DNA of 64,000 nt, from positions 7,775,501 to 7,839,500 of the forward strand of contig OX387610.1 of NCBI GenBank assembly GCA_947568835.1, read 5' to 3'. The stretch is from Protonemura montana. Lineage: Eukaryota; Arthropoda; Insecta; Plecoptera; Nemouridae. The notes under the pieces are model-generated. The model was not told where the DNA came from. It made no database searches and saw only the letters and a program-made list of their open reading frames with translations. Below, piece after piece: positions 1 to 64,000 of this stretch. Both the position numbers and the translations under genes were made by a program. How positions within the stretch are numbered: the first letter of the stretch is position 1; each line of letters opens with the position of its first letter.

Positions 1-29
1 GATATAATAAAGCCACTATTGTCAACTAG

Positions 30-118
30 CCGATTGGGTGACTGACGAAAGTTAAGCAACATGTCTACTGACCACGAATTGCGGATGGGTGACCACTGAC
101 ATGCTAAACGATATGCGA
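30..118 (+). repeat. Degenerate 5S-derived SINE head
   Basis: The strings GAAAGTTAAGCAACA and GGATGGGTGACCA occur in the order and rough spacing of the 5S rRNA internal control region (box A, then box C). No SINE body follows, so this is an isolated, mutated head. Its similarity to the better 5S-SINE copies at 57263 and 60985 supports the call. Confidence 0.55.
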
Positions 119-249
119 ATAGGTTGTGAAATTCATGACAGTCTCCGAATCAAACTGGCAAAACAATTTTATTCTAAGCAGACCATGAATTGGATTACGA
201 TAGAATCAATAATCAAAAGTAAACAGAAATGACAATGAACCAATAAACG

Positions 250-600
250 TCAGGCATATCCGAAGACCGAGGGACAAACTGACGACAGGGATATTAATCC
301 TGTTTCCTTATTTTCCTCGGCTGCTCCTTGGGGAGTTAACTCAGTTAATCCTGAGCAATCCCGGCAACAGGATCAAGCGATCCTAGGCGTACAACTGCGT
401 AAGCCTGGCTGTGCACACAGAGAAATTGGCACCCTTATTTGAATGGAAAGGCACCGGTAATGTTTCCCTTGCACAGCCTTAGAGGATAACGTGATAGCTG
501 CGACGGGCTTGGAGTGTTTTTTCTGATTATCGCATTTACATTTATGTTCAATCTGAATTGCGAGATTGATATGCTGAATTTTGAATGTGATTTTATAAAG
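250..600. other. Composition-switch island (weak to moderate)
   Basis: A-rich, G-poor DNA before about 300 passes through a GC-richer core (about 350-480) into T/G-rich DNA (about 485-600). The polarity is the same as at the stronger islands further right. No gene is seen here. Confidence 0.4.
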
Positions 601-734
601 AAAGACGTGTCGGGAGCAAAGGTGTTAATGAATCATCACCATTTTATCGATTGGTTCCGAAAAGCAGAGTTTAAGCTTATAACCCATATAAATTTGGACG
701 AAAAGAAATGGTAACAACACCTAAATATCTAGAA

Positions 735-960
735 ATATATCCTGTGATTTGTGAAATCTGATTTAGATTGCTAAACACCCGCGATAGATAGAGATCGGGG
801 TTCGATTCCCCGTTTGGGCATCAACTTTTGAGAGAGTATTGTAGTGTTTCTAATAATACAATTCTGTGATTGACTGACCATCTTTAAACTCGGGGTTATA
901 TTCGTAGTGAATCCTGCCTCCGTTGAACAAAATCTTTCAGTGTACGTCGCAGCTTCGCAC
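735..960 (+). mobile_element. tRNA-like SINE fragment
   Basis: A perfect box B, GGTTCGATTCC, lies at 799-809 inside a T-arm-like hairpin (CGGGG/CCCCG). It is followed by the tail GGGCATCAA...TTTTGAGAG that recurs at 17300, 31160, 32440 and 40020. The 5' part of the tRNA domain (D arm and box A) is decayed, so this is not a functional tRNA. Family membership is well supported; the 3' limit is approximate. Confidence 0.6.
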
Positions 961-1973
961 GCACATTCAGGTGTTTTCATTTATTGTTCGATATTTTAAT
1001 TAAATCAATTCGATTATTTGACGGCGCGGAAAAAGAAACAACTGGGCTGTAATCTTTGTAGAATTTTTGAATCATATTTTAAGCCTAGGTTATTTATGTC
1101 TGTCACCTACTAAACAAAATTATGATAAATACGTGTCTCTATAAAAACTTATCCTTCAACATGACACTACTCATAAAATATTGAACGCTAATTTTTTTTA
1201 GATATGTAAAAATAATTGTAAAATGTATTTTTTTATGTAACTTACTAGTGCATGCGCTAGATAAACGAATTATTATTATTGCCATTGTTATGTTATAAAA
1301 TACCCTTAAAGTGAAAGTTGTAAGATTTTTGTTCGGGCAAATGAAAATGGTTTGGTTTTCAGCCCGTCCAAAACTAGATTATTTTTCTTTAACCCTTGAG
1401 TTTTCGCACGGCATCACCAACAAAAAGGTAGATCATTACTTTGAAAGGAATCTGATGATGCTTATCTATGGGATCAACCAACAACATCATAACCTCTCCA
1501 CAAATTCCCCTCGAAGTATGAAAAGGCGGAAAAATAATCCTCGTGGACTTAGCCAATATTATCATGTTTCTCTTCTCCACACAAAACCCCTTGCTCTTGA
1601 TCCTGCCTGATCCTGATCCCTTGAGGATAAATTCGAACAGGTGAAATTAGCCAGGATTCCGTCGGATCAGTGGGTATTATTAAATTAATAATTACACAAA
1701 TACCTGCGCTGCCGGCTCAAAAGGGTTTTTTCTTGGTGAACTTAATCTACGGTAGGTACTTACAGAAAATCCATCGTACTATCGTATGTGCATAGTATAG
1801 GTGTATAATATATTTTTATTTTGCACACACATGATAAAGCATTGCAATTTTAAAGTACCAAAGCATTTCCAAAAAAAAAAAAACTATGACATATTTTCTT
1901 ATAATCTCCAAAGATAAGGGCAGTAGAGATAAAATACAGCTAGCTTAGTTTTTTATTGTTAGGTTAATTAATT
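961..1973. other. No recognised gene
   Basis: AT-rich DNA. At about 1400-1680 there is a weak C/A-to-mixed composition change. The overlapping short ORFs on both strands at 1311-1610 resemble no protein I know. No RNA gene is seen. Confidence 0.5.
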
Positions 1974-2365
1974 GATTTGTGGTGTTTAGCGACGCACTGT
2001 TTTGACAACGGACCATGTGGCACTGGTCTAATGGCGTCAGTGAATGAGGAGGTGATTATGAGGATGATGATGAACCTAACCTAGCTTAGAAGGGAGGAGG
2101 GGAAACCCTGTGCCGGCACGTAGCCTACTCCTGTCATGGAGCACCAAGAGGATCACCGGCTTAACGTCCCTTCCGAAGGACCGTATAACGTGAACAACAG
2201 AATTCCTCCACAAATCCATGCTGTCCCGAAGTTGATAAGCAAAGCGAATGAAGTTGCTGTACTAACTTTCATCCCTCCAACCTCTCTCCCGAACAGAACT
2301 GGTCATGTGTATGATGGTCACTCATCCAATACCTGACTCAGCGCATTGTTGCTGAACATCAGGAA
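1974..2365 (-). mobile_element. 5S-derived SINE, nearly full length
   Basis: On the minus strand the copy runs from a 5S-like head remnant (TTCAGCAACAATGCGCTGAG region) through a conserved body to the family 3' end, seen on the plus strand as TTTGTGGTGTTTAGCGACGC. The body keeps the recurrent blocks CTTCCGAAGG, GTTGATAAGC and TGCCGGCACG. It is colinear with copies at 25591, 41189, 57263 and 60985. The head is truncated just inside box A. Confidence 0.85.
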
Positions 2366-2784
2366 CAAATCCAAGGAGTATCAATTGAATCATTCAAGAT
2401 AAAAGTAATTGACTTTCTTCCAGCTAAAGGCACAATAATTTAGTTGGTTTTGATAATTTGTAACCCTTGCTTGTCAGGAGAAATGGGATGAAAGAGTTTT
2501 CTTGCCATATGTGCAGGATTAAAACGAGAATCTACCACTCACCAAACATTTAGCACTTATTTAATGAAATCACATGACTCTACTTTGAATTCATTGTTTG
2601 CTTCAAACGTTAAAATTTAATAAATCATGACTTTGTATGTGTCAAAGTAATAAAATAACGCTGCAAAATAGAAATGCAATCAACCAAATTCAAGTCAAAA
2701 AGTACAATTAAAAAAAATCTGACTTGCACTAACTTAAACATCAGACTCACAGATTTAAAGAAAAATATTTTCTAAACGAGTTTT

Positions 2785-2834
2785 TGTTGTTATTGTTGTT
2801 GGTGTTGTTGGTTTTAGTTTTAGTTTTAGTTAGT
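2785..2834. repeat. Simple repeats (TTG)n and (TTTTAG)n
   Basis: A short run of degenerate TTG units passes into four TTTTAG-type units. Ordinary microsatellite. Confidence 0.7.
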
Positions 2835-3810
2835 CTTAGATATTGACTCTTGAACTTACTTAACTCATTACTTATTTGGCTCGTACTTGATTTTTATGGA
2901 CAATAAGCATTTATTATTAATATTAATCAGCACCTGAAAACGAGGTTCATTCAACAAGCAATATTTTTTACAATAGCAACAAAAAAAAATCGTGAAACCA
3001 TAAATGGGTACATAGTAAAGCGTGGGAGCAGGCATAGACAGATATTTATTTAAAATTCTTGAGGGCATGTAAGGGACTAGGGCACTAGACAAAATGAAAT
3101 ACAGTAGCAGCAATAGGCTACAAAAACGGCTTAAAAAGATAATAAAGAAGTTTTAACCATTGTTGCCAACATTGAAACGAATCAACCACTCGATGAGTGA
3201 AAAGACGTTCATGTCAATACGTGTAACACGCTTGCCAACCTACCGTATCGACACTGAGCCCGCCTACAATGAACGCATTGTTGACTCAGTTTACATAGGA
3301 CCATCTAGATAGGTAACCTAAACATGTTGGTAGAGAAGATTCCTGTCAAGTTTGTGTTTTGAAGAAGTTCTAAGGCTGCTGAGATGGATATGTTTTCGTT
3401 TTAGTGTAAACAACAATACTGTCATTCGTTTGTTGATATTTTGTTTTTTCGTGTAAAAAATGTCGTCGAATTCTTTCGATTTTTCGGCGAGGTTTTTTTC
3501 TTTCGTTAAGAAAAAATGTATCAATTGTAGACTAGAATTGTATGAAGGTAAATAATAGCAAGAGTTCTTGCGAGAGTAGTAATTTATTTATTTTATTAAA
3601 CAAAACAAAATGATTGGAATCAAAGTTTCATATAAACCTTTAAAAAACGTTCGCTTCTCGTTTAGTAAGATTTATGGCAAAACAACAACATGTTATTAAC
3701 TTCGTAATTCAATTTAGGAAAAAAAACAACACGCCAGAAAACAAAAATTTCTTATGGCATATTCGATTGGCTGCCCCGGTGCGCCCCGGGTGTGCTCTGG
3801 GAGCGATCTG
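2835..3810. other. No recognised gene
   Basis: AT-rich sequence with short chance ORFs on the minus strand (2868-3113, 3318-3524) that match no family I recognise. GC content rises after 3770, just before the first satellite array. Confidence 0.5.
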
Positions 3811-4162
3811 CGTGTTCAACTGGGCACGTGACTCTGCCCCGGCGCAACTTTCACGTGTTCGACTGGGCATGTGACTCTGCCCCAGCGCAACTTTCACGTG
3901 TTCAACTGGGCACGTGACTCTGCCCCGGCGCAACTTTCACGTGTTCGACTGGACATGTAACTCTGTCCTAGTGCAGCTATCACGTGTTTGACTGGGCATG
4001 TGACTCAGTCCTAGTGCCACTTTCACGTGTTCGACTGGGTATGTGACTCTGTCCCAGTGCAACTTTCACGTGTTCGACTGGACATGTGACTCTGCCCCAG
4101 TGCAACTTTCACGTCCCAGTGCAACTTTCACGTCCCATTGCAACTTTCACGTGTTCGACTGG
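3811..4162. repeat. 43-bp satellite, short array (about 8 units)
   Basis: Tandem units contain TTCACGTGTTCGACTGG, GCATGTGACTCTG and CCCAGTGCAACT. The period is 43 bp, as in the larger array at 6039. Near 4100-4145 two units are shortened to a roughly 19-bp core, a local deletion. The first units are richer in CG (CCCCGGCGCAAC). ORFs across it are repeat artefacts. Confidence 0.93.
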
Positions 4163-4573
4163 CAGAGTTGCTCGCTTTCGGGTCACTCCCGGTCACTTCA
4201 AAACAAATGAATGCACTGACAGCCAATGATTTCGTGTTCGAATTGAAATTGACCAATATTTCAATTTGCTGGTTTCATTTCAGTTTTTATTCTTCTCGAA
4301 CTGTTGTAATCTCCATGTACTAGTTGCATTAATTAACAGATCTAGACTAAATTAGTTGTATGAATTAAATTACATTAAGCATTTGAGTTCTTTGGCGTTC
4401 CCTTAAGTTGTAAAAAAGAGAGAACTGCCAGAATAGAGAGAAACAGGTGGTGGACTACATGCAACCACGTGCATTGACCACTACTTAATTTAATCAGAGG
4501 CATGCAGTTCATTCTCTGTACAGCAACATAACCACATTCCTCTGTATTACAACAGAGTAGGAATTCCTAGACT

Positions 4574-4610
4574 TAAATAATAAATAAATAAATAAATAAA
4601 TAAATAAAAT
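4574..4610. repeat. (AAAT)n microsatellite
   Basis: About nine AAAT/TAAA units in a row, ending at ATAAAATG. Confidence 0.85.
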
Positions 4611-4639
4611 GCCTGTTTGGTAGTGTGGGAAAAAGCATG

Positions 4640-4960
4640 CTCCCGACAGATTAACTGGACATCCAAATCAGCCATGGCACCCATGAAATCATTCGCGATC
4701 AACCGCACCGTCAATCCTGACCCTAACGCGTTTTACGCGACCATTTTCCAAACGGATTCACAAGGATCTCGCGACAAAAAGCAATCGTGCCATTGAAATG
4801 GACCGAAATGTCCTCTAGTTTTTTGGCCACCCAATCAAATTGCGCGGCGAGCCCTATCGAATTGGTCAACCAACAACAGGCCGACTGTCGGTGTCCTTTC
4901 GTGTTGAATGCTTTGATTGACAGATCATGACCATTGTGGTAAATACTAGATATTTATTTC
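4640..4960. other. Composition-switch island (weak)
   Basis: A C/A-rich left arm (about 4650-4880) meets a short T/G-rich right arm (about 4890-4945) with CpG-rich words such as ACGCGTTTTACGCG. No coding capacity is seen. Confidence 0.35.
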
Positions 4961-5015
4961 CTGCCATGTCCCGAACCGACGAGTGAATTCAGTCATCTGA
5001 GTTTGGTTCTTATTG

Positions 5016-5165
5016 ATTGATTTGCGGGGCGTACCGACGCACTGTTTCGAGATCAGGCCCTGTGGCACTGGTCCTCTGGCGTCGGTGAATGAGTGGATAA
5101 TTATGAATTAACCTAGCTTGGAAGGGAGGTGGGGAAAGCTGGTGTCGTTACCTAGCCTACTAAGG
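5016..5165 (-). mobile_element. 5S-SINE, 3' portion only
   Basis: The plus strand shows the family 3' end (GATTTGCGGGGCGTACCGAC, a mutated version), then GTGGCACTGGTC, GCGTCGGTGAATGAGTGG and CTAGCTTGGAAGGGAGG. Similarity stops near 5165, so the 5S head is missing, as expected for 5' truncation. Confidence 0.75.
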
Positions 5166-5289
5166 GAAGAGAGGAGGTTTAAGCCGAACAGAAAATGTTC
5201 AGATAGATGACACAGGGAGAATGAAAAAGGAATCAATTATGGGCATTTCAGGAGAAAGTCAATGCGATTTAGGTTCATTTGAACCTTAA

Positions 5290-5860
5290 AACGCTGATCA
5301 TGCGTTTGAGTATAATGCATTATCTCCAAGTCCAAACCCAGGAAAAGGGGCAAGTTACCCCCATAACCCCACCCCCTTCCCCTGTTTTTATTCAAGTGCA
5401 AACGCTGCAGATTTAAATTCTTCCCAATAAGGCACCGCCAAATGCAGTGATTTGAGTCGGTAACACCCCCCTTGCGCTATCGCCACCGTTCACATCTAGT
5501 CTGAAGCCCCCGGGGTAGCACTCTGTGCGAACGTGTAATACGTGGGAGGACACGGGTTCGTGTCCAGGTGTGTTTTCGACTGCCCTTGGGGCACGACGGG
5601 CCGTTCCAAGGGTTGCGCTGGTCCTCGGGGCCGTGGACACCGTGTGACGATTTCTACGACCCACTGGTGCTTGCTATTCTGATCGATTCGCGTGGATGTG
5701 TACAGACGGGAGGGACAGGAGGGAGTTTTTTTGGGTTTTGGCCCGTTGGGCTGGAGGCGATGAAGTATTTTTGGGTGATTTATGGTGATTAGTTGAAGTT
5801 GCGGTGTTGTGTTGTTTTGAAAAGGGAAGGGACACTTGAAATGTTTGTGAATTGAAACTG
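5290..5860. other. Composition-switch island (strong)
   Basis: The left arm (about 5330-5520) is C-rich with several C runs (CCCCCATAACCCCACCCCC). The right arm (about 5590-5850) is G/T-rich (GGGTTTTGGCCCGTTGGG). The switch falls near 5550, beside the short perfect inverted repeat GGACACG/CGTGTCC. The 133-codon minus-strand ORF at 5496-5897 reads through the C/A-rich strand and is probably open only because of composition. Confidence 0.65.
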
Positions 5861-5889
5861 CAATTATATTGCACATGGACCTGTATTTT

Positions 5890-6038
5890 GCTACCACGGC
5901 GCTAGTGTTAAACTGCCACCAAATTACTACTTTACCACAAATTGAAAATTGCTACTAGATGGAGTCACCGTCGTTTCTAGTGTTTTCCTTTTCTTTTTGT
6001 TACTTCTCGAAAATTTTTCGCATTAAGACTGGTTTACG
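5890..6038 (+). mobile_element. MITE M1, left part, abutting the satellite
   Basis: The word GAGTCACCGTCGTTTCTAGT and the preceding CTACTTTACC region match the M1 copy at 38480. The expected continuation (ACTCGCATTTGAGACTAGTTT) is mutated, and the element stops exactly where the 43-bp array begins. Confidence 0.55.
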
Positions 6039-8534
6039 CTGTTCAACTGGGCATATCACTCTGCCCCAGTGCAACTTTCACGTGTTCAACTGGGCATGTG
6101 ACTCTCCCCCAGTGCAACTTTCACGTGTTCGACTGGGCATGTGACTCTGCCCCAATGCAACTTTCACGTGTTCGACTGGGCATGTGAATCTGCCCCAGTG
6201 CAACTTTCACATGTTCGACTGGGCATGTAGCTCTGCCCCAGTGCAGCTTTCACGTGTTTGACTGGGCATGTGACTCTGCCCCAGTGCAACTTTCACATGT
6301 TCGACTGGGCATGTGACTCTGCCCCAGTGCAACTTTCACGTGTTCGACTGGGCATGTGACTCTGCCCCAGTGCAACTTTCACGTGTTCGACTGGGCATGT
6401 GACTCTGCCCCAGTGCAACTTTCACATGTTCGACTGGGCATGTAGCTCTGCCCCAGTGCAGCTTTCACGTGTTTGACTGGGCATGTGACTCTGCCCCAGT
6501 GCAACTTTCACATGTTCGACTGGGCATGTGACTCTGCCCCAGTGCAACTTTCACGTGTTCGACTGGGCATGTGACTCTGTCCCAGTGCAACTTCCACATG
6601 TTCGACTGGGCATGTGACTCTGCCCCAGTCCAACTTTCACGTGTTCGACTGGGCATGTGACTCTGCCCCAGTGCAACTTTCACGTGTTCGACTTGGCATG
6701 TGACTCTGCCCCAGTGCAACTTGCACGTGTTCGACTTGGCATGTGACTCTGCCCCAGTGCAACTTGCACGTGTTCGACTTGGCATGTGACTCTGCCCCAG
6801 TGCAACTTTCACGTGTTCGACTGGGCATGTGACTTTGTCCCAGTGCAACTTTCACGTGTTCGACTTGGCATGTGACTCTGCCACAGTGCAACATTCACGT
6901 GTTCGACTGGACATGTGACTTTGTCCCAGTGCAACTTGCACGTGTTCGACTTGGCATGTGACTCTGCCACAGTGCAACATTCACGTGTTCGACTGGACAT
7001 GTGACTTTGTCCCAGTGCAACTTTCACGTATTCGACTGGGCATGTGACTCTGTCCCAGTGCAACTTTCACGTGTTCGACTGGACATGTGACTCTGCCCCA
7101 GTGCAACTTTCACGTGTTCGACTGGGCATGTGACTCTGCCCCAGTGCAACTTTCACGTGTTCGACTGGGCATGTGACTCTGCCCCAGTGCAACTTTCACG
7201 TGTTCGACTGGGCATGTGACTCTGCCCCAGTCCAACTTTCACGTGTTCGACTAGGCATGTGACTCTGTCCCAGTGCAACTTTCACATGTTCGACTGGGCA
7301 TGTGACTCTGTCCCATTGCAACTTTCACGTGTTCGACTAGGCATGTGACTCTGTCCCAGTGCAACTTTCACATGTTTGACTGGGCATGTGACTCTGTCCC
7401 AGTGCAACTTTCACATGTTCGACTGGGCATGTGACTCTGTCCGAGTGCAACTTCCACATATTCGACTGGGCATGTGACTCTGCCCCAGTGCAACTTTCAC
7501 ATGTTCGACTGGGCATGTGACTCTGTCCGAGTGCAACTTCCACATATTCGACTTGGCATGTGACTCTGCCACAGTGCAACATTCACGTGTTCGACTGGAC
7601 ATGTGACTTTGTCCCAGTGCAACTTGCACGTGTTCGACTTGGCATGTGACTCTGCCACAGTGCAACATTCACGTGTTCGACTGGACATGTGACTTTGTCC
7701 CAGTGCAACTTTCACGTATTCGACTGGGCATGTGACTCTGTCCCAGTGCAACTTTCACGTGTTCGACTGGACATGTGACTCTGCCCCAGTGCAACTTTCA
7801 CGTGTTCGACTGGGCATGTGACTCTGCCCCAGTGCAACTTTCACGTGTTCGACTGGGCATGTGACTCTGCCCCAGTGCAACTTTCACGTGTTCGACTGGG
7901 CATGTGACTCTGCCCCAGTCCAACTTTCACGTGTTCGACTTAGCATGTGACTCTGCCCCAGTGCAACTTCCACATGTTCGACTGGGCATGTGACTCTGTC
8001 CCAGTGCAACTTTCACGTGTTCGACTAGGCATGTGACTCTGTCCCAGTGCAACTTTCACATGTTCGACTGGGCATGTGACTCTGTCCCATTGCAACTTTC
8101 ACGTGTTCGACTGGGCATGTGACTCTGTCCCAGTGCAACTTTCACATGTTCGACTGGGCATGTGACTCTGTCCCAGTGCAACTTTCACATGTTTGACTGG
8201 GCATGTGACTCTGTCCCAGTGCAACTTTCACATGTTCGACTGGGCATGTGACTCTGCCCCAGTGCAACTTTCACGTGTTCTACTGGGCATGTGACTCTGT
8301 CCCAGTACAACTTTCACATGTTTGACTGGGCATGTGACTCTGTCCCAGTGCAACTTTCACATGTTCGACTGGGCATGTGACTCTGTCCGAGTGCAACTTC
8401 CACATATTCGACTGGGCATGTGACTCTGCCCCAGTGCAACTTTCACATGTTCGACTGGGCATGTGACTCTGTCCGAGTGCAACTTCCACATATTCGACTG
8501 GGCATGTGACTCTGCCCCAGTGTAACTATCACGT
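6039..8534. repeat. 43-bp satellite, long array (about 58 units)
   Basis: About 2.5 kb of head-to-tail 43-bp units, each holding a CACGTG or CACATG site and a CATGTG site. Variants (CCACAGTGCAACATTC, GTCCGAGTGCAACTTCC, GTCCCATTGC) recur at offsets of 688, 774 and 946 bp, which are 16, 18 and 22 units. That indicates block duplication inside the array. Because 43 is not a multiple of 3, all frames are visited in turn; the minus-strand ORFs reading GQSHMPSRT are artefacts. Confidence 0.97.
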
Positions 8535-8660
8535 GATCGGCTGAGCTAGTGATCACGTGTTCGGGTGTGAGCGCTCTCGCTCGGAGCTGGTGCAAACCCG
8601 GTGGAGAGCATGACGTCATCGAGCAAGTTTCAAACCCGCCCTGGTGCAGACCAGTCAAAA
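8535..8660. other. GC-rich satellite flank
   Basis: Decayed satellite (TATCACGTGATCGG) passes into GC-richer DNA with GAGCGCTCTCGCTC and a TGACGTCA palindrome at about 8610. No gene is seen. 8661-9556 is AT-rich and without recognised features. Confidence 0.4.
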
Positions 8661-9556
8661 ACGCCATTGCTGAATATGACTATTTTAAGGCCAGATTTTT
8701 TTTTAAAGTGTATACTTCAGTTCCTTCAAAAGGCAAACCATCACAAGATAAATGACCTTCTCGACACCCATTCTTTTTTGGACAGGGCAATCATTTACCG
8801 ATTAATGCGTACAGCAAATATATCCCTGCACGGCTGCATGGCTCTTCGAACTGGCATACTTTTTTACACAGCGCATTTGAATGCTTGTTTCTCTTGCAAA
8901 TAAAGTTGCCACAGATTTAACGAGATTTATTTGTTCAGGCAATTGGGTATTAAATTCTTTTATACCAATTAAATTCCCACTCGGAAAAACTTTGAGCCGC
9001 AAACTTTAAAATTGTTCAGTGTAGGAAAATAAACAGATAAGTTTATTTTTATATTCTTTAAATCATTTCTAATGTATCTGAAATGATTTTAGCATTAACC
9101 AAATGTTCGAGCGCAAAGCGCAAAATAGCGCGATGCAAGTAAATTAAAGTTGATTCAATAATTCAGAACTTGACACCTTATTCTTGAGATAAAGTTATCA
9201 ACCAATCACCGATCTCTACTCTCCGTTTGAGGACGAGTTGGTGCACGATTTTGCACTTTGCAGAAATGCAGTCGGCATGAATTGTCTGGTGGTAAATTCG
9301 TGTCATTTTGAGATGGTAATTTTGTCCCACGGGAAGAACCAATTAGCCTCACGCTAACTTCCTGTGATATCTGGGGTAATTGCCCTTAGGGAATCATGAG
9401 GAGCGGGGACTGCTCAGCTAAAATCATAACATACGTGGATTTCAGATGACTTCGGAAACTAAATATTGGATGGTTTTGACTTTTGGTACTTTGTTGGTGC
9501 ATTACGAGGCAATATTGATGTTAATAAAATGACCTTCTAGTTCTATTTAATGTGTG

Positions 9557-10165
9557 CTGAATTCCTACCGAAGTACGGTACAACGCGAACAAAAGGATTC
9601 CGTGTGAAATCAGAACAAATTCATATTATCAAGAGGTTGATAAGACAGAGAAGAAAAGTTCTTGTCCCTCCAATGTTTCTCCCAATCAGAACTGGTCATG
9701 TGTATGATGTTCACTCATTAAATATGTCCCCAAGCGCAGCGTTACTTAACTTCGCTGAACACACGAGAACAGATGTTTCCAACGCGCCGAACCGTTCCGT
9801 GGTTACCCATCCAATACCTGATACAGCGCAGTAATGCTTAACTTCGGTGATATCACAAGAACCGGTATTTCCAGCGCGCCAAACCGTCCGGTGGTCACCC
9901 ATCCAATAACTGACCCAGCGCAGTATTGCTTAACTTCGCTGATATCACGAGAACCGGTGTTTCTAACACGCTAAACCGTTCGGTGGTCACCCATGCGATA
10001 CCTGACTCAGCGCAGTATTGCTTAACTTCGCTGGTATCACGAGAACCAGTATTTCCTACGCGCCAAACCGACCGGTGGTCATTCATCCAATAACTGACCC
10101 AGCGCAGTATTGCTTAACTTCGCTGATATCACGAGAACCGGTGTTTCCAACACGCCAAGCTGCTC
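9557..10165 (-). mobile_element. 5S-SINE with a tandemly multiplied 5S head
   Basis: The body (CTACCGAAGTACGGTACAAC, GAGGTTGATAAG, GTCATGTGTATGATG) lies at 9557-9710. It is followed by about five 5S-like head units, seen on the plus strand as repeated GGTGGTCACCCATCC ... GCGCAGTATTGCTTAACTTC ... ATCACGAGAACCGG. Unit spacing is about 92 bp. A normal copy has one head, so the internal promoter region has been amplified. Confidence 0.8.
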
Positions 10166-10374
10166 GCCGTGAATTTTCCGAGAAATTCTTGAAATATAAA
10201 TCTGTTAATGAAAAACCAACTTAGACCAACGGATTATTTTCCCTGCGCGTTTTCATCACAACGTTGTTTCTCTGTTCATTAATTACGATATGAAAACGTG
10301 TGTTAATAAATCGGGCGCTCAAGTCCCGGGAAAGAAACTGCAAAGGTATGTGTTTGTTTGTTTGTTGGTTTATG

Positions 10375-10391
10375 TGTGTGTGTGTGTGTAG
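10375..10391. repeat. (GT)n microsatellite
   Basis: About eight GT dinucleotides, preceded by degenerate TTTG units. Confidence 0.8.
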
Positions 10392-10699
10392 AAAATTGCA
10401 TTAGCCTTTTAGTGAAATTATAATTAGAGTGATTTAGTGGCAGGTGTTATTTGAACATTGCGAGCAAAAAAAAAAAAATACATGTGAATTTCTTGGTTCA
10501 AACCAAAGTTCATCACGTACTCGGTGCAAAAAAAACGACGCTAACGTTTACGAAATTAATTTAACTGTTTATTATTATAATTTTTCACTTGCCTTCCAGC
10601 ATTTTTTATTTTTGTATTTTGAAGATTGCATTTTAGTACTTTTTGGTCCAGTGGAAGAATTTTGTATTTATTTTTTATTGTGCACTTGTTGTGGCTTGC

Positions 10700-11212
10700 T
10701 AGCTCAAGTCTTACGAAAGTTAAGCAACACAGCGCTGGGTCTAGTGTAGAACGGGTGACCACCGAACCGTTAGACATGTTGGAAACATCGGTTATCAAAA
10801 GATCACTTAAATAACACTGAATTGAGTATCGCATTAGAAAGATTACCACCGAACGATTTGGCGTGGATTTGGCATAGGATTACCGAAATTAAGAGACATT
10901 GAATTGAGTAAAGAATTAAATAGATGACCACTTTACTAGCACTACAACAAATTTTAAGAGATTTTTGGCGCCCAAGTACTTCAACGCTTCATTAATTTCT
11001 CGAATATCTTCACGAAGAGTTATACCGTCCTTCCGAAGGTACTACGATAAGCCTGTGGGTCCCTTCGTACTTGCTGGCACTATTGTACCCTCTCTTTCAA
11101 TGAACTCAATATAAGACTAGGCTAGGTTTATCATAATTTATCACCTATCAATTACCGAAATTAATAACTGTCGTTGCCAAAAAAGTGCGTCGTTAAACAC
11201 AATACAAATTAA
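10700..11212 (+). mobile_element. 5S-SINE with duplicated heads, opposite orientation
   Basis: Two or three decayed 5S-like heads (GAAAGTTAAGCAACACAGCG and GGGTGACCACCGAACCG at 10717-10765, then weaker units to about 10935) precede a body and 3' end at about 11022-11212 (CCGTCCTTCCGAAGG, TAGGCTAGGTT, GTGCGTCGTTAAACAC). It lies head to head with the copy at 9557-10165. Confidence 0.65.
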
Positions 11213-11559
11213 ATTCATTGCAGCTTTTTACTCCTGAAAAAAGCGAGTCTAACGAAAAAAACGAAACAACTGTAGTGAATTTGAAATAAAAACACAACCC
11301 CGAAGAGCTTAAGCAGTGCAAGGAATATTCCCCTCTCCCCCAACAAAACAACGCATTTTGAATCCATGATGAAATCTTAAAATCACTCTCTCATAGCGAA
11401 CGGAGCAGCTCGAATATTGTGTATACTTTTCAGTTTGTTTCACAATAGGGTGCTATTGTACGATTCGCGAGGGGGTGCGTCTGAGGCACCGATCTTTGAA
11501 TACTTACGGGGATATGGCGAGGAATTATGATGAAGGCAAAATCTGTGAGTTTTTAGTTT

Positions 11560-11850
11560 TAGGCAGTGTCCCAACGTGAATGTTAAACTACCTGCTGAGC
11601 AAACGAACCTTCTTCAAGACGAACTTTCGTCTTGGTAACGGTGGCGACCACTCGATGGCGCTTGCGGCAGTTCTATAAACCACCCTCTACAATTAAGTCA
11701 TTAAATATCGACACATACTTATCTTTCAATCGTTGAGGTAAGAATAAATATTGATTGGCTGGAATGTGAGTAATCTGCGGGAAATAACGAGCTCGAAACG
11801 AAGGTGACTCCATTGCTGGGCAACCACAATTTTTGTGGGTGAAGAACTCA
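11560..11850 (-). mobile_element. MITE M1, partial
   Basis: AATGTTAAACTACCTGCTGAGCAAACGA is followed by CACTCGATGGCGCTTGCGGC, ATATCGACAC and GAGTAATCTGCGGGAAATAACG. This is the same order as in the M1 copy at 50689. The outer inverted repeat is decayed. Confidence 0.6.
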
Positions 11851-12884
11851 TTTTTAACATTAGTGCCAAGACTTTTAAACCCAGTTTTCATGATATGAAT
11901 TAAATTTCTCTCACTCTTGCTATATCTATTTGCGTAGGAAGAAAGTCGGGACAGCAATTTGAGTAATTTTACCCAAAAATACACAAAAAAGCAACTGAAA
12001 AGAGAACAAGAAGAGGTGCGCAGTTTAAATCTTCAAAGATCGTTTCGTTTTCAAAAGTTTAGTGCGAAAATATTTTTCCACAGTTGCTCTAAAACGTTTA
12101 TTAATTTTTGCGGTCAATCATAGAAATTTTCGAAAATTTCGACCAGCGTAAACTTTAAAGACGATTGAACCAATAATAAAAAAAAAACGCTATGGGTCAT
12201 AGTTGAGATCACGAAAAGATATCCGAAAAATTTCATTTAAATCAAAGTAGCCATTTGACCGGCAGAGTGCAAACAAATACACACATAATACGCAAAAATA
12301 ACAAAAAAAAATTAACAAAAAAACAAACAGTGAACTTTTCGGGGCAAATAAAATTTAAGATTTTAATTCACTTCTATAGTGTACAATTGTTACTTGCTGT
12401 CCTCGTTCGTAGCAAGAGATCAGTGCCCGTTGTCAGAGGGTCTCTCCTAACAAATGCTGATACTGCACTATAGTACTCTCTTATCTTGCGTTATCGCTGA
12501 GTGGAAGGGTGTGATGGGGCGGGGGAGGAGAGAACGTGACCTCGCAAACATAAAAGGGGTTGCTTTCAGCGACAAAATAGAAATGGCTTAAGCTCTTATA
12601 TAAAATAAAAAATTAAATGATAGACCGGAATAAAATTTCGGAAATTAAATATATTTAGCCTATGATTTTGTGCCCCCGCGATAAATTAAGAGACCGATGA
12701 GAAGGGAAGGAATCTTGTTTACGTTTTATATATCGCATTATAACTGTGTTTGTGTTTGTTTTTTTAATTTTTGTTTATTTGCCATTTGAGGGCTTTTGCC
12801 TTGCCAGTGCTGCAGTGTGTGAAACTGTCGAATGTTATATTATAACCAGTTATGGCCGGTATTACAAAATTGTTCAACCCTTCG

Positions 12885-13020
12885 TGCCGGTTTTTTCATG
12901 GTCCGTTAGGAATCTAACAGTCCGTTAATTTGTTGTTTACTTAGCAACAGGCAATTAGAAGATGTTTTTTTAATGTTAACAGTCTGTTAATTACTTAACG
13001 GACCACTGAAAAATCAGCCC
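12885..13020. mobile_element. MITE M2, about 136 bp
   Basis: The terminal inverted repeats pair GGTCCGTTAGG...CTAACAGTCCGTTAATT on the left with the complement of TTAACAGTCTGTTAATTACTTAACGGACC on the right. Related copies lie at 33286 and 51686. It has no coding capacity, as expected for a non-autonomous DNA element. Confidence 0.65.
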
Positions 13021-13159
13021 TTATACTCAAATTTGTCTAAGAAGATCATTTTTGTTGCCATCTTAAAACAAAAAAAAAACTTTCAAGCATATGAGATTCA
13101 ATGGTAGGTTCAACTTTTGGTAATCATAGAGATCCTTAGGTCAACGCACAGAGCTTTTC

Positions 13160-13265
13160 AAATTTACCTTCTTAACCAACCGGGACTATAGTTTAGCCTC
13201 CAACTCTCAGAAACATCTGAATTTCACTGAAAGTGATTGTAAGTTGTCATGAACATGTTGAGAGA
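13160..13265. repeat. M3-related fragment
   Basis: ACATCTGAATTTCACTG followed by GTGATTGTAAGTTGTCATG resembles the left arm of the M3 element at 18045 (CATCAGCTGAATTTCACTG, GTGATGGAAGTCGCCATGG). Only one arm is recognisable. Confidence 0.4.
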
Positions 13266-13369
13266 AGACCATTTAAAGTTAAATAATGTGGATTTTTTAA
13301 ATCGATTTACTTTTTCAGCCGTTTACCATCAAAACGGGTAGAAAATATTACATTTAACGCACGAGACTT

Positions 13370-13745
13370 TATAAAATGTTCTGCCAGATCATCCATCTTT
13401 TTCTCCTTAATCATATCCTTTTTCAAAAACCAACTTCTTCCGTCCACTTCTCTTCAATTTTATTTTTTTCCCTCCACTTTCCTCCACATCTGCTAGTACT
13501 AAATCTATCCAACATTCCCTTGGTCTTCCACTTCTACCGTCTCTCATATTCCACGCTTAAAGCCTTCCTTGACAACCTTTATTCACCCATTTTCACAAGT
13601 TTTTCAAACAACCTCAGCCTTTCTTTCCCAATTTGAATTTGTGCCTCGCAAATATATGAACCCTCGCGTGCACCTAATGTTTTCAGCACGGACAGCCTGT
13701 CCAAATTACCCCTCCCCCCTCCCCGCCCGCACAGTGGCATCAAAG
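13370..13745. other. Pyrimidine-rich tract ending in a C-rich core
   Basis: The plus strand is dominated by C and T for about 270 bases (for example CTCCACTTTCCTCCACATCT), then reaches CCCCTCCCCCCTCCCCGCCC near 13710. T-rich DNA follows. It resembles the left half of an island with a weak right arm. The 86-codon ORF at 13376-13636 is probably compositional. Confidence 0.45.
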
Positions 13746-14669
13746 TACCGACATACACGGTACGCAACGTCGTTATTTCATGTAATTGCTTTTTAAGGCC
13801 GCGCAAAACAATTTTTATTCTATTATTTTTTTTGTATACACGTTTATTGTTGTATTATTTTATTTTTCAATGTTTCTGTTATGTAACACACGTATATAGA
13901 TATACATAGGAAAAAAAGGAAGCAGCTTCAAAGAGCTCCACCATCGAGTTGTTTCATTCAAAATTCTGTTTCTGTCGATTTACTCGCATTTCATTGTCCC
14001 TGTTTGTTGGTTTGCTCAACTAGAAGGCTGTGGGCTAGATTTGTTTAACGACGTTGTAATAAGAACGTTGTTAAGTTGCCCAGCTTATTTCGTTATAACC
14101 ACAGACACAATACATTCATAATTTAACTTGAAGACCAAGATTTTTAAACGATGGTCAATTTTCAACCAGTACTGGTTGTACAGGTAAAATATAATTACTG
14201 ATGATTCTTCCAAACTACTGTCACTAGGTTACTGGAATTCGGACCTCAACCAATCGCATCTTTTCACATGCTTTAATTTATAAAATCATTTTCTATCTAA
14301 ATTCTAAGCCATGTGTTTAGCGGCTTCTGTGAAAAAACAGTGCAGAGGGTGATGGAATTAATACCTGGGAATAGTCATTCGCTCAGAATGACTTAAGTTT
14401 GGTTTCAAAAACCTACAGGAAGGTGTTGAGTAGGTATATTGTGTACAAAATATCTCTATTAATGGCTGCTATCAAAATTTAATAGAACAACGTTCAAAAA
14501 ACTTTGAAAAACGAGTTTTTCTTAGCGAGATTTTGCTTAAAATTGTTTTTGGAGAATTCATATTCTGCAAATGTTGTTACTTTTAGATTTTCTTAAAAAA
14601 ACTGGACATTTTTGTGTACATTCTTATCCATAGCGCTTGTCTACAAAGTCCTGAAGCTTTATTAAAGCT

Positions 14670-14854
14670 AACCTCAACGATTTGTACACATTTATCGATA
14701 TTTTGAGTGGTAATTATTTAATTGTAAAGGCTTTCTAAACGGAGAGTCAAGCGCCATCGGGTGTCACCTACCGTCACCACATAACGCCACGGCTCGTTTG
14801 CTCAGCAGCAAATTTAACATCAACACCGTGACTCTAACCAACAGCCAACCCAAT
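14670..14854 (+). mobile_element. MITE M1, right half
   Basis: ATCGATATTTTGAGTGGTAATTATTTAATTG is followed by GCGCCATCGGGTGTCACC, CGTTTGCTCAGCAG and the terminal region ACTCTAACCAACAGCCAACCCAATG. It matches the right ends at 38834, 46858 and 53008. The left half is missing. A GC-rich island follows directly. Confidence 0.65.
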
Positions 14855-14859
14855 GCCAA

Positions 14860-15245
14860 CGTGCTATAAATTTCCCCGAAAACCCGGCGCCTCTACGGGC
14901 GCGTCGACCCGCAGCGACGCCGAGTAAATATTTACCCGCCGCGGCGTCGCCGTCTTTGATCGACGCCGCCGCGACGCCAACGCCTCGTCGAGATGCAATT
15001 GTATTTAATAAACACATGCTTATAATACAGTGGTTGGTTTGTGTGCCACAGATGATGTTTTCTCATCTTTGAGTTCATATTATGGTATAGTCTAGTAGTT
15101 GATATCTTATTTAGACTATGGTAAGTTATTTGATGAATATCATTACTAGTTCAAAATATTGAAGTTCACTTCTAGAATTATTTAGTAATTATAGAATACT
15201 GTTGATATTATGGTAAGCGTCGTGGTATTTTGTGAGCTTTGCCGG
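14860..15245. other. Composition-switch island (strong)
   Basis: A C- and CpG-rich core (14870-15000, with repeated GACGCC/GGCGTC words) gives way near 15010 to T/G-rich DNA that continues to about 15245. No protein is recognised in the GC-rich core. Confidence 0.6.
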
Positions 15246-15593
15246 AAAGATCGGGCATTTTTAGACGCTAAAAACTCAATTTATAGCGTCGTCTATGAAA
15301 TTATAAAATAAATTATCATTAAATGATGTAATGATGAATGGTGCAGCTGTTGTTTGAATTCCACTACTTTACAGTTTTGAAATTTGGGTCGTTTTTTTAA
15401 GATTTTGTCAACAAGATTTAAAAAAAAATACTTTAGAAATGTCTAACACATACAAAAGACAAAAGATAATCGGTTATATTCGCGCATTTCCACATAGATG
15501 ACAAGGTCATTCAATTTTTACACTGACATTTGATTTGATCAGATTTTGAACATAATTTGGATAATTTACAATACCACTTACATCAATACCACA

Positions 15594-15640
15594 TTACATC
15601 AAGCAGACATGAGTCTAAAAACAATCATAATACCAATTAA
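15594..15640 (-). repeat. M4 terminal fragment
   Basis: TCAAGCAGACATGAGTCTAAAAACAATCATAA matches the terminal repeat of M4 (see 42377 and 47485). The rest of the element is not seen. Confidence 0.45.
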
Positions 15641-16080
15641 AGTTGTGAAAGTTGTGAAAACAACCCCAAATTTCCGTTGTCACGGAACAGAAAAATGTGT
15701 CTGTCACCATAAAAAATTTCTCCATATAAACACACCCGTAAAAAAAAACTACTTTAAAGCTAACCGGTAGACAATGCAACGTTGACAAGATGTATTCTTC
15801 TCCGCACCACACGTGAATTGTACTTATGCCATATTACTTTATTGCTGCCTACGGGTACGACAACAAAGCCATATCCCGCCCGGAGCTAGTTGGAAAATAC
15901 GAACTAAGGGTTGTGTTCAAGGGATACTGGCATACAGTATAGACCAATAGGGGATTTGAGAAACTCGTTATCTGCAGACATATAACGCTACTACATGAAA
16001 GCTGGTACATTTTGCATGATATACTTTGTGAGAGATTCTTCTTTATAAGATAGAGTACAAAGCTCTTCGGGATAGACACA

Positions 16081-16115
16081 GTATATATATCTATATCTAT
16101 ATCTATATATATCTG
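16081..16115. repeat. (TATATC)n simple repeat
   Basis: About four units of TATATC/TATATA. Microsatellite. Confidence 0.75.
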
Positions 16116-16179
16116 TGTACTATGTAAGGGAGGATATAGGGGAAGCTTCGGGTGACCCAATCAGGAAGAGGGATGCTCT

Positions 16180-16298
16180 CGGGGTATTTCACCCTCTAGC
16201 CAACCCCCAAGCTGCGCGAATCTAGTCGCAATGTTGCGCCTCTCGGCCCCGAACCCCTCTCTCCCCGCACCCTTACCACGCGCTTGCACCCCTGGGGT

Positions 16299-16330
<32 letters not shown>

Positions 16331-16610
16331 AGACGATGTTTGATATAGCGTTCGATATGCACGGTAACTAAGCAAACAGTAGTTGTTACTGTTAGGGGTG
16401 GTTGGGTTTTTTGGGGACTGACTAATTAAACGTGATTTTGGGGGTCTTGAAGAAACCGCATCGGGGTACTGATGGGTTATGTTTGTAAACTTGTATTTTT
16501 ATTTGTTTGCTTGCGTTGTGATGGTATATTAGGTGAAGTGGCTCGATTACTGGTGGCTAGATGATGAGATGTCCGTATTGTCCATTGTTAAGATTCTCTC
16601 AATCGTCTTT
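16180..16610. other. Composition-switch island with a 29-base G run
   Basis: Line 16201-16260 counts 12 G and 26 C; line 16381-16440 counts 20 G, 4 C, 25 T and 11 A. At the switch lies an uninterrupted run of 29 G at 16302-16330, preceded by GGGGTGGA. The run could form G-quadruplexes in a G-rich single strand. It may also be a place where assembly length is unreliable. Confidence 0.7.
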
Positions 16611-16894
16611 TTGTAAGGTGCGTAAATAACCTCTTACAAATTGGTCATCAAGGTTTCAAGGTCATAAGTGGACATTTAATGGAGGAGATGCTTACTAAAG
16701 CAATGAAAAACAGTAAAAAGTTAAAATTTTCGGAACAATTATTAAGAAATACAAACAAATATGAACTGCATTTACCTTCGTGGCATTCATAGACAGAGGG
16801 ATGTGTTTTAAGCTTCAAAATACGCTCATATAACAATTTAAATTCTATTAATTTGGAAATCTTGTATTGCTATTAAATAAATCGTGTTAGATTT

Positions 16895-17275
16895 TTAACT
16901 TCTCAAAAACACATTCTTTAATACATTTCTTATTCTTATGTCCTTATAAAACTTCACAAAACCCTCGTTGCCCCTCAAAACTCCACAGCCATGACACACC
17001 ATAAATATCCAGTGAGAAGTCACTGTCCACAACGTCAAGACGCCGACGTCGTGCGCCCCGAGGACGTCCCACTTTCCCGGCGTCTCGACGCCCGAGGGGC
17101 TGCAAGAAGGGGGTGGGGGGCGTCGATTCTGCGCCGTCGAGACGCCCGAGGGTGGGCGGTGCCCCTCCGTCGCGCCGTCAGCGCCGGTCGGTTTGCGTTT
17201 CGATCTGGAGCGCTGATTTCTTGCAAATAGAGTTAACAAGGAGAATTTCCTTAGATGAAAGTGGTGATGTTGTTT
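16895..17275. other. Composition-switch island (strong, CpG-rich)
   Basis: The C/A-rich left arm (16900-17030) leads into a GC-rich core with GACGCCGACGTC, GGCGTCTCGACGCCCG and GGGGGTGGGGGGCG, then a G/T-rich right arm from about 17180. Overlapping ORFs on both strands (up to 114 codons) are typical of GC-rich DNA and match no known family. Confidence 0.65.
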
Positions 17276-17294
17276 TATTATTATGAACGCTTCT

Positions 17295-17600
17295 AGCCTC
17301 TCAAAAATTGATGTTCAAAAGGGGACTCGAACCCCGATCTTCACCTATTGCGGGCGTTGCTCCAACCAATTGAACTCTCTGGACACATAATTTTTGAGAT
17401 GATTTTAGTGTATTTGATGGTAATGACGGATCTCCAAGGAGTAGAACCAAGAGGCTGTGAATACTCACAGTCACTCTGATTCTAGTGACGCTATACCACA
17501 TTACAATAATTCATTCTCGAGTAACTCCAATTTCACGTTGGATGCGTTGTATTTAGTTGAAATCTAAATTTAAATTGCAAACGCCTGCATTAAGAAACAT
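17295..17600 (-). mobile_element. tRNA-like repeat, long copy
   Basis: On the minus strand the box B GGTTCGAGTCC sits in a GGGG/CCCC T-arm, with a box A-like AGTTCAATTGGTTGGAGCA upstream. The tail reads AACATCAATTTTTGAGAGG. Anticodon-loop position 33 is G rather than T and the acceptor stem has mismatches, so this is not a working tRNA. About 200 bp of body (TCACTAGAATCAGAGTGACTG block) lies 5' of the tRNA-like part, as at 40010. Confidence 0.75.
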
Positions 17601-17699
17601 TAACAATCAACATAAACAATAAATTACACATTTTAAAACAAAGATCTTTGGGAAGATTTAAAAAAATTCGATATTAGGTTGAACAATATGGTTTAAACT

Positions 17700-17945
17700 T
17701 AACTCACCTTGCTTGTAAACCTCACGACAGCTTGGATTTGTGGAAGAATCATGTTCGCTTTGTACCGTCCTTCGGAAGAGACGTTAAGTCAGTGGTCCCC
17801 TTGGTGCTTTTCGACAGTAGGAGGCTACGTGCTGGCACCGGGTTTTGCCTCCTCTCTTCTAGGCTAGGTTAAATATATTATCATCACGCCATTAGACCAG
17901 TGCCACAGACCCCGTCGTCAAAACAGTGCGTCGCTAACCTTGCTT
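17700..17945 (+). mobile_element. 5S-SINE, 5'-truncated
   Basis: The copy starts inside the body (CACCTTGCTTGTAAACCTC, CGACAGC) and runs through CCGTCCTTCGGAAGAG, CTACGTGCTGGCACCGGG and TAGGCTAGGTTA to the 3' end AAACAGTGCGTCGCTAAC. The 5S head is absent. Confidence 0.85.
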
Positions 17946-18044
17946 TAATAATTGAACTAAAGCATAGCTTAAGTTTATTTTCTTGTTGTTTACTATTCTG
18001 AATTGTATTCACACTTCTGAGGAACTATATTTGACTTAGGCCAG

Positions 18045-18685
18045 GTTTTACCAAACTATTTAAATACAAGTTGGACCTCTCACTCACAGATACATCAGCT
18101 GAATTTCACTGCATGTGATGGAAGTCGCCATGGCAAAAATGTCAACTAACACTTCAAACGATTTTTAAAAAAATCAGACCTTTTCACATACTATAGAAAT
18201 TGCACCAGCATCATGATAACTGTTTTTGATGAAATCCATTTCTCAAAAGTGTGAGCTTTGAGAGTCGAACGTGTTTAAAAATTGATGTCCACTTGCCTGG
18301 AGCCGTTTGCAATGAATAGACGCTCTCCAAAAAGACAGGCATAAAGAACGGAGGTTATATTTAACATATCGATTAACGTAGAGGACGTGAAACGTACTTG
18401 ACAGTGACCTTCATGGAAAATTTACTTTTCTTAGATTACGGGTGGAAAATGTTTCTAAAGATTTTCAGGGAGCTTAACTTAATCAAATATTATATACAGT
18501 CAAGGTAGGAAAGGAACGATTGAATTTCTGATACATTAATTACAATACTTTTGAGATATGTTATTTCAGAACTATACGTAGGTCCGGTTTTTCCAAAATC
18601 TCGCCTCCTTGCTGAAGTGTTAGTTGAAACTATTGTCATGGCGACTTCCAATCACATGCAGTTTGTAATACCGGGACTTTACAAA
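18045..18685. mobile_element. M3, foldback-type element
   Basis: The left arm (18108-18160, CTGCATGTGATGG, AAGTCGCCATGG, TCAACTAACACTTCA) and the right arm (18617-18667) are inverted copies with roughly 85% identity by eye. They are separated by about 450 bp of AT-rich DNA. The outer limits are uncertain and no transposase is encoded. Confidence 0.55.
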
Positions 18686-19679
18686 ATAAACTCTAAGCAC
18701 AGATTGATCTAAGATTATTGTAAATCAAGATGTGTGGGCAAAGTAAATACTGCATTAACAATATTACCAAGTATTTGTCACAAAATGACGGTACACATTG
18801 TCCAAATCATTGCCCACGGTTCAAAATAGATTCATCTAGGTTCCGTTTTGCGAAATCCAATAATTGCAATGCATCAAAATGGTCATCTACAAACCTCACG
18901 GACATAACCAAAATGGTCAAAAGTCAATGGCATTTGCAACGGAATATATTCAAATCAAATCAAAATTGCACCAATGACATATGACAATAGATAGTTTGCA
19001 AAACTACAGACAAATAGCGAAATTCATTATCCAAAGCATGTACTGCATGCTGCAGGAGAAATGTTCAGTTCATTTGATCGTTGAGGTTTGGAGATATAAT
19101 CAAACAATGGTCACAATCCTGGTTGGCGTCCCGTATTTTAGCATTCGCTCAATGAGCAAATGTGACGGGCTTCCCAAAGGAATTCCATGTAAGCAAACTA
19201 CAAAACTCTAATGTTAAACCACAGGTTAATATTTATACAAACTTGTGCTAACTTGGATAGAAATTTAGAATACGTACACTGTAATTGTCGAAGCGTTTTT
19301 TCGTGTTCTAATTGAGAGCAGAAGAATTTTTAACATAATTATGCTATATTACCAAAAAACCACATGTTTTCTCTTCGATTTAGCAATATATTCACACAGC
19401 AATGTCCAATTACCACAAAGGAGAATAACTTCTGAAGGAATCCATTCCATATTCTAAGAATTACCTCCTCTACGCTAGCACGAACAAGATTTGGTATAGT
19501 TAAGCCAGATCATTTACGACAACATTCACAAACCCATGAGTGAAGAATTTATATTTCTAAAGGATTCCTTCTACATCTTGTTTGCATTGGGTTTGTAGTC
19601 TAATCAGAGTAACAGTGCAAACGATAAACTGTCTTCGCAAAAATTGTGTTTTGAGTGTTAAGAAATATAATTTCGTTGT

Positions 19680-19865
19680 TTCTCTCAGATTACTCGCATT
19701 TGAGACTAGTTTGCGCTGAATTAATTTTTATTTATGGTGACTTCTACAATTGATTTATAAGCATCGATATTTTGAGTCGTAATTATTTAATTGTAAAATA
19801 AAACACAGCCGCAAGCGTGTCAGGTGGTCACTACCGTAACCAACTGTCAAAAGCTGTTAAACGAT
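19680..19865 (+). mobile_element. MITE M1, partial
   Basis: AGATTACTCGCATTTGAGACTAGTTT is followed by ATCGATATTTTGAGTCGTAATTATTTAATTG, GCCGCAAGCG and GGTGGTCACTACCGTAACCA. The order matches the copy at 38480. The right terminal repeat is lost. Confidence 0.65.
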
Positions 19866-19929
19866 TCAAAATATCGCTGTGACAATATTTTTAAGCTACA
19901 GCCTCAATAGTTTTTAGCACGAACAAAAT

Positions 19930-20485
19930 TTAATAGCATTTCCAACTCGTTCACGACAATACGCGCAAAAGTGACGTCCAGCCGTCGACGCCAATCCCAG
20001 CGGCGCTACACAAGCTCGGGGGGCGTCGCCTCGTATCCGACGTCGCGGGGCGGCGGTGAATGTGCCTACCGATGTGGGGGGAGGCTAGCGGGTGCCGACG
20101 AGGGGGTAGCTAGCTCGGGCACCCTGGAGCTGGCAGTATCGCGTGACGACCTAGCGGGACAGCTACGGGCTAGGCGGCTAAGGTTCTTGAGGTGGGTGAC
20201 AGATCGCTTTAGGGTTTTAGCCTTGGGTGGTTTCGGTGATTTTAGGTGACGTTTTTAATTTGATACGGTTTGTTGATGAATTTGCTTTTAATTTGATTTG
20301 TTTTGATTTCGTGATGGTGGCTAGGTGAAGGATAGTGCGGTTGGTAATGTTTCGGTCTTAGATTTGGGTGGTTGGGTTATGGATACGGTGATATTTTTAG
20401 TGTTTTCGCTTTAGTTGTGATTGTAGCGTTTGATATTATTATTTTTTTTTGTTTGTTGTGATACTGTAGTGAAAGTGGTCGGGTG
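19930..20485. other. Composition-switch island (very strong right arm)
   Basis: The left arm line 19921 counts 9 G and 15 C. The core (19970-20180) is CpG-rich with GACGTC and GACGCC words and G runs. The right arm continues G/T-rich for over 300 bases; line 20221 has 18 G, 5 C, 27 T and 10 A. The 92-codon ORF at 19971-20249 has no recognisable domain. Confidence 0.7.
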
Positions 20486-20489
20486 CTAG

Positions 20490-22245
20490 TTAGCTTCAAA
20501 GCTTAATTTTGGGGATGAGAGCAAATAATTGATAATTTTTTATAATATGTGGTGATTTTGCGATCTCGATGGGTAGTGATTAACTTGGCGTTGGTAAATT
20601 GTAGAGGAAAATTGACTGAATGTTTTTTTTTTTCAACGAAATACATTTCTACGGTTATTTTTTGACAACTTTTTCATAAATGTTTTGATTTGGACCAACA
20701 CATTTTGCCTGCAGTTCTCAAAAATGTAGACGGTAAATGGTCGAGATTTGTAAGAAGGAGTCATTTTGCCCTTGGCCAGATGCCTTGTAATTGTGAATAT
20801 TTTGCGGTCATAAAAGATGTAGTCATATTTAAAGTTGCTTCACACCCACTTTTGCGATAAATTTGTAAATACAAGTTTTTGGTAAATGCTTTTAATTTTT
20901 TAAGTCCCTCCAATTGGTACCAATTAAGTAGCGGCAATCAAAATTGGTGTGAAACTCGAAAATAACCACAAGACTTTGACATTAACATGCATTTAACGAG
21001 AACTGTTAACGATATTTCGCTGCTTAAACAAGCTATTATTTATCACTAAAACGAAAAAGATTTATCTTTTTTTATGTAATATGACTTTTCACATTGTTGT
21101 CACAAGTATTAAACAGTGATTTTCGTCGATTTTCCTAATTTTTCTGAACAAATCGCACGGTTTTTGGTTACACGACTTGCCGACGGTAAAGTTGTGCAGA
21201 TTCACGTGCTGGGTTCGTTTCCCGTGTGTGCGGTTTTCAACTCGAAGTCCGCAGTTGTATTTTACTCGAGATTACACAAAAGCCAATGAATCAGGAAATA
21301 TTTCTTATGCAAAATTATGCATCGCAATATTTAGGTTGTGTGTACCTGCACATTTTTATAATGCATATAACCACCATATAACATTAAAACACGAGTTTTG
21401 GTCGAGTTTTTTTGTAAGAATTTTATCTAGGAATGAAGAAGATCAAGCATGTTTAAACATCGCCTGACTTTTAGTATTAAAAACCGTTTCACCAAGAAAT
21501 TATTTTACCTAAAATCAGAATAAATTACTACAGTGGAGAAAGATTCTCACATTAAATTAGCTGATACTGCAGGTCGGTTCAGTTTTTAAGTCGGTTTCAG
21601 GTTTAATATTAGTGTGATGTTTGAAAATGTAAACAGTTTTTATTTTTTATTTTTTATTGAACTGATTCTTTATTATTTGTGGTGTTTAACGACGGATTCT
21701 TTATTTAGTCGCTGACTGATTTCACATCAAAGTTAAGGCTAAATTAAAATCTCTGGTTAAAACAATATCTTTGAGTTAACGAATTGTCGTCATGGTTACA
21801 GTTAATCGGATTCTTATATTTGCATCTCAATCTCCGGTTATTTTTTTATTACGACATTGTTATCTTGGTTACAGATGAATTCACATTATTAGATTTAAAA
21901 ATTAAGATTTTATAGAAATCTTTTAATATAATTGTGAAGTTCTTGTTAGCAATTTTTGGCTTTCTGACACCAAAAAAAGGTGAGATTGTCAATTCACAAG
22001 TGTTAAATTTTAAGGCAATCTCTTGCTAACAACGTTTCTGTTCCTATGACCCTTTAACGGTTGACTTTCGTGAAAACCTGAAGATAAACGTGGAAATGTT
22101 TTTAAAAACGTTCTCAAAGGCCTATTTGAAAAAAAAAATTGTGTTATTCTATAAACAAATATTTACATTTAGTACACAACTGTTTCATATACTTATCATG
22201 TTAACTGGTAAATTGTGAAGAAATATACAAATACAGTTAACACGA
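20490..22245. other. No recognised gene
   Basis: AT-rich DNA. At 21675-21695 there is a scrap of 5S-SINE 3' end (TTTGTGGTGTTTAACGACG, minus strand). At about 21750-21870 two GGTTACAG words and CTCTGGTTA/CTCCGGTTA blocks hint at an old inverted-repeat element. ORFs here look random. Confidence 0.4.
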
Positions 22246-22249
22246 TTCA

Positions 22250-22785
22250 AGCCGCAATAAAAAAGCAACAAATCACAACAAAAATATACCAAATTTAACC
22301 AATTGCCACATCACACCATTAACTGCAATAAAAAAAAATTGACCATAACTACCAAATCAAAATCCTTAAAAACACTTAAAAAAAAATCATCTAATTCCTT
22401 TGACCGAATCAAAGGTGGTATACATGCGTCAAAAACTCTCAAAACTCGACACGTGTAAAAACGTGGATCTATTTCCTTATTACCTTTGTGGGTCGCTAAT
22501 TGGTTCGCCCGAAACACCAGCTCCTAATTAGCATTGGTAGCTCGTGTCTCAGCCGAGATCACGACAAGATCAAAGCATCGCTCTGTTCGGCTCAAAACTA
22601 TTTGAAATATGCTCAGAGAATGCCCGGCTCGGTATCCACATGCCACTAATTGAACACAGATTGCGTGTCGATAGAAAAATTGCGTGTGTCTGTGTGTGGA
22701 TGGGTCTGGAGAATTTAAATTCTTGTAGGTGTTTAAATCTGAATAATCTGTTTGGAAAAATCGTGAGATTTCTAGATACATAATT
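22250..22785. other. Composition-switch island (strong)
   Basis: A long C/A-rich left arm (22250-22400, few G) leads through a mixed core (22490-22650) to a G/T-rich right arm from about 22670 (GTGTCTGTGTGTGGATGGG). Overlapping ORFs on both strands at 22524-22788 resemble nothing known. Confidence 0.6.
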
Positions 22786-23199
22786 CAAGATTGTTAAAAG
22801 AAAAAGGTTCTGTTTGAACTAATACAACGCAATCGTTTAACAGAGTTATTTTTTGTGTTAGTGTTAAATTATGATTTTTTTCGAGTTTTATCATTTTGTT
22901 TCTTTGACAAGGACACTAAGTTTTTGTCTGTGAGGTTTCTTCTCAAATTAATTTGGTGAATTTTTCTTCCTTTTCCAGAACGAGCCGATTGTCTTGAAAG
23001 AAAATCAGCTAACACCGAACATTTCCGAAGAAAAATCAGTGTTTTCGTGATGCGTCTTTGATATTCAATCAACTTTTGATACCATCGAAAAACATGATTT
23101 AGAACAGCGCACAAAATTCTTAGTGTTTTTCATCTAACTTTCTGATTTGCCTACAAGAAAACAACTCTGTTGTCTTCTTTCTGATGTCATTCCTCGTGT

Positions 23200-23345
23200 G
23201 ATTTTGTAAGACTTTCGCGTGTGTGCTTTTCGTTGCTTCGTCGGCGTCGGGACGCCTGTACTTTTGACGTCGAATCAGCGCCGACGGCTCACGATGTCCT
23301 TCTTAGCACTGGAACCCAATGCTTGGCAGGTAAGGGTGACAAACT
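23200..23345. other. Small CpG-rich island
   Basis: A core with GTCGGCGTCGGGACGCC, TGACGTCG and GCGCCGACGG. It shares vocabulary with the larger islands but its arms are weak. Confidence 0.4.
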
Positions 23346-24029
23346 TTTCATATTTATCACCGGATTTGGTCGAAGTGTGATGATTTTCAAACAGAATTCT
23401 GCTGACTTGATCTGAAATTTACGCATTTATCGTTAAAAACATTTCCGACAAGTGTATCGAAACTTTAGGTTTCAAGTTGGACTTCAGCAAGGCTGAAACC
23501 CCAATCAAAGAAAAGTTTTTCCGTTTAAAATGTGTTTTAAAACCAGTCTCTTGCCAACTCCTTATAGGTATTTACCACCAGATTGGGATGATTTTTAAAA
23601 AGACTCATGTTTACCCTAAAAGTTAAGCTTTGGTCATTATAAAAATGTCAGGTACAGTTTCCTTCGTATGGTAAAACTGTTGGACGTTCATTCAGGATTC
23701 AAAATCCGGCCTGGGAAAAGTTTCTTCTGTCGAAATGTGTTTTAAAAATTAGCCTCTTGGTCTCCAAGGTAAAATATGAAAATATCGTGCTTTTAAACTT
23801 AAAACATGTCAAAAGAATATGGTTGATTATGTTTTTCGTTCTGTTATACGTCACTCTCACATATGAGAAGTTGATTACCGGACCTCCGACTCAATTTCCC
23901 AAATAGCTGACAGCTCATGAGCAGGAATCATGAGCAGGAGTTATATTTTGCGATTTTTTTTTGTAATTTATTTTGAGCTATACCTGCACCTTTGATTAGG
24001 TATGACACTCAAGAACCAAGAATCCCTTA

Positions 24030-24640
24030 AAAGCTGAAAGAAAACAATCCTAGACTAATTCAACCTGCCCCAAAACTACTCTTCTATGAAAATATTCTAT
24101 CTTTTCACTGAATAAAAATGTTAAGCCGAAAATCTCATGACCTAACCGATCACAAAAAAACCTCACAACTTTCATATAGCGTATAAGTAAACAAATCAAA
24201 TCTTTCAATTCCTTATCCCAGAAAAAAAAAGATATAAGAAACCCAACCCTAAAACGGCACCAATTTCACCAGCAATATTTCACGGGGGAACGATTTCACC
24301 CCTCCTGATGTAGTATTCCAGTCACTCGGCAAAGACTCGGGCCATGATTCAATCCCGTCGGCTCAAGATTCGTTTTCCGGCGTCGTCATCCGGGTGGGGC
24401 GCCAATTGCATTTCCTCTCCCGGCCGGACACTGGCCACGCACAAATCAGATTCGAGCGGCAACACGCATTTGCTGCGCCAAGCGTTCAAAGGCGTTTTGT
24501 CTTTTGTAGGTGAGTTAGGGGAGTTTGACGAACTTACTCGTGGTCTGTGGGCTTTGTGAGCGAGTTATTCAGTTGGGAAAATTGAAGGAGGTATATTTTG
24601 TGGTGTAACGTTTACTTGTGAGATCAAATCACTCGGTAAC
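24030..24640. other. Composition-switch island (strong)
   Basis: The left arm 24040-24260 is C/A-rich and very poor in G. The core 24300-24490 is CpG-rich (CCGGCGTCGTCATCCGGG). The right arm 24500-24620 is G/T-rich (TAGGTGAGTTAGGGGAG). The switch is near 24490. Confidence 0.65.
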
Positions 24641-24732
24641 CCATCCTAGCGTAGTTTTTGGTAGATTATTTCATACAAACAATCCTTTATTGAACTTATT
24701 ATAAGCCACGGCAGAAGTGTAATTCCTAAAGT

Positions 24733-24819
24733 TCCTCGTTATCACTCACTCGTTAACCGACGCCATTTCACCAGTGACAAATGACCGGCGCCAACCCAGT
24801 GCGTCGTTAAACAACACAA
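24733..24819 (+). mobile_element. 5S-SINE, 3' end fragment
   Basis: CACTCACTCGTTAACCGACGCCATT ... CCAGTGACAAATGACC ... CAGTGCGTCGTTAAACAACAC is the last roughly 85 bp of the family. Confidence 0.6.
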
Positions 24820-25590
24820 TTCAAACAACCAATTGGTTGGATTAGCGCTCAAAAGCTACGCCGGATTCCATACGCTTCAACGCAGCATCTAAAGACAGCG
24901 TAATGCTGGAAATCCATAGCAAAACTAACTTTTAGTTTATAGTTCTTTGCTTTCGAATTTTGTTTTGTAAAATTATTTTGTATTTGCTTCCAATTCAAAA
25001 AATACTTTCACTTAATAATCTTGCGTCAAATGCGTGACGCCGTTTTCAATTCGGCTCTAAATAATATAAATCGATGCATAAATTGGTGTCTATGTAACAA
25101 ATTGCACGTGTAATCACCGGGTGCATTGATGTGATAATCACTCGTGCCAACTTCTCCGTGCGAGCGCTTGATCACGGCTCGACGCTCGGCAACGAAGTTT
25201 CGTGGAGTGCCACAAGGTAACGGATCGTCAATGACTTTCGATACAGTCGATTAGCATGCAAGGAGGCGCACGCCGAAAGTCGCACGCCGTGAAGCGTGGA
25301 TTAAACCACGTTTAGTGGAAAACACGGAAAATTGCATCTTATGAGCTGAAATTGACTTTTAGCCAAATTCACGGCTTCACGTGGTGCTTTTGTTTCATAA
25401 AATTTGATCGATTAAAATGAGAATCACGTTAAAATCATCCCTCACGTAGTACCTGAGGCTTTTACATTAAATTTTGTCTTGATCAGGAAATTGGTTTGTA
25501 AACTCTAACATAGCTCAACAGCACAAGGGTTGTGAACTACTTTAGAGAGACGCCTTGAAGAGACAGCCACAGTTTTATAACAGAAAAATA

Positions 25591-25980
25591 AATTCTCATC
25601 AGATCACCGAAGTTAAGCAAAATATGCGCCGGGTAAGGTATTGGTGATCGTCACTTATATGAGCAATTCTGTTCGGGAGATAGGTTGAACGTATGAATGT
25701 TAAAAAACTTCTTTCGCCTTGCTTATCAGCTTCTCGACAGCATGGGTAGAGAAATTCTGTTGTCCGCGTTGAACCGTCCTTCGGAAGGGGTGTAAAGCCG
25801 GTGGTCCTCTTTATGCTCTTCGACACGAGAAGGATATATGCCGGCACCGGTTACTTCTCGTCCTTTCTAGACTTATAGGTTAGGTTCATCACCATCCTCA
25901 TTATCATCTACCCATCCTGACGCCATTACTCAATCGCGTAGGGCCCGTTGTCAAAAAAACGCGTCGCTAAAGCCCACCAA
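25591..25980 (+). mobile_element. 5S-SINE, nearly full length
   Basis: The head shows CAGATCACCGAAGTTAAGCA with box A intact and a damaged box C (ATTGGTGATCGTCA). The whole body (TTCTGTTCGGGAGA, CTTGCTTATCAGCTTCTCG, CCGTCCTTCGGAAGG, GCCGGCACCGG) and the 3' end (AACGCGTCGCTAAAGCC) follow. Confidence 0.9.
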
Positions 25981-25989
25981 TTAATCAAT

Positions 25990-26400
25990 CAATGATCAGC
26001 TATATTGACACAAAGATAAAATTTTCCGTTTGCTATTATAATTTTAACTGGATGCTCTATCCCCAAGTTCCTGAAAATAGCGAAACCCGCGCGCGCATCA
26101 GTTCCGTGCGGTCAAATGAAAAGCCGTCCATCGACCCACCCCGGGGAGGATTGGGGGTGACCGTGCGTACGCTCGCCTGACAAAAGGGTTGTTTGCCCAG
26201 CGACGACGAGCTTGGTCATTCTACTGCGCGGCGGTGATCGGGCATCGGCAGAGCGTGAATACAGCGGTCACCTCTTGGTGCCGTGGAGATGTGTACGGCA
26301 TGGAGAGATGCTGGTTAAGAGGCGGTACTATAAGACTAATGGTTGCTTATGGTTAGAGCAGAAGAGGATTGACCCATTTGCCGAAAACAAGAAGCGCCCA
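25990..26400. other. Composition-switch island
   Basis: The C-rich left part (GACCCACCCCGGGG) switches near 26145 to G-rich DNA (GGATTGGGGGTGACCGTGCG), which stays G-rich to about 26370. ORFs at 25992 and 26212 are unrecognised. Confidence 0.55.
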
Positions 26401-27029
26401 AAATACAAATCGGTCGAAAAAATGTAATTCTAAAAAAAATAGTACGAAAATATTTTACACCGAGAAAATTTTAGCTGAAAATAGTGAATAAAAACCAATA
26501 TTTCAGAAAAAAAATTATTTTCAGTTCCGATTTCACATGAGTCAATGGTGGGGACGCGCTGCTAAGAACAGTTTGTTTCAGGCCGTTCATGGCGTAGCGG
26601 GCAGAATGCGAAATTAACGAATCTCGCTAATTAAGGTGCATTGCTGTTAAAATCAATGTGGTTTCAATAGTAGTGAGATTGCTGCACTTAATCCTGATAA
26701 CGTAGCTTTCGAACTAATTAAATTATCAACATCAGCGGTTTTCCCAAATTTTTGTAACTAATATCAGCTATATTTACTCAATATACTTTGATACAATACA
26801 TTAGCACCGTTTAAGCCACCATTGCAAAGGGGTCAAAATTTGATCATTTTTCGCATTAGGATGAAAGTTAGTCAGCATATTTCCGAATTCCCTAGCATGT
26901 TAATGCTTAAAAAAATTACCCATTTACCCAAACTCTGCTCCGATTTTTTACAAGGGTATAATTCCTATATAGCAAGTTTTTTAGAATGCAACGTTCACAA
27001 GTTTAAATGGTAACTTAATCGGAAATGCT

Positions 27030-27520
27030 CATCCTCCAGCGGTATCCATCTCTATTGCAATCACAAACATATCTCACCCATCCCAACAATGGTCTGCGAT
27101 TCAACAATAAAGCGTGATCCTCAAAAGAGAGATCGCACCATTAAATACTCCAAACGAACGGCATTTGTTTTTCCCAGGGTGATAGCGACACAGGGAGGAC
27201 TCGATTGGAGCGCTATTTGTTTTCGCCACCCTACGCAATTATCAGCGTGGCGTGACGAGCGCGTGCGGTTGGGAAGTGTGACCGAACGGATTCGAATAAT
27301 TAGCTAACAGATAGTGTGGGTTTTTTTTTAGTTTGAATTTGAATAAAATGTTAATTGAGATTTTAATTGTGTCTGATGTTTTATTAAGCTATTAAAATAA
27401 TTATGTTTAACAAATGGGTTGCTTTAATTAATTGTTTCCGGGGGGGTTCGATTTTGATCGCGCTATGCTGACAAGTGGATTAAGGGAAAACATGCCGGAA
27501 ATATAAAGTTATTTTTGGTT
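27030..27520. other. Composition-switch island (strong)
   Basis: The C/A-rich left arm 27030-27160 changes near 27240 to a G/T-rich right arm reaching about 27520, with CCGGGGGGGTTCG at 27438-27450. No gene is recognised. Confidence 0.6.
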
Positions 27521-27540
27521 GCGTGATGGTCTTTAGAGCC

Positions 27541-27695
27541 ATGGTGTGACGATTTTACGTGTTTTATGGTTTTGCTAGGTTTGCGGCCCTAAAGAGGGTC
27601 TGAAATCTCGACGCTTCTGCGAGGCACGGTTCGTCATCTTCAGGAGAATCATTCTCCTCCATGTAGAGCAAAGCCGTAAAACAAGTCTAATCACA
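27541..27695. mobile_element. M5 inverted-repeat element, diverged copy
   Basis: ATGGTTTTGCTAGGTTTGCGGCCCT on the left and AGAGCAAAGCCGTAAAAC on the right correspond to the two arms of the cleaner M5 copy at 34560. Confidence 0.5.
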
Positions 27696-28528
27696 ATTAT
27701 TTTTAACACGTCTTCATTAGGAAGCTTTCTTGTCTGTCTGTTTATTTATTTGCTTATTTGTTTGTCTTGTACACATTTTGCAGTCGATTTTAAAGCAACT
27801 TCCCGATGAGCTAGAAACTTGAAATTTTAAACATAGCCTAGAAGTGGATGATAACATATTCTATTACATTTTTGAGATAGATTCATGAATTACTTTACCT
27901 CATCTGGCACTTCAAGCCGATTCATGAGTCTTCCCACTCCGCTGTTTGGAGGATCTACCGACAGCGCGTCTGAGTGACTCGCCCGGACTCGCTGACGGTA
28001 GCTACCATTTGTAATATAGCGCTGCGCACTGACTTACGCGGACTTCGATTTCATTAAAAAATTTGTCTGATCGAGAAATGACTAACATTTCTGAAATCCT
28101 CGTGCTTTAGGGTAGTATAAAATACCAAAGTATTGTTATCAAAATCGTATTTACTGGTGAGATTTCGGTGTTGAAACACGGCGGAGTTCTTTACTCATTT
28201 TAACTTCATTAAAAACAGTAATTTTACTTGTAGTTAGATGTCTGAAAACTTCTTGTTCTCTCAAGATTAGTATTGTAAATATAATAAAAAAATTTCGAAT
28301 TACTAAACTCTATTACTTTTCGGAAAACCGAAGGCTACAACAAAAAGTTTGTTGTACTGAGTTTCCCACAAATTTCCCGCAGAATAACTTGTCGAGTTTT
28401 TTATTAGTAACTCAGAAACACGTGAGAATAACGCCATTGCAAAAAAGATTTGCTCTATTTAAAAATTTTAAGTTCCTTATAATATAATTGACAAATCTAA
28501 TTCGTATAACACATGAAGCTGGTTCGCT

Positions 28529-28806
28529 TGATTTGTTGTTTTTAACGAGGCATTGGTTCGACAACGAGTTCTGTGGCACTAGTCAAATGGCGTTGGTGAA
28601 TGAATGGGTGTTGATGAGGATGATGATGAACCTAACTTTAGTTATAAATCAAGGGGAAATCTGGTGTCGGCACATAGCCTACTCCTGCCAAACAGCATCC
28701 GGTCGCTTAATGTCCCTTCCGAAGGAAGGTACAACGCGAACAACAGAATTCCGCCTCAAATTCATACTATCAGGAGCTTGATAGGCAAGGCGAGTGTTGT
28801 AAAAAG
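28529..28806 (-). mobile_element. 5S-SINE, 5'-truncated
   Basis: The plus strand reads TTGTGGCACTAGTCAAATGGCGTTGG-like sequence, then TGATGAGGATGATGATGAACC, GTCGGCACATAGCCTACTCC, CCCTTCCGAAGGAAGGTACA and GCTTGATAGGCAAGGCGAGTG. It ends in the body before the 5S head. Confidence 0.85.
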
Positions 28807-28909
28807 AGACGTTATAATACATAGTAGCGACAATTATCGTAAACAACACTGCGAGATCAGCCAAACAATAGAAAAACTCATCGCTTTGATATTGTCCCAT
28901 ACAAGGTGT

Positions 28910-29565
28910 CGGTACTGGAAGCTCTTCTGAACCCCTAGCATCTGCGCACTCAAATCCACGACCACCCTCCGGCCAAAAGCAGCCATCGTCCTTACAAAAA
29001 GCAAAACACTTTCAAAGCTTACATCTTTTAAAAGTAAAACATACATCTATCAGCGCTTCAAAGTTGATTCAAGTAAAAATAAAAAAACTACCCCTTTTCT
29101 TTCTTTATCATTTTCCTTGCTCGCAAAGCACCACTAGCTTTTATATACGTCACCCATGAGAGTCTTTAACATCTCATTAAATTCGAATGTTAAATGTCGA
29201 TTGAATTATTAATTAGACTTTCTTTTAATTACAATCCAGAGCGCACGACACTTGTAGTTGTGTCACCGTCTCTGTTGTGCCAGTGTTAGAGAGAGGATGG
29301 AGAGAGATGGTATTGTACGTTGTTGAGAGGGTGCTGGCTACAACGGCTTGGGCCCTTTGGCCTGTTAATAAGAGGCATTGTCGACCGAGGGCCCTTGAGG
29401 ACAGCAAGTGCATAGGGCTTTGTGTACCAGGACAACTTTGCCATGTGATCTGGGAGGCTGGGTAGGGTTTGTTTGGGTAGTTACGCGTGGGTGGTGTGGG
29501 TTAGGGCGTGGGTGTTTTTGTTGTTGTGTTTTTGGGTGTTTTGGATGGTGAGATGGATGGGAAAT
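28910..29565. other. Composition-switch island (strong)
   Basis: The left arm (28910-29130) is C/A-rich with stretches such as CCACGACCACCCTCCGGCC. The right arm (29280-29560) is strongly G/T-rich (GGGTAGGGTTTGTTTGGG). The switch is near 29270. ORFs on both strands at 29225-29465 mirror each other and are probably compositional. Confidence 0.65.
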
Positions 29566-30459
29566 ATTGTTAAGTCTCTGAAAATTAAGAAGTGGAATTT
29601 TTGTTGAACATTTTTTGGGTTTTTATACGTATAGCTTTACGACTTATTTCCGTGTGATTGGAAAATTTATAAATATTTCCCATTTTGTGGCGTTTTAGCA
29701 AAAAACAAAGGATATTTTCGGCTTTTTTTTTGTGTTTGCAAGTTACTTGTATGCAAGAAGATAGATACTGTAAAGTTTTTTTCGCTTTCCACTGATAAAA
29801 AGTCATTTTTACGGTCAAAGTTTAAAAAATAAGTGATGTTCTCAAAAGTTTGACACGGTTATTTCGAGTAGCACTTAGCCATTTTGAAGTAGAGAATTCA
29901 AATTTGGGTCAATAGGTTTGGGTCGATGACAGTTTATTTACCGCTGTTTGCCACTAGTTTTGAAAGAGGCTTTCCGTTTAAGTGGTGGAGGTGCCAGGTT
30001 AAGCTTGAAAAAGCTTTAAAGTGGAGGTGCCAGGATGGAAATAGTTTTTGTTCTTGAAATTTTCACGTTGGTTTTTACCTAAAACGACATATTAATCGAC
30101 TTTGAAAGATATTTTAGACTTGGCACATCTTTTAAAAATGGAGGACGTATTGTCAACAAATTAGCTGAGAAAATAACCGATTGGTGCATACAATACTTTT
30201 TTGCCGGATGTTTGTTCTGCGCTGAAGAAACTTCGCAGAAATTGTCCTGACATTTTATATAAGTATATGCTTTTGAGTTTACCAATTCAAGTTCTATTAT
30301 TGCAATGCCTTCTCTTTTATTAATTCTCAGGAGACCATAAAAAAAGATTCATAGACTATTGTATATTTAAGATACGAATTGTTTGTATTTTCCTAGAAAA
30401 ATACCTAATTTTACCCCAAATTTAGTATGATTCACTTGTTAACAGTAGGATGCGAGGAC

Positions 30460-30785
30460 AAACAATAACTATTAGATTTCCACGCATCTTTCTCAGCAAA
30501 CAAACACACATTACTACCGACGCCCAGACAACGACGCCTTGAAAGCGACGTCACGACGCTGTGACGACGCTGTGGCTGTCACAGCCGTGACTTTGCCAGG
30601 CGAACAACAATTACCCCACGTCACAGCTTTGTGACGAACGTAAAATAATATGAACGAACACTGGAATAATATTTCCCTGTGGCAAATATTTTATTTTGTC
30701 GCAAACTTTTACCAGAAGCTCGCTTTGTGTGCAGTGAAGACATCTTTGATGCTGGGTAAATACGTGCAGGGGTAGGATTTAATTA
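30460..30785. other. Composition-switch island (moderate)
   Basis: The C/A-rich left arm has dense GACGCC and GACGTC words (30510-30620) and two GCTGTGACG repeats. The right arm near 30715-30780 is only mildly G/T-rich. Confidence 0.45.
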
Positions 30786-31099
30786 ACTTGACTTGAACTT
30801 TGCAGAAAATGTTATTTGAAGACTTAATAACAACGGGCATATGATTTTATTCAGAGTTGTTCGAACTTTATGCGTTATACGCATGTTTTCGCATATTTTG
30901 GCGATAAAAGCGATAAATTTCATGGATTGAACGTTTGCATATGAAATACGGATACCAAACGAGGACCTAATTTTTAGATGAACTATAGCTTCGCAAACGT
31001 AGTTTGCGTTACGTTGTAGATATAAAACCTACTCTTTTAACAATGAAGTTATTTTTTTTTTGTGCACAAATGCACTAAAATTCTCTCAAAAAATATGTG

Positions 31100-31215
31100 T
31101 TCAGGTAGATCAGTGGGCTAGAGTAACACCCGCGTTAGATCGAGGTTCGTGTCCCCGTTCGGGTATCAAATTATGATAGGGTAGTAGTGTTCCTTATAGT
31201 AAAAAAGGTGACCAT
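31100..31215 (+). mobile_element. tRNA-like SINE fragment
   Basis: AGTGGGCTAGAGTAACACCCGCG resembles a D-arm/box A region. The box B GGTTCGTGTCC at 31144-31154 has one likely change from consensus. The tail GGGTATCAAATTATGATAGGG matches the copy at 735. No intact cloverleaf. Confidence 0.6.
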
Positions 31216-31649
31216 CTCTTGTGTCTTTTGGCTCTTTTGGTTCTCCAAAGGTTGTTTCAAATATTTACTGCAAAATATTTTGTAAATCTTCACACAAAAG
31301 AAATCAAGCCGATTGTACAAATTGTACCTCTCTACAAAACTAACTCGCCTGATAAAAGTGTACTTGCAAACTGAAAGCCGAAACTAAAAAATGTATACAA
31401 GAAATAAATTCTGGACCAAAAGTGAAAGAAAAAACTAACTAAAACAGTTTCACAGAACGTTAGGGCAACCTCGAAAATTTTCGTTTTTTCCACACACATA
31501 ATTGGTTAGTTAGTAAAAAACGCCAATGTGTTCGAGATTTTATTTCAGAAAATACAAAATACAATAGTTTTTGAGTTATTGACCCTGATTATTTTATGCT
31601 TGAACTAGGTAATTGTTATAATTTTGTGTGGTTCTTTTGTTATCAGAAA

Positions 31650-31845
31650 ATTGTCAAGACTGCTCTAACCCTTGAAGAAGTAACTAGTAAATGTTACGAA
31701 ACGTCGGGAAATTTAGTAGCCCTTTACTTAGCATTTAAAACCCAGTTCAAATAGTTTTTCTTAAAACTAGTGATATGGATAAATCAAGTAGATATGAGTC
31801 TAAAAACCCTCATAAAACCAAGCAAGTTATTTAAAAACACTGTGA
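31650..31845 (-). mobile_element. M4 element, single arm
   Basis: GAAGTAACTAGTAAATGTTACGAAACGTCGGGAAATTTAGTAGCCCTTTACTTAGCATT matches in order the M4 copies at 42377 and 47485. AAATCAAGTAGATATGAGTCTAAAAACC marks the terminal repeat. Confidence 0.7.
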
Positions 31846-31859
31846 AATTGTCTCCCAAG

Positions 31860-32235
31860 TGGCTATGCTCACCCTCCCATCGACTACACATAGGGTCAGT
31901 GTCCAACCCACCGTGAAAGCCACCGCCGCGCTGACAGTTTCCAGTTGAAAGAATTTAAGAGTGTGCTTCGTGTATTTGTGGTTGTCACGCGCTCAAAGTA
32001 GAGGGCGCTGTGTGCGGCGACGGCGCTAGGAAAACAAAAACAAAGGGCGTCGTTCAAGTCAAGGGTGCGGGGAATTGAGCTTGGTCCTGGTTGGAGTCTA
32101 GTGCCTGGGATTATTTGGCTGACCACCGATAGAGTGTTGTTTTATCTGTGGGATTGTTTTCGGGTAGCGTGAGAAGATGAAGAAGATATTGGAGTTTGTT
32201 GATTTAATGACATTGTTTGGGTATAATTGCTCATT
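31860..32235. other. Composition-switch island (strong)
   Basis: The C/A-rich left arm (31865-31930, CCGTGAAAGCCACCGCCGCG) switches near 31930 to a long G/T-rich right arm (to about 32230). It begins immediately after an M4 element. Confidence 0.6.
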
Positions 32236-32439
32236 TCTTAATGAGTTTTTTGTTGTGTCTTTAAAAGATACGCTGATGGTAGTTACGAATTAAATTTCAT
32301 TTTTTGGTTGTGATTGATAAAATATTTACGGAAAACCAAGTCAAAAACAAAGTTAAATCAATTTAAACGATGATATTATGTTCTTAAGGAAGATATAAGA
32401 AGGAAATGTAAGGAAAAAAATATAAGGAACTCTAACAAT

Positions 32440-32575
32440 CTCTCAAAAATGGGTGCCCAATCGGGGACTCGAACCCCGATCATTTGAGCTAGCTGGACAT
32501 TGCTATTTTGAGAGGAAGATTTTAGTGCATTTGATAAGAACGACGTATCTCTGATGAGTATTTTAGAAATTTTAT
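32440..32575 (-). mobile_element. tRNA-like SINE fragment
   Basis: The minus strand carries box B GGTTCGAGTCC within CGGGG/CCCCG and the tail GGGCACCCATTTTTGAGAG. Upstream body words (TTTAGTGCATTTGATAAGAAC on the plus strand) match the copies at 17295 and 40010. The D arm is shortened. Confidence 0.7.
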
Positions 32576-33285
32576 CAGGGTTTTTTATTTAAAAAAAATA
32601 CTCTTTCCATTGCAAGTATTTACAATTCAAATCAGATATCTAAAAAATTAATTATATATTTTTTTTTGCAACTTTTTATAACTTGCAGTACCTATGGGGT
32701 AAGGGTTGTTTATTTTTTCGTGGTACTTTTCTGAATGGAGCAATAAAAGATCAATAATGAAATGAAAAAAACAATTGTTTGTTTTCTAGCTTGCGTTTGA
32801 AGTACAAGATTATGAGACGAGTATTTTCAATGGAGCGATGTAATCCGGCATATAAGCTAATTGTGTAAATTTAAGCAATAATTATGGCTATCCGAGCTCA
32901 TATTTCCACGAACACTCCAGACGGAAAACAAACCATGATACCAGGCTGCAATCGCCAGAGATTTCCCACAGAATTTTCTTGAGTAAAGTATAGGGCAACA
33001 CGATTCTAAAATAGACAGAAAGCTGTTAAATTCAGACTACCCGCTGGCTCATCATTTGCATATTCTGTAGACTACACATTTGCACTTCTCAGCTAAACGG
33101 CTAGACTTTGGTTAGTGCAAAAGACATTTTTGCAGACATTTTTCGAATAAATTTCAAACAAAAACAGTGCGGCAACCACTTTATGCAAATGTTATTTGTG
33201 TTACACACAATTACGCATGATGTCTTTTTTTTAACGAAATTATCAATAATAGTAAAGGTAATTTTTCTATTTCAAAATATACACG

Positions 33286-33418
33286 TTCGGTTTTTCAGTT
33301 GGGGGTTAATAAATCAACATATTTAACAAACAAAAAACATCTTATGATTGGCTGTTGTCAAGAAAATAACAAATTAACAGACTGTTGAAATTCTTAACGG
33401 ACTATTGAAAAGTCGCCC
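33286..33418 (-). mobile_element. MITE M2 copy
   Basis: ACAAATTAACAGACTGTTG, AATTCTTAACGGACTATTGAAAAGTCGCCCC and internal CATCTTATGATTGGCTGTTG align, in reverse complement, with M2 at 12885. Confidence 0.6.
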
Positions 33419-33549
33419 CTAAAAGTATTTGATGTTACAGTTATGCATCACTTAATGTAATAAATTACTTTGAACATAAAGGAACTTTCACATAAAAATA
33501 CAATTACGATGTTTATTTCCAAAAAACAATATTCAGAAACCTTCAGAAG

Positions 33550-33905
33550 TACCTTCATATTCTGGATGTGATCTTTCCCTTCCAGAATATAACCAAATAA
33601 CTGACCCCAACTACGCTCAACCCAACAACAGAATGCGTATTTACGTTGCTAGATCCACTTGGCTCCTAACTAAATGTCCACTATCTCATGTCCAATCCCT
33701 TGGGGAACACTTTCCTTTTGACAAATTCATGCCCCGTTTTGTGGGCAATTTACGTTTTAACTCTGTTACCTCAACAAAGTAGGATAGGAGGAAGAGAGGG
33801 TGGGGGGGGGGGGGGGGGATTTGGAGATAAGGAGGGTCGAACGTGGTATTTGTGATACCATTAAAGGGATGAATAGAATATTTGGGGACACAGATGGTAC
33901 TTAAA
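33550..33905. other. Composition-switch island with a 17-base G run
   Basis: The C/A/T-rich left arm 33580-33770 switches near 33780 to G-rich DNA. A run of 17 G lies at 33802-33818, inside GAAGAGAGGGT...GGATTTGGAG. The right arm stays G-rich to about 33900. Confidence 0.7.
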
Positions 33906-34559
33906 AAAAAAACTATTTCAAACTTGGATGAATGCTAAGTATAATCAGCTCTATTTCTTCGGCATTTTGTAACTTAAAATGTTACTTTGTTTAGGGCGGA
34001 AGATGATCAAGGTTACTTGGGTAAAATGTTTATTTTTGTTTTAAATTCAAAATTTTCAGCTAGAAAAGAACGACTTATTAAAATGGTGTTTTAGTGTATT
34101 CCAAAATAACAGGAGCGTTAACTTTTGAAGTTGTTACATGACAAATAATAGGGTCTTCGTTCGATTCATGTTCATCTTGTCTGATGTCAACATTTCAATT
34201 CGTCTCGATTCGACCATAAGCTGTGTCCAACTCACGTACCTACGCCAAACCTCTTCCTGTCTGGCTAACTACAGATCTTTGCAAAAACTCAAACTAGCTT
34301 GGGTTACCCTCGTTAGGAGATACATTCGACAAAGCAGAGAAATCAATCAATTCTGGCTGTTCACATGTTTTTAGAGGTAAATATTGACTTTTACAAATTC
34401 GTGAACAAAGAACCGTTGTTAAAAACCGATGCACACGAGTTTTTGGGATACACTATAAGAAGATATTTTATTTCTACTTATATTTCTATTTATTCATTTT
34501 CAAAAAATCCAAAATAAATATTTAAATTTTCGAGTGGTTGTTTTCAGAGCCTTGGTTTG

Positions 34560-34702
34560 ATGTTATAATATGTTTTTCGGTTTTGCTCTGTGTTGAAGAG
34601 GTTTGCGCCCCTAAAAACCCTTAGACCCTTTAGATGTTAGACCCTTTCTAGGACCGCAAACCTCTTCAGCACAGAGCAAAACCGAAAACCATATCATAAC
34701 AT
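34560..34702. mobile_element. M5 hairpin element, 143 bp
   Basis: Two 58-base arms (34560-34617 and 34645-34702) are inverted copies with 52 of 58 positions matching by hand count, including TTTTCGGTTTTGCTCTGTG and GAAGAGGTTTGCG. The 27-base loop holds TTAGACCCTTT and a near-copy of it. As RNA it would fold into a long hairpin. It is most likely a small foldback or MITE. Confidence 0.7.
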
Positions 34703-34849
34703 TTTAATTTTCATAAAACTCAGCTTCACAGTAGAACAATTGCTGTTTCAACACACACACATATATACACCAGTAATTTTCAAGCTCGTTGCATGTTTTC
34801 GTTAATAGAGCGTCTGCTGACAGCAAATATTCTCTCCTTGTTCGAAACG

Positions 34850-35230
34850 ACTGCGTTCATTTATGCGAACAATCCACCAACCAATTAATTCGCCAATAAT
34901 TCTCATTTGTGAACACCACAAAGTCATAGCAATTTCCACCGCAGACTCGCAGTCGTGGCACCCTGACTAGACCCACAGCGCACGCCGAATTAAATAGCAA
35001 TTTTGTATTTTCCTCGGCCACAAATGAGATGAAAAATTTGTTTCGTAATTGTCGTCCCCCCAGCACGTCGGGGCGAGGGTGTATTGTCGCTTTTTTGGAG
35101 GGGGGGGGGGGGGGTATGAGACGTGGGGGGTTGGGGGGTAGGTTTAGAAATGACAAGGGGTTGAACGACTCTATCTGCATTCATTCTAGGCACGCTCGAA
35201 GAGGGTAAAACGCCCACCCTCATGCGGCGT
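34850..35230. other. Composition-switch island with a 15-base G run
   Basis: A C/A-rich left arm (34860-34990) is followed by CCCCCCAGCACGTCGGGGCGAGGG, then 15 G at 35100-35114 and GGGGGGTTGGGGGG. The right arm is G-rich to about 35160. The minus-strand ORF rich in proline is the C-rich complement. Confidence 0.65.
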
Positions 35231-35351
35231 CATTACTGTCTCGTTATCGCGATAGAGATATTGCTCTTAAAATTTCATTTGAAATCTGCTTGCAATGCAG
35301 CCGTTTTTTTTTCTTTTCTTTTTGATGACGTACGGTTTTGGTGCAAGGGAA

Positions 35352-35399
35352 CTATAAAATCATATAAATCATATAAATCATATAAATCACATATAAATC
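35352..35399. repeat. 9-bp minisatellite at the LINE 5' edge
   Basis: Four to five units of about TCATATAAA directly precede the LINE-derived ORF. Confidence 0.7.
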
Positions 35400-35916
35400 A
35401 TGAAAAGAGGCACATGCAGAAAAGCGTTCAAAGACCTTAACATACTGACATTACCTTCCCTTTATATACTAGAGACAATTTTATATGTTAGAGACAACCC
35501 GACCATGTTTCAAGAAAACAAAAATATTCACAATAAAAATACTAGAAAAAAAGACGATATACGACAAAAAAAAAGCTTGTTAGAAATAGGGAGAAAGAAT
35601 GTAACATTTATGGGACCAATTTTATACAATAAATTACCCCGCAAGATAAAGGAAAAAACAATTAGCATGGAAAGCTTTAAAGGAATGGTCAAAGATTTTT
35701 TAATTCAACATTCGTTTTACACTATCTTAGAATATACTAGTCTGAATGGTTGCGATTGTAAATATTGTGTGAAAGAACAAAAATGATCAATGTACAAATT
35801 TTAATTAGCAATTGACAATTTCCAAAGCCTGTTTTTACTGTTTTATGTGACAACGATCATGGCATGTAATCATTTTTTACAATGGAAAATAAACAATAAA
35901 CAAACAAACAAACAAA
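35397..35916 (+). mobile_element. 5'-truncated non-LTR retrotransposon (LINE)
   Basis: The last 129 codons of the LINE protein are followed by about 100 bp of 3' untranslated sequence. A microsatellite-like tail (AATAAACAATAAACAAACAA) ends near 35916. The abrupt 5' start in the middle of the protein is typical of incomplete target-primed reverse transcription. I cannot place the clade; Jockey- or CR1-like is a guess. Confidence 0.75.
35400..35786 (+). pseudogene. C-terminal tail of LINE reverse-transcriptase ORF
   Basis: The 128-residue ORF carries the pattern found at the extreme C-terminus of many arthropod non-LTR reverse-transcriptase proteins. FKDLNILTLPSLYI is followed by a hydrophobic helix, an HNKNTRKKDD segment (family form H-x-Y-NTR), then a basic stretch with GPILYNKLPRKIKE and a terminal FKGMVKDFLIQHSFYTILEY. 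The polymerase catalytic core (FADD box) and the endonuclease are absent because of 5' truncation. The in-frame codon two before the ATG is a stop (TAA at 35394-35396), so no longer protein exists. It is almost certainly inactive. The open frame over 387 bases with few changes suggests a fairly young insertion compared with the SINEs around it. Recognition rests on the motif pattern, not on a database search. Confidence 0.8.
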
Positions 35917-36349
35917 ATGATTCGGGGACCGTGTATTTTTTACGGTTGTTTCATCACATCTGTTGGTTTTCAACAAATACACTGCACAATGCACAATTTC
36001 AGTGCTTGCGTTTTTGCTGATTTTGCACGACTGTAAGAATAAAACTTACAGTTGGGGAGTTCGTCTTCCATCTCATGCATTTACTGCACAAACACATTAC
36101 CAAGTAATCTTTATTTTAAGATTTGAATGGTTTTTGGTAACAACCTGTTAAACCTTCTTACATTAAGTCAAATAATTTAATTACCCTTTAAGCGTTTTAT
36201 AAACTTAAGTCGTTCTCATGGGCTAAGTGTTAAAAAATTGCAATATTGTGTGTAATATTTTGACTCTCAAAAAAATTCGGTACTCTAAAGCAAGAACCAC
36301 TAACCAAACCGTCTAAATACCGTAAACGACAGGAACATAGGGTCATTCT

Positions 36350-36485
36350 ATACTTTCTTTACTCATGTCTACTGCTTTTAACCTTAGTACTAGTAAAACA
36401 AAATCCAAAGTACTTTTGGTAAAGTAACAGGCACAGATACGAAACGACGGGAAACAACTAGTTGATTTTACTAAGCATTAAAAAT
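36350..36485. repeat. Possible diverged M4 copy
   Basis: TACTCATGTCTACTGCTTTTAACC, GATACGAAACGACGGGAAA and TTTTACTAAGCATTAAAAA recur in the M4 order but with many changes. Confidence 0.35.
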
Positions 36486-36529
36486 ACACCGTTAACGATC
36501 GTTTGCACGGATGCATCTTAGCCAAAAAA

Positions 36530-37160
36530 TCACCTCAGCCCCATCAAAACCACATAAAAATCAATTTCCAAACTGCGTTTCCCTATATACACACTCCGTT
36601 ACTCACCTCTTTATCCAAAAACACCTCGTACTTGAAACTAAACACACGCACTTAATCCACTGAGCACGCACCCTACAAAACAGTCTATCATTTCATGCAT
36701 AGATCATCATCACCCCCTAGAGATCAGCCTAACACCCACCCGAGCAGGCACCCAAAAAGCCTCCCACCCCAAACCTATTTCGCGGTAGTTTAAACAATTT
36801 GTCGTAGGGGGGCAGCAGTGTGTCATTGAAGGCAGCTAATCGAATCAGCTACGCATATTTTAACTCAAAGATGAGTTACGGCTACGCTTCCCTTTCCCGC
36901 GCTGGCAATGAGTTGAATGACTCACGGGTACCTGGAGTTGACAACTCTCTGTGTCGGTCGATTGCTCACAAGGCTAGGAGATTTGCTATTTTAGATGATG
37001 GAAAAACGGAGACATGAACTAAAGGGATTGGTTTTTCTTTGAAGTAGGCCAGTATCACGGCTTTGAAGCTTAGGGTTACGGTTTTGACTCATTGGTACAT
37101 ACGGCAATGCTTGTTGTAGGCAAATACTATTTGTAGGTAACTGGTGATACTGACGGTTCA
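36530..37160. other. Composition-switch island (very strong)
   Basis: Line 36601-36660 counts 3 G and 21 C with 22 A and 14 T. Line 37021-37080 counts 18 G and 8 C, and line 37081 counts 14 G and 8 C. The switch is sharp near 36800, at GTCGTAGGGGGGCAGCAG. The left arm is about 260 bases of nearly G-free DNA. Confidence 0.7.
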
Positions 37161-37859
37161 CGTTATCATTTTTAGACTTATGACTACTGTAATCTAATTT
37201 TCTATATTTTTACATACATTTTTTATTTTTATTTGTTGGTTTCAACTTAAAAACAATGTGCCAGTGGTTCCCAAAGGTTTGTAGGCTTTGTACATGTTTG
37301 GTTGCTATGTAGAAAAGTTAAACATCAAATTTAGATCACCGAATTTTTGTAAATTATTCATGGTGTCTTTTGGGAGTCTGTTTCAGCGAATAGAGTCGAT
37401 GCTATTCTATTATGTTTTACTAAGTTTATCGTTCCATCACGTTCTGGTTGAAAACTATGAGAAAATGAAGAAACAGGCAAACGCGCGTGGATTTGAATTC
37501 AGGTTAATTTGCAAAGAAAATATTTTGGCGCTTTTAGTAGTCTAGTAAACCATTTGTAAACAAATATTTCGGATGATCTCCATCTCACTTCGGCAATTAT
37601 TTTACACCTGCCAGAAGGTAACATAGAAATGTTCACGTTCATACAGATTTAGAATCAAATTATTGAAGTATAAGCTAAAATAACCATCAGTCTATAACCA
37701 CCATCTAAATACCATGTATGGCATCGCACCAAATTTATTCATAAGACCAAACAAAATTTCATTTTTTGCTGACCACACAAACGCACTAGGTTGAAAAAAA
37801 AACAAGTTACAAAAAAAAACAGTGTCGAAATCGATCAGCAATTCGTCTGACATCCTCCC

Positions 37860-38345
37860 TTCATTTGAGGTCACAGATCAACCCCCCATCCCCAGCCCCA
37901 CACCACACATCTGTCACGCTCATAGACACAAAGCATAAAAACACACACGATTTGTCCAAAAAACCAGAACATGTGGCTAATTATCGGATGGCGTTGCGAT
38001 CGATCAAAATGGGATCGTCCCAGAGTTCAAACAAGTCAAAAACGGGCTGGGACGCCGACAAAGATATCCTTAATGAGTCGTTAAATTGGGTTGAGCTTGC
38101 AATGGGCTTTGCAACGGATATTTAAGGGGATCTTGCTGGACAGGGGTAGGTTTATTCCTTGGGGAGGGACAATCATTTTGTGATATCCATTCTGATATCT
38201 TTATGGTATAGGGTGTACCAATATGCATAGTTTAAAGAATTTGCATACTTTTATAGGGGAGTTATTTTGTCATGGTCGGTGTCATTGAGGGTTTTCGAAT
38301 TTGGTTTCTGATCTCGGTTATTTTTTGTGTTTGTTGTGAAATGAT
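37860..38345. other. Composition-switch island (strong)
   Basis: The left arm (37870-37985) is C/A-rich (CCCCCCATCCCCAGCCCCAC). The right arm from about 38040 to 38340 is G/T-rich. The core holds GGGACGCCGAC and ATCGATCAAAATGGGATCG. Confidence 0.6.
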
Positions 38346-38479
38346 GTTTTGTTTATGTAGCTGTGGCAAAAATACGATTTTTTGTATTTTGAGCGATGCA
38401 ATCTTAGCCGCTACCATCAAAATGCTATTTGAATAAATGCTATGTCTTTCTATCTGTACAAAAGTGCTGTTTAACTGTC

Positions 38480-38834
38480 TAAAAATTAAAAATCACCGCC
38501 GAATGGCTACTTTACCGACAAAAATAGAGGATACCACTAGGTAGAGTCACCGTCGTTTCTAGTGTCGATAAATTTTTATTTTGTATTTTTTAGCAGATTA
38601 CTCGCATTTGAGACTAGTTTATGTTGAATTTATCTTTATTAATAGTAACCTCGACGATGGATAAACATGTATCGATATTTTGAGTAGTAACTTAATTTTA
38701 GAAGTTTGTTAAAAAGGTCGGCCGCAAGCGCCAACGTGTGGCAACTACCGTTATCACGTGTTGCCGGCGGAAAGTTTAACCACCCATGCTTTAACATTAC
38801 CGCTGGCCCTCGGACTAAACCTATAAACTCAATG
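38480..38834 (+). mobile_element. MITE M1, best internal copy
   Basis: It contains TAGAGTCACCGTCGTTTCTAG, AGATTACTCGCATTTGAGAC, TATCGATATTTTGAGTAGTAA, GGCCGCAAGCG, CAACTACCGTTATCACGTG and the right terminal repeat CGCTGGCCCTCGGAC...CCTATAAACTCAATG. The reverse complement of that end matches the left end of the copies at 50689 and 52727. The minus ORF at 38639-38983 is not a gene. Confidence 0.75.
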
Positions 38835-39059
38835 GCACAAGAAGAAAGCAGAGAATGAGTACCTATCTTGAAACGAAACAGAATTGATACATTGAGATTG
38901 TTTAGTTTTTTAATATTTGGCGATAGGAATTTGGCATAAGCCCAAAAAGTGTATGTACTTGCCTCTCGAAAACCTAGAAACACATTTTCGATTGTTGTAA
39001 TATTTTTGAAGTATTATGGTTCAAGTCCCAGCCTAATGTTCTTTTACCTAAATAAATGA

Positions 39060-39735
39060 CAAAATATGTTTGATTTATTTATTATTTTTATGCAACACAA
39101 AAATCAAAGTAAAACACCCCAAAACCCGCAAACTTCGCGTGTAAAAAAACCCATTAACACCTTCACCACGTATATACCTCCATCACAGATACCTTAATCA
39201 ACCTGTTCATCGCCGGAAATGACAGCTAACGATCGTCCTAACGACCGGATGCGACCAAAAGTACCGACAAACGCCCCACCACCTCAGAACATTAATTAAC
39301 AATTAATTTAACATTGGCTTTAAATCCAAGACATGCCACTAAATCCTCAAACACCGAAAAAATAACAAAAAGACATCCCCATGACATCAGAAAAAACATG
39401 AAATATAGCATCTTCTTCTATTACTCAATCAGATGATTTCGCCGCTGTGCTCGAAAGCCGCTCGGGGTAATTAATAATTTCTGGTCCACCCATTGTCTTT
39501 GAATCTGTAAGCGTACCGGTCGACCCAAGCGCGTGCTCGTCCCGTTCGGTAATCATCGAATTCAGTCACGTGGTCGAGCCAGCGAAAAAACCAATTAAAA
39601 GTATGGAATAGGAACGACTATCTTCGAATGGGCCTAACCCCATATGACCCACCCATACCTGTCGACTGGTATTGCGCGGTGAATTACAGTGGCGTGGTGG
39701 TCGGGTGGTTCAGTCTTGATCACGACTTTCTTGAT
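39060..39735. other. Composition-switch island (strong)
   Basis: Line 39121-39180 counts 5 G and 20 C. The left arm extends from 39100 to about 39400. A CpG-rich core (39430-39560) follows, then a short G/T-rich right arm after 39670 (GTGGCGTGGTGGTCGGGTGG), cut by a tRNA-like repeat. Confidence 0.6.
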
Positions 39736-39739
39736 TTTA

Positions 39740-40310
39740 GTTAAGATGAAATCTTGTTTAAATTGCAAACGCTTGCAATGCGCGGGGTATTTTATTATTA
39801 TCGACACCATAACCGTCTCAAAAATTGATGCCCAAACGGGAACCGTTTTTAGTTATTTGGCTAAAAGAAATGAAACAATTCTCGTTTCCTGTTAGTTTTT
39901 GTGATCCATTTTTTGGTAGTTTAAATATTTAAAAAAAATCTCATTTCGTACTTAAGTTTTCTAATTCAAAAAACCCTTTCTATAGCTACTTCATTGTTAA
40001 GAAAATTTAAAACCTCTCAAAAATCGATGTCCAACCGGGGACTTAAACCCTGGTCTTTACCTGTCGAATTTGTTGCTCTAGCCATTTGAGATTATTGGAC
40101 TTCGCCGTTTTGCGACGATTTTAGTGCATTTGATGAGAATGACAGTTCTGCAAGGAGTAGAACCATGAGACTGTGAATACTCGCAGTCACTCTGATTCTA
40201 GTGACGCTATATCACGTCACAACCTGTCAATCTAACGTTGGATAAGTGCTATGCCGTGAAATCTGATTTAAATTGCAAATGCTTGCAATGGGCGTAGTAT
40301 TTTTTTTCGT
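39740..40310 (-). mobile_element. tRNA-like repeats, partial dimer
   Basis: A partial copy (39745-39845: body end TTTAAATTGCAAACGCTTGC plus tRNA-like tail GTCTCAAAAATTGATGCCCA) is followed by a longer copy at 40010-40310. The longer copy has a mutated box B (GGTTTAAGTCC on the minus strand), GAATTTGTTGCTCTAGCCATTTGA, the TCACTCTGATTCTAGTGACG block and TTTAAATTGCAAATGCTTGC. The modules come in circularly permuted order, suggesting a tandem or dimeric ancestor. Confidence 0.65.
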
Positions 40311-40725
40311 ACCGTTTAATTTTAGTAATTGAAACTATTTTGTCATTTTTGTTCATGATGTCTATAACTGCATTTCTTCAACAACAACAAAAAATATCTG
40401 CACCTTGCTAATTGGCTTCACCACAGTTTTTTTTCTTTGATGCAAAATCATATTTTTATATTTTCATATTTTCAATAACTGAATCAATTGTGCTTATTGC
40501 ATACCTAGCTGAAATCACTTTAGGTCCCTATTACACTTTAATTAGATATTTAACCAGAAACTGGACAATAACAGACAGAAAATGCAGCTATCGCTAAAAA
40601 AAAACTTACCAGTGGCTATATGAAAAGGTACCTTATGAAAAGCTGTTTTTATAACATAAACGATTTTCTTGAAAATTCAAAATGACTTTCCTGTATGACA
40701 TTCTCATGTTGCTTATGGAATAAAA

Positions 40726-40752
40726 ATATATTATTATTATTATTATTATTAC
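40726..40752. repeat. (TTA)n microsatellite
   Basis: About nine TTA units. The DNA that follows (40770-41000) shows a weak C/A-to-T/G change without a GC-rich core. Confidence 0.8.
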
Positions 40753-41188
40753 ATAAAAGACGAAAGAATGTCCTTCACTTACCACATGGACCTAAAGCTC
40801 CTAAAAATAACGAGCCGCCACTGGTTACTTTCGACCACTACATTAACGTAGTACGAGGTAGGATAATATTAATTAACTTGGTTGTCTAGGACCCGTGTCA
40901 AATCACAGGCTGGCTTTCTGTTCATTGCTCTTTGATAATTTGTGTTCTGCTATTATGCGTTTGTGTCTGCGCTTGAAATAGTACGACTTTAGTTGCGGGT
41001 TTAATTACCAAGCCCTGGACGATATGCATACTGAAATCTATCTCGGGTTAACTTTATATTTTACATATTCGATTATGAATGACTTGATGAATGGCTTGAT
41101 GACTTGACATCGGCTGTGTTATTTAGTGTCGTCGGTAATAACACATTTTTTAGGGGTTGCAATTATAAGCGTTTTAGTTATTATTATT

Positions 41189-41514
41189 ATTTGTGGTGTT
41201 TAACGACGCACTGTTTTGACATCTGGCCATGTGGCACTGGTCTAATGGCGTCGGTGAATGAGTGGTTTATGATGAGGATGATGATGAACCTAACCTAGTC
41301 TAGAAGGGAGTAGGGGAAACCCGGTGCCGGCACGTAGCCTACTCCTGTCGATGAGCACCAAGGGGATCACCGGCTTGACGTCCCTTCCGAAGGACGATAC
41401 AACTCAAACAGCAGGATTCCTCCACAAATCCATGCTGTCGAGAGGTTGATAAGCAAGGCGAGTGAAGTTGCTGTACTAACTTTCATCCCTCCAACCTCTC
41501 TCCCGAACAGAACA
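41189..41514 (-). mobile_element. 5S-SINE, well preserved body
   Basis: The plus strand starts at the family 3' end TTTGTGGTGTTTAACGACGC and runs through GGCACTGGTCTAATGGCGTCGG, GATGATGATGAACC, GGTGCCGGCACGTAGCCTAC, CCCTTCCGAAGG and AGGTTGATAAGCAAGGCGAGTG. It stops at CCCGAACAGAAC, just before the 5S head. Confidence 0.9.
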
Positions 41515-41534
41515 AGTGTTTTAGTGTTAGTCAT

Positions 41535-41770
41535 GCTGGGATTGAACTGTAGCTAATTTAAAAACAGTTTTACTATTTCTTGTTAAAAAGCTAACTGTCT
41601 GTTAATTACTTGTTTCCCAGGTAAGATAAAATAAACACTTTATTTTTATCTTAACGTCCGGTTGCTTATTTAACTGGAGGTTAAGATTAGCTGTGACCAT
41701 GGAGATGAGTCTTTTAAGTAGCGGTTAACTTTTTAACCGGAAATTGTAAAACTACCGTTAAGAATTGGTT
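41535..41770. repeat. Possible M2-related sequence
   Basis: CTAACTGTCTGTTAATTACTTGTTTCCC resembles the M2 core. AACCGGA and ACTACCGTTAAGAATT occur downstream. The terminal repeats are not clear. Confidence 0.35.
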
Positions 41771-42234
41771 GTTTGACTTATTTGTAGGATGTTTTGAATA
41801 ATCGTTGAAAAATTAAATTTAGAACTTCGAAACATGTAAAGGTGTGAGTATTAAAACATGAGTTATTCAATTTTGGCCAGAAAGCTGCGACATTTAAACA
41901 ACTACATAATAATGATACTGTTAACTTATTAAATATGCTAATTGTTTGTGCTTATTAGCATCGAGGCCAGTTTTAAGAATGTCATTTCCAACGAAACAAT
42001 TTGTTCGCTGCAGAGAAAAAATAATGTAGCATCCAATTATTGACTTGCAATCCTAATTTGACCCAATTTCTCAACAAATTGCCAATCGAAACGGAACTTA
42101 AGCAGTAGACTTTCGTAGCTAAACGCACAGAAAATTGTTTGATCTTACAAATAAGCAACTAAAATGTTTTCAAATTATTTAAACCCACACATAAACAAGC
42201 TTTACTCCCCAAATGAGCGACGAAAATAACTTGT

Positions 42235-42740
42235 ACGTACAGTCTATAGCTTGCGAGAGAAGATACCAGCTCAAGGACTGCCCCCAGCATTGCTACCAAC
42301 TCGTGAATGAAGATTCAGTTATGATTTCAGTGGTTAGATTTTCAAAACACTTTTTGCAAAATAATACCCAAGTTTATGATGGTTTTTAGACTCATGTCTA
42401 CTTGATTTATCCTTAGCATTAGTTTTAAGAAAAACTATTTGAAATGGGTTTAGAATGCTAAGTAAAGGACAACTAAATTTCCCGACGTTTCGTAACTTGT
42501 ACTAGTTACTTCTTCTTTAGTTAGACAATTAGAAATTTAGTTGTCCTTTACTTAGCATTCAAAACCCATTTCAAATAGTTTTTCTAAATTCGTGTAATAG
42601 TACGAAAAACAAAACATGGCAAAGGAGAATGAAAGATTTTAGCGGAGATGATTTTCAGTGTTTAAAAAAATGACAGCTCGCATGACATCTCAAAACGACC
42701 AGTGGCACCTCTGCCGGCAAAAGTATGTCCTCTCATTGTA
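42235..42740 (+). repeat. Dispersed repeat M6, interrupted by M4
   Basis: GAGAGAAGATACCAGC, GACTGCCCCCAGCATTGCTAC and TTATGATTTCA (42255-42335), then AAAACGACCAGTGG and CTCTCATTG (42695-42740), reappear in the same order at 48375-48725. The 48-kb copy lacks the M4 sequence found between these blocks here. A third partial copy is at 62575. Confidence 0.6.
42377..42597. mobile_element. M4 foldback element, nested in M6
   Basis: Arms 42428-42480 and 42533-42585 are inverted copies matching at 52 of 53 bases by hand count. The 52-base loop holds CGACGTTTCGTAAC and ACTAGTTACTTCTTC. The outer end TGATGGTTTTTAGACTCATG recurs at 15594, 31800 and 47620. The near-perfect arms point to recent formation. 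No transposase is present. Confidence 0.75.
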
Positions 42741-42929
42741 CATAGCATATATATATAGTCACAACTCCAGTAAACTATTAAATAATTTGCTCGCAGGGCA
42801 TCATTTGGAAACCCTTCAAATTAAAATCATCGCTAGACTTAACGGAGACCGTCAAAATGTCTTCTTTTTTACAACTAGGAAAATTGCTTTCCCTCATTGC
42901 AACTCGTGTTCGAAATTGAAATTTTAATC

Positions 42930-43145
42930 AATCCATTAGAGAGACATGCCCATTAATCGGCACGAATTGAGATTGGTGGGTGCTTGAAATCCTTTGGTTG
43001 ACTTGGTGCTGAGAGCGCAATGCTTGGAGGTAATTTGGGCTCGAGGCTAGGGTTTCACCGAATTATTCTGCTTGTCTGAATGTTCTTTAGGGGTCTTTCA
43101 ACGATATATGAGTTTTTTATGAGATACAGGCTGGGCCCAGTGGGT
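42930..43145. other. G/T-rich right arm
   Basis: G/T-rich DNA with GCTCGAGGCTAGGGTTTC, following a modestly C-rich stretch. The switch near 42970 is weak. Confidence 0.4.
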
Positions 43146-43589
43146 TTGCTGGCAATTATATTTATTTTCCATTTCAAAATATTATTTTTATTACCGGTTT
43201 TTAACAAAGTACACTGGTAAACTATGGCTACGTAAATAATTTACTAGTAATATTCCTTATACATTCATTTTCGGCAGTAATCCACATGCATTATTCTATG
43301 AAGCAGTATGAAATTTATGTACCTATTTAGTTAGAAGTAATTTTTTAATTTTGTACTAGTTTAATAAATCTCACACTAATTACACAAAACGTAAGCATTT
43401 AATTATCCTTAAATAAGAGAGACACCTTTTCGATGGTAACTGCGTAAAGAAGAAAATCGATTATTTCGCAAAGTTTGCCACAAAACCAGGAAACTCTCCC
43501 GATGTCTTTTTAATTTATTGTTGCTTTCATTGACAATCAAAAAGGCCATCAAAATTTGTATAAATAAGAAAATTATCGTCTTTAAAGTA

Positions 43590-44525
43590 ATGAAAAATCA
43601 CCTTTAGTGATCGGCCCATCAGTTTAATTTTAACACTAACCGAAAGTCATCCAAAAAGAACCACAAGAACACGCAAAAATTTACCACCAATAAATTAGCA
43701 AACAAAATTCACTAATCAATTCCAGAAAAATTTACACACACTCACACAAACACACACACGCATTATCATCGAGTCTTTTTCCTTAATTGAAAGATTTAAA
43801 TAATTGAGCAGTCAGCCGAGGGCGAAATCGAGGTCTACAGACAATTCTAAATCAGCTAAGAGTCGAGCAACAAGCTATAGCCACACGTAAGAACGTGCAT
43901 ATCGCTAAATTAGTTTGTGTATAAGTTATCAATATCTTTTTCTGGCTCGCTACCGGTTAATGATAGGCTTCCAGTACCCCAAACGCCCCCCAAATGGGGT
44001 ACACGTTGTAACGCGGCACAGGTAGCAGGGCCGTCGTGCCGCATTCTGTACCAGACTAATTGCAAACTGAGGAAACAAATTAAACCTTCCACTCACGATC
44101 ATTCGGCTTCTTTTAATAACCACTGCAACCCAGAAACACAAGTGAAAAAGCAATTCGAAAAACCGTTTTTTTTTCTTCAAATTATCCAAAGAGATTTTTC
44201 GTTTTCTGTGAGCTAATACGGTGATAGGTTAAATGTGTAATTTCTTTCTTCGGTAACCGATGATTAAGTCTATAATCGGAGATGAGTTTTAAAATGTTTT
44301 GGTGTGCCCGAGTGACTTCTGGGGTTACTCGTCGGTGTTTAAAAACACCGTTTAAAACAAGTGAGCTTGGTAATTTCGTGAACTGGCACGCTTATTAGGT
44401 CGTTTATTAAAATATTTTAACACCTCGATTAACGAAGGGTTGATTAGGAGCGTTTTATAGGCGGGTTAAGGTTTGGTTCATTGGTTTTAATTTGTTGCTG
44501 GTTGATGATGAATTGATCTTGGAAA
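43590..44525. other. Composition-switch island (long arms)
   Basis: The left arm (43590-43780) is C/A-rich with CA-type microsatellite near 43735-43760. The core (43960-44060) has GCCCCCCAAATGGGG, which can pair with itself. The right arm (44200-44520) is G/T-rich. The ORFs on both strands over 43910-44216 are mirror shadows. Confidence 0.55.
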
Positions 44526-44529
44526 TTCA

Positions 44530-45990
44530 GATTTTTTTAAACTGCTCAACGATTATTTGTTAAATGATGTATAAGAAAAACATATTTTTACCTTCATTTA
44601 CGTTGAATATCAATCTAGTTTCACTTGATTTTGTGTGATGAGAAAATCTAAATGGAAATGGTAATTTAACTTTTTTTTCATGTTACATTTGGGTGAGTTG
44701 TTTGTCCCTTAACAGCGCCATCGATCATGATTTTGTCCGCTTGTATTCCCCAATCACTATTCCAGATCAAGGGAGAGTTCAGGCTTCTAGATAACTTGGT
44801 TTGTCCACCTAATCAAGACAATTATAGGGACTATCATTTGATATATTTTACCACTTATTTAAAAATCGAGCATTTTTATGGTTAAGTAAAACTGAAATTT
44901 ATTTTTATTTCATGAAATTTGCAATCAACACCAGAAAATACCAACAAGGAAATTTGCATCAATGATCTGTGATTTTTCATCTGGAATTTACAATATAGAC
45001 CAGGTTAGTTGATGTGAAATCATCTCAAACCGCAGCCAGACCTGCCCGGGGGGGTTGATCCCATATACCTTACAATATTTCAAACATCTGCCTTCGAATT
45101 TATACACCAATCATAGGTCAGTATTTGTCCGGAAGTAAAAACAGCAGAACCAGATCGACACTCTTAACTTTTCAAATTTGAAATTCTCAAAACGCCTCTC
45201 TTTAAAAATCGTACGCAACACCGGCCATTCCGTTTTGTCTATCAAATAAACTAGAACAGATCGTGATAGTTATCGAAGTATAATCGATGCAATTTTCTGT
45301 ACAACCCTAATACTTTTAAATCAAAGGTCAGCTAATCTCTTTTTCAAAATATATAACAGATTCATAAATCTATCCGTTGGTAATTCGACAGAGATATAAT
45401 TCTCTTTGATAGTTGCACCCAAATCTTACTCCTGTCTAATACGTCTTGGTCAAGAGATTTATTAAGGAAAATTGACTCAAATCTTGTGTGGGTAGAATCA
45501 ATTTAAAATAAATAAAAGGAGAAATTCTCGCCGTTTTGTTTATTTCTTATGATCGCAGTCATATCGCAATTGCCAAGATGTTGTAATGCTTCAGTTTGGT
45601 TACCCGCTTTTAGTAATTACGTTGGAGCAATGAGCAATTTCAGGTATGAACAATTTTAGATACTTTAAATCGTAACTTAATGCAGTTTAACCGAATATGA
45701 ATCCAAAAGAACTTCGTATTTTTCTTCTCCTGCCATAAATTGAAATGAGCTCCAAAAAATTGTAATTCAAAATACGAAGTCATCCCCTCAAAATAAATGC
45801 AATCAAAAAATGTTTATCAAGACAAATCCATTAACATTAAAAAAAATGAGCACAATATTTCGGAGGTTACTTGAATATCAACGTGATTCTGAACGGGAAC
45901 GGGTTCAGTTTATAAGTACAAAAAACAGACATGTAAAGCTTTCTCTAAAAATATAAACTCAGACCTATATGTCAGTCAGAAGAACACTAC
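44530..45990. other. No recognised gene or repeat
   Basis: AT-rich DNA with a single CCCGGGGGGG cluster near 45048. I see no element family here. Confidence 0.5.
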
Positions 45991-46858
45991 CATTAAGTTT
46001 AAAGGTAAAGTCAGAGAGTCAGCGTTAATTGGAAATTTTCTGCTGAGCAAAAGCAAATCTGGACTCATAGAACCCAAATGTGCACAATATCTGTTAAAAA
46101 ATGCATTTTCTAGCCATCATCAAATATAAAAATAGCTTCTCGGTGATATCAAATTAAAATTGCTTAACTTAAATCTTATCATCAACAAATTTACACAAAA
46201 ATAAAAATCCAGCCACCCAAAACCTTCCAAAAAAAAAACCCAACGCACCCAACTAACAACCCCCTACAAAGCACCCCCACCGTTATCCTCGTAACGGGCT
46301 AACAGCGCTGCACTCAGTAATGGCGTACTTGTCTGCCCTTGTACGTGCCATGTTTGTGTACTTGTGCTGAGACAATAGGGCCGACCACCGACCTGCAAAG
46401 GGCTCATTAACCAACCGTCGGGCGCCTGGGACACGGGAAGCCACTTGACGTATTATTGCCTAACCTTGCCGCTAGCTGGGCTTTGTGTGGGCGCCACGTT
46501 TAGAAGCGACATGGGACCGGTTGGAGTCAGTTGAACTAGAGATGAACGGTGATATGAATTTGCAAGACCGCCCTTGAATTTGTGTATATTTTACATAGTT
46601 TGATCGTTTTAAAAATTATAGTAAAAAAATCATCTTAAAACTCAGGCAACATCTTGAATATTTATTTCTCGTTTAGCTCACTATGCATCAGCACCGAGGA
46701 TATTTCTTACTACATAATTTATTTAGTTTTTGTAACTATTTTATTTTCTTGGCTTTGACATATTTCGAATTCCTGCAAGCACCATCGGGTGGTCAAAACC
46801 GTTATCACGTTTTGGAGTGTGTATTAACGCTGTGACTTTGACTAACAACAAACCTAAT
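45991..46858. mobile_element. M1 ends enclosing a GC-rich island
   Basis: A left M1 end lies at 45991-46046 (CATTAAGTTTAAAGG, AGTCAGCGTTAATTGG, TTTCTGCTGAGCAAAAG). A right end lies at about 46780-46858 (GCACCATCGGGTGGTCAA, CCGTTATCACG, TTAACGCTGTGACTTTGAC, AACCTAATG). The interval is about 870 bp against roughly 280-355 bp for other copies. An island (46190-46600) lies between them. Either one expanded element or two unrelated halves. Confidence 0.45.
46190..46600. other. Composition-switch island (strong)
   Basis: C/A-rich left arm (CCCAACGCACCCAACTAACA near 46240), CpG-rich core, and a G-rich right arm after about 46420. It lies between two M1 ends. Confidence 0.6.
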
Positions 46859-46889
46859 GTTACTAACAAACGCATCATGCTAATAAACT

Positions 46890-47290
46890 AAACTGAAACA
46901 AACGAAACAGATTGCAAAAGCGCAGCGATCTGGAAACACTGCAGTCTGAACAAGCTCGTATGGATTTCCTGTACTCTTTGACGGGAACCCTCCTCGTACT
47001 CTCCGTGATGAAGTAAACCCTAGTACACACACACACACACCAGGCAACTTGACAAGGTAGCACGTGACCTGTTTCACCATCGACAATGTTTCCATTAAAA
47101 GATTAGATTACTTGCAAATGTTTTACTTTTGAGAGCAGTCTTAACGAGCTCGGAGGGGTTGGGGCTGGGGGTTATGTAGGCTTGAGGGTGGTTGAGGGGG
47201 TAAATGAGCTCTGAACGCGAGATAAAGTTTTTTGTTGGGGGGTTGTTTAGGTTTTGAGACATACAGGTACTAGGAATTGTACTAAGTATG
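46890..47290. other. Composition-switch island with (CA)n
   Basis: The left arm is A/C-rich and includes a CA run at about 47023-47042. The right arm from 47130 has GGAGGGGTTGGGGCTGGGGG and TTGGGGGGTTG, which could support G-quadruplexes. Confidence 0.6.
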
Positions 47291-47484
47291 GGATGAAAGA
47301 AAGGATTTTATGAGCTTGCTTTTATAGAGGATTTTGGAGAAAATGTAGCCTTTTAGTCTTTGTTAATGAGTTTATAAAGGCAGGTTTATGTTACTGGTTA
47401 TGAAAAAGGGGTAATTGCTGATGTGTGCAAATTAACAGTCGGACTTGATTGCCACCAATTGTTGGTAATTATGTATTTTAGTTT

Positions 47485-47635
47485 TTAGAAAAACTATTTG
47501 AACTGGGTTTTGAATGCTAAGTAAAGGGCTACTAAATTTCCCGACGTTTCGCAACATATACTAGTTACTTCTTCAGAGGTTTGAGCAGTCCTAAGGATAA
47601 ATTAAATAGACATGAGTCTAAAAACCATCATGTAT
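47485..47635 (+). mobile_element. M4 element, single arm
   Basis: AGAAAAACTATTTGAACTGGGTTTTGAATGCTAAGTAAAGG is followed by CCCGACGTTTCGCAAC, TACTAGTTACTTCTTC and GACATGAGTCTAAAAACCATCA. It is colinear with 42428-42520. A right inverted arm is absent. Confidence 0.75.
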
Positions 47636-48374
47636 TTTAGTTATTTGTTTATGATAAGCCTGATTGTTATAAAAACAAGGCATGCCTAGGTAGTTTTGGC
47701 ACACGCTTGGACGAAAATACACAAAAATCGGTTTTTATTTAGCATTTTAAATTCCAAATATAATATAAACGAAAGTTTACCTACTGAAGACATTTCGGTC
47801 ATCCAACTTAAGATTTACACAAACTAGTCCGCAAATGACCTCCGTCAGCACCTTTCATGAACTAACCATCTGTGCTAATTGGCAGTACCTTTTTGAAAAG
47901 GTTTTAGTGTATTAATTTGTATGTGTTTTTATAGTGCGTGAGACTTATAAATCGGTTAATGTTACACATGCAGACAAAATTGATTCATTTGCCAACGTTT
48001 CGTCAAAATGGAAGGAACAGGAAAATAAGTCACATGATTACAAAAACACAAAAATGTTGCTTAAAATGTTGCACAAAAAGTTGCTTAAAGCTAATATTCA
48101 AGGTGGTTTGATCCGATGCCCTCGCATTGATTTTGTAACTCTTATTTGAAAAGGACGGAGGGCTTTCTGGTTTTTCTTGAGTACTCAATGTTGTAGCTGT
48201 GTAATACAGGGAAGAAGTTTCATATTGTTAACATACTCTGCCCATTGCAATCATTTATATGCTTTAAATCAGAATTAACAACACATGTTTTTCTTTTAAA
48301 TATATGGTTAAAGTAAGCAAAGCTCTTTCAAGAACTTTTAAGAACTTTTATATCACCTTATAAGTAGATGATTA

Positions 48375-48725
48375 CATACAGTCTAGTCCGTGAGAGAAGA
48401 TACCAGCACACTGACTGCCCCCAGCATTGCTACTAACTCATGAATACTATTTAAGTTATGATTTCAATGGATTGATTTCAAAATACGTATTATTACTGCC
48501 AAAAAAATTACCGGGATTTTTAGAAATTGTCGAAAAATTCTTAACGCTTATAAAAAAAAAACTTTGTACGGTAAAAGCTTTAAAACAAAAACGAAATGGC
48601 GGACATCAGCGAAGATAATTTGCAGTATATTTAAAAAATAACAGTTGGTCCTCAAGGCTACCCAAAACGACCAGTGGACAACTATGTTCGGAAAACTATA
48701 TTCTCTCATTGAACTCAGAAAATCA
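48375..48725 (+). repeat. Dispersed repeat M6, uninterrupted copy
   Basis: GAGAGAAGATACCAGCAC, ACTGCCCCCAGCATTGCTAC and TTATGATTTCAATGGATTG are followed by AAATGGCGGACATCAGCGAA and CAAAACGACCAGTGGAC. This copy shows the state of M6 without the M4 found at 42377. Confidence 0.6.
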
Positions 48726-48739
48726 CAATGCCATCACTA

Positions 48740-49255
48740 TCACTCACTCAGCTGCAAAAAAAACGACACTCAAACCCAAACCCGCAACAAGTAAAACCAT
48801 CCCCCCATCCCACGAAACAAACTATACACTGTACAAAACCCAGCCACTCGACACCGTGATCTTTATATGTGTTCATTAAATCATGCTAGCTCAAAAAGCT
48901 TTGGCCACGTGTCTCCTGCCAACGGCGACGACGTCCTGGTAATGTATCCTGGACGCTGCTCGCTTTTTACTGAAGTCCTGAGTCCTGACACACTTCAATT
49001 ACATGGTTGGATGGAGTGACGGCGACCGGTGACGATATCGATTTTGTGTGTATCTCAGAGCTGGAGAGGTTTGATTCATGATTGAAGAGGATAAAATGTG
49101 GGTATTGTGTTTTGAAAGTGCGGAATTGTGGGGGTTATTTTTACTAAGAGTTGTTTACTCTCTGGTTGAGTGTGAGTTATAAAAATAAGCAAATATTATG
49201 TAGGTGTTTATGCTTTTTATTTTTTTATTTTTGAAAATTACGTTTGGATGGTTTT
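48740..49255. other. Composition-switch island (very strong)
   Basis: Line 48781-48840 counts 4 G and 24 C. Line 49081-49140 counts 21 G, 1 C, 22 T and 16 A. The core 48900-49010 holds CGGCGACGACGTCC. The switch is near 49000. Confidence 0.75.
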
Positions 49256-49799
49256 AGAAAACAAAAAATATACGCAGGGAACAAGTACACTAGGATTGTA
49301 AGATTTGAGTTTCCCAAGCAAATTTGAATAACATTATAATATTTTCTTTCGTAAGATAAACTCAGTAAGACGTTTGGATCTCTTTGGCTCAACATCTACC
49401 TTCTCTCTCTAAGAACTTTATTTTGCCAATTACGCCTTCAGTTTTCCAAAATACCCCCTTTTCCCTTAGAATAATACTTAAACGAATAAATTTAAATATA
49501 TAGCTTTCTGATGAAAAACATTGAAGCGTAATATTTATCAGCAACAATCACGTTTAAATATGACACAATTCGTTACAAATTTACGTTTTTTAACCAATCA
49601 TTGCCGAGCTTAGCAGTTTAACTTCTAGTTACTGTCACTTGCGGTTAGATGAAAATAAATGGCAGGTCGTAAATCGTCAGACAGGTTAGGTAGGTACACA
49701 AAATTGTAAACCTTAATTTTTCTAAGATTTTTTTCCCTTTTACAACAGAACAGCACACAATCACAATTCGAATCACATTCACGTGTTTCAACTTCCCCC

Positions 49800-50300
49800 C
49801 AGCATATCAATAATTGAGCAGAAAAAAAAAAATCACAATCAAGTATATTCACAAATCAACATATGTTAAAACTAAAAAGCGATCCCCAAGATTCCCCAAC
49901 CTCATAACCTCACATCTTATACCACGAAACGAGCCTCATTTCGTTCATGCTCATAATACCCCGTGCAAACAGCCCCCCTACCCCTGCTTCTACGTCACCC
50001 CTTCTGACGGGGGCGGTCGGTCCCCCCAGGCGCCGCGGGCCAGCCGTGCAAGCATTGCTCTGAGGCGGCGGCGTCGGCTACCGCCCCCGGGGTAGCGCAG
50101 CGAAGGGCGGCTGAGCTATAGGGCCAGAGACCAGAATAGGGTATAGAGTAATAATTCTTTTTTTATGATGTGAATACCCTGAGAAGAGTATGGGATACGT
50201 TAGGTGCAATGGTACTTTGTTACTTTTGGTTGGCGTACGCTTTGGACCTAAGATTTAGTTGGAAATCTCGGCTGTATACGATTTTTTTCTGTGCCTTTCT
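49800..50300. other. Composition-switch island (strong, GC-rich core)
   Basis: The C/A-rich left arm (49820-49970) contains AGCCCCCCTACCCC. The core 49995-50110 is the GC-richest stretch nearby (GGCGCCGCGGGCCAGCCG, GAGGCGGCGGCGTCGG). The right arm after 50110 is G/T-rich. The ORF at 49814-50095 has no recognised domain. Confidence 0.65.
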
Positions 50301-50688
50301 GGGCCAATTCTGAGAAGAGCTATCACAGAGATAAATAGTTAAATGGTAGTTATATTTGTATTCATATATTTTATTTATTTTATAAGTTTACACAAACGGT
50401 ACTTAGTACTGGTGGCAGTACTCGTTACAATTACTCAAAGTACGTTCTACTCCAATGTTAGTGCAAGAAACTCGTGCATTTAAGTGCACTTAAGAGACAT
50501 GTATTTTTTGTGTGTATTTCTTAACCTTGAAATAATTGATACTTTTGTCTTGTATTATTGCAACTTATAGCTGAAGTGCTATGTTGGCAAGAACCAATAA
50601 CAGTGATTGGCAGTTACCTTTGAATAACTATTTCATCTAAATCAACATTAATAACATTGGAAAAACCAAACGGACATTGGTACTAGCG

Positions 50689-51022
50689 TTGAGTTTATAG
50701 ACATAGTCAGAGGGCCAGCGGAAATGTTAAACTTTCTGCTGAGCAAAAGAGCCGGCAACACGTAGTAACCGTAGGGGCCACCCGATGGTGCTTGTGGCCG
50801 TCCTTTTTAACAAACCTCTACATTTAAATAGTAACGACACAAAATATCGAGCGTAAACCAGTCTTAAATGCGAGTAATTTGCGAGAAATAACGAAATTCA
50901 ATTGCTTAACGCTCGAAACGACGGTGTCTCCACCAAGTAGCATCGTCAATTTTTGTCGTGGTAATGTAGTTAGTTTGGCGGCTTTTTTTCACAAAGACAG
51001 TCTACCATTAGCGCTATATAAG
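50689..51022 (-). mobile_element. MITE M1, long copy
   Basis: Left terminal repeat TTGAGTTTATAGACATAGTC and AGAGGGCCAGCGG, then TTTCTGCTGAGCAAAAGAG, CGTAGTAACCGT, ATGGTGCTTGTGGCCG, AAAATATCGAGCG, GTCTTAAATGCGAGTAAT and GAAACGACGGTGTCTCCA. This is the reverse complement of the order at 38480. Confidence 0.7.
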
Positions 51023-51124
51023 TTCGATTCATACCATGCCGTATTTATAAAATATTCCATGCTAACAGTCCCTAACGTTTCGTGGCTGAATAATGGTTTA
51101 CCTTGTCTTATCGTTCAAAAACAG

Positions 51125-51510
51125 ACACCTCGACTGTAGGTTAACGCACTGTTAATTCCTTAACCAACGATTCATAAACTAAACTAAAGTTCCTAGAGCT
51201 GGACGTTAAGAAAAATAATGCACTGCACAAAGAACTAGATATTGAATATGTTGGATGGGGCGAGCAGTGGGACATGTGCCCCCTACTTTCCCTACCCTTG
51301 GGCGCCGGAGGGAGGTTGGAAGCCAGGGACCGACGAAACGATACCATGACGTGATCTAGGGAGGGGGCGTTTTGATTTCAATGCGGTATGGGGGTGTGCG
51401 AATTTTTTAGTTGGGATCAGAAAAGATTTTGGGCTTTTGGATGTTTGCTGGGGTGAGATTAGGAAAGTTTGTAATGTTGAAGAGGGGTTGGGATTCTTAC
51501 AGAACTAATA
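51125..51510. other. Composition-switch island
   Basis: The A/C-rich left arm is short (51135-51220). The right arm (51300-51500) is G/T-rich (AGGGAGGGGGCGTTTTG, GGTATGGGGGTGTGCG). The switch is near 51290. Confidence 0.55.
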
Positions 51511-51685
51511 ATATAATTACAATGGGTTTAATATTAATTTAATGTTTTCTTTTTCACAAATAAAAATATGTTTGAAGTCCTTGCGATCCACCAGGGAAAC
51601 AACTTTTAGAAGAGAATTGATAAAAATCGATAACTGTAAATCAAAGGTAGACACGAATTAATTCTTACAGGTGTTTCGTCTGACC

Positions 51686-51810
51686 CTTGTTTCAATGGTT
51701 CGCTAAAAACCTAACCGTTCGTTAATTTCTCGTTTGCTTGGTAAAAGTCGATCAGAAGATCTATTTTGTTTTTTTAACGGTCTGTTAGTTACTGAACTGG
51801 ATTTGACTCT
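51686..51810 (+). mobile_element. MITE M2 copy
   Basis: TGGTTCGCTAAAAACCTAACCGTTCGTTAATTTCTCGTTTGCTTGG, CAGAAGATCT and TTAACGGTCTGTTAGTTACTGAAC are colinear with M2 at 12885. Confidence 0.55.
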
Positions 51811-52189
51811 AGTATTTGATATGAATTATCAATTCTATTACAGTTCAATTTAAATGGGACTTAAAAACTTAAAAAGAGTTGAAATAAGAACCCATTCAAT
51901 TTCAAGAAACTTTTCTTGATCGCGTTAGCGTGATTTACGAGCAAAGTTGGTTTATTTTTTCCCTAAATCATAATTCCGAGCCGGCAAGGGTTGAAAGTTG
52001 AGAGTCGTAAAAACGTCTTAGCGTGGATCAAATCTTACCTGCTCTGCTCAGCGTTATTAAAAACAAAAGGATTTACGACTGCACCTAAATCCCTTAACCT
52101 AACTTTAATTTTGAAATAATTTAAGTAATTACCGAAAAATACTATATAAGTGAAGACCAAAAACTGGAATAATTCTCAGATTCAGCCGA

Positions 52190-52580
52190 GAACCGTTTAC
52201 GTTTTATCTAATTTCTTTCGTTTCTTTTCCTAATTCACAAGATAATTTACTCAAGAAACCATAACGTCCACTGAAACTAAAAAAAATAAAACCAAACTTT
52301 CGAGAAATCTTTCTTCTCTCACTTCATTCGTCTCTCTCTCATGAACATCCCGAATGCAATTTCTCTTCGCAATCAATTTAATCGAATCCCTCGCTTTGGA
52401 CGGCAATAAAAGCTTGCCTGCATGCGATCTTGCCTTACCTTTGCATCGAGCATTCTTCAAATATCAATCAAGATGCACTGAATGCTGACCAATTATCCCG
52501 ATCGACCACCGCCATGGACTGTCATGCGATTTCTACCTTCACGGAATCAAATGCTCAGCATTCTGCATGAAGAGTTAGAA
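52190..52580. other. C/A-rich left arm without a right arm
   Basis: About 300 bases poor in G (52230-52360), rising to a mixed core (GCGATCTTGCC, GACCACCGCC). The expected G/T-rich right arm is not seen. An M1 element begins at 52727. Confidence 0.45.
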
Positions 52581-52726
52581 CTGGCTACAGTACGTATCAT
52601 ATTAAGATTTACTTTACCACTTTTCTCTCAAATATGAGACTAACAGAGTTTTAATCAATGTCTATGCAGCATAGAATCATTGTAACCAAAGTGACAGTCG
52701 GATAATCACAGCAAAGTGGTAAAAAC

Positions 52727-53008
52727 CATTGGGTTTATAGGTATAGTTAGAGGGCTAGCGTTTAATGTTAAAAAGAAATTTAATTTTGATATTTCTTGCA
52801 GATTACTCAACAATAGAATCAACAATTGATAAGCATGTATCGAAAATTTGAGTCGTAATTATTTATTTGTAGAGGTTTTTTTTTATAAAGAACGTTAGCA
52901 GCGCATTCGGGTACCACCACGACCGTTACAACGTGTCGTCGGCTAGTTTGCTCAGCAGAAAGTTAAAAATTAACGCTGGCACTCTAAATGTACCTATATA
53001 CTCAATGT
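52727..53008 (+). mobile_element. MITE M1, copy with both terminal inverted repeats
   Basis: The left end (CATTGGGTTTATAGGTATAG, AGAGGGCTAGCG) and the reverse complement of the right end (CATTGAGTATATAGGTACAT, AGAGTGCCAGCG) match closely over about 34 bases. The 282-bp copy keeps TTGCAGATTACTC, AAATTTGAGTCGTAATTATT and CTAGTTTGCTCAGCAGAAAG. It defines the family termini and encodes nothing. Confidence 0.8.
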
Positions 53009-53269
53009 CAGTTACTAAAATACGTTTAAAGGTTAAAATTTATGTTAAACTTAACGATTTGCACCAAAAAAATATATATATATGCATTTTTTGACGTAGA
53101 TTCTGTACCCTAATTCGTTAGATATTTTACTGTATTAAAGTTCCTTACAATTTAGTCATCGTTAGTTTATTACTACCTGAATATCAATAAAAATGTGTCT
53201 GAAAAGTTAGTAGAAGTCTCTAATAACAAACCTAGTGTGGAAAACTAGAATACAACATCTTCTATATTA

Positions 53270-53560
53270 GGTATAAGATCCTATCCCAGAGCCTTGTCTG
53301 TTGCCTGCGGGTTCTAAACCCCCAAACACGCATGTTTGGGGCTATATAACGACCTAGTGGGTTGGGGTCTCCGCCTGCGGGGCTCATATGTGGCGGTAAC
53401 AATGGTAAATGGTGGTAAATGGGAAATGATATGGGAGAGACGAGAACGCCACATAAACGCGTGAGCATGCAAAACACACAAAATGCTGGGTATTCTAAAC
53501 GATTGTAAATGTTCTCGTGACGTGGAGGAGGAATATAATAGTATTTTTGTTTCGGAGTTT
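53270..53560. other. Composition-switch island (moderate)
   Basis: The C-richer left part (CCCCCAAACACGCATG) switches near 53350 to G-rich DNA (GGGTTGGGGTCTCC, then GGTGGTAAATGGG). ATGTTTGGGG pairs with the preceding CCCCCAAACA as a short inverted repeat. Confidence 0.5.
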
Positions 53561-53564
53561 TTTT

Positions 53565-55070
53565 TTTTTTTTAGTGAAATTAGAGAAAAAAAAATCACGT
53601 TATTTTAGATTCCGAAAAGGTATTGTTCGAAAACGGGATTTTTTTTGTTAATGGTTTTTTATTAAGTTTGAATTCGTTATTTTAAATATATGATTTTCAA
53701 TTCCTATCAATCATGGGTTTTTATTTTCATTAAATTATTCAATTCGATTCACCCAGTGAATAACAAAAAAAAATATTCCAAAGTTTACTTACAAAAATTT
53801 TTACATTTAAAATTCCGATTGAAATGTAATTGTTATTCCGTATAGGCATTGAGTTTACACAAATGAAAGCAATTTTAAAAATTACAAGCGTTGCATTCAC
53901 AGATATCGGATATTTTTCGCTTAGCTAAACAAGTAATTAATGTCAAACAGTTGATTCAAAACGCGGTATACCTACTATACCTTTTTGTAAACAAAAAAAA
54001 AAAAAAAAAAAACGTAATAACTTTGTCGTATATTCCCTCAGGCAAAATCGGTCTAGCGTTTTGTCAAAATAACGTATCGTCATACATGTTTTGTTGAATT
54101 TACCATGCATAAGCAAGAAACGTAAACAACTGATTTTAATTTCAAACTGTCAGAGGCAGATGTTTTAAGCGATATCGGAATTTTGAGTTGTCTCTTTTGC
54201 TAGTTTATTATAGGTACAATTGCTGTGATATTGGGCGACATAGGTACCATACACGCGTTGTATTTTGTGAGTTTGTTTCGTTGAAAAGTATATCCTTTAG
54301 GCGTAAAATGTCACCGTTTCATATGTACTCACGTCATTAGTCTTTTATTTATCGGTCAATTGTGCTCCTGTTATGTTATGGTCACAGGGTTATGCCTTTG
54401 TGAATTTCAAATTTTTACTTTGAAATTTTGTGTTAACAAAAGCTTGAGTTTTAAAATTATTTATTTAAAAAAAGCTGTTGTATATGCTTTACGGTAGGTG
54501 CATTGCAGGATTTAGTGTAAAAATATTTAAACGTCTTTTGACGAATAGGTAAGCAGTTTATTTGACAAATCCTGCTATTAAATTGCTTTCGATTTTCATA
54601 ACTACTTCACTAAATATACTCCGTTCAGCGAGAGTACATACTTTTCCAGCCGAAGGCGCCACTGAAAATCATCTGCGCTGATATCCGTCATTTTTATTTG
54701 CTCTAAAGCTTTCATGTGCCAAAATATTTTGTTTTTTAATCTGTTATAAGATCTTTTATATCAATTATAACAATATTGGAAATTGTTTTACTGATGAAGA
54801 CACAAAAGTATTTTGAAATTCGGCCACTAAAATCATAACTGAAATTGGTAGAAATGCTGTGGGCAGTTTTTGGGGTGATATCTCCTTGCACCTGACTGTC
54901 TGGGAAGCGAAAATGAAGTAGAGATGCATTAGAATTCTGTTCACTATAGAATCTGATTTAAAAAAGCGAGACTTCTTTCGATTGGATTTAAAAATTAAAT
55001 TATTCGTTAGCAGTGTGATCAAAATTGTCACCATACAAATAAGTAAACTTTAATTTCGAGTAACTAAAGT
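53565..55070. other. No recognised gene
   Basis: AT-rich DNA with A/T homopolymers, including about 20 A at 53992-54012. No transposon family is recognised. Confidence 0.5.
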
Positions 55071-55079
55071 TCAATTTTT

Positions 55080-55640
55080 TAGGGCAAAAAACCAAGTCCA
55101 CATCAATACAACGCTTCCATAAGATAAACCACAAAAAAAATCTCATCCAATTCAACCGAAACATTACCGAAGAAGATTTCCCCAAACGCAGACGTCCATC
55201 ATCCACATAAACCCCACGTCAAGCCAAGTCATAAGCGACGCGGTCAAACGACGTCGTAAAGCCTACGCCGTCGGCGTCGCGACGTCTTCTACGTAGACGT
55301 CGCGTTGAATGGCCGACCAGGGGACGATAAATCCAGTCGATAACGCGGTGAGATTGCCGGTCTGAATGGCCGATTGGTGGGATAGCTTCTTGCAAAGGGA
55401 AAATACGATTCGCTGGAAGACGCGCGGGGGGATTCGAAGAAAATTGTCGGAATTTTGGGAGTTTTTTTCATGAGTTGTCGCTTTGGGAAGCATTGTTTAT
55501 GTGGGACTTGTGTAAATTAAAGTATTTTTTTCTTTTTGGAAATTTTTTTGTCGTGGTAAATGTGCGGCGTAGGATTTTCTTGTGATATTTAGTAGATTAT
55601 TGCAATGTACTTCATTTCATCTTGAGAAGGGTTGTTTAAG
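55080..55640. other. Composition-switch island (strong, GACGTC-rich)
   Basis: Line 55141-55200 counts 7 G and 20 C; line 55441-55500 counts 16 G and 5 C. The core (55225-55315) is dense in ACGTC/GACGT words, with GACGTC palindromes at about 55250, 55282 and 55297. The switch is near 55320. Confidence 0.7.
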
Positions 55641-55774
55641 TTCTGATATCTTCTTGTTTAGATGAAAACAAATTGTTTAAAAATTCTTGGCAAAATGTTT
55701 TAATGTTTTGTGTGAGACCATGGACATTTTCAGATGCACACAATTAGTGTACCTTTTATTAATTTAATTTCGGA

Positions 55775-56119
55775 TTGCCTGATTTCGTAAAAATAAAAAC
55801 CATTTTCAATCTCCAGTTAAACTATGGTTTGTCGAAAATTGTAAAATTAATGGTCAAACAATGGCGCAATGTTATTGACAGTAAATTACATAACAGAGTG
55901 CACCTAGATTTTGCTAAAACAGTTACGTTATTGGCACATATAATTGATACAAATCTAGATTTAGCCATCGAAATCGATACACAAGCAGCCACACCAGATC
56001 GAACCTCTTTGAATCCAATCCGATTCCAAGCACAATTCAATTCAACATATGTATTAACTTCGTCTCAGCGTAGGAAGCAGCAATTTCAGTCTCGACTGAA
56101 TCTCAAGACGCTTAATTAA
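55775..56119 (+). CDS. Unrecognised 114-codon ORF
   Basis: The ORF starts with ATG and encodes a soluble-looking protein: an Ile/Leu/Val/Lys-rich N-terminal half and a Gln/Arg/Ser-rich C-terminal end. No signal peptide, domain or motif is recognised. It lies just right of a composition-switch island, and a shorter ORF overlaps on the other strand. There is no obvious promoter or poly-A signal. It may be an exon, an old transposon fragment or chance. Confidence 0.15.
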   Translation: MPDFVKIKTIFNLQLNYGLSKIVKLMVKQWRNVIDSKLHNRVHLDFAKTVTLLAHIIDTNLDLAIEIDTQAATPDRTSLNPIRFQAQFNSTYVLTSSQRRKQQFQSRLNLKTLN

Positions 56120-56124
56120 CGAAA

Positions 56125-56900
56125 TTGCAGTTGCAGTTTCTAGCTTTGATCTACGACTCGTAACAAAAAAAAAATCTCCCACTCTTTGCACGCAAATTAT
56201 AATCAAAACCTATCAACACAATGTCCTTGCCAACATCTATCCACGATCATAGCCGAAACCCATAACTGCCCTATGCCATAAAATACCTAATAACACACAG
56301 ACCAAGGCAAAATGCTAACTAAAAATACAAAATAAAAATCTATCTTCAGGCAAATTACTTAGTAAAGATACCATGCCGCGCGTTATTTCTTCAAAATGCC
56401 ACCATCTTTCTATTCTGTCTTCGAACGGGCAAGATCCGATCAACTGGGCGGTAACGGAGTACATCAAAGTTCAGCCTCTAACATGTGCCCCTGCCCTTGC
56501 CCCCCTCTATGGGTACTCTAGATGCCCTCAGGGTACCAAAGAGACAGTAGTACCTCTGATTATGCATGATCCGCGCGCCAACCTTCAATGCTACATAATG
56601 CCACAGTCGAGATGAACGTTGGGCAGATGCCATTAGCGAGGTCTGGTACCTGAAACTTGTTTTCGGTATGACAATGATTCGGGATAGTTTTATTGTTCAT
56701 CCCGGAATTTTTGGGTTCTGCTTTTGAAAGGGTTAAGAGTGAGGGATGGATTTTGGGGATGCTAGGTTTTCGTGGTGATTTGAATGGGGCTTGGTGGATT
56801 AATGCATACGCTTCAGTAGGCACATGCTTTGCAGTTGTTAGTTGGTTGATTGTTGTAAGGTTTTGGGATCAGTTACAGCTTTGAAACTCTCTAAGTAATT
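56125..56900. other. Composition-switch island (strong)
   Basis: Line 56221-56280 counts 7 G and 21 C; line 56701-56760 counts 22 G and 5 C. The core lies at 56370-56620 and the switch near 56640. The ORFs across it are unrecognised. Confidence 0.7.
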
Positions 56901-57262
56901 ACTTTTCGGGAAGTGTTCGTGTTTGAAACATTTGATATCGATTGGGTTTGTGGATTCGGTTAGAATATATACCAATTCTTCTCTTTATTTGAGTTGAAAA
57001 GGGTCACTCATCACACTTCGCTGTCCAAAGATGTTGCAGCCCTCTCTTGAAATGGAAAAAGTTGTCATGAGAAATTTTGATTACATTTAGATTGCTTTGC
57101 TAAAAAAACTGCATTCTTATAAATAATATAGTTTATAGTTTTTCTTAATTGAGAAATCACAGATTTACCTGACTCCCAATAACTGCAGAAATTCCTTAAG
57201 CAAAATTTAACCTCTAATTTTTAAAGATTCCGTGCTTTTTTTGACAAAATTTGGTGGAAATA

Positions 57263-57696
57263 CCAAACGGTTTGATGCGTTGAAAACACCGGCTCTCGTG
57301 AGATTACCGAAGTTAAGCAACACATCGCTGAGTCAGGTATTGGATGGATGACTATCATACACATGACCAGTTCTGTTCGGGAGAAAAGTTGGAAGTTAGT
57401 ACTCATTACAACAACTTCACTCGCCTTGTTTATCAACCTCTCAACCGCATGGATTTGTAGAGGAATCCTTCGTTTGGGTTGTACCGACCTACGCAAGGGC
57501 CGTTAATCTGGTGGTCGTCTTGGTGCTCTTCGACAGGAGTAGGATACGTGCCGACATCGGATTTCCTTTCCTCCCTTCTAGGCTAGGGTAGGTTCATCAA
57601 CATCCTCATCACCGTCACCCACTCACTCACCGTCGCCGTTAGACTAGTGCCACGGGGCCCGTTGTCAGAACAGTGTGTCGTTAAACACCACAAATC
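57263..57696 (+). mobile_element. 5S-SINE, full length
   Basis: The 5S-like head is the best preserved: GTTGAAAACACCGGCTCTCG, GATTACCGAAGTTAAGCAAC (box A) and TATTGGATGGATGACTA (box C region). It is followed by the SINE body (TTCTGTTCGGGAGAAAAG, CTTGTTTATCAACCTCTC, TAGGCTAGGGTAGG) and the 3' end CAGTGTGTCGTTAAACACC. At about 430 bp it serves as the reference copy. There is no A-rich tail; the end is AACACCACAAAT. Confidence 0.92.
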
Positions 57697-57699
57697 AAC

Positions 57700-58200
57700 T
57701 TTTCAATTGATATTCTCTTCGATATTCTTTGAATATCTGGTTCAGAAATCATAACACTTCAATTCTGGCGAGAAATTTCGTTTTTTTTCGGATACTAATC
57801 CTTTAAATGTATCGAACATTTTCTACAATACTAATTGTTCTAGCAAAAAAATATAAATAATGAAAACTGCTAAAAGGTCAGCTTGCATTTGGTAAATTTT
57901 ATCAGATATTCACACAAAATGTCTAAACATTTCAATGTAGCTACGATTCAATACCATGGAGATGTGAAAGCAATTGATCTAAAGGTGTACTTTATATGTA
58001 ATGAGTTATTAAAGAGTACACAGTATTTTGAAAGTTAGATACCTACTTTGCTGCCAAGCTGTAGCTAAACATCCCCACCATAGAACAGAAGGTAAATTAA
58101 ATCGTTTTAGATTTCCCTGACTAAAGTTACAGTCACCAAGGGGCATGTACTACTGTACTGAAGTATTCACATAGATTAATTGTCTACCTAGCTCACAAAG
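57700..58200. other. No recognised gene
   Basis: AT-rich sequence without recognised repeats. Confidence 0.5.
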
Positions 58201-59020
58201 ATCGTCTACCGTGATATGATCACAAAAAGGAAGCAGTGTGGAGCCACCCGTAATCTACCGTGACTAAACCATATCCATATATTAAAAACACAAAATTTCG
58301 TTTTATCTTAACCTATAAAGAAAAAAAAAATCAGAACTTATTTTTTTTTTACAACTTAAATATAGGTTAAGCACAGAACGAAGTCGGTGCAATATCAAAA
58401 TAACGTGTACAGTCGAGACCGTTCTAAATTAGCATAAAGCCGTTCTTCGAACTAGGGTAGTTATTAACGTATTGATTGATGTCGCTCCTTCTCGGTGCGT
58501 GGTAACCTATACACATGCTTCAACGTAGAAAGACTGCCGCACGCGGCAATGCTAAGCGCCCAGACAACCAAGAAAAGAGACACTTTTCGCCTAAAGCAGC
58601 GCATTATCCTCTGCATCTATTCCTCCCACCGATCTTTGGCCGGTGTAAGGCATATGAAACAGCATCTTCTGGTTCTGGTATATACGGCGTCTATAACGAA
58701 AGACTCCACCGGTCAGTACAGGCCTTATCGCATGGTCGTCTTCGATCGCGCACACAACATATAATTACACAAAAGCGAATCCAGCTGCTTTTATATAACC
58801 AATCAGATATCAAAACAAGTTGAAACTAAAATAAACCCCACCCAATAGCGACGTGGCTCTTGAGCTAGGCACTCATAAAAGAAATCTTCGTAGCGCACCG
58901 TGGCATTACGAAGGTAGAAATAAATGTTAGGAGACGTCCGATGGTCTGTTCGAGCCCGATAATGGGTCGATTTGTTAGCCGTGGGGCGATCATGGTCTCG
59001 GTGGAAGCCACCCGCAACCG
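58200..59020. other. GC-richer region with short ORFs, unrecognised
   Basis: Two overlapping plus-strand ORFs (58495-58764 and 58515-58823) lie in mixed-composition DNA. A weak C/A-to-G/T change occurs near 58880-58990. The proteins resemble nothing I know. Overlap of two frames with equal quality argues against coding. Confidence 0.35.
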
Positions 59021-59366
59021 TTTATATTTTCGGTGTTCTAATCTTGGTTATCTTTTCGGCCTTTGAGAAAGCTGTGTGCATATATGGTACATATCAAAAA
59101 CACAGGTGCTTAAAAATGTCAAGTTTTCAAGTTTTAATTTTAGTGTCTTTGTTCGATCTTGTCAGGTGTCATTATTTCAACCCGTCTCGACACTCGAGCA
59201 CCTAATCTCATGTTTTCCCAACAGGTAAACACCAGAAATTGAATTGCAATGCAACAGATTCGAAAACGAAGCTCAATCAATTGATTCTGACAGCTTGGAT
59301 GTAAATTTGGACTTTTTATAAATATTGCGCACTATTGCTAGATTTATTTTTTGTGCTTTTTTATTT

Positions 59367-59418
59367 TTCGACGCACTGTTTTGACAACTGGCCATGCGGC
59401 ACTGGTCTAAATGGCGCT
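59367..59418 (-). mobile_element. 5S-SINE, 3' end fragment
   Basis: CGACGCACTGTTTTGACAAC followed by TGGCCATGCGGCACTGGTCTAAATGGCG on the plus strand is the family 3' end. Similarity ends sharply on both sides. Confidence 0.7.
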
Positions 59419-59479
59419 TATTGCTAGAAATCGATGCACATGACTTTTTGGGATTCACTGTAACTGTAAATTGTAAAAA

Positions 59480-59790
59480 AAAAGCGTGAACAATGATGAG
59501 CCCTGTGGGGTTTTTTGATTTACTCCCCCGTTTTTTGATGTGCGCTGGTATTTTTTGGTATTTTTTTTTTTTTTTTGCTTCGGCCAGAGGGGACTTTGGA
59601 ATAGCTAGCGTGCGCGCAAAGGGTTAGGTGATTTTTGGGGGCCTCGACCCGTGTATTCGACACGCATCTTGGTGGAAAGGAGCTGGCTTCTTCTTGGTGT
59701 TGGGCGAGCGAGTCGACGATCAAGATTTTTGGGTACACTATATTGAGTTTTAATTCTGTTACGTGCCGTGATCTGCGGTGTAGTGGCCCG
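59480..59790. other. G/T-rich right arm
   Basis: G/T-rich DNA with a T run at about 59562-59577 and GTGATTTTTGGGGGCC. A matching C/A-rich left arm is not seen. Confidence 0.4.
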
Positions 59791-59859
59791 TTGAAAATTG
59801 ATCGACGATTTGAATTTTATACGGAGAAACGTTGCGGTCTTAGGTAGACACGTGGTCTA

Positions 59860-60984
59860 AGGATTTTATTCCCTGCAGGCAAGAATAAAACACGTGACAT
59901 ATAACATTTGAGTTAATGCCTCCTAAGATAGTTCGTGAAATCCTGCAATGTGATCGCCTGACAGCACGAATTTCTTTATAAATTTATAAATAATGAAAGT
60001 TTTGATTCGTTTATTGTAATTAATTTAGAATCAATTCGTGGCGTTTTCGGAATCAGAAAATTGGGTCTTACCATCAATTACGTTACAGAAATTCCATGAT
60101 TAAAATTCGCTATAAAAAAGCAATCCTCTTTAGCTTGCAATCTATAAAAGAAATTTTATAAAACGAGAAGCTTCACGCATTCATAGCTAGAAGGCGTTAT
60201 TCAAACAATTTAAATCGCTCAATTTGAAATATATTATATTTTCAGCTAATTGTATATAACACTTAGTAGTGCCGGAAGACCTCACGGTTGAATATTTATA
60301 TTTAAATGCACAATATTTTGCAACCGTCTTCGTAGATTTGATTGACAAGCGGGTAAACTTAGAAGATTGCGGAAGTCCACGCGAGTAGCGAAGGCGTTTC
60401 ACTCTTACTCTGTTTCATTCTGATCCATCGACATTTTTGCATATTTATTATTTAGCAAGAACGATTATTTTAGCTATCAGGACTTGCGAAATATTGATTA
60501 ATTACGTTGTTTTGCGGTTTTATTAATGATTTAGTAGTGACAGCGCCAGTTTTGCAAAAAATATTTTATTAATATTGTTCTGTCATGTCGTTTTAAAAGA
60601 ATGGGTAACATAATCAAGAGAAGTTTTCTAAAAAATCGTACTCAATTTCGACAAAAATTGAAAAAAATCTAAATTTTCGATTTTAGTTCGGTTTCATCAA
60701 GCGACCTAAAAAGCTGGTAGATAAGATGTTTGAGTCTACATCCCTTAAAGCTCATAAGGCGGCCTTGATGATCCTAAGCCTGTACTAACTGCTAAGAAGG
60801 AAGATAATGCATGGCGTAAACTGGACCTGTAAAATAAATTTAATCTTCAATATTCACTAAAAAGATATAAGAATAGAGGATATGTTAGTTTGAACTTCTT
60901 GGTAATTGCGAAGGATATGAAAATAATTAAGCATAATGTGTGATCTTAAATTATTTGTTAAAATATCCCTTCGAAGCATATCAA
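59860..60984. other. No recognised gene
   Basis: AT-rich DNA between two SINE copies. ORFs here (60187-60402, 60857-61045) match nothing known. Confidence 0.5.
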
Positions 60985-61372
60985 CCGAACGGTTTGTCGT
61001 GTTGAAAAAACTGGCTCTCATGAGATTGCTGAAGTTAAGCAACACTGCGCTGGGTCAGGTAAAGGATTGGTGACCATCATACACATACCAGTTCTGTTCG
61101 GGCGAAAGGTTGGAGGGATGAAAGTTAGTACCGAAACTTCATTCGCCTTGCTTATCAACCTCTCGACAGCATGGATTAGTGGAGGAATCCTGCTGTTTGT
61201 GATGTACCGACTTTAAGCTGGAGTAGGCTACGTGCTGGCACCGGGTTTTACCTTCTCCCATCTAGGCTCGGTTAGGTTCATCCTCATCTTTATACACACT
61301 ATTACACCGACGTCATAGGACCAGTACCGTAGTGACCGTTGACTAAACAAGAAGACTTTAAACACCACTAAT
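60985..61372 (+). mobile_element. 5S-SINE, full length
   Basis: The head TGAAGTTAAGCAACACTGCG and GGATTGGTGACCATC keeps box A and part of box C. The body includes CAGTTCTGTTCGGGCG, CTTGCTTATCAACCTCTCG, GGCTACGTGCTGGCACCGGG and CTAGGCTCGGTTAGG. About 30 bp around the CTTCCGAAGG block are deleted. The 3' end (TTTAAACACCACTAATT) is mutated. Confidence 0.9.
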
Positions 61373-61379
61373 TTATAAA

Positions 61380-61845
61380 AACAATCTTAGAAAACCAAAG
61401 TCCAATAAGATACAAAAATTCTAATTCGGTTCTTATAGCCGAAAAAAAAATTGCCAGCACCGTCATCATAAAGTGCCGGCCACGTTAATAAAGTGAGTCG
61501 CTTATTAAAAGCATCCCATCGAGTCGATCACCTCCAACCTCTGGATCCTAGTAGCTGCTGCATGCGGCGCTATGCATGCGGGGGGTGGGGTACGAAGGCT
61601 ACCGTTTGGTGCACGAGGACCCCCCTAGGGTGCCGGCATCGAGCCCCCGCGGAGGCATTCGGTGTCCCGCGGAGAAGCTATCATCGCTCTCAGTCCTCGA
61701 GGGGCACACTTTTAACACGTGTCTTCTGTCATCGGGTTCCATTGTGGCGTTACGCGTGGCTTTCGTTTAGGGTTGGGTAGCTGGGTAGGGACATATTTCT
61801 CACCATTTTGTTATTTGAAATGTTGAAGAGTTAAGATTCTATTAT
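61380..61845. other. Composition-switch island (strong)
   Basis: The A/C-rich left arm (61380-61545) switches near 61570, at CATGCGGGGGGTGGGGTACG, to a GC- and G/T-rich right arm. Two overlapping ORFs (61493-61780, 61576-61770) have no recognisable domain. Confidence 0.6.
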
Positions 61846-61862
61846 CTAACTAGAAAACTATC

Positions 61863-62138
61863 TCATTTAAGAGTTTCTTCCGCCACGGTTTGTGCTTTAA
61901 ATTTGAGCTGGAAACTATTTAAAGAAAGTTTTATCGCATTTTCATTGGTAAAATACATCGGAAAAGCGTGGGCTCCGTCATATATATGTTTTACCATTTT
62001 TCTTAATGCTCTTTCTGACAATGTTCGACCATGATTTCGAAACATGGATGCAGTTTGTCTCAAATTTTCTTGTGCGTCGCTCTCTTCATCTTTCATCTTC
62101 ATTTCTTCACTAACAACACCTACCATTGGGTTGTGCAT
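61863..62138 (-). CDS. Unrecognised 91-codon ORF
   Basis: The predicted protein is charged and protein-like. An acidic N-terminal segment (EEMKMKDEESDAQENLRQ) is followed by a basic stretch (FRNHGRTLSERALRKMVKHI) and a mixed C-terminal part. No signal peptide or known motif is seen. It sits in AT-rich DNA, where a 276-base open frame is somewhat unusual. It could be an exon or a transposon relic. Function is unknown. Confidence 0.25.
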   Translation of the reverse strand: MHNPMVGVVSEEMKMKDEESDAQENLRQTASMFRNHGRTLSERALRKMVKHIYDGAHAFPMYFTNENAIKLSLNSFQLKFKAQTVAEETLK

Positions 62139-62574
62139 AGCTTTTCGCGTTAGCTCAAATGCACGGAAAACGCAGTTTCCTTACATTTCTTCAAAACAAA
62201 TTTTAAATACGTGAAAATAGCTTTCATCTGTATTTTACCAAAAGTATTGCAAATTTGAATTCTAGTAATTTCTAGTGTTCTGGCCTATGAATCACCAAGA
62301 ATTAAATTCACTGAAATATAGTTTAAACATATGCGGGCCTGCAGCAGAAAGTTATAAACTAATGCATTTTTCCGACCGTAGTTAGGTTGACTTTTAAAGA
62401 CGTTGTGTGTTCTTGTATTATTTCGGCTCTAAGTTTTTCAAAGAGCTTCTTGCGTTTTCTAAGCGCGTTTTCTCTTGAATACTAAGAGATAAAAAGAGAC
62501 ATGGGAGGAAATAAGAGATAGACACAAAAAAATAAGATTCAGACACCACAAACACAACCAAACAAAACATTTTG

Positions 62575-62745
62575 GCACAGTAAAAGCTTTAGGGCTGAAG
62601 AAAAATGGCGGAAATCAACGGAAATGGTAATTGTAATGTTTATTTTAAATCATAGTTGGCCCGCATGTCACTCCTAAAGCGACTGGTGTTACCTCTGTCG
62701 GTAAAATATATCTTGCTGATCTCTCTTTAAATGATTCAACGCTTG
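62575..62745 (+). repeat. Dispersed repeat M6, partial
   Basis: AGTAAAAGCTTTAGG, AAATGGCGGAAATCAACGG, CGACTGGTGTTACCTCTGTCGG and TAAAATATATCTTGCTGATCTCTC parallel 48565-48720 (GTAAAAGCTTTAAAAC, AAATGGCGGACATCAGCG, CGACCAGTGG) and 42695-42740. Confidence 0.5.
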
Positions 62746-62749
62746 TAAT

Positions 62750-63440
62750 ACATTAATCTTATCACGCATAAAGTTCAAACCTCTATGACACAAACGCTAT
62801 TAAAGACAAGTACAACCCTAATCAACCAAGACAAACACCGCTAATAAATGTCACAATTATAATAATAAGCTAATTATCTCCAAGCCCACTCATGCGCACA
62901 ATGAGTCAGTACAAATAACCAATCGCCCTTCTCATTAAAAAAAAAAATCTGCAAACCCCGAAGCAAAACCACATAAAACACATGGTCATAAACGTCACAT
63001 AGATTTGAGCTGACTTCGTTTATTCGTTGATGTCGCTTTGGTCATGGAGCATGGACGACCACCTCCCATCACAAGCAAGGAGCTCGACGGTTCGACGTGT
63101 CGATCATTAAGTGGGAGTAGTCGATATGTGCCTGGTATCCAACCAGAAGCCTCAGCAGTAAGATGTCGTGATGTCTTCAGGCTACAGGACATCGAATTCC
63201 TGCGACCGCCGAGGTAATCTATGCAAGAATCTGCAGCCGCCGTAGCAGCCATAGTCCTTCGGAGGAGGGATTCGAAGATGCGGTCGATTCTTGTCGTCTT
63301 TTTTTTCTGTTTCTTGAGACAATGTCGCGGCTTGATCGGATGGAACGAAAATGAAACTGAGATGAGAAGATTTGAATCTGTGTATGTCTGGCATTCAGGT
63401 TTTTATGGGATGATGTGGTCTATAGCGTAATATCGATGCA
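62750..63440. other. Composition-switch island (strong left arm)
   Basis: A long C/A-rich left arm (62750-62995) is followed by a mixed core (63000-63270) and a G/T-rich right arm (63275-63430). Minus-strand ORFs at 62995-63252 and 63182-63394 are unrecognised and overlap a plus-strand ORF. Confidence 0.6.
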
Positions 63441-64000
63441 GCGGCTATACATTATAAAGACGATCGACGTCTTAGAACCCATATTATGAGACTTTTATGC
63501 CGTTGAATTACCGTTGATGTTGTAATAATTTTCTGCCAGTGTCACTTTATATTTTATGGATAAAACTGTTGGGTGAACACATTTTTTGATCAGATCTTTG
63601 ACTGATATCGTAATTATAATGGTGAACGCAGCTTGTAGAGCGTGTAACTATAAAAGAGGGTATGTGCGAGGACTCTTCAAGTGGTTGTGCCTTTTTTTTT
63701 AAAGATCACCTTTATCATGTCGCGATTGGCGATTCAGTTCACTCGGTTAAGAAATTGCGTTCTCACTAACTAAAAAAAAATATATATATTTGTCGGGAGA
63801 AGCGTTAGTATGATTCAGTAGGAGAGGGAAAAGCACGACCCTCATAAACGATTAAATCGTAGCTTTTAAATGAAGTTTAAATTAATTTTAAATTACTTTA
63901 AGTTAATTTTTTTGGTTAGCTAGAATCCGAGAATGACAAGGTGATAGTTAGAAAGACAGATTTACAGCCCAATCACCAATCTTTCCAACCTTACACATTT

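Follow-up and report, generated by a model that had tools for sequence, protein, structure and literature searches.

At mammalian bidirectional promoters a GC-rich centre lies between two inverted GC-skew peaks, found within about 500 bases on each side, and the outward strand is G-rich (PMC3882496). Human constitutive replication origins show a local rise in GC, skew jumps and G4s, features that a model of mutagenesis at origins reproduces (PMC9645720), and efficient human origins are characterized by a GC-skew transition in AT-rich surroundings (PMC9303276). In the flanks of human meiotic break hotspots, the left side, where the forward strand is single-stranded, shows C>N and A>N changes on that strand, and the other side G>N and T>N changes (PMC7615360).

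The window analysed here is a stretch of 64,000 nucleotides from the stonefly Protonemura montana. It contains a largely non-coding domain of at least 50,000 bases, with about 25 unrelated and mostly GC-rich islands whose flanks are skewed one way (Table 1). GC cores follow each other at about 1.9 kb in the domain, in surroundings of unique DNA of 37% GC.

Table 1. Positions of the domain and of its islands in the window.
Feature	Positions	Remarks
Domain with dense keto/amino switch islands of one polarity	14680..63400	weaker continuation outside window
Island	14680..15380	switch 15030
Island	15943..16643	switch 16293; right arm with long G run
Island	16759..17459	switch 17109
Island	19817..20517	switch about 20050-20167; single-copy
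Island	22103..22803	switch about 22453
Island	23956..24656	switch about 24306-24490
Island	25793..26493	switch 26143; T-A step weak
Island	26814..27514	switch 27164
Island	28901..29601	switch 29251
Island	31609..32309	switch 31959
Island	33386..34086	switch 33736; right arm with G run
Island	34687..35387	switch 35037; right arm with G run
Island	36426..37126	switch 36776
Island	37717..38417	switch 38067
Island	39071..39771	switch 39421
Island	43815..44515	switch 44165; switch itself not GC-rich
Island	45967..46667	switch 46317; single-copy
Island	46777..47477	switch 47127
Island	48583..49283	switch 48933; single-copy
Island	49652..50352	switch 50002
Island	50937..51637	switch 51287
Island	53000..53834	switch 53350-53484; weak
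Island	54995..55695	switch 55345
Island	56234..56934	switch 56584
Island	61199..61899	switch 61549
Island	62654..63354	switch 63004
Outlying island, same kind	5218..5918	switch 5550-5568; keto step 0.42, core GC 0.61

Polarity and shape of the skew

An earlier note had listed 26 points at which a C/A-rich left arm gives way to a G/T-rich right arm. Its four pairs of G:C counts per 60 bases were exact on recounting (8/8), and with 300-base arms the keto step was positive at all 26 switches (0.17-0.56), as it was at the extra points 63150 and 63290 of the stretch 63010-63290 and at the two weak switches claimed near 420 and 5550. The statement that no GC-rich core has the opposite polarity was nearly right: in a scan of 14.4-63.6 kb at 50-base steps, core GC reached at least 0.5 at 89 positions, with a keto step of at least 0.2 in 52 of these and of -0.2 or less in two. 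The switches were also said to have GC-rich cores, which holds for most, but seven (22660, 29270, 38000, 44200, 47120, 56640 and 63010) have a core GC of 0.32-0.46.

Down-switches with a GC of at least 0.42 could be identified in the window at w14765, w41287 and w61292, and overlap with masked repeats for 37%, 68% and 70%, respectively. After repeat-masking of 14-64 kb, no GC-rich down-switch is found at a step of 0.36 and one at 0.30. The G-C skew rises across 30 of the 30 repeat-masked GC cores in the window (29 of 30 as counted for the randomisations below) and across all nine in the next 20 kb; the mask derives solely from homology within and between the window and the sampled stretches, and misses families outside this sample. 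Without masking the excess is smaller, with 36/50 rising cores in the whole window and 30/37 beyond 14 kb. When 100-base blocks were randomly reverse-complemented (2000 randomisations), the fraction of rising cores was 0.51 on average and 0.86 at most, compared to the observed 0.97 (29/30), and the mean skew step did not exceed 0.161, compared to 0.279. This strand-flip is the proper null, since local shuffling of 400-base blocks (40 shuffles) keeps the coarse skew and still yields 64% rising cores.

The asymmetry is of the keto/amino type, with a G/T-rich outward strand, and is local and two-sided around unique GC-rich cores. With centres set by GC content alone, without selection on skew, the average profile has an inverted pair of skew peaks, one on either side of the GC-rich centre. 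The outward G skew falls from 0.286 at 150-250 bases to 0.216 at 250-350, 0.11 at 350-500 and 0.05 at 500-700, and turns weakly negative at 700-1400; the T skew in the outward direction goes up to 0.126. The skew thus extends over some 500-700 bases on each side of the core. In the farthest bin, 1400-2500 bases (n 1129), it is positive again (G 0.121, T 0.127), perhaps owing to islands below the GC threshold. Mean outward keto skew is 0.153 on the left and 0.172 on the right, with a purine skew of 0.01-0.02. Both arms exceed 0.1 in 12 of the 26 islands, the right arm only in six and the left only in one, and the left-right heterogeneity has a standard deviation of 0.183 versus 0.159 expected from background. 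Compared to background, the outward strand is short of C and A in 31 of the 32 neighbour-context ratios, without a CpG-specific effect, albeit that the arms were placed here by maximising skew, which flatters the effect sizes. No large-scale skew change was observed across the domain: unmasked inter-core DNA has a G skew of 0.018 and a T skew of 0.011 in the left flank (8.1 kb), and of 0.024 and -0.029 in the right (6.6 kb).

Regional occurrence and sequence content

The pattern is a regional anomaly, which reaches both flanks in weaker form. At a step of 0.36, 19 GC-rich up-switches and no down-switches were found in the 50 kb of 14-64 kb, versus two up and one down with the same detector in 200 kb sampled from three other contigs; among the repeat-masked GC cores of other contigs (twenty 10-kb stretches), 67 of 124 rise in G-C skew. 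The general law that the earlier note implied is therefore not supported: sampled regions hardly show the pattern, and genome-wide probes gave ratios of 1.06, 0.88 and 0.99, i.e. a polarity bias of 6% at most. These probes were CCCC-gap-GGGG (28,423 up versus 26,731 down, overlapping run counts and repeats included), a homopolymer pair pattern (78 versus 89, many of the listed places being copies in one tandem array) and CCCA-gap-TGGG (51,740 versus 52,022). The last occurs 21 versus 5 times in the domain with its right flank (80 kb) and 40 versus 48 times in the sampled 200 kb, a domain ratio that is flattered by the post hoc choice of this pattern as second best of 102. Low regional GC was rejected as a cause, as only 27 of 53 cores rise in sampled stretches below 41.5% GC. 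A search of the insect literature for such a domain led to no report that we recognised.

A Pfam scan of 10 of the 312 ORFs (at least 55 aa) gave nothing above cut-offs and revealed no recognisable coding gene. A single gene start was seen in the vicinity, an ATG near w87369, with an island only about 550-700 bases upstream, which is ambiguous. A homeobox neighbour was considered as regulatory target and dismissed, the nearest one listed on the contig being about 0.84 Mb off. None of the TATA, initiator and poly(A) words is clearly enriched at the islands (versus 60 dinucleotide shuffles), and an initiator-like word is depleted at 400-1000 bases; core promoter and initiator motifs are not required in arthropod enhancers. 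G4-forming motifs number five in the outward arms, and zero on the inward strand and in background. Within 400 bases, 5' splice-site words occur six times outward, versus 12.6 in shuffles (sd 2.8), and six times inward, versus 5.3. Such outward scarcity matches unstable upstream or enhancer RNAs, an argument weakened by the depletion of these words in both directions at 400-1000 bases. Core words above Markov expectation are CGACGCC (7/26 islands), CGACGTC (4/26) and TAATTA (8/26), with homopolymers ranking first. By eye, long homopolymer runs (C or G) and dinucleotide tracts (CA or GT) obey the polarity. Repeats make up 5.4% of island bases versus 14.3% of the whole domain, a value as low in 10 of 2000 circular shifts. 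This avoidance is possibly biased, as islands hit by an insertion would escape notice too.

Possible causes of the asymmetry

The islands are probably the fossil trace of germline sites with two-way outward copying into RNA; copying into new DNA appears less likely. Specifically, and with a confidence that stays somewhat short of even, we propose that they are a cluster of promoter- or enhancer-like sites of bidirectional initiation in a non-coding regulatory stretch, where a transcription-type asymmetry has been left behind. RNA synthesis would start outward in both directions from about 25 short sites in germ-line cells, and the outward RNA-like strand would be differently exposed or repaired for a few hundred bases to either side. 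Over evolutionary time this strand would lose A and C and gain G and T, leading to C/A on the left and G/T on the right, with a single polarity at every site regardless of its sequence. Transcription as the cause, germline activity and a regulatory role of the sites are what we infer from the GC-centred skew, the 31 of 32 context ratios, the single-copy islands, the scarcity of repeats (with the possible bias mentioned above) and the outward G4s. Depletion of C and A on the outward strand is also the direction of transcription-associated asymmetry in mammals. Counting against transcription are the non-enrichment of motifs, the one-armed islands, the skew at 1400-2500 bases, the absence of a recognised coding gene, and the 200 kb sampled elsewhere, presumably with ordinary promoters, that are hardly patterned. 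In addition, PMC3315797 states that the coding strand at invertebrate transcription starts has a C bias, which is contrary to the bias required here.

An initiation zone or a divergent promoter, as suggested in the earlier note, remains the right pair of readings, but its version with forks as in human N-domains is unsupported: the skew does not decay slowly towards the next origin, nor are the flanks of the zone skewed in opposite directions. A skew that peaks at 150-350 bases, with none at domain scale, argues against fork-length replication asymmetry. The main rival of transcription is local mutagenesis at origins, each island being a discrete germline origin in one initiation zone, with core and skew jump built by mutagenesis at origin firing. 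This is unlikely, albeit a serious candidate: the human origin features described in PMC9645720 and PMC9303276 resemble the islands, which have GC cores in unique DNA of 37% GC, G4s on the outward arms and an S-jump with the sign that origins would give. Against it, net fork polarity has left no trace, as there is next to no skew at 700-1400 bases and the domain flanks lack the expected difference, and the spacing of about 1.9 kb is far denser than is usual for origins. It is rather unlikely that an arthropod germline initiation zone has here been resolved, by its sequence only, into about 25 discrete fixed origins, each with a GC core and a local keto/amino skew jump within about 500 bases, without fork-length skew.

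Selection might have shaped the arms as functional, symmetric keto/amino-biased regulatory sequence with no mutational cause, in which case they would be motif clusters, G4 or nucleosome-excluding tracts. The over-represented core words, the lower repeat content and the homopolymer runs and dinucleotide tracts that agree with the polarity fit this explanation, but asymmetry in 31 of 32 contexts resembles a mutational spectrum more than motifs, and we consider it quite unlikely. GC-rich exons among AT-rich introns of a long gene, with splicing-linked skew, would account for a GC core every 1.9 kb or so. The upstream intron side of exons is expected to be C/T-rich; here C/A and G/T are mirrored, purine skew is near zero and the Pfam scan of 10 of the 312 ORFs found no match above cut-offs, which makes a long gene very improbable. 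The note's alternative of a repeat family, i.e. degenerate remains of a transposon with a palindromic composition (a foldback or long inverted-repeat element), agrees with the reverse-complement symmetry of the composition, but is hardly credible. Self-alignment revealed no mutual homology beyond that of controls, with five matches among the 26 islands (E of at most 0.01; one a short self-palindrome, one within a repeat at the islands' outer edges) versus five listed among 15 control segments (one listed twice). Self-homologous bases make up 5.6% of islands and 16.2% of the rest, and the three islands searched in the genome, out of 26, were all single-copy. Equally far-fetched are meiotic double-strand-break hotspots, with asymmetric mutation in resected DNA and a GC core from gene conversion. 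They would yield GC-rich cores with two-sided strand asymmetry, but were rejected because C/A would be depleted on the left, a polarity contrary to that found here, according to the human hotspots described in PMC7615360.

Comparison with known systems

Should the islands indeed be fixed points from which initiation proceeds outward, fine germline start positions could be read from an arthropod genome sequence alone, and one could use the domain to test, in a natural setting, transcription versus replication as the writer of local skew jumps. The regional concentration matters no less: the density of islands is at least ten times that of the 200 kb sampled elsewhere.

Human meiotic break hotspots share the local two-sided strand asymmetry, but with the opposite polarity (PMC7615360). 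Human S-jumps and constitutive origins share a skew jump at a GC peak, AT-rich surroundings and G4s (PMC9645720, PMC9303276), whereas the islands show no slow decay between sites and no domain-scale change, and are far denser. Mammalian bidirectional promoters, head-to-head and in CpG islands, share the GC-rich centre and the inverted skew peaks (PMC3882496). In contrast to these, the present islands belong to an arthropod whose genome is not CpG-depleted, neither promoter-motif enrichment nor a coding gene was recognised at them, and they form a row of about 25 sites at about 1.9 kb, in which AT skew jumps as well.

Polarity of the composition switches

The earlier note had described GC-rich islands at which a C/A-rich left arm gives way to a G/T-rich right arm, and this step is present at all 26 main switch points; its hand counts proved exact on recount. 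With G-C skew alone as detector, 26 upward (skew rising from left to right) and 17 downward switches occur in the window, with a mean local GC of 0.53 and 0.37, respectively. When GC alone was used and repeats were masked, G-C skew rose across all 30 cores found in the window and T-A skew across 24 of them, with 19 strong cores upward and none downward. At a fixed GC threshold within 14-64 kb, the domain of the islands, G-C skew rises in 29 of 30 cores and T-A skew in 23, a result reached in none of 2000 trials in which 100-base blocks were randomly reverse-complemented. The signal is weaker without masking (36 of 50 cores rising in the whole window, 30 of 37 beyond 14 kb); the 43-base satellite and SINE-like copies are GC-rich without island polarity. 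The one-polarity pattern is a genuine, statistically strong and regionally concentrated anomaly.

The fair profile of the islands is the GC-centred one: because skew steps were optimised for arms of 300 bases, islands aligned on their best step show overstated edges at that distance. In this profile GC drops from 0.58 to 0.35, near background, within 150-250 bases of the core, and G skew on the outward strand (read away from the core on either side) is maximal at that distance (0.286), falls to 0.05 at 500-700 bases and is slightly negative at 700-1400, with outward T skew tracking it. In the outermost bin (1400-2500 bases from the core, holding 1129 bases) the skew returns to a positive value (0.12), perhaps through islands that miss the GC threshold, e.g. 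that at 38067. The axis of asymmetry is keto/amino, with a purine skew of 0.01-0.02; relative to background, 31 of 32 neighbour-context ratios, measured on arms also placed by best skew step, show a loss of A and C from outward strands and a gain of G and T. Skew is above 0.1 on both arms in 12 of the 26 islands (on the right alone in 6, on the left alone in 1), and the left-right spread among islands is not above background noise. G-quadruplex-type motifs number five on outward arms versus none otherwise. Besides homopolymers, CGACGCC-, GACGTC- and TAATTA-type words are enriched in the cores, GACGTC being concentrated in four of the 26 islands.

Regional extent and genomic surroundings

Island polarity is regional and no genome-wide rule: three genome-wide pattern probes gave up/down ratios of 1.06, 0.88 and 0.99. 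Combined GC-rich switches with a step of at least 0.36 number 19 up and 0 down in 14-64 kb versus 2 and 1 in 200 kb, sampled as twenty pieces of 10 kb from three other contigs; at a step of 0.30 the figures are 22 and 1 versus 8 and 6. In the same sample 67 of 124 cores rise, strong ones being 7 up and 0 down; unmasked, 113 of 194 rise, with both skews rising in 62 versus both falling in 36, so that other regions may also lean slightly in this direction. The domain ends are not sharp. The flanks (10 kb left, 30 kb right) hold 14 GC-rich up switches and 1 down at step 0.30, nearly the density of the domain, and just 4 and 0 at step 0.36; the part of the window before 14 kb contains a single GC-rich up switch at either step.

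The window (bases 7,775,501-7,839,500 of a 17.8-Mb contig; assembly of 258 Mb in 34 contigs) has a GC content of 38% and no CpG depletion. It looks non-coding, judging from only three stop-to-stop frames of at least 130 residues and from ten tested ORFs, out of 312 of at least 55 residues, none of which reached the Pfam cut-off. The nearest recognised gene, for an AAA-ATPase that we take to be DRC11/IQCA-like, has an island 550-700 bases ahead of what seems to be its start ATG. In the assembly as a whole, the cuticle domain Chitin_bind_4 has 130 matches and the telomere-type word TTAGG thousands of (overlapping) ones; both are linked to arthropods, and the genome accordingly resembles an arthropod's.

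The alternative of a diverged repeat family, raised in the earlier note, did not hold, as islands match one another no more than control segments do. Self-homologous DNA makes up 5.6% of islands versus 16.2% of the rest, and the three islands searched are all single-copy in the genome. Repeat content as low was seen in 10 of 2000 circular shifts, which hints at constraint, although part of the effect may come from insertions hiding islands.

Genes and repeats in the window and elsewhere in the assembly
Feature	Location	Strand	Remarks
AAA-ATPase gene	L034 7362-9297 to L036 about 3369 (stretches just right of window)	minus	Pfam AAA, 3.1e-12
43-base satellite arrays	window 3811-4114, 6040-8543		exact 34-base piece: 845 forward, 990 reverse occurrences in genome
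92-base tandem repeat	window 9733-10158		4.6 copies; 5S-like wording by eye
5S-rRNA-like interspersed repeat	window 60984-61103		Rfam RF00001, 44.4 bits
Relatives of the 5S-like repeat	window near 17695, 25705, 28531, 41189, 57262	both	several diverged copies
Another repeat family	window 17273-17339, 32415-32481, 39790-39843, 39989-40055		tRNA B-box-like word in some copies; no tRNA called here by ARAGORN
Tandem array	contig C11, 1547 to about 105000 (contig start)		among places listed; period about 9.5 kb; possibly rDNA
Homeobox exons in a row	contig C16, 2.28-3.32 Mb	minus	probably a Hox cluster

Possible mechanism

We propose that the islands probably reflect bidirectional initiation, of transcription or of replication, the sites of which often coincide. 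The polarity fits outward strands that behave like the mammalian coding strand or like the leading strand at origins. The evidence speaks against replication asymmetry set by fork polarity, since the skew reaches no further than some 500-700 bases and does not differ across the domain in the way that such polarity would predict. Meiotic double-strand breaks would leave the wrong sign, their polarity in human being the reverse of that at the islands according to PMC7615360. Replication initiation with origin-local mutagenesis is rather unlikely, and is retained because an origin in human DNA can combine a local GC peak with a skew jump amid AT-rich sequence, as described in PMC9645720 and PMC9303276.

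Transcription, at somewhat less than an even chance, would make the islands promoter- or enhancer-like sites. Against this, the coding strand at invertebrate starts is stated to be C-biased in PMC3315797, the promoter words looked for around the islands are not enriched, and such islands are scarce in the sampled 200 kb. In its favour, mammalian head-to-head promoters, as described in PMC3882496, show the same paired skew peaks, alike in form and scale to those of the islands.
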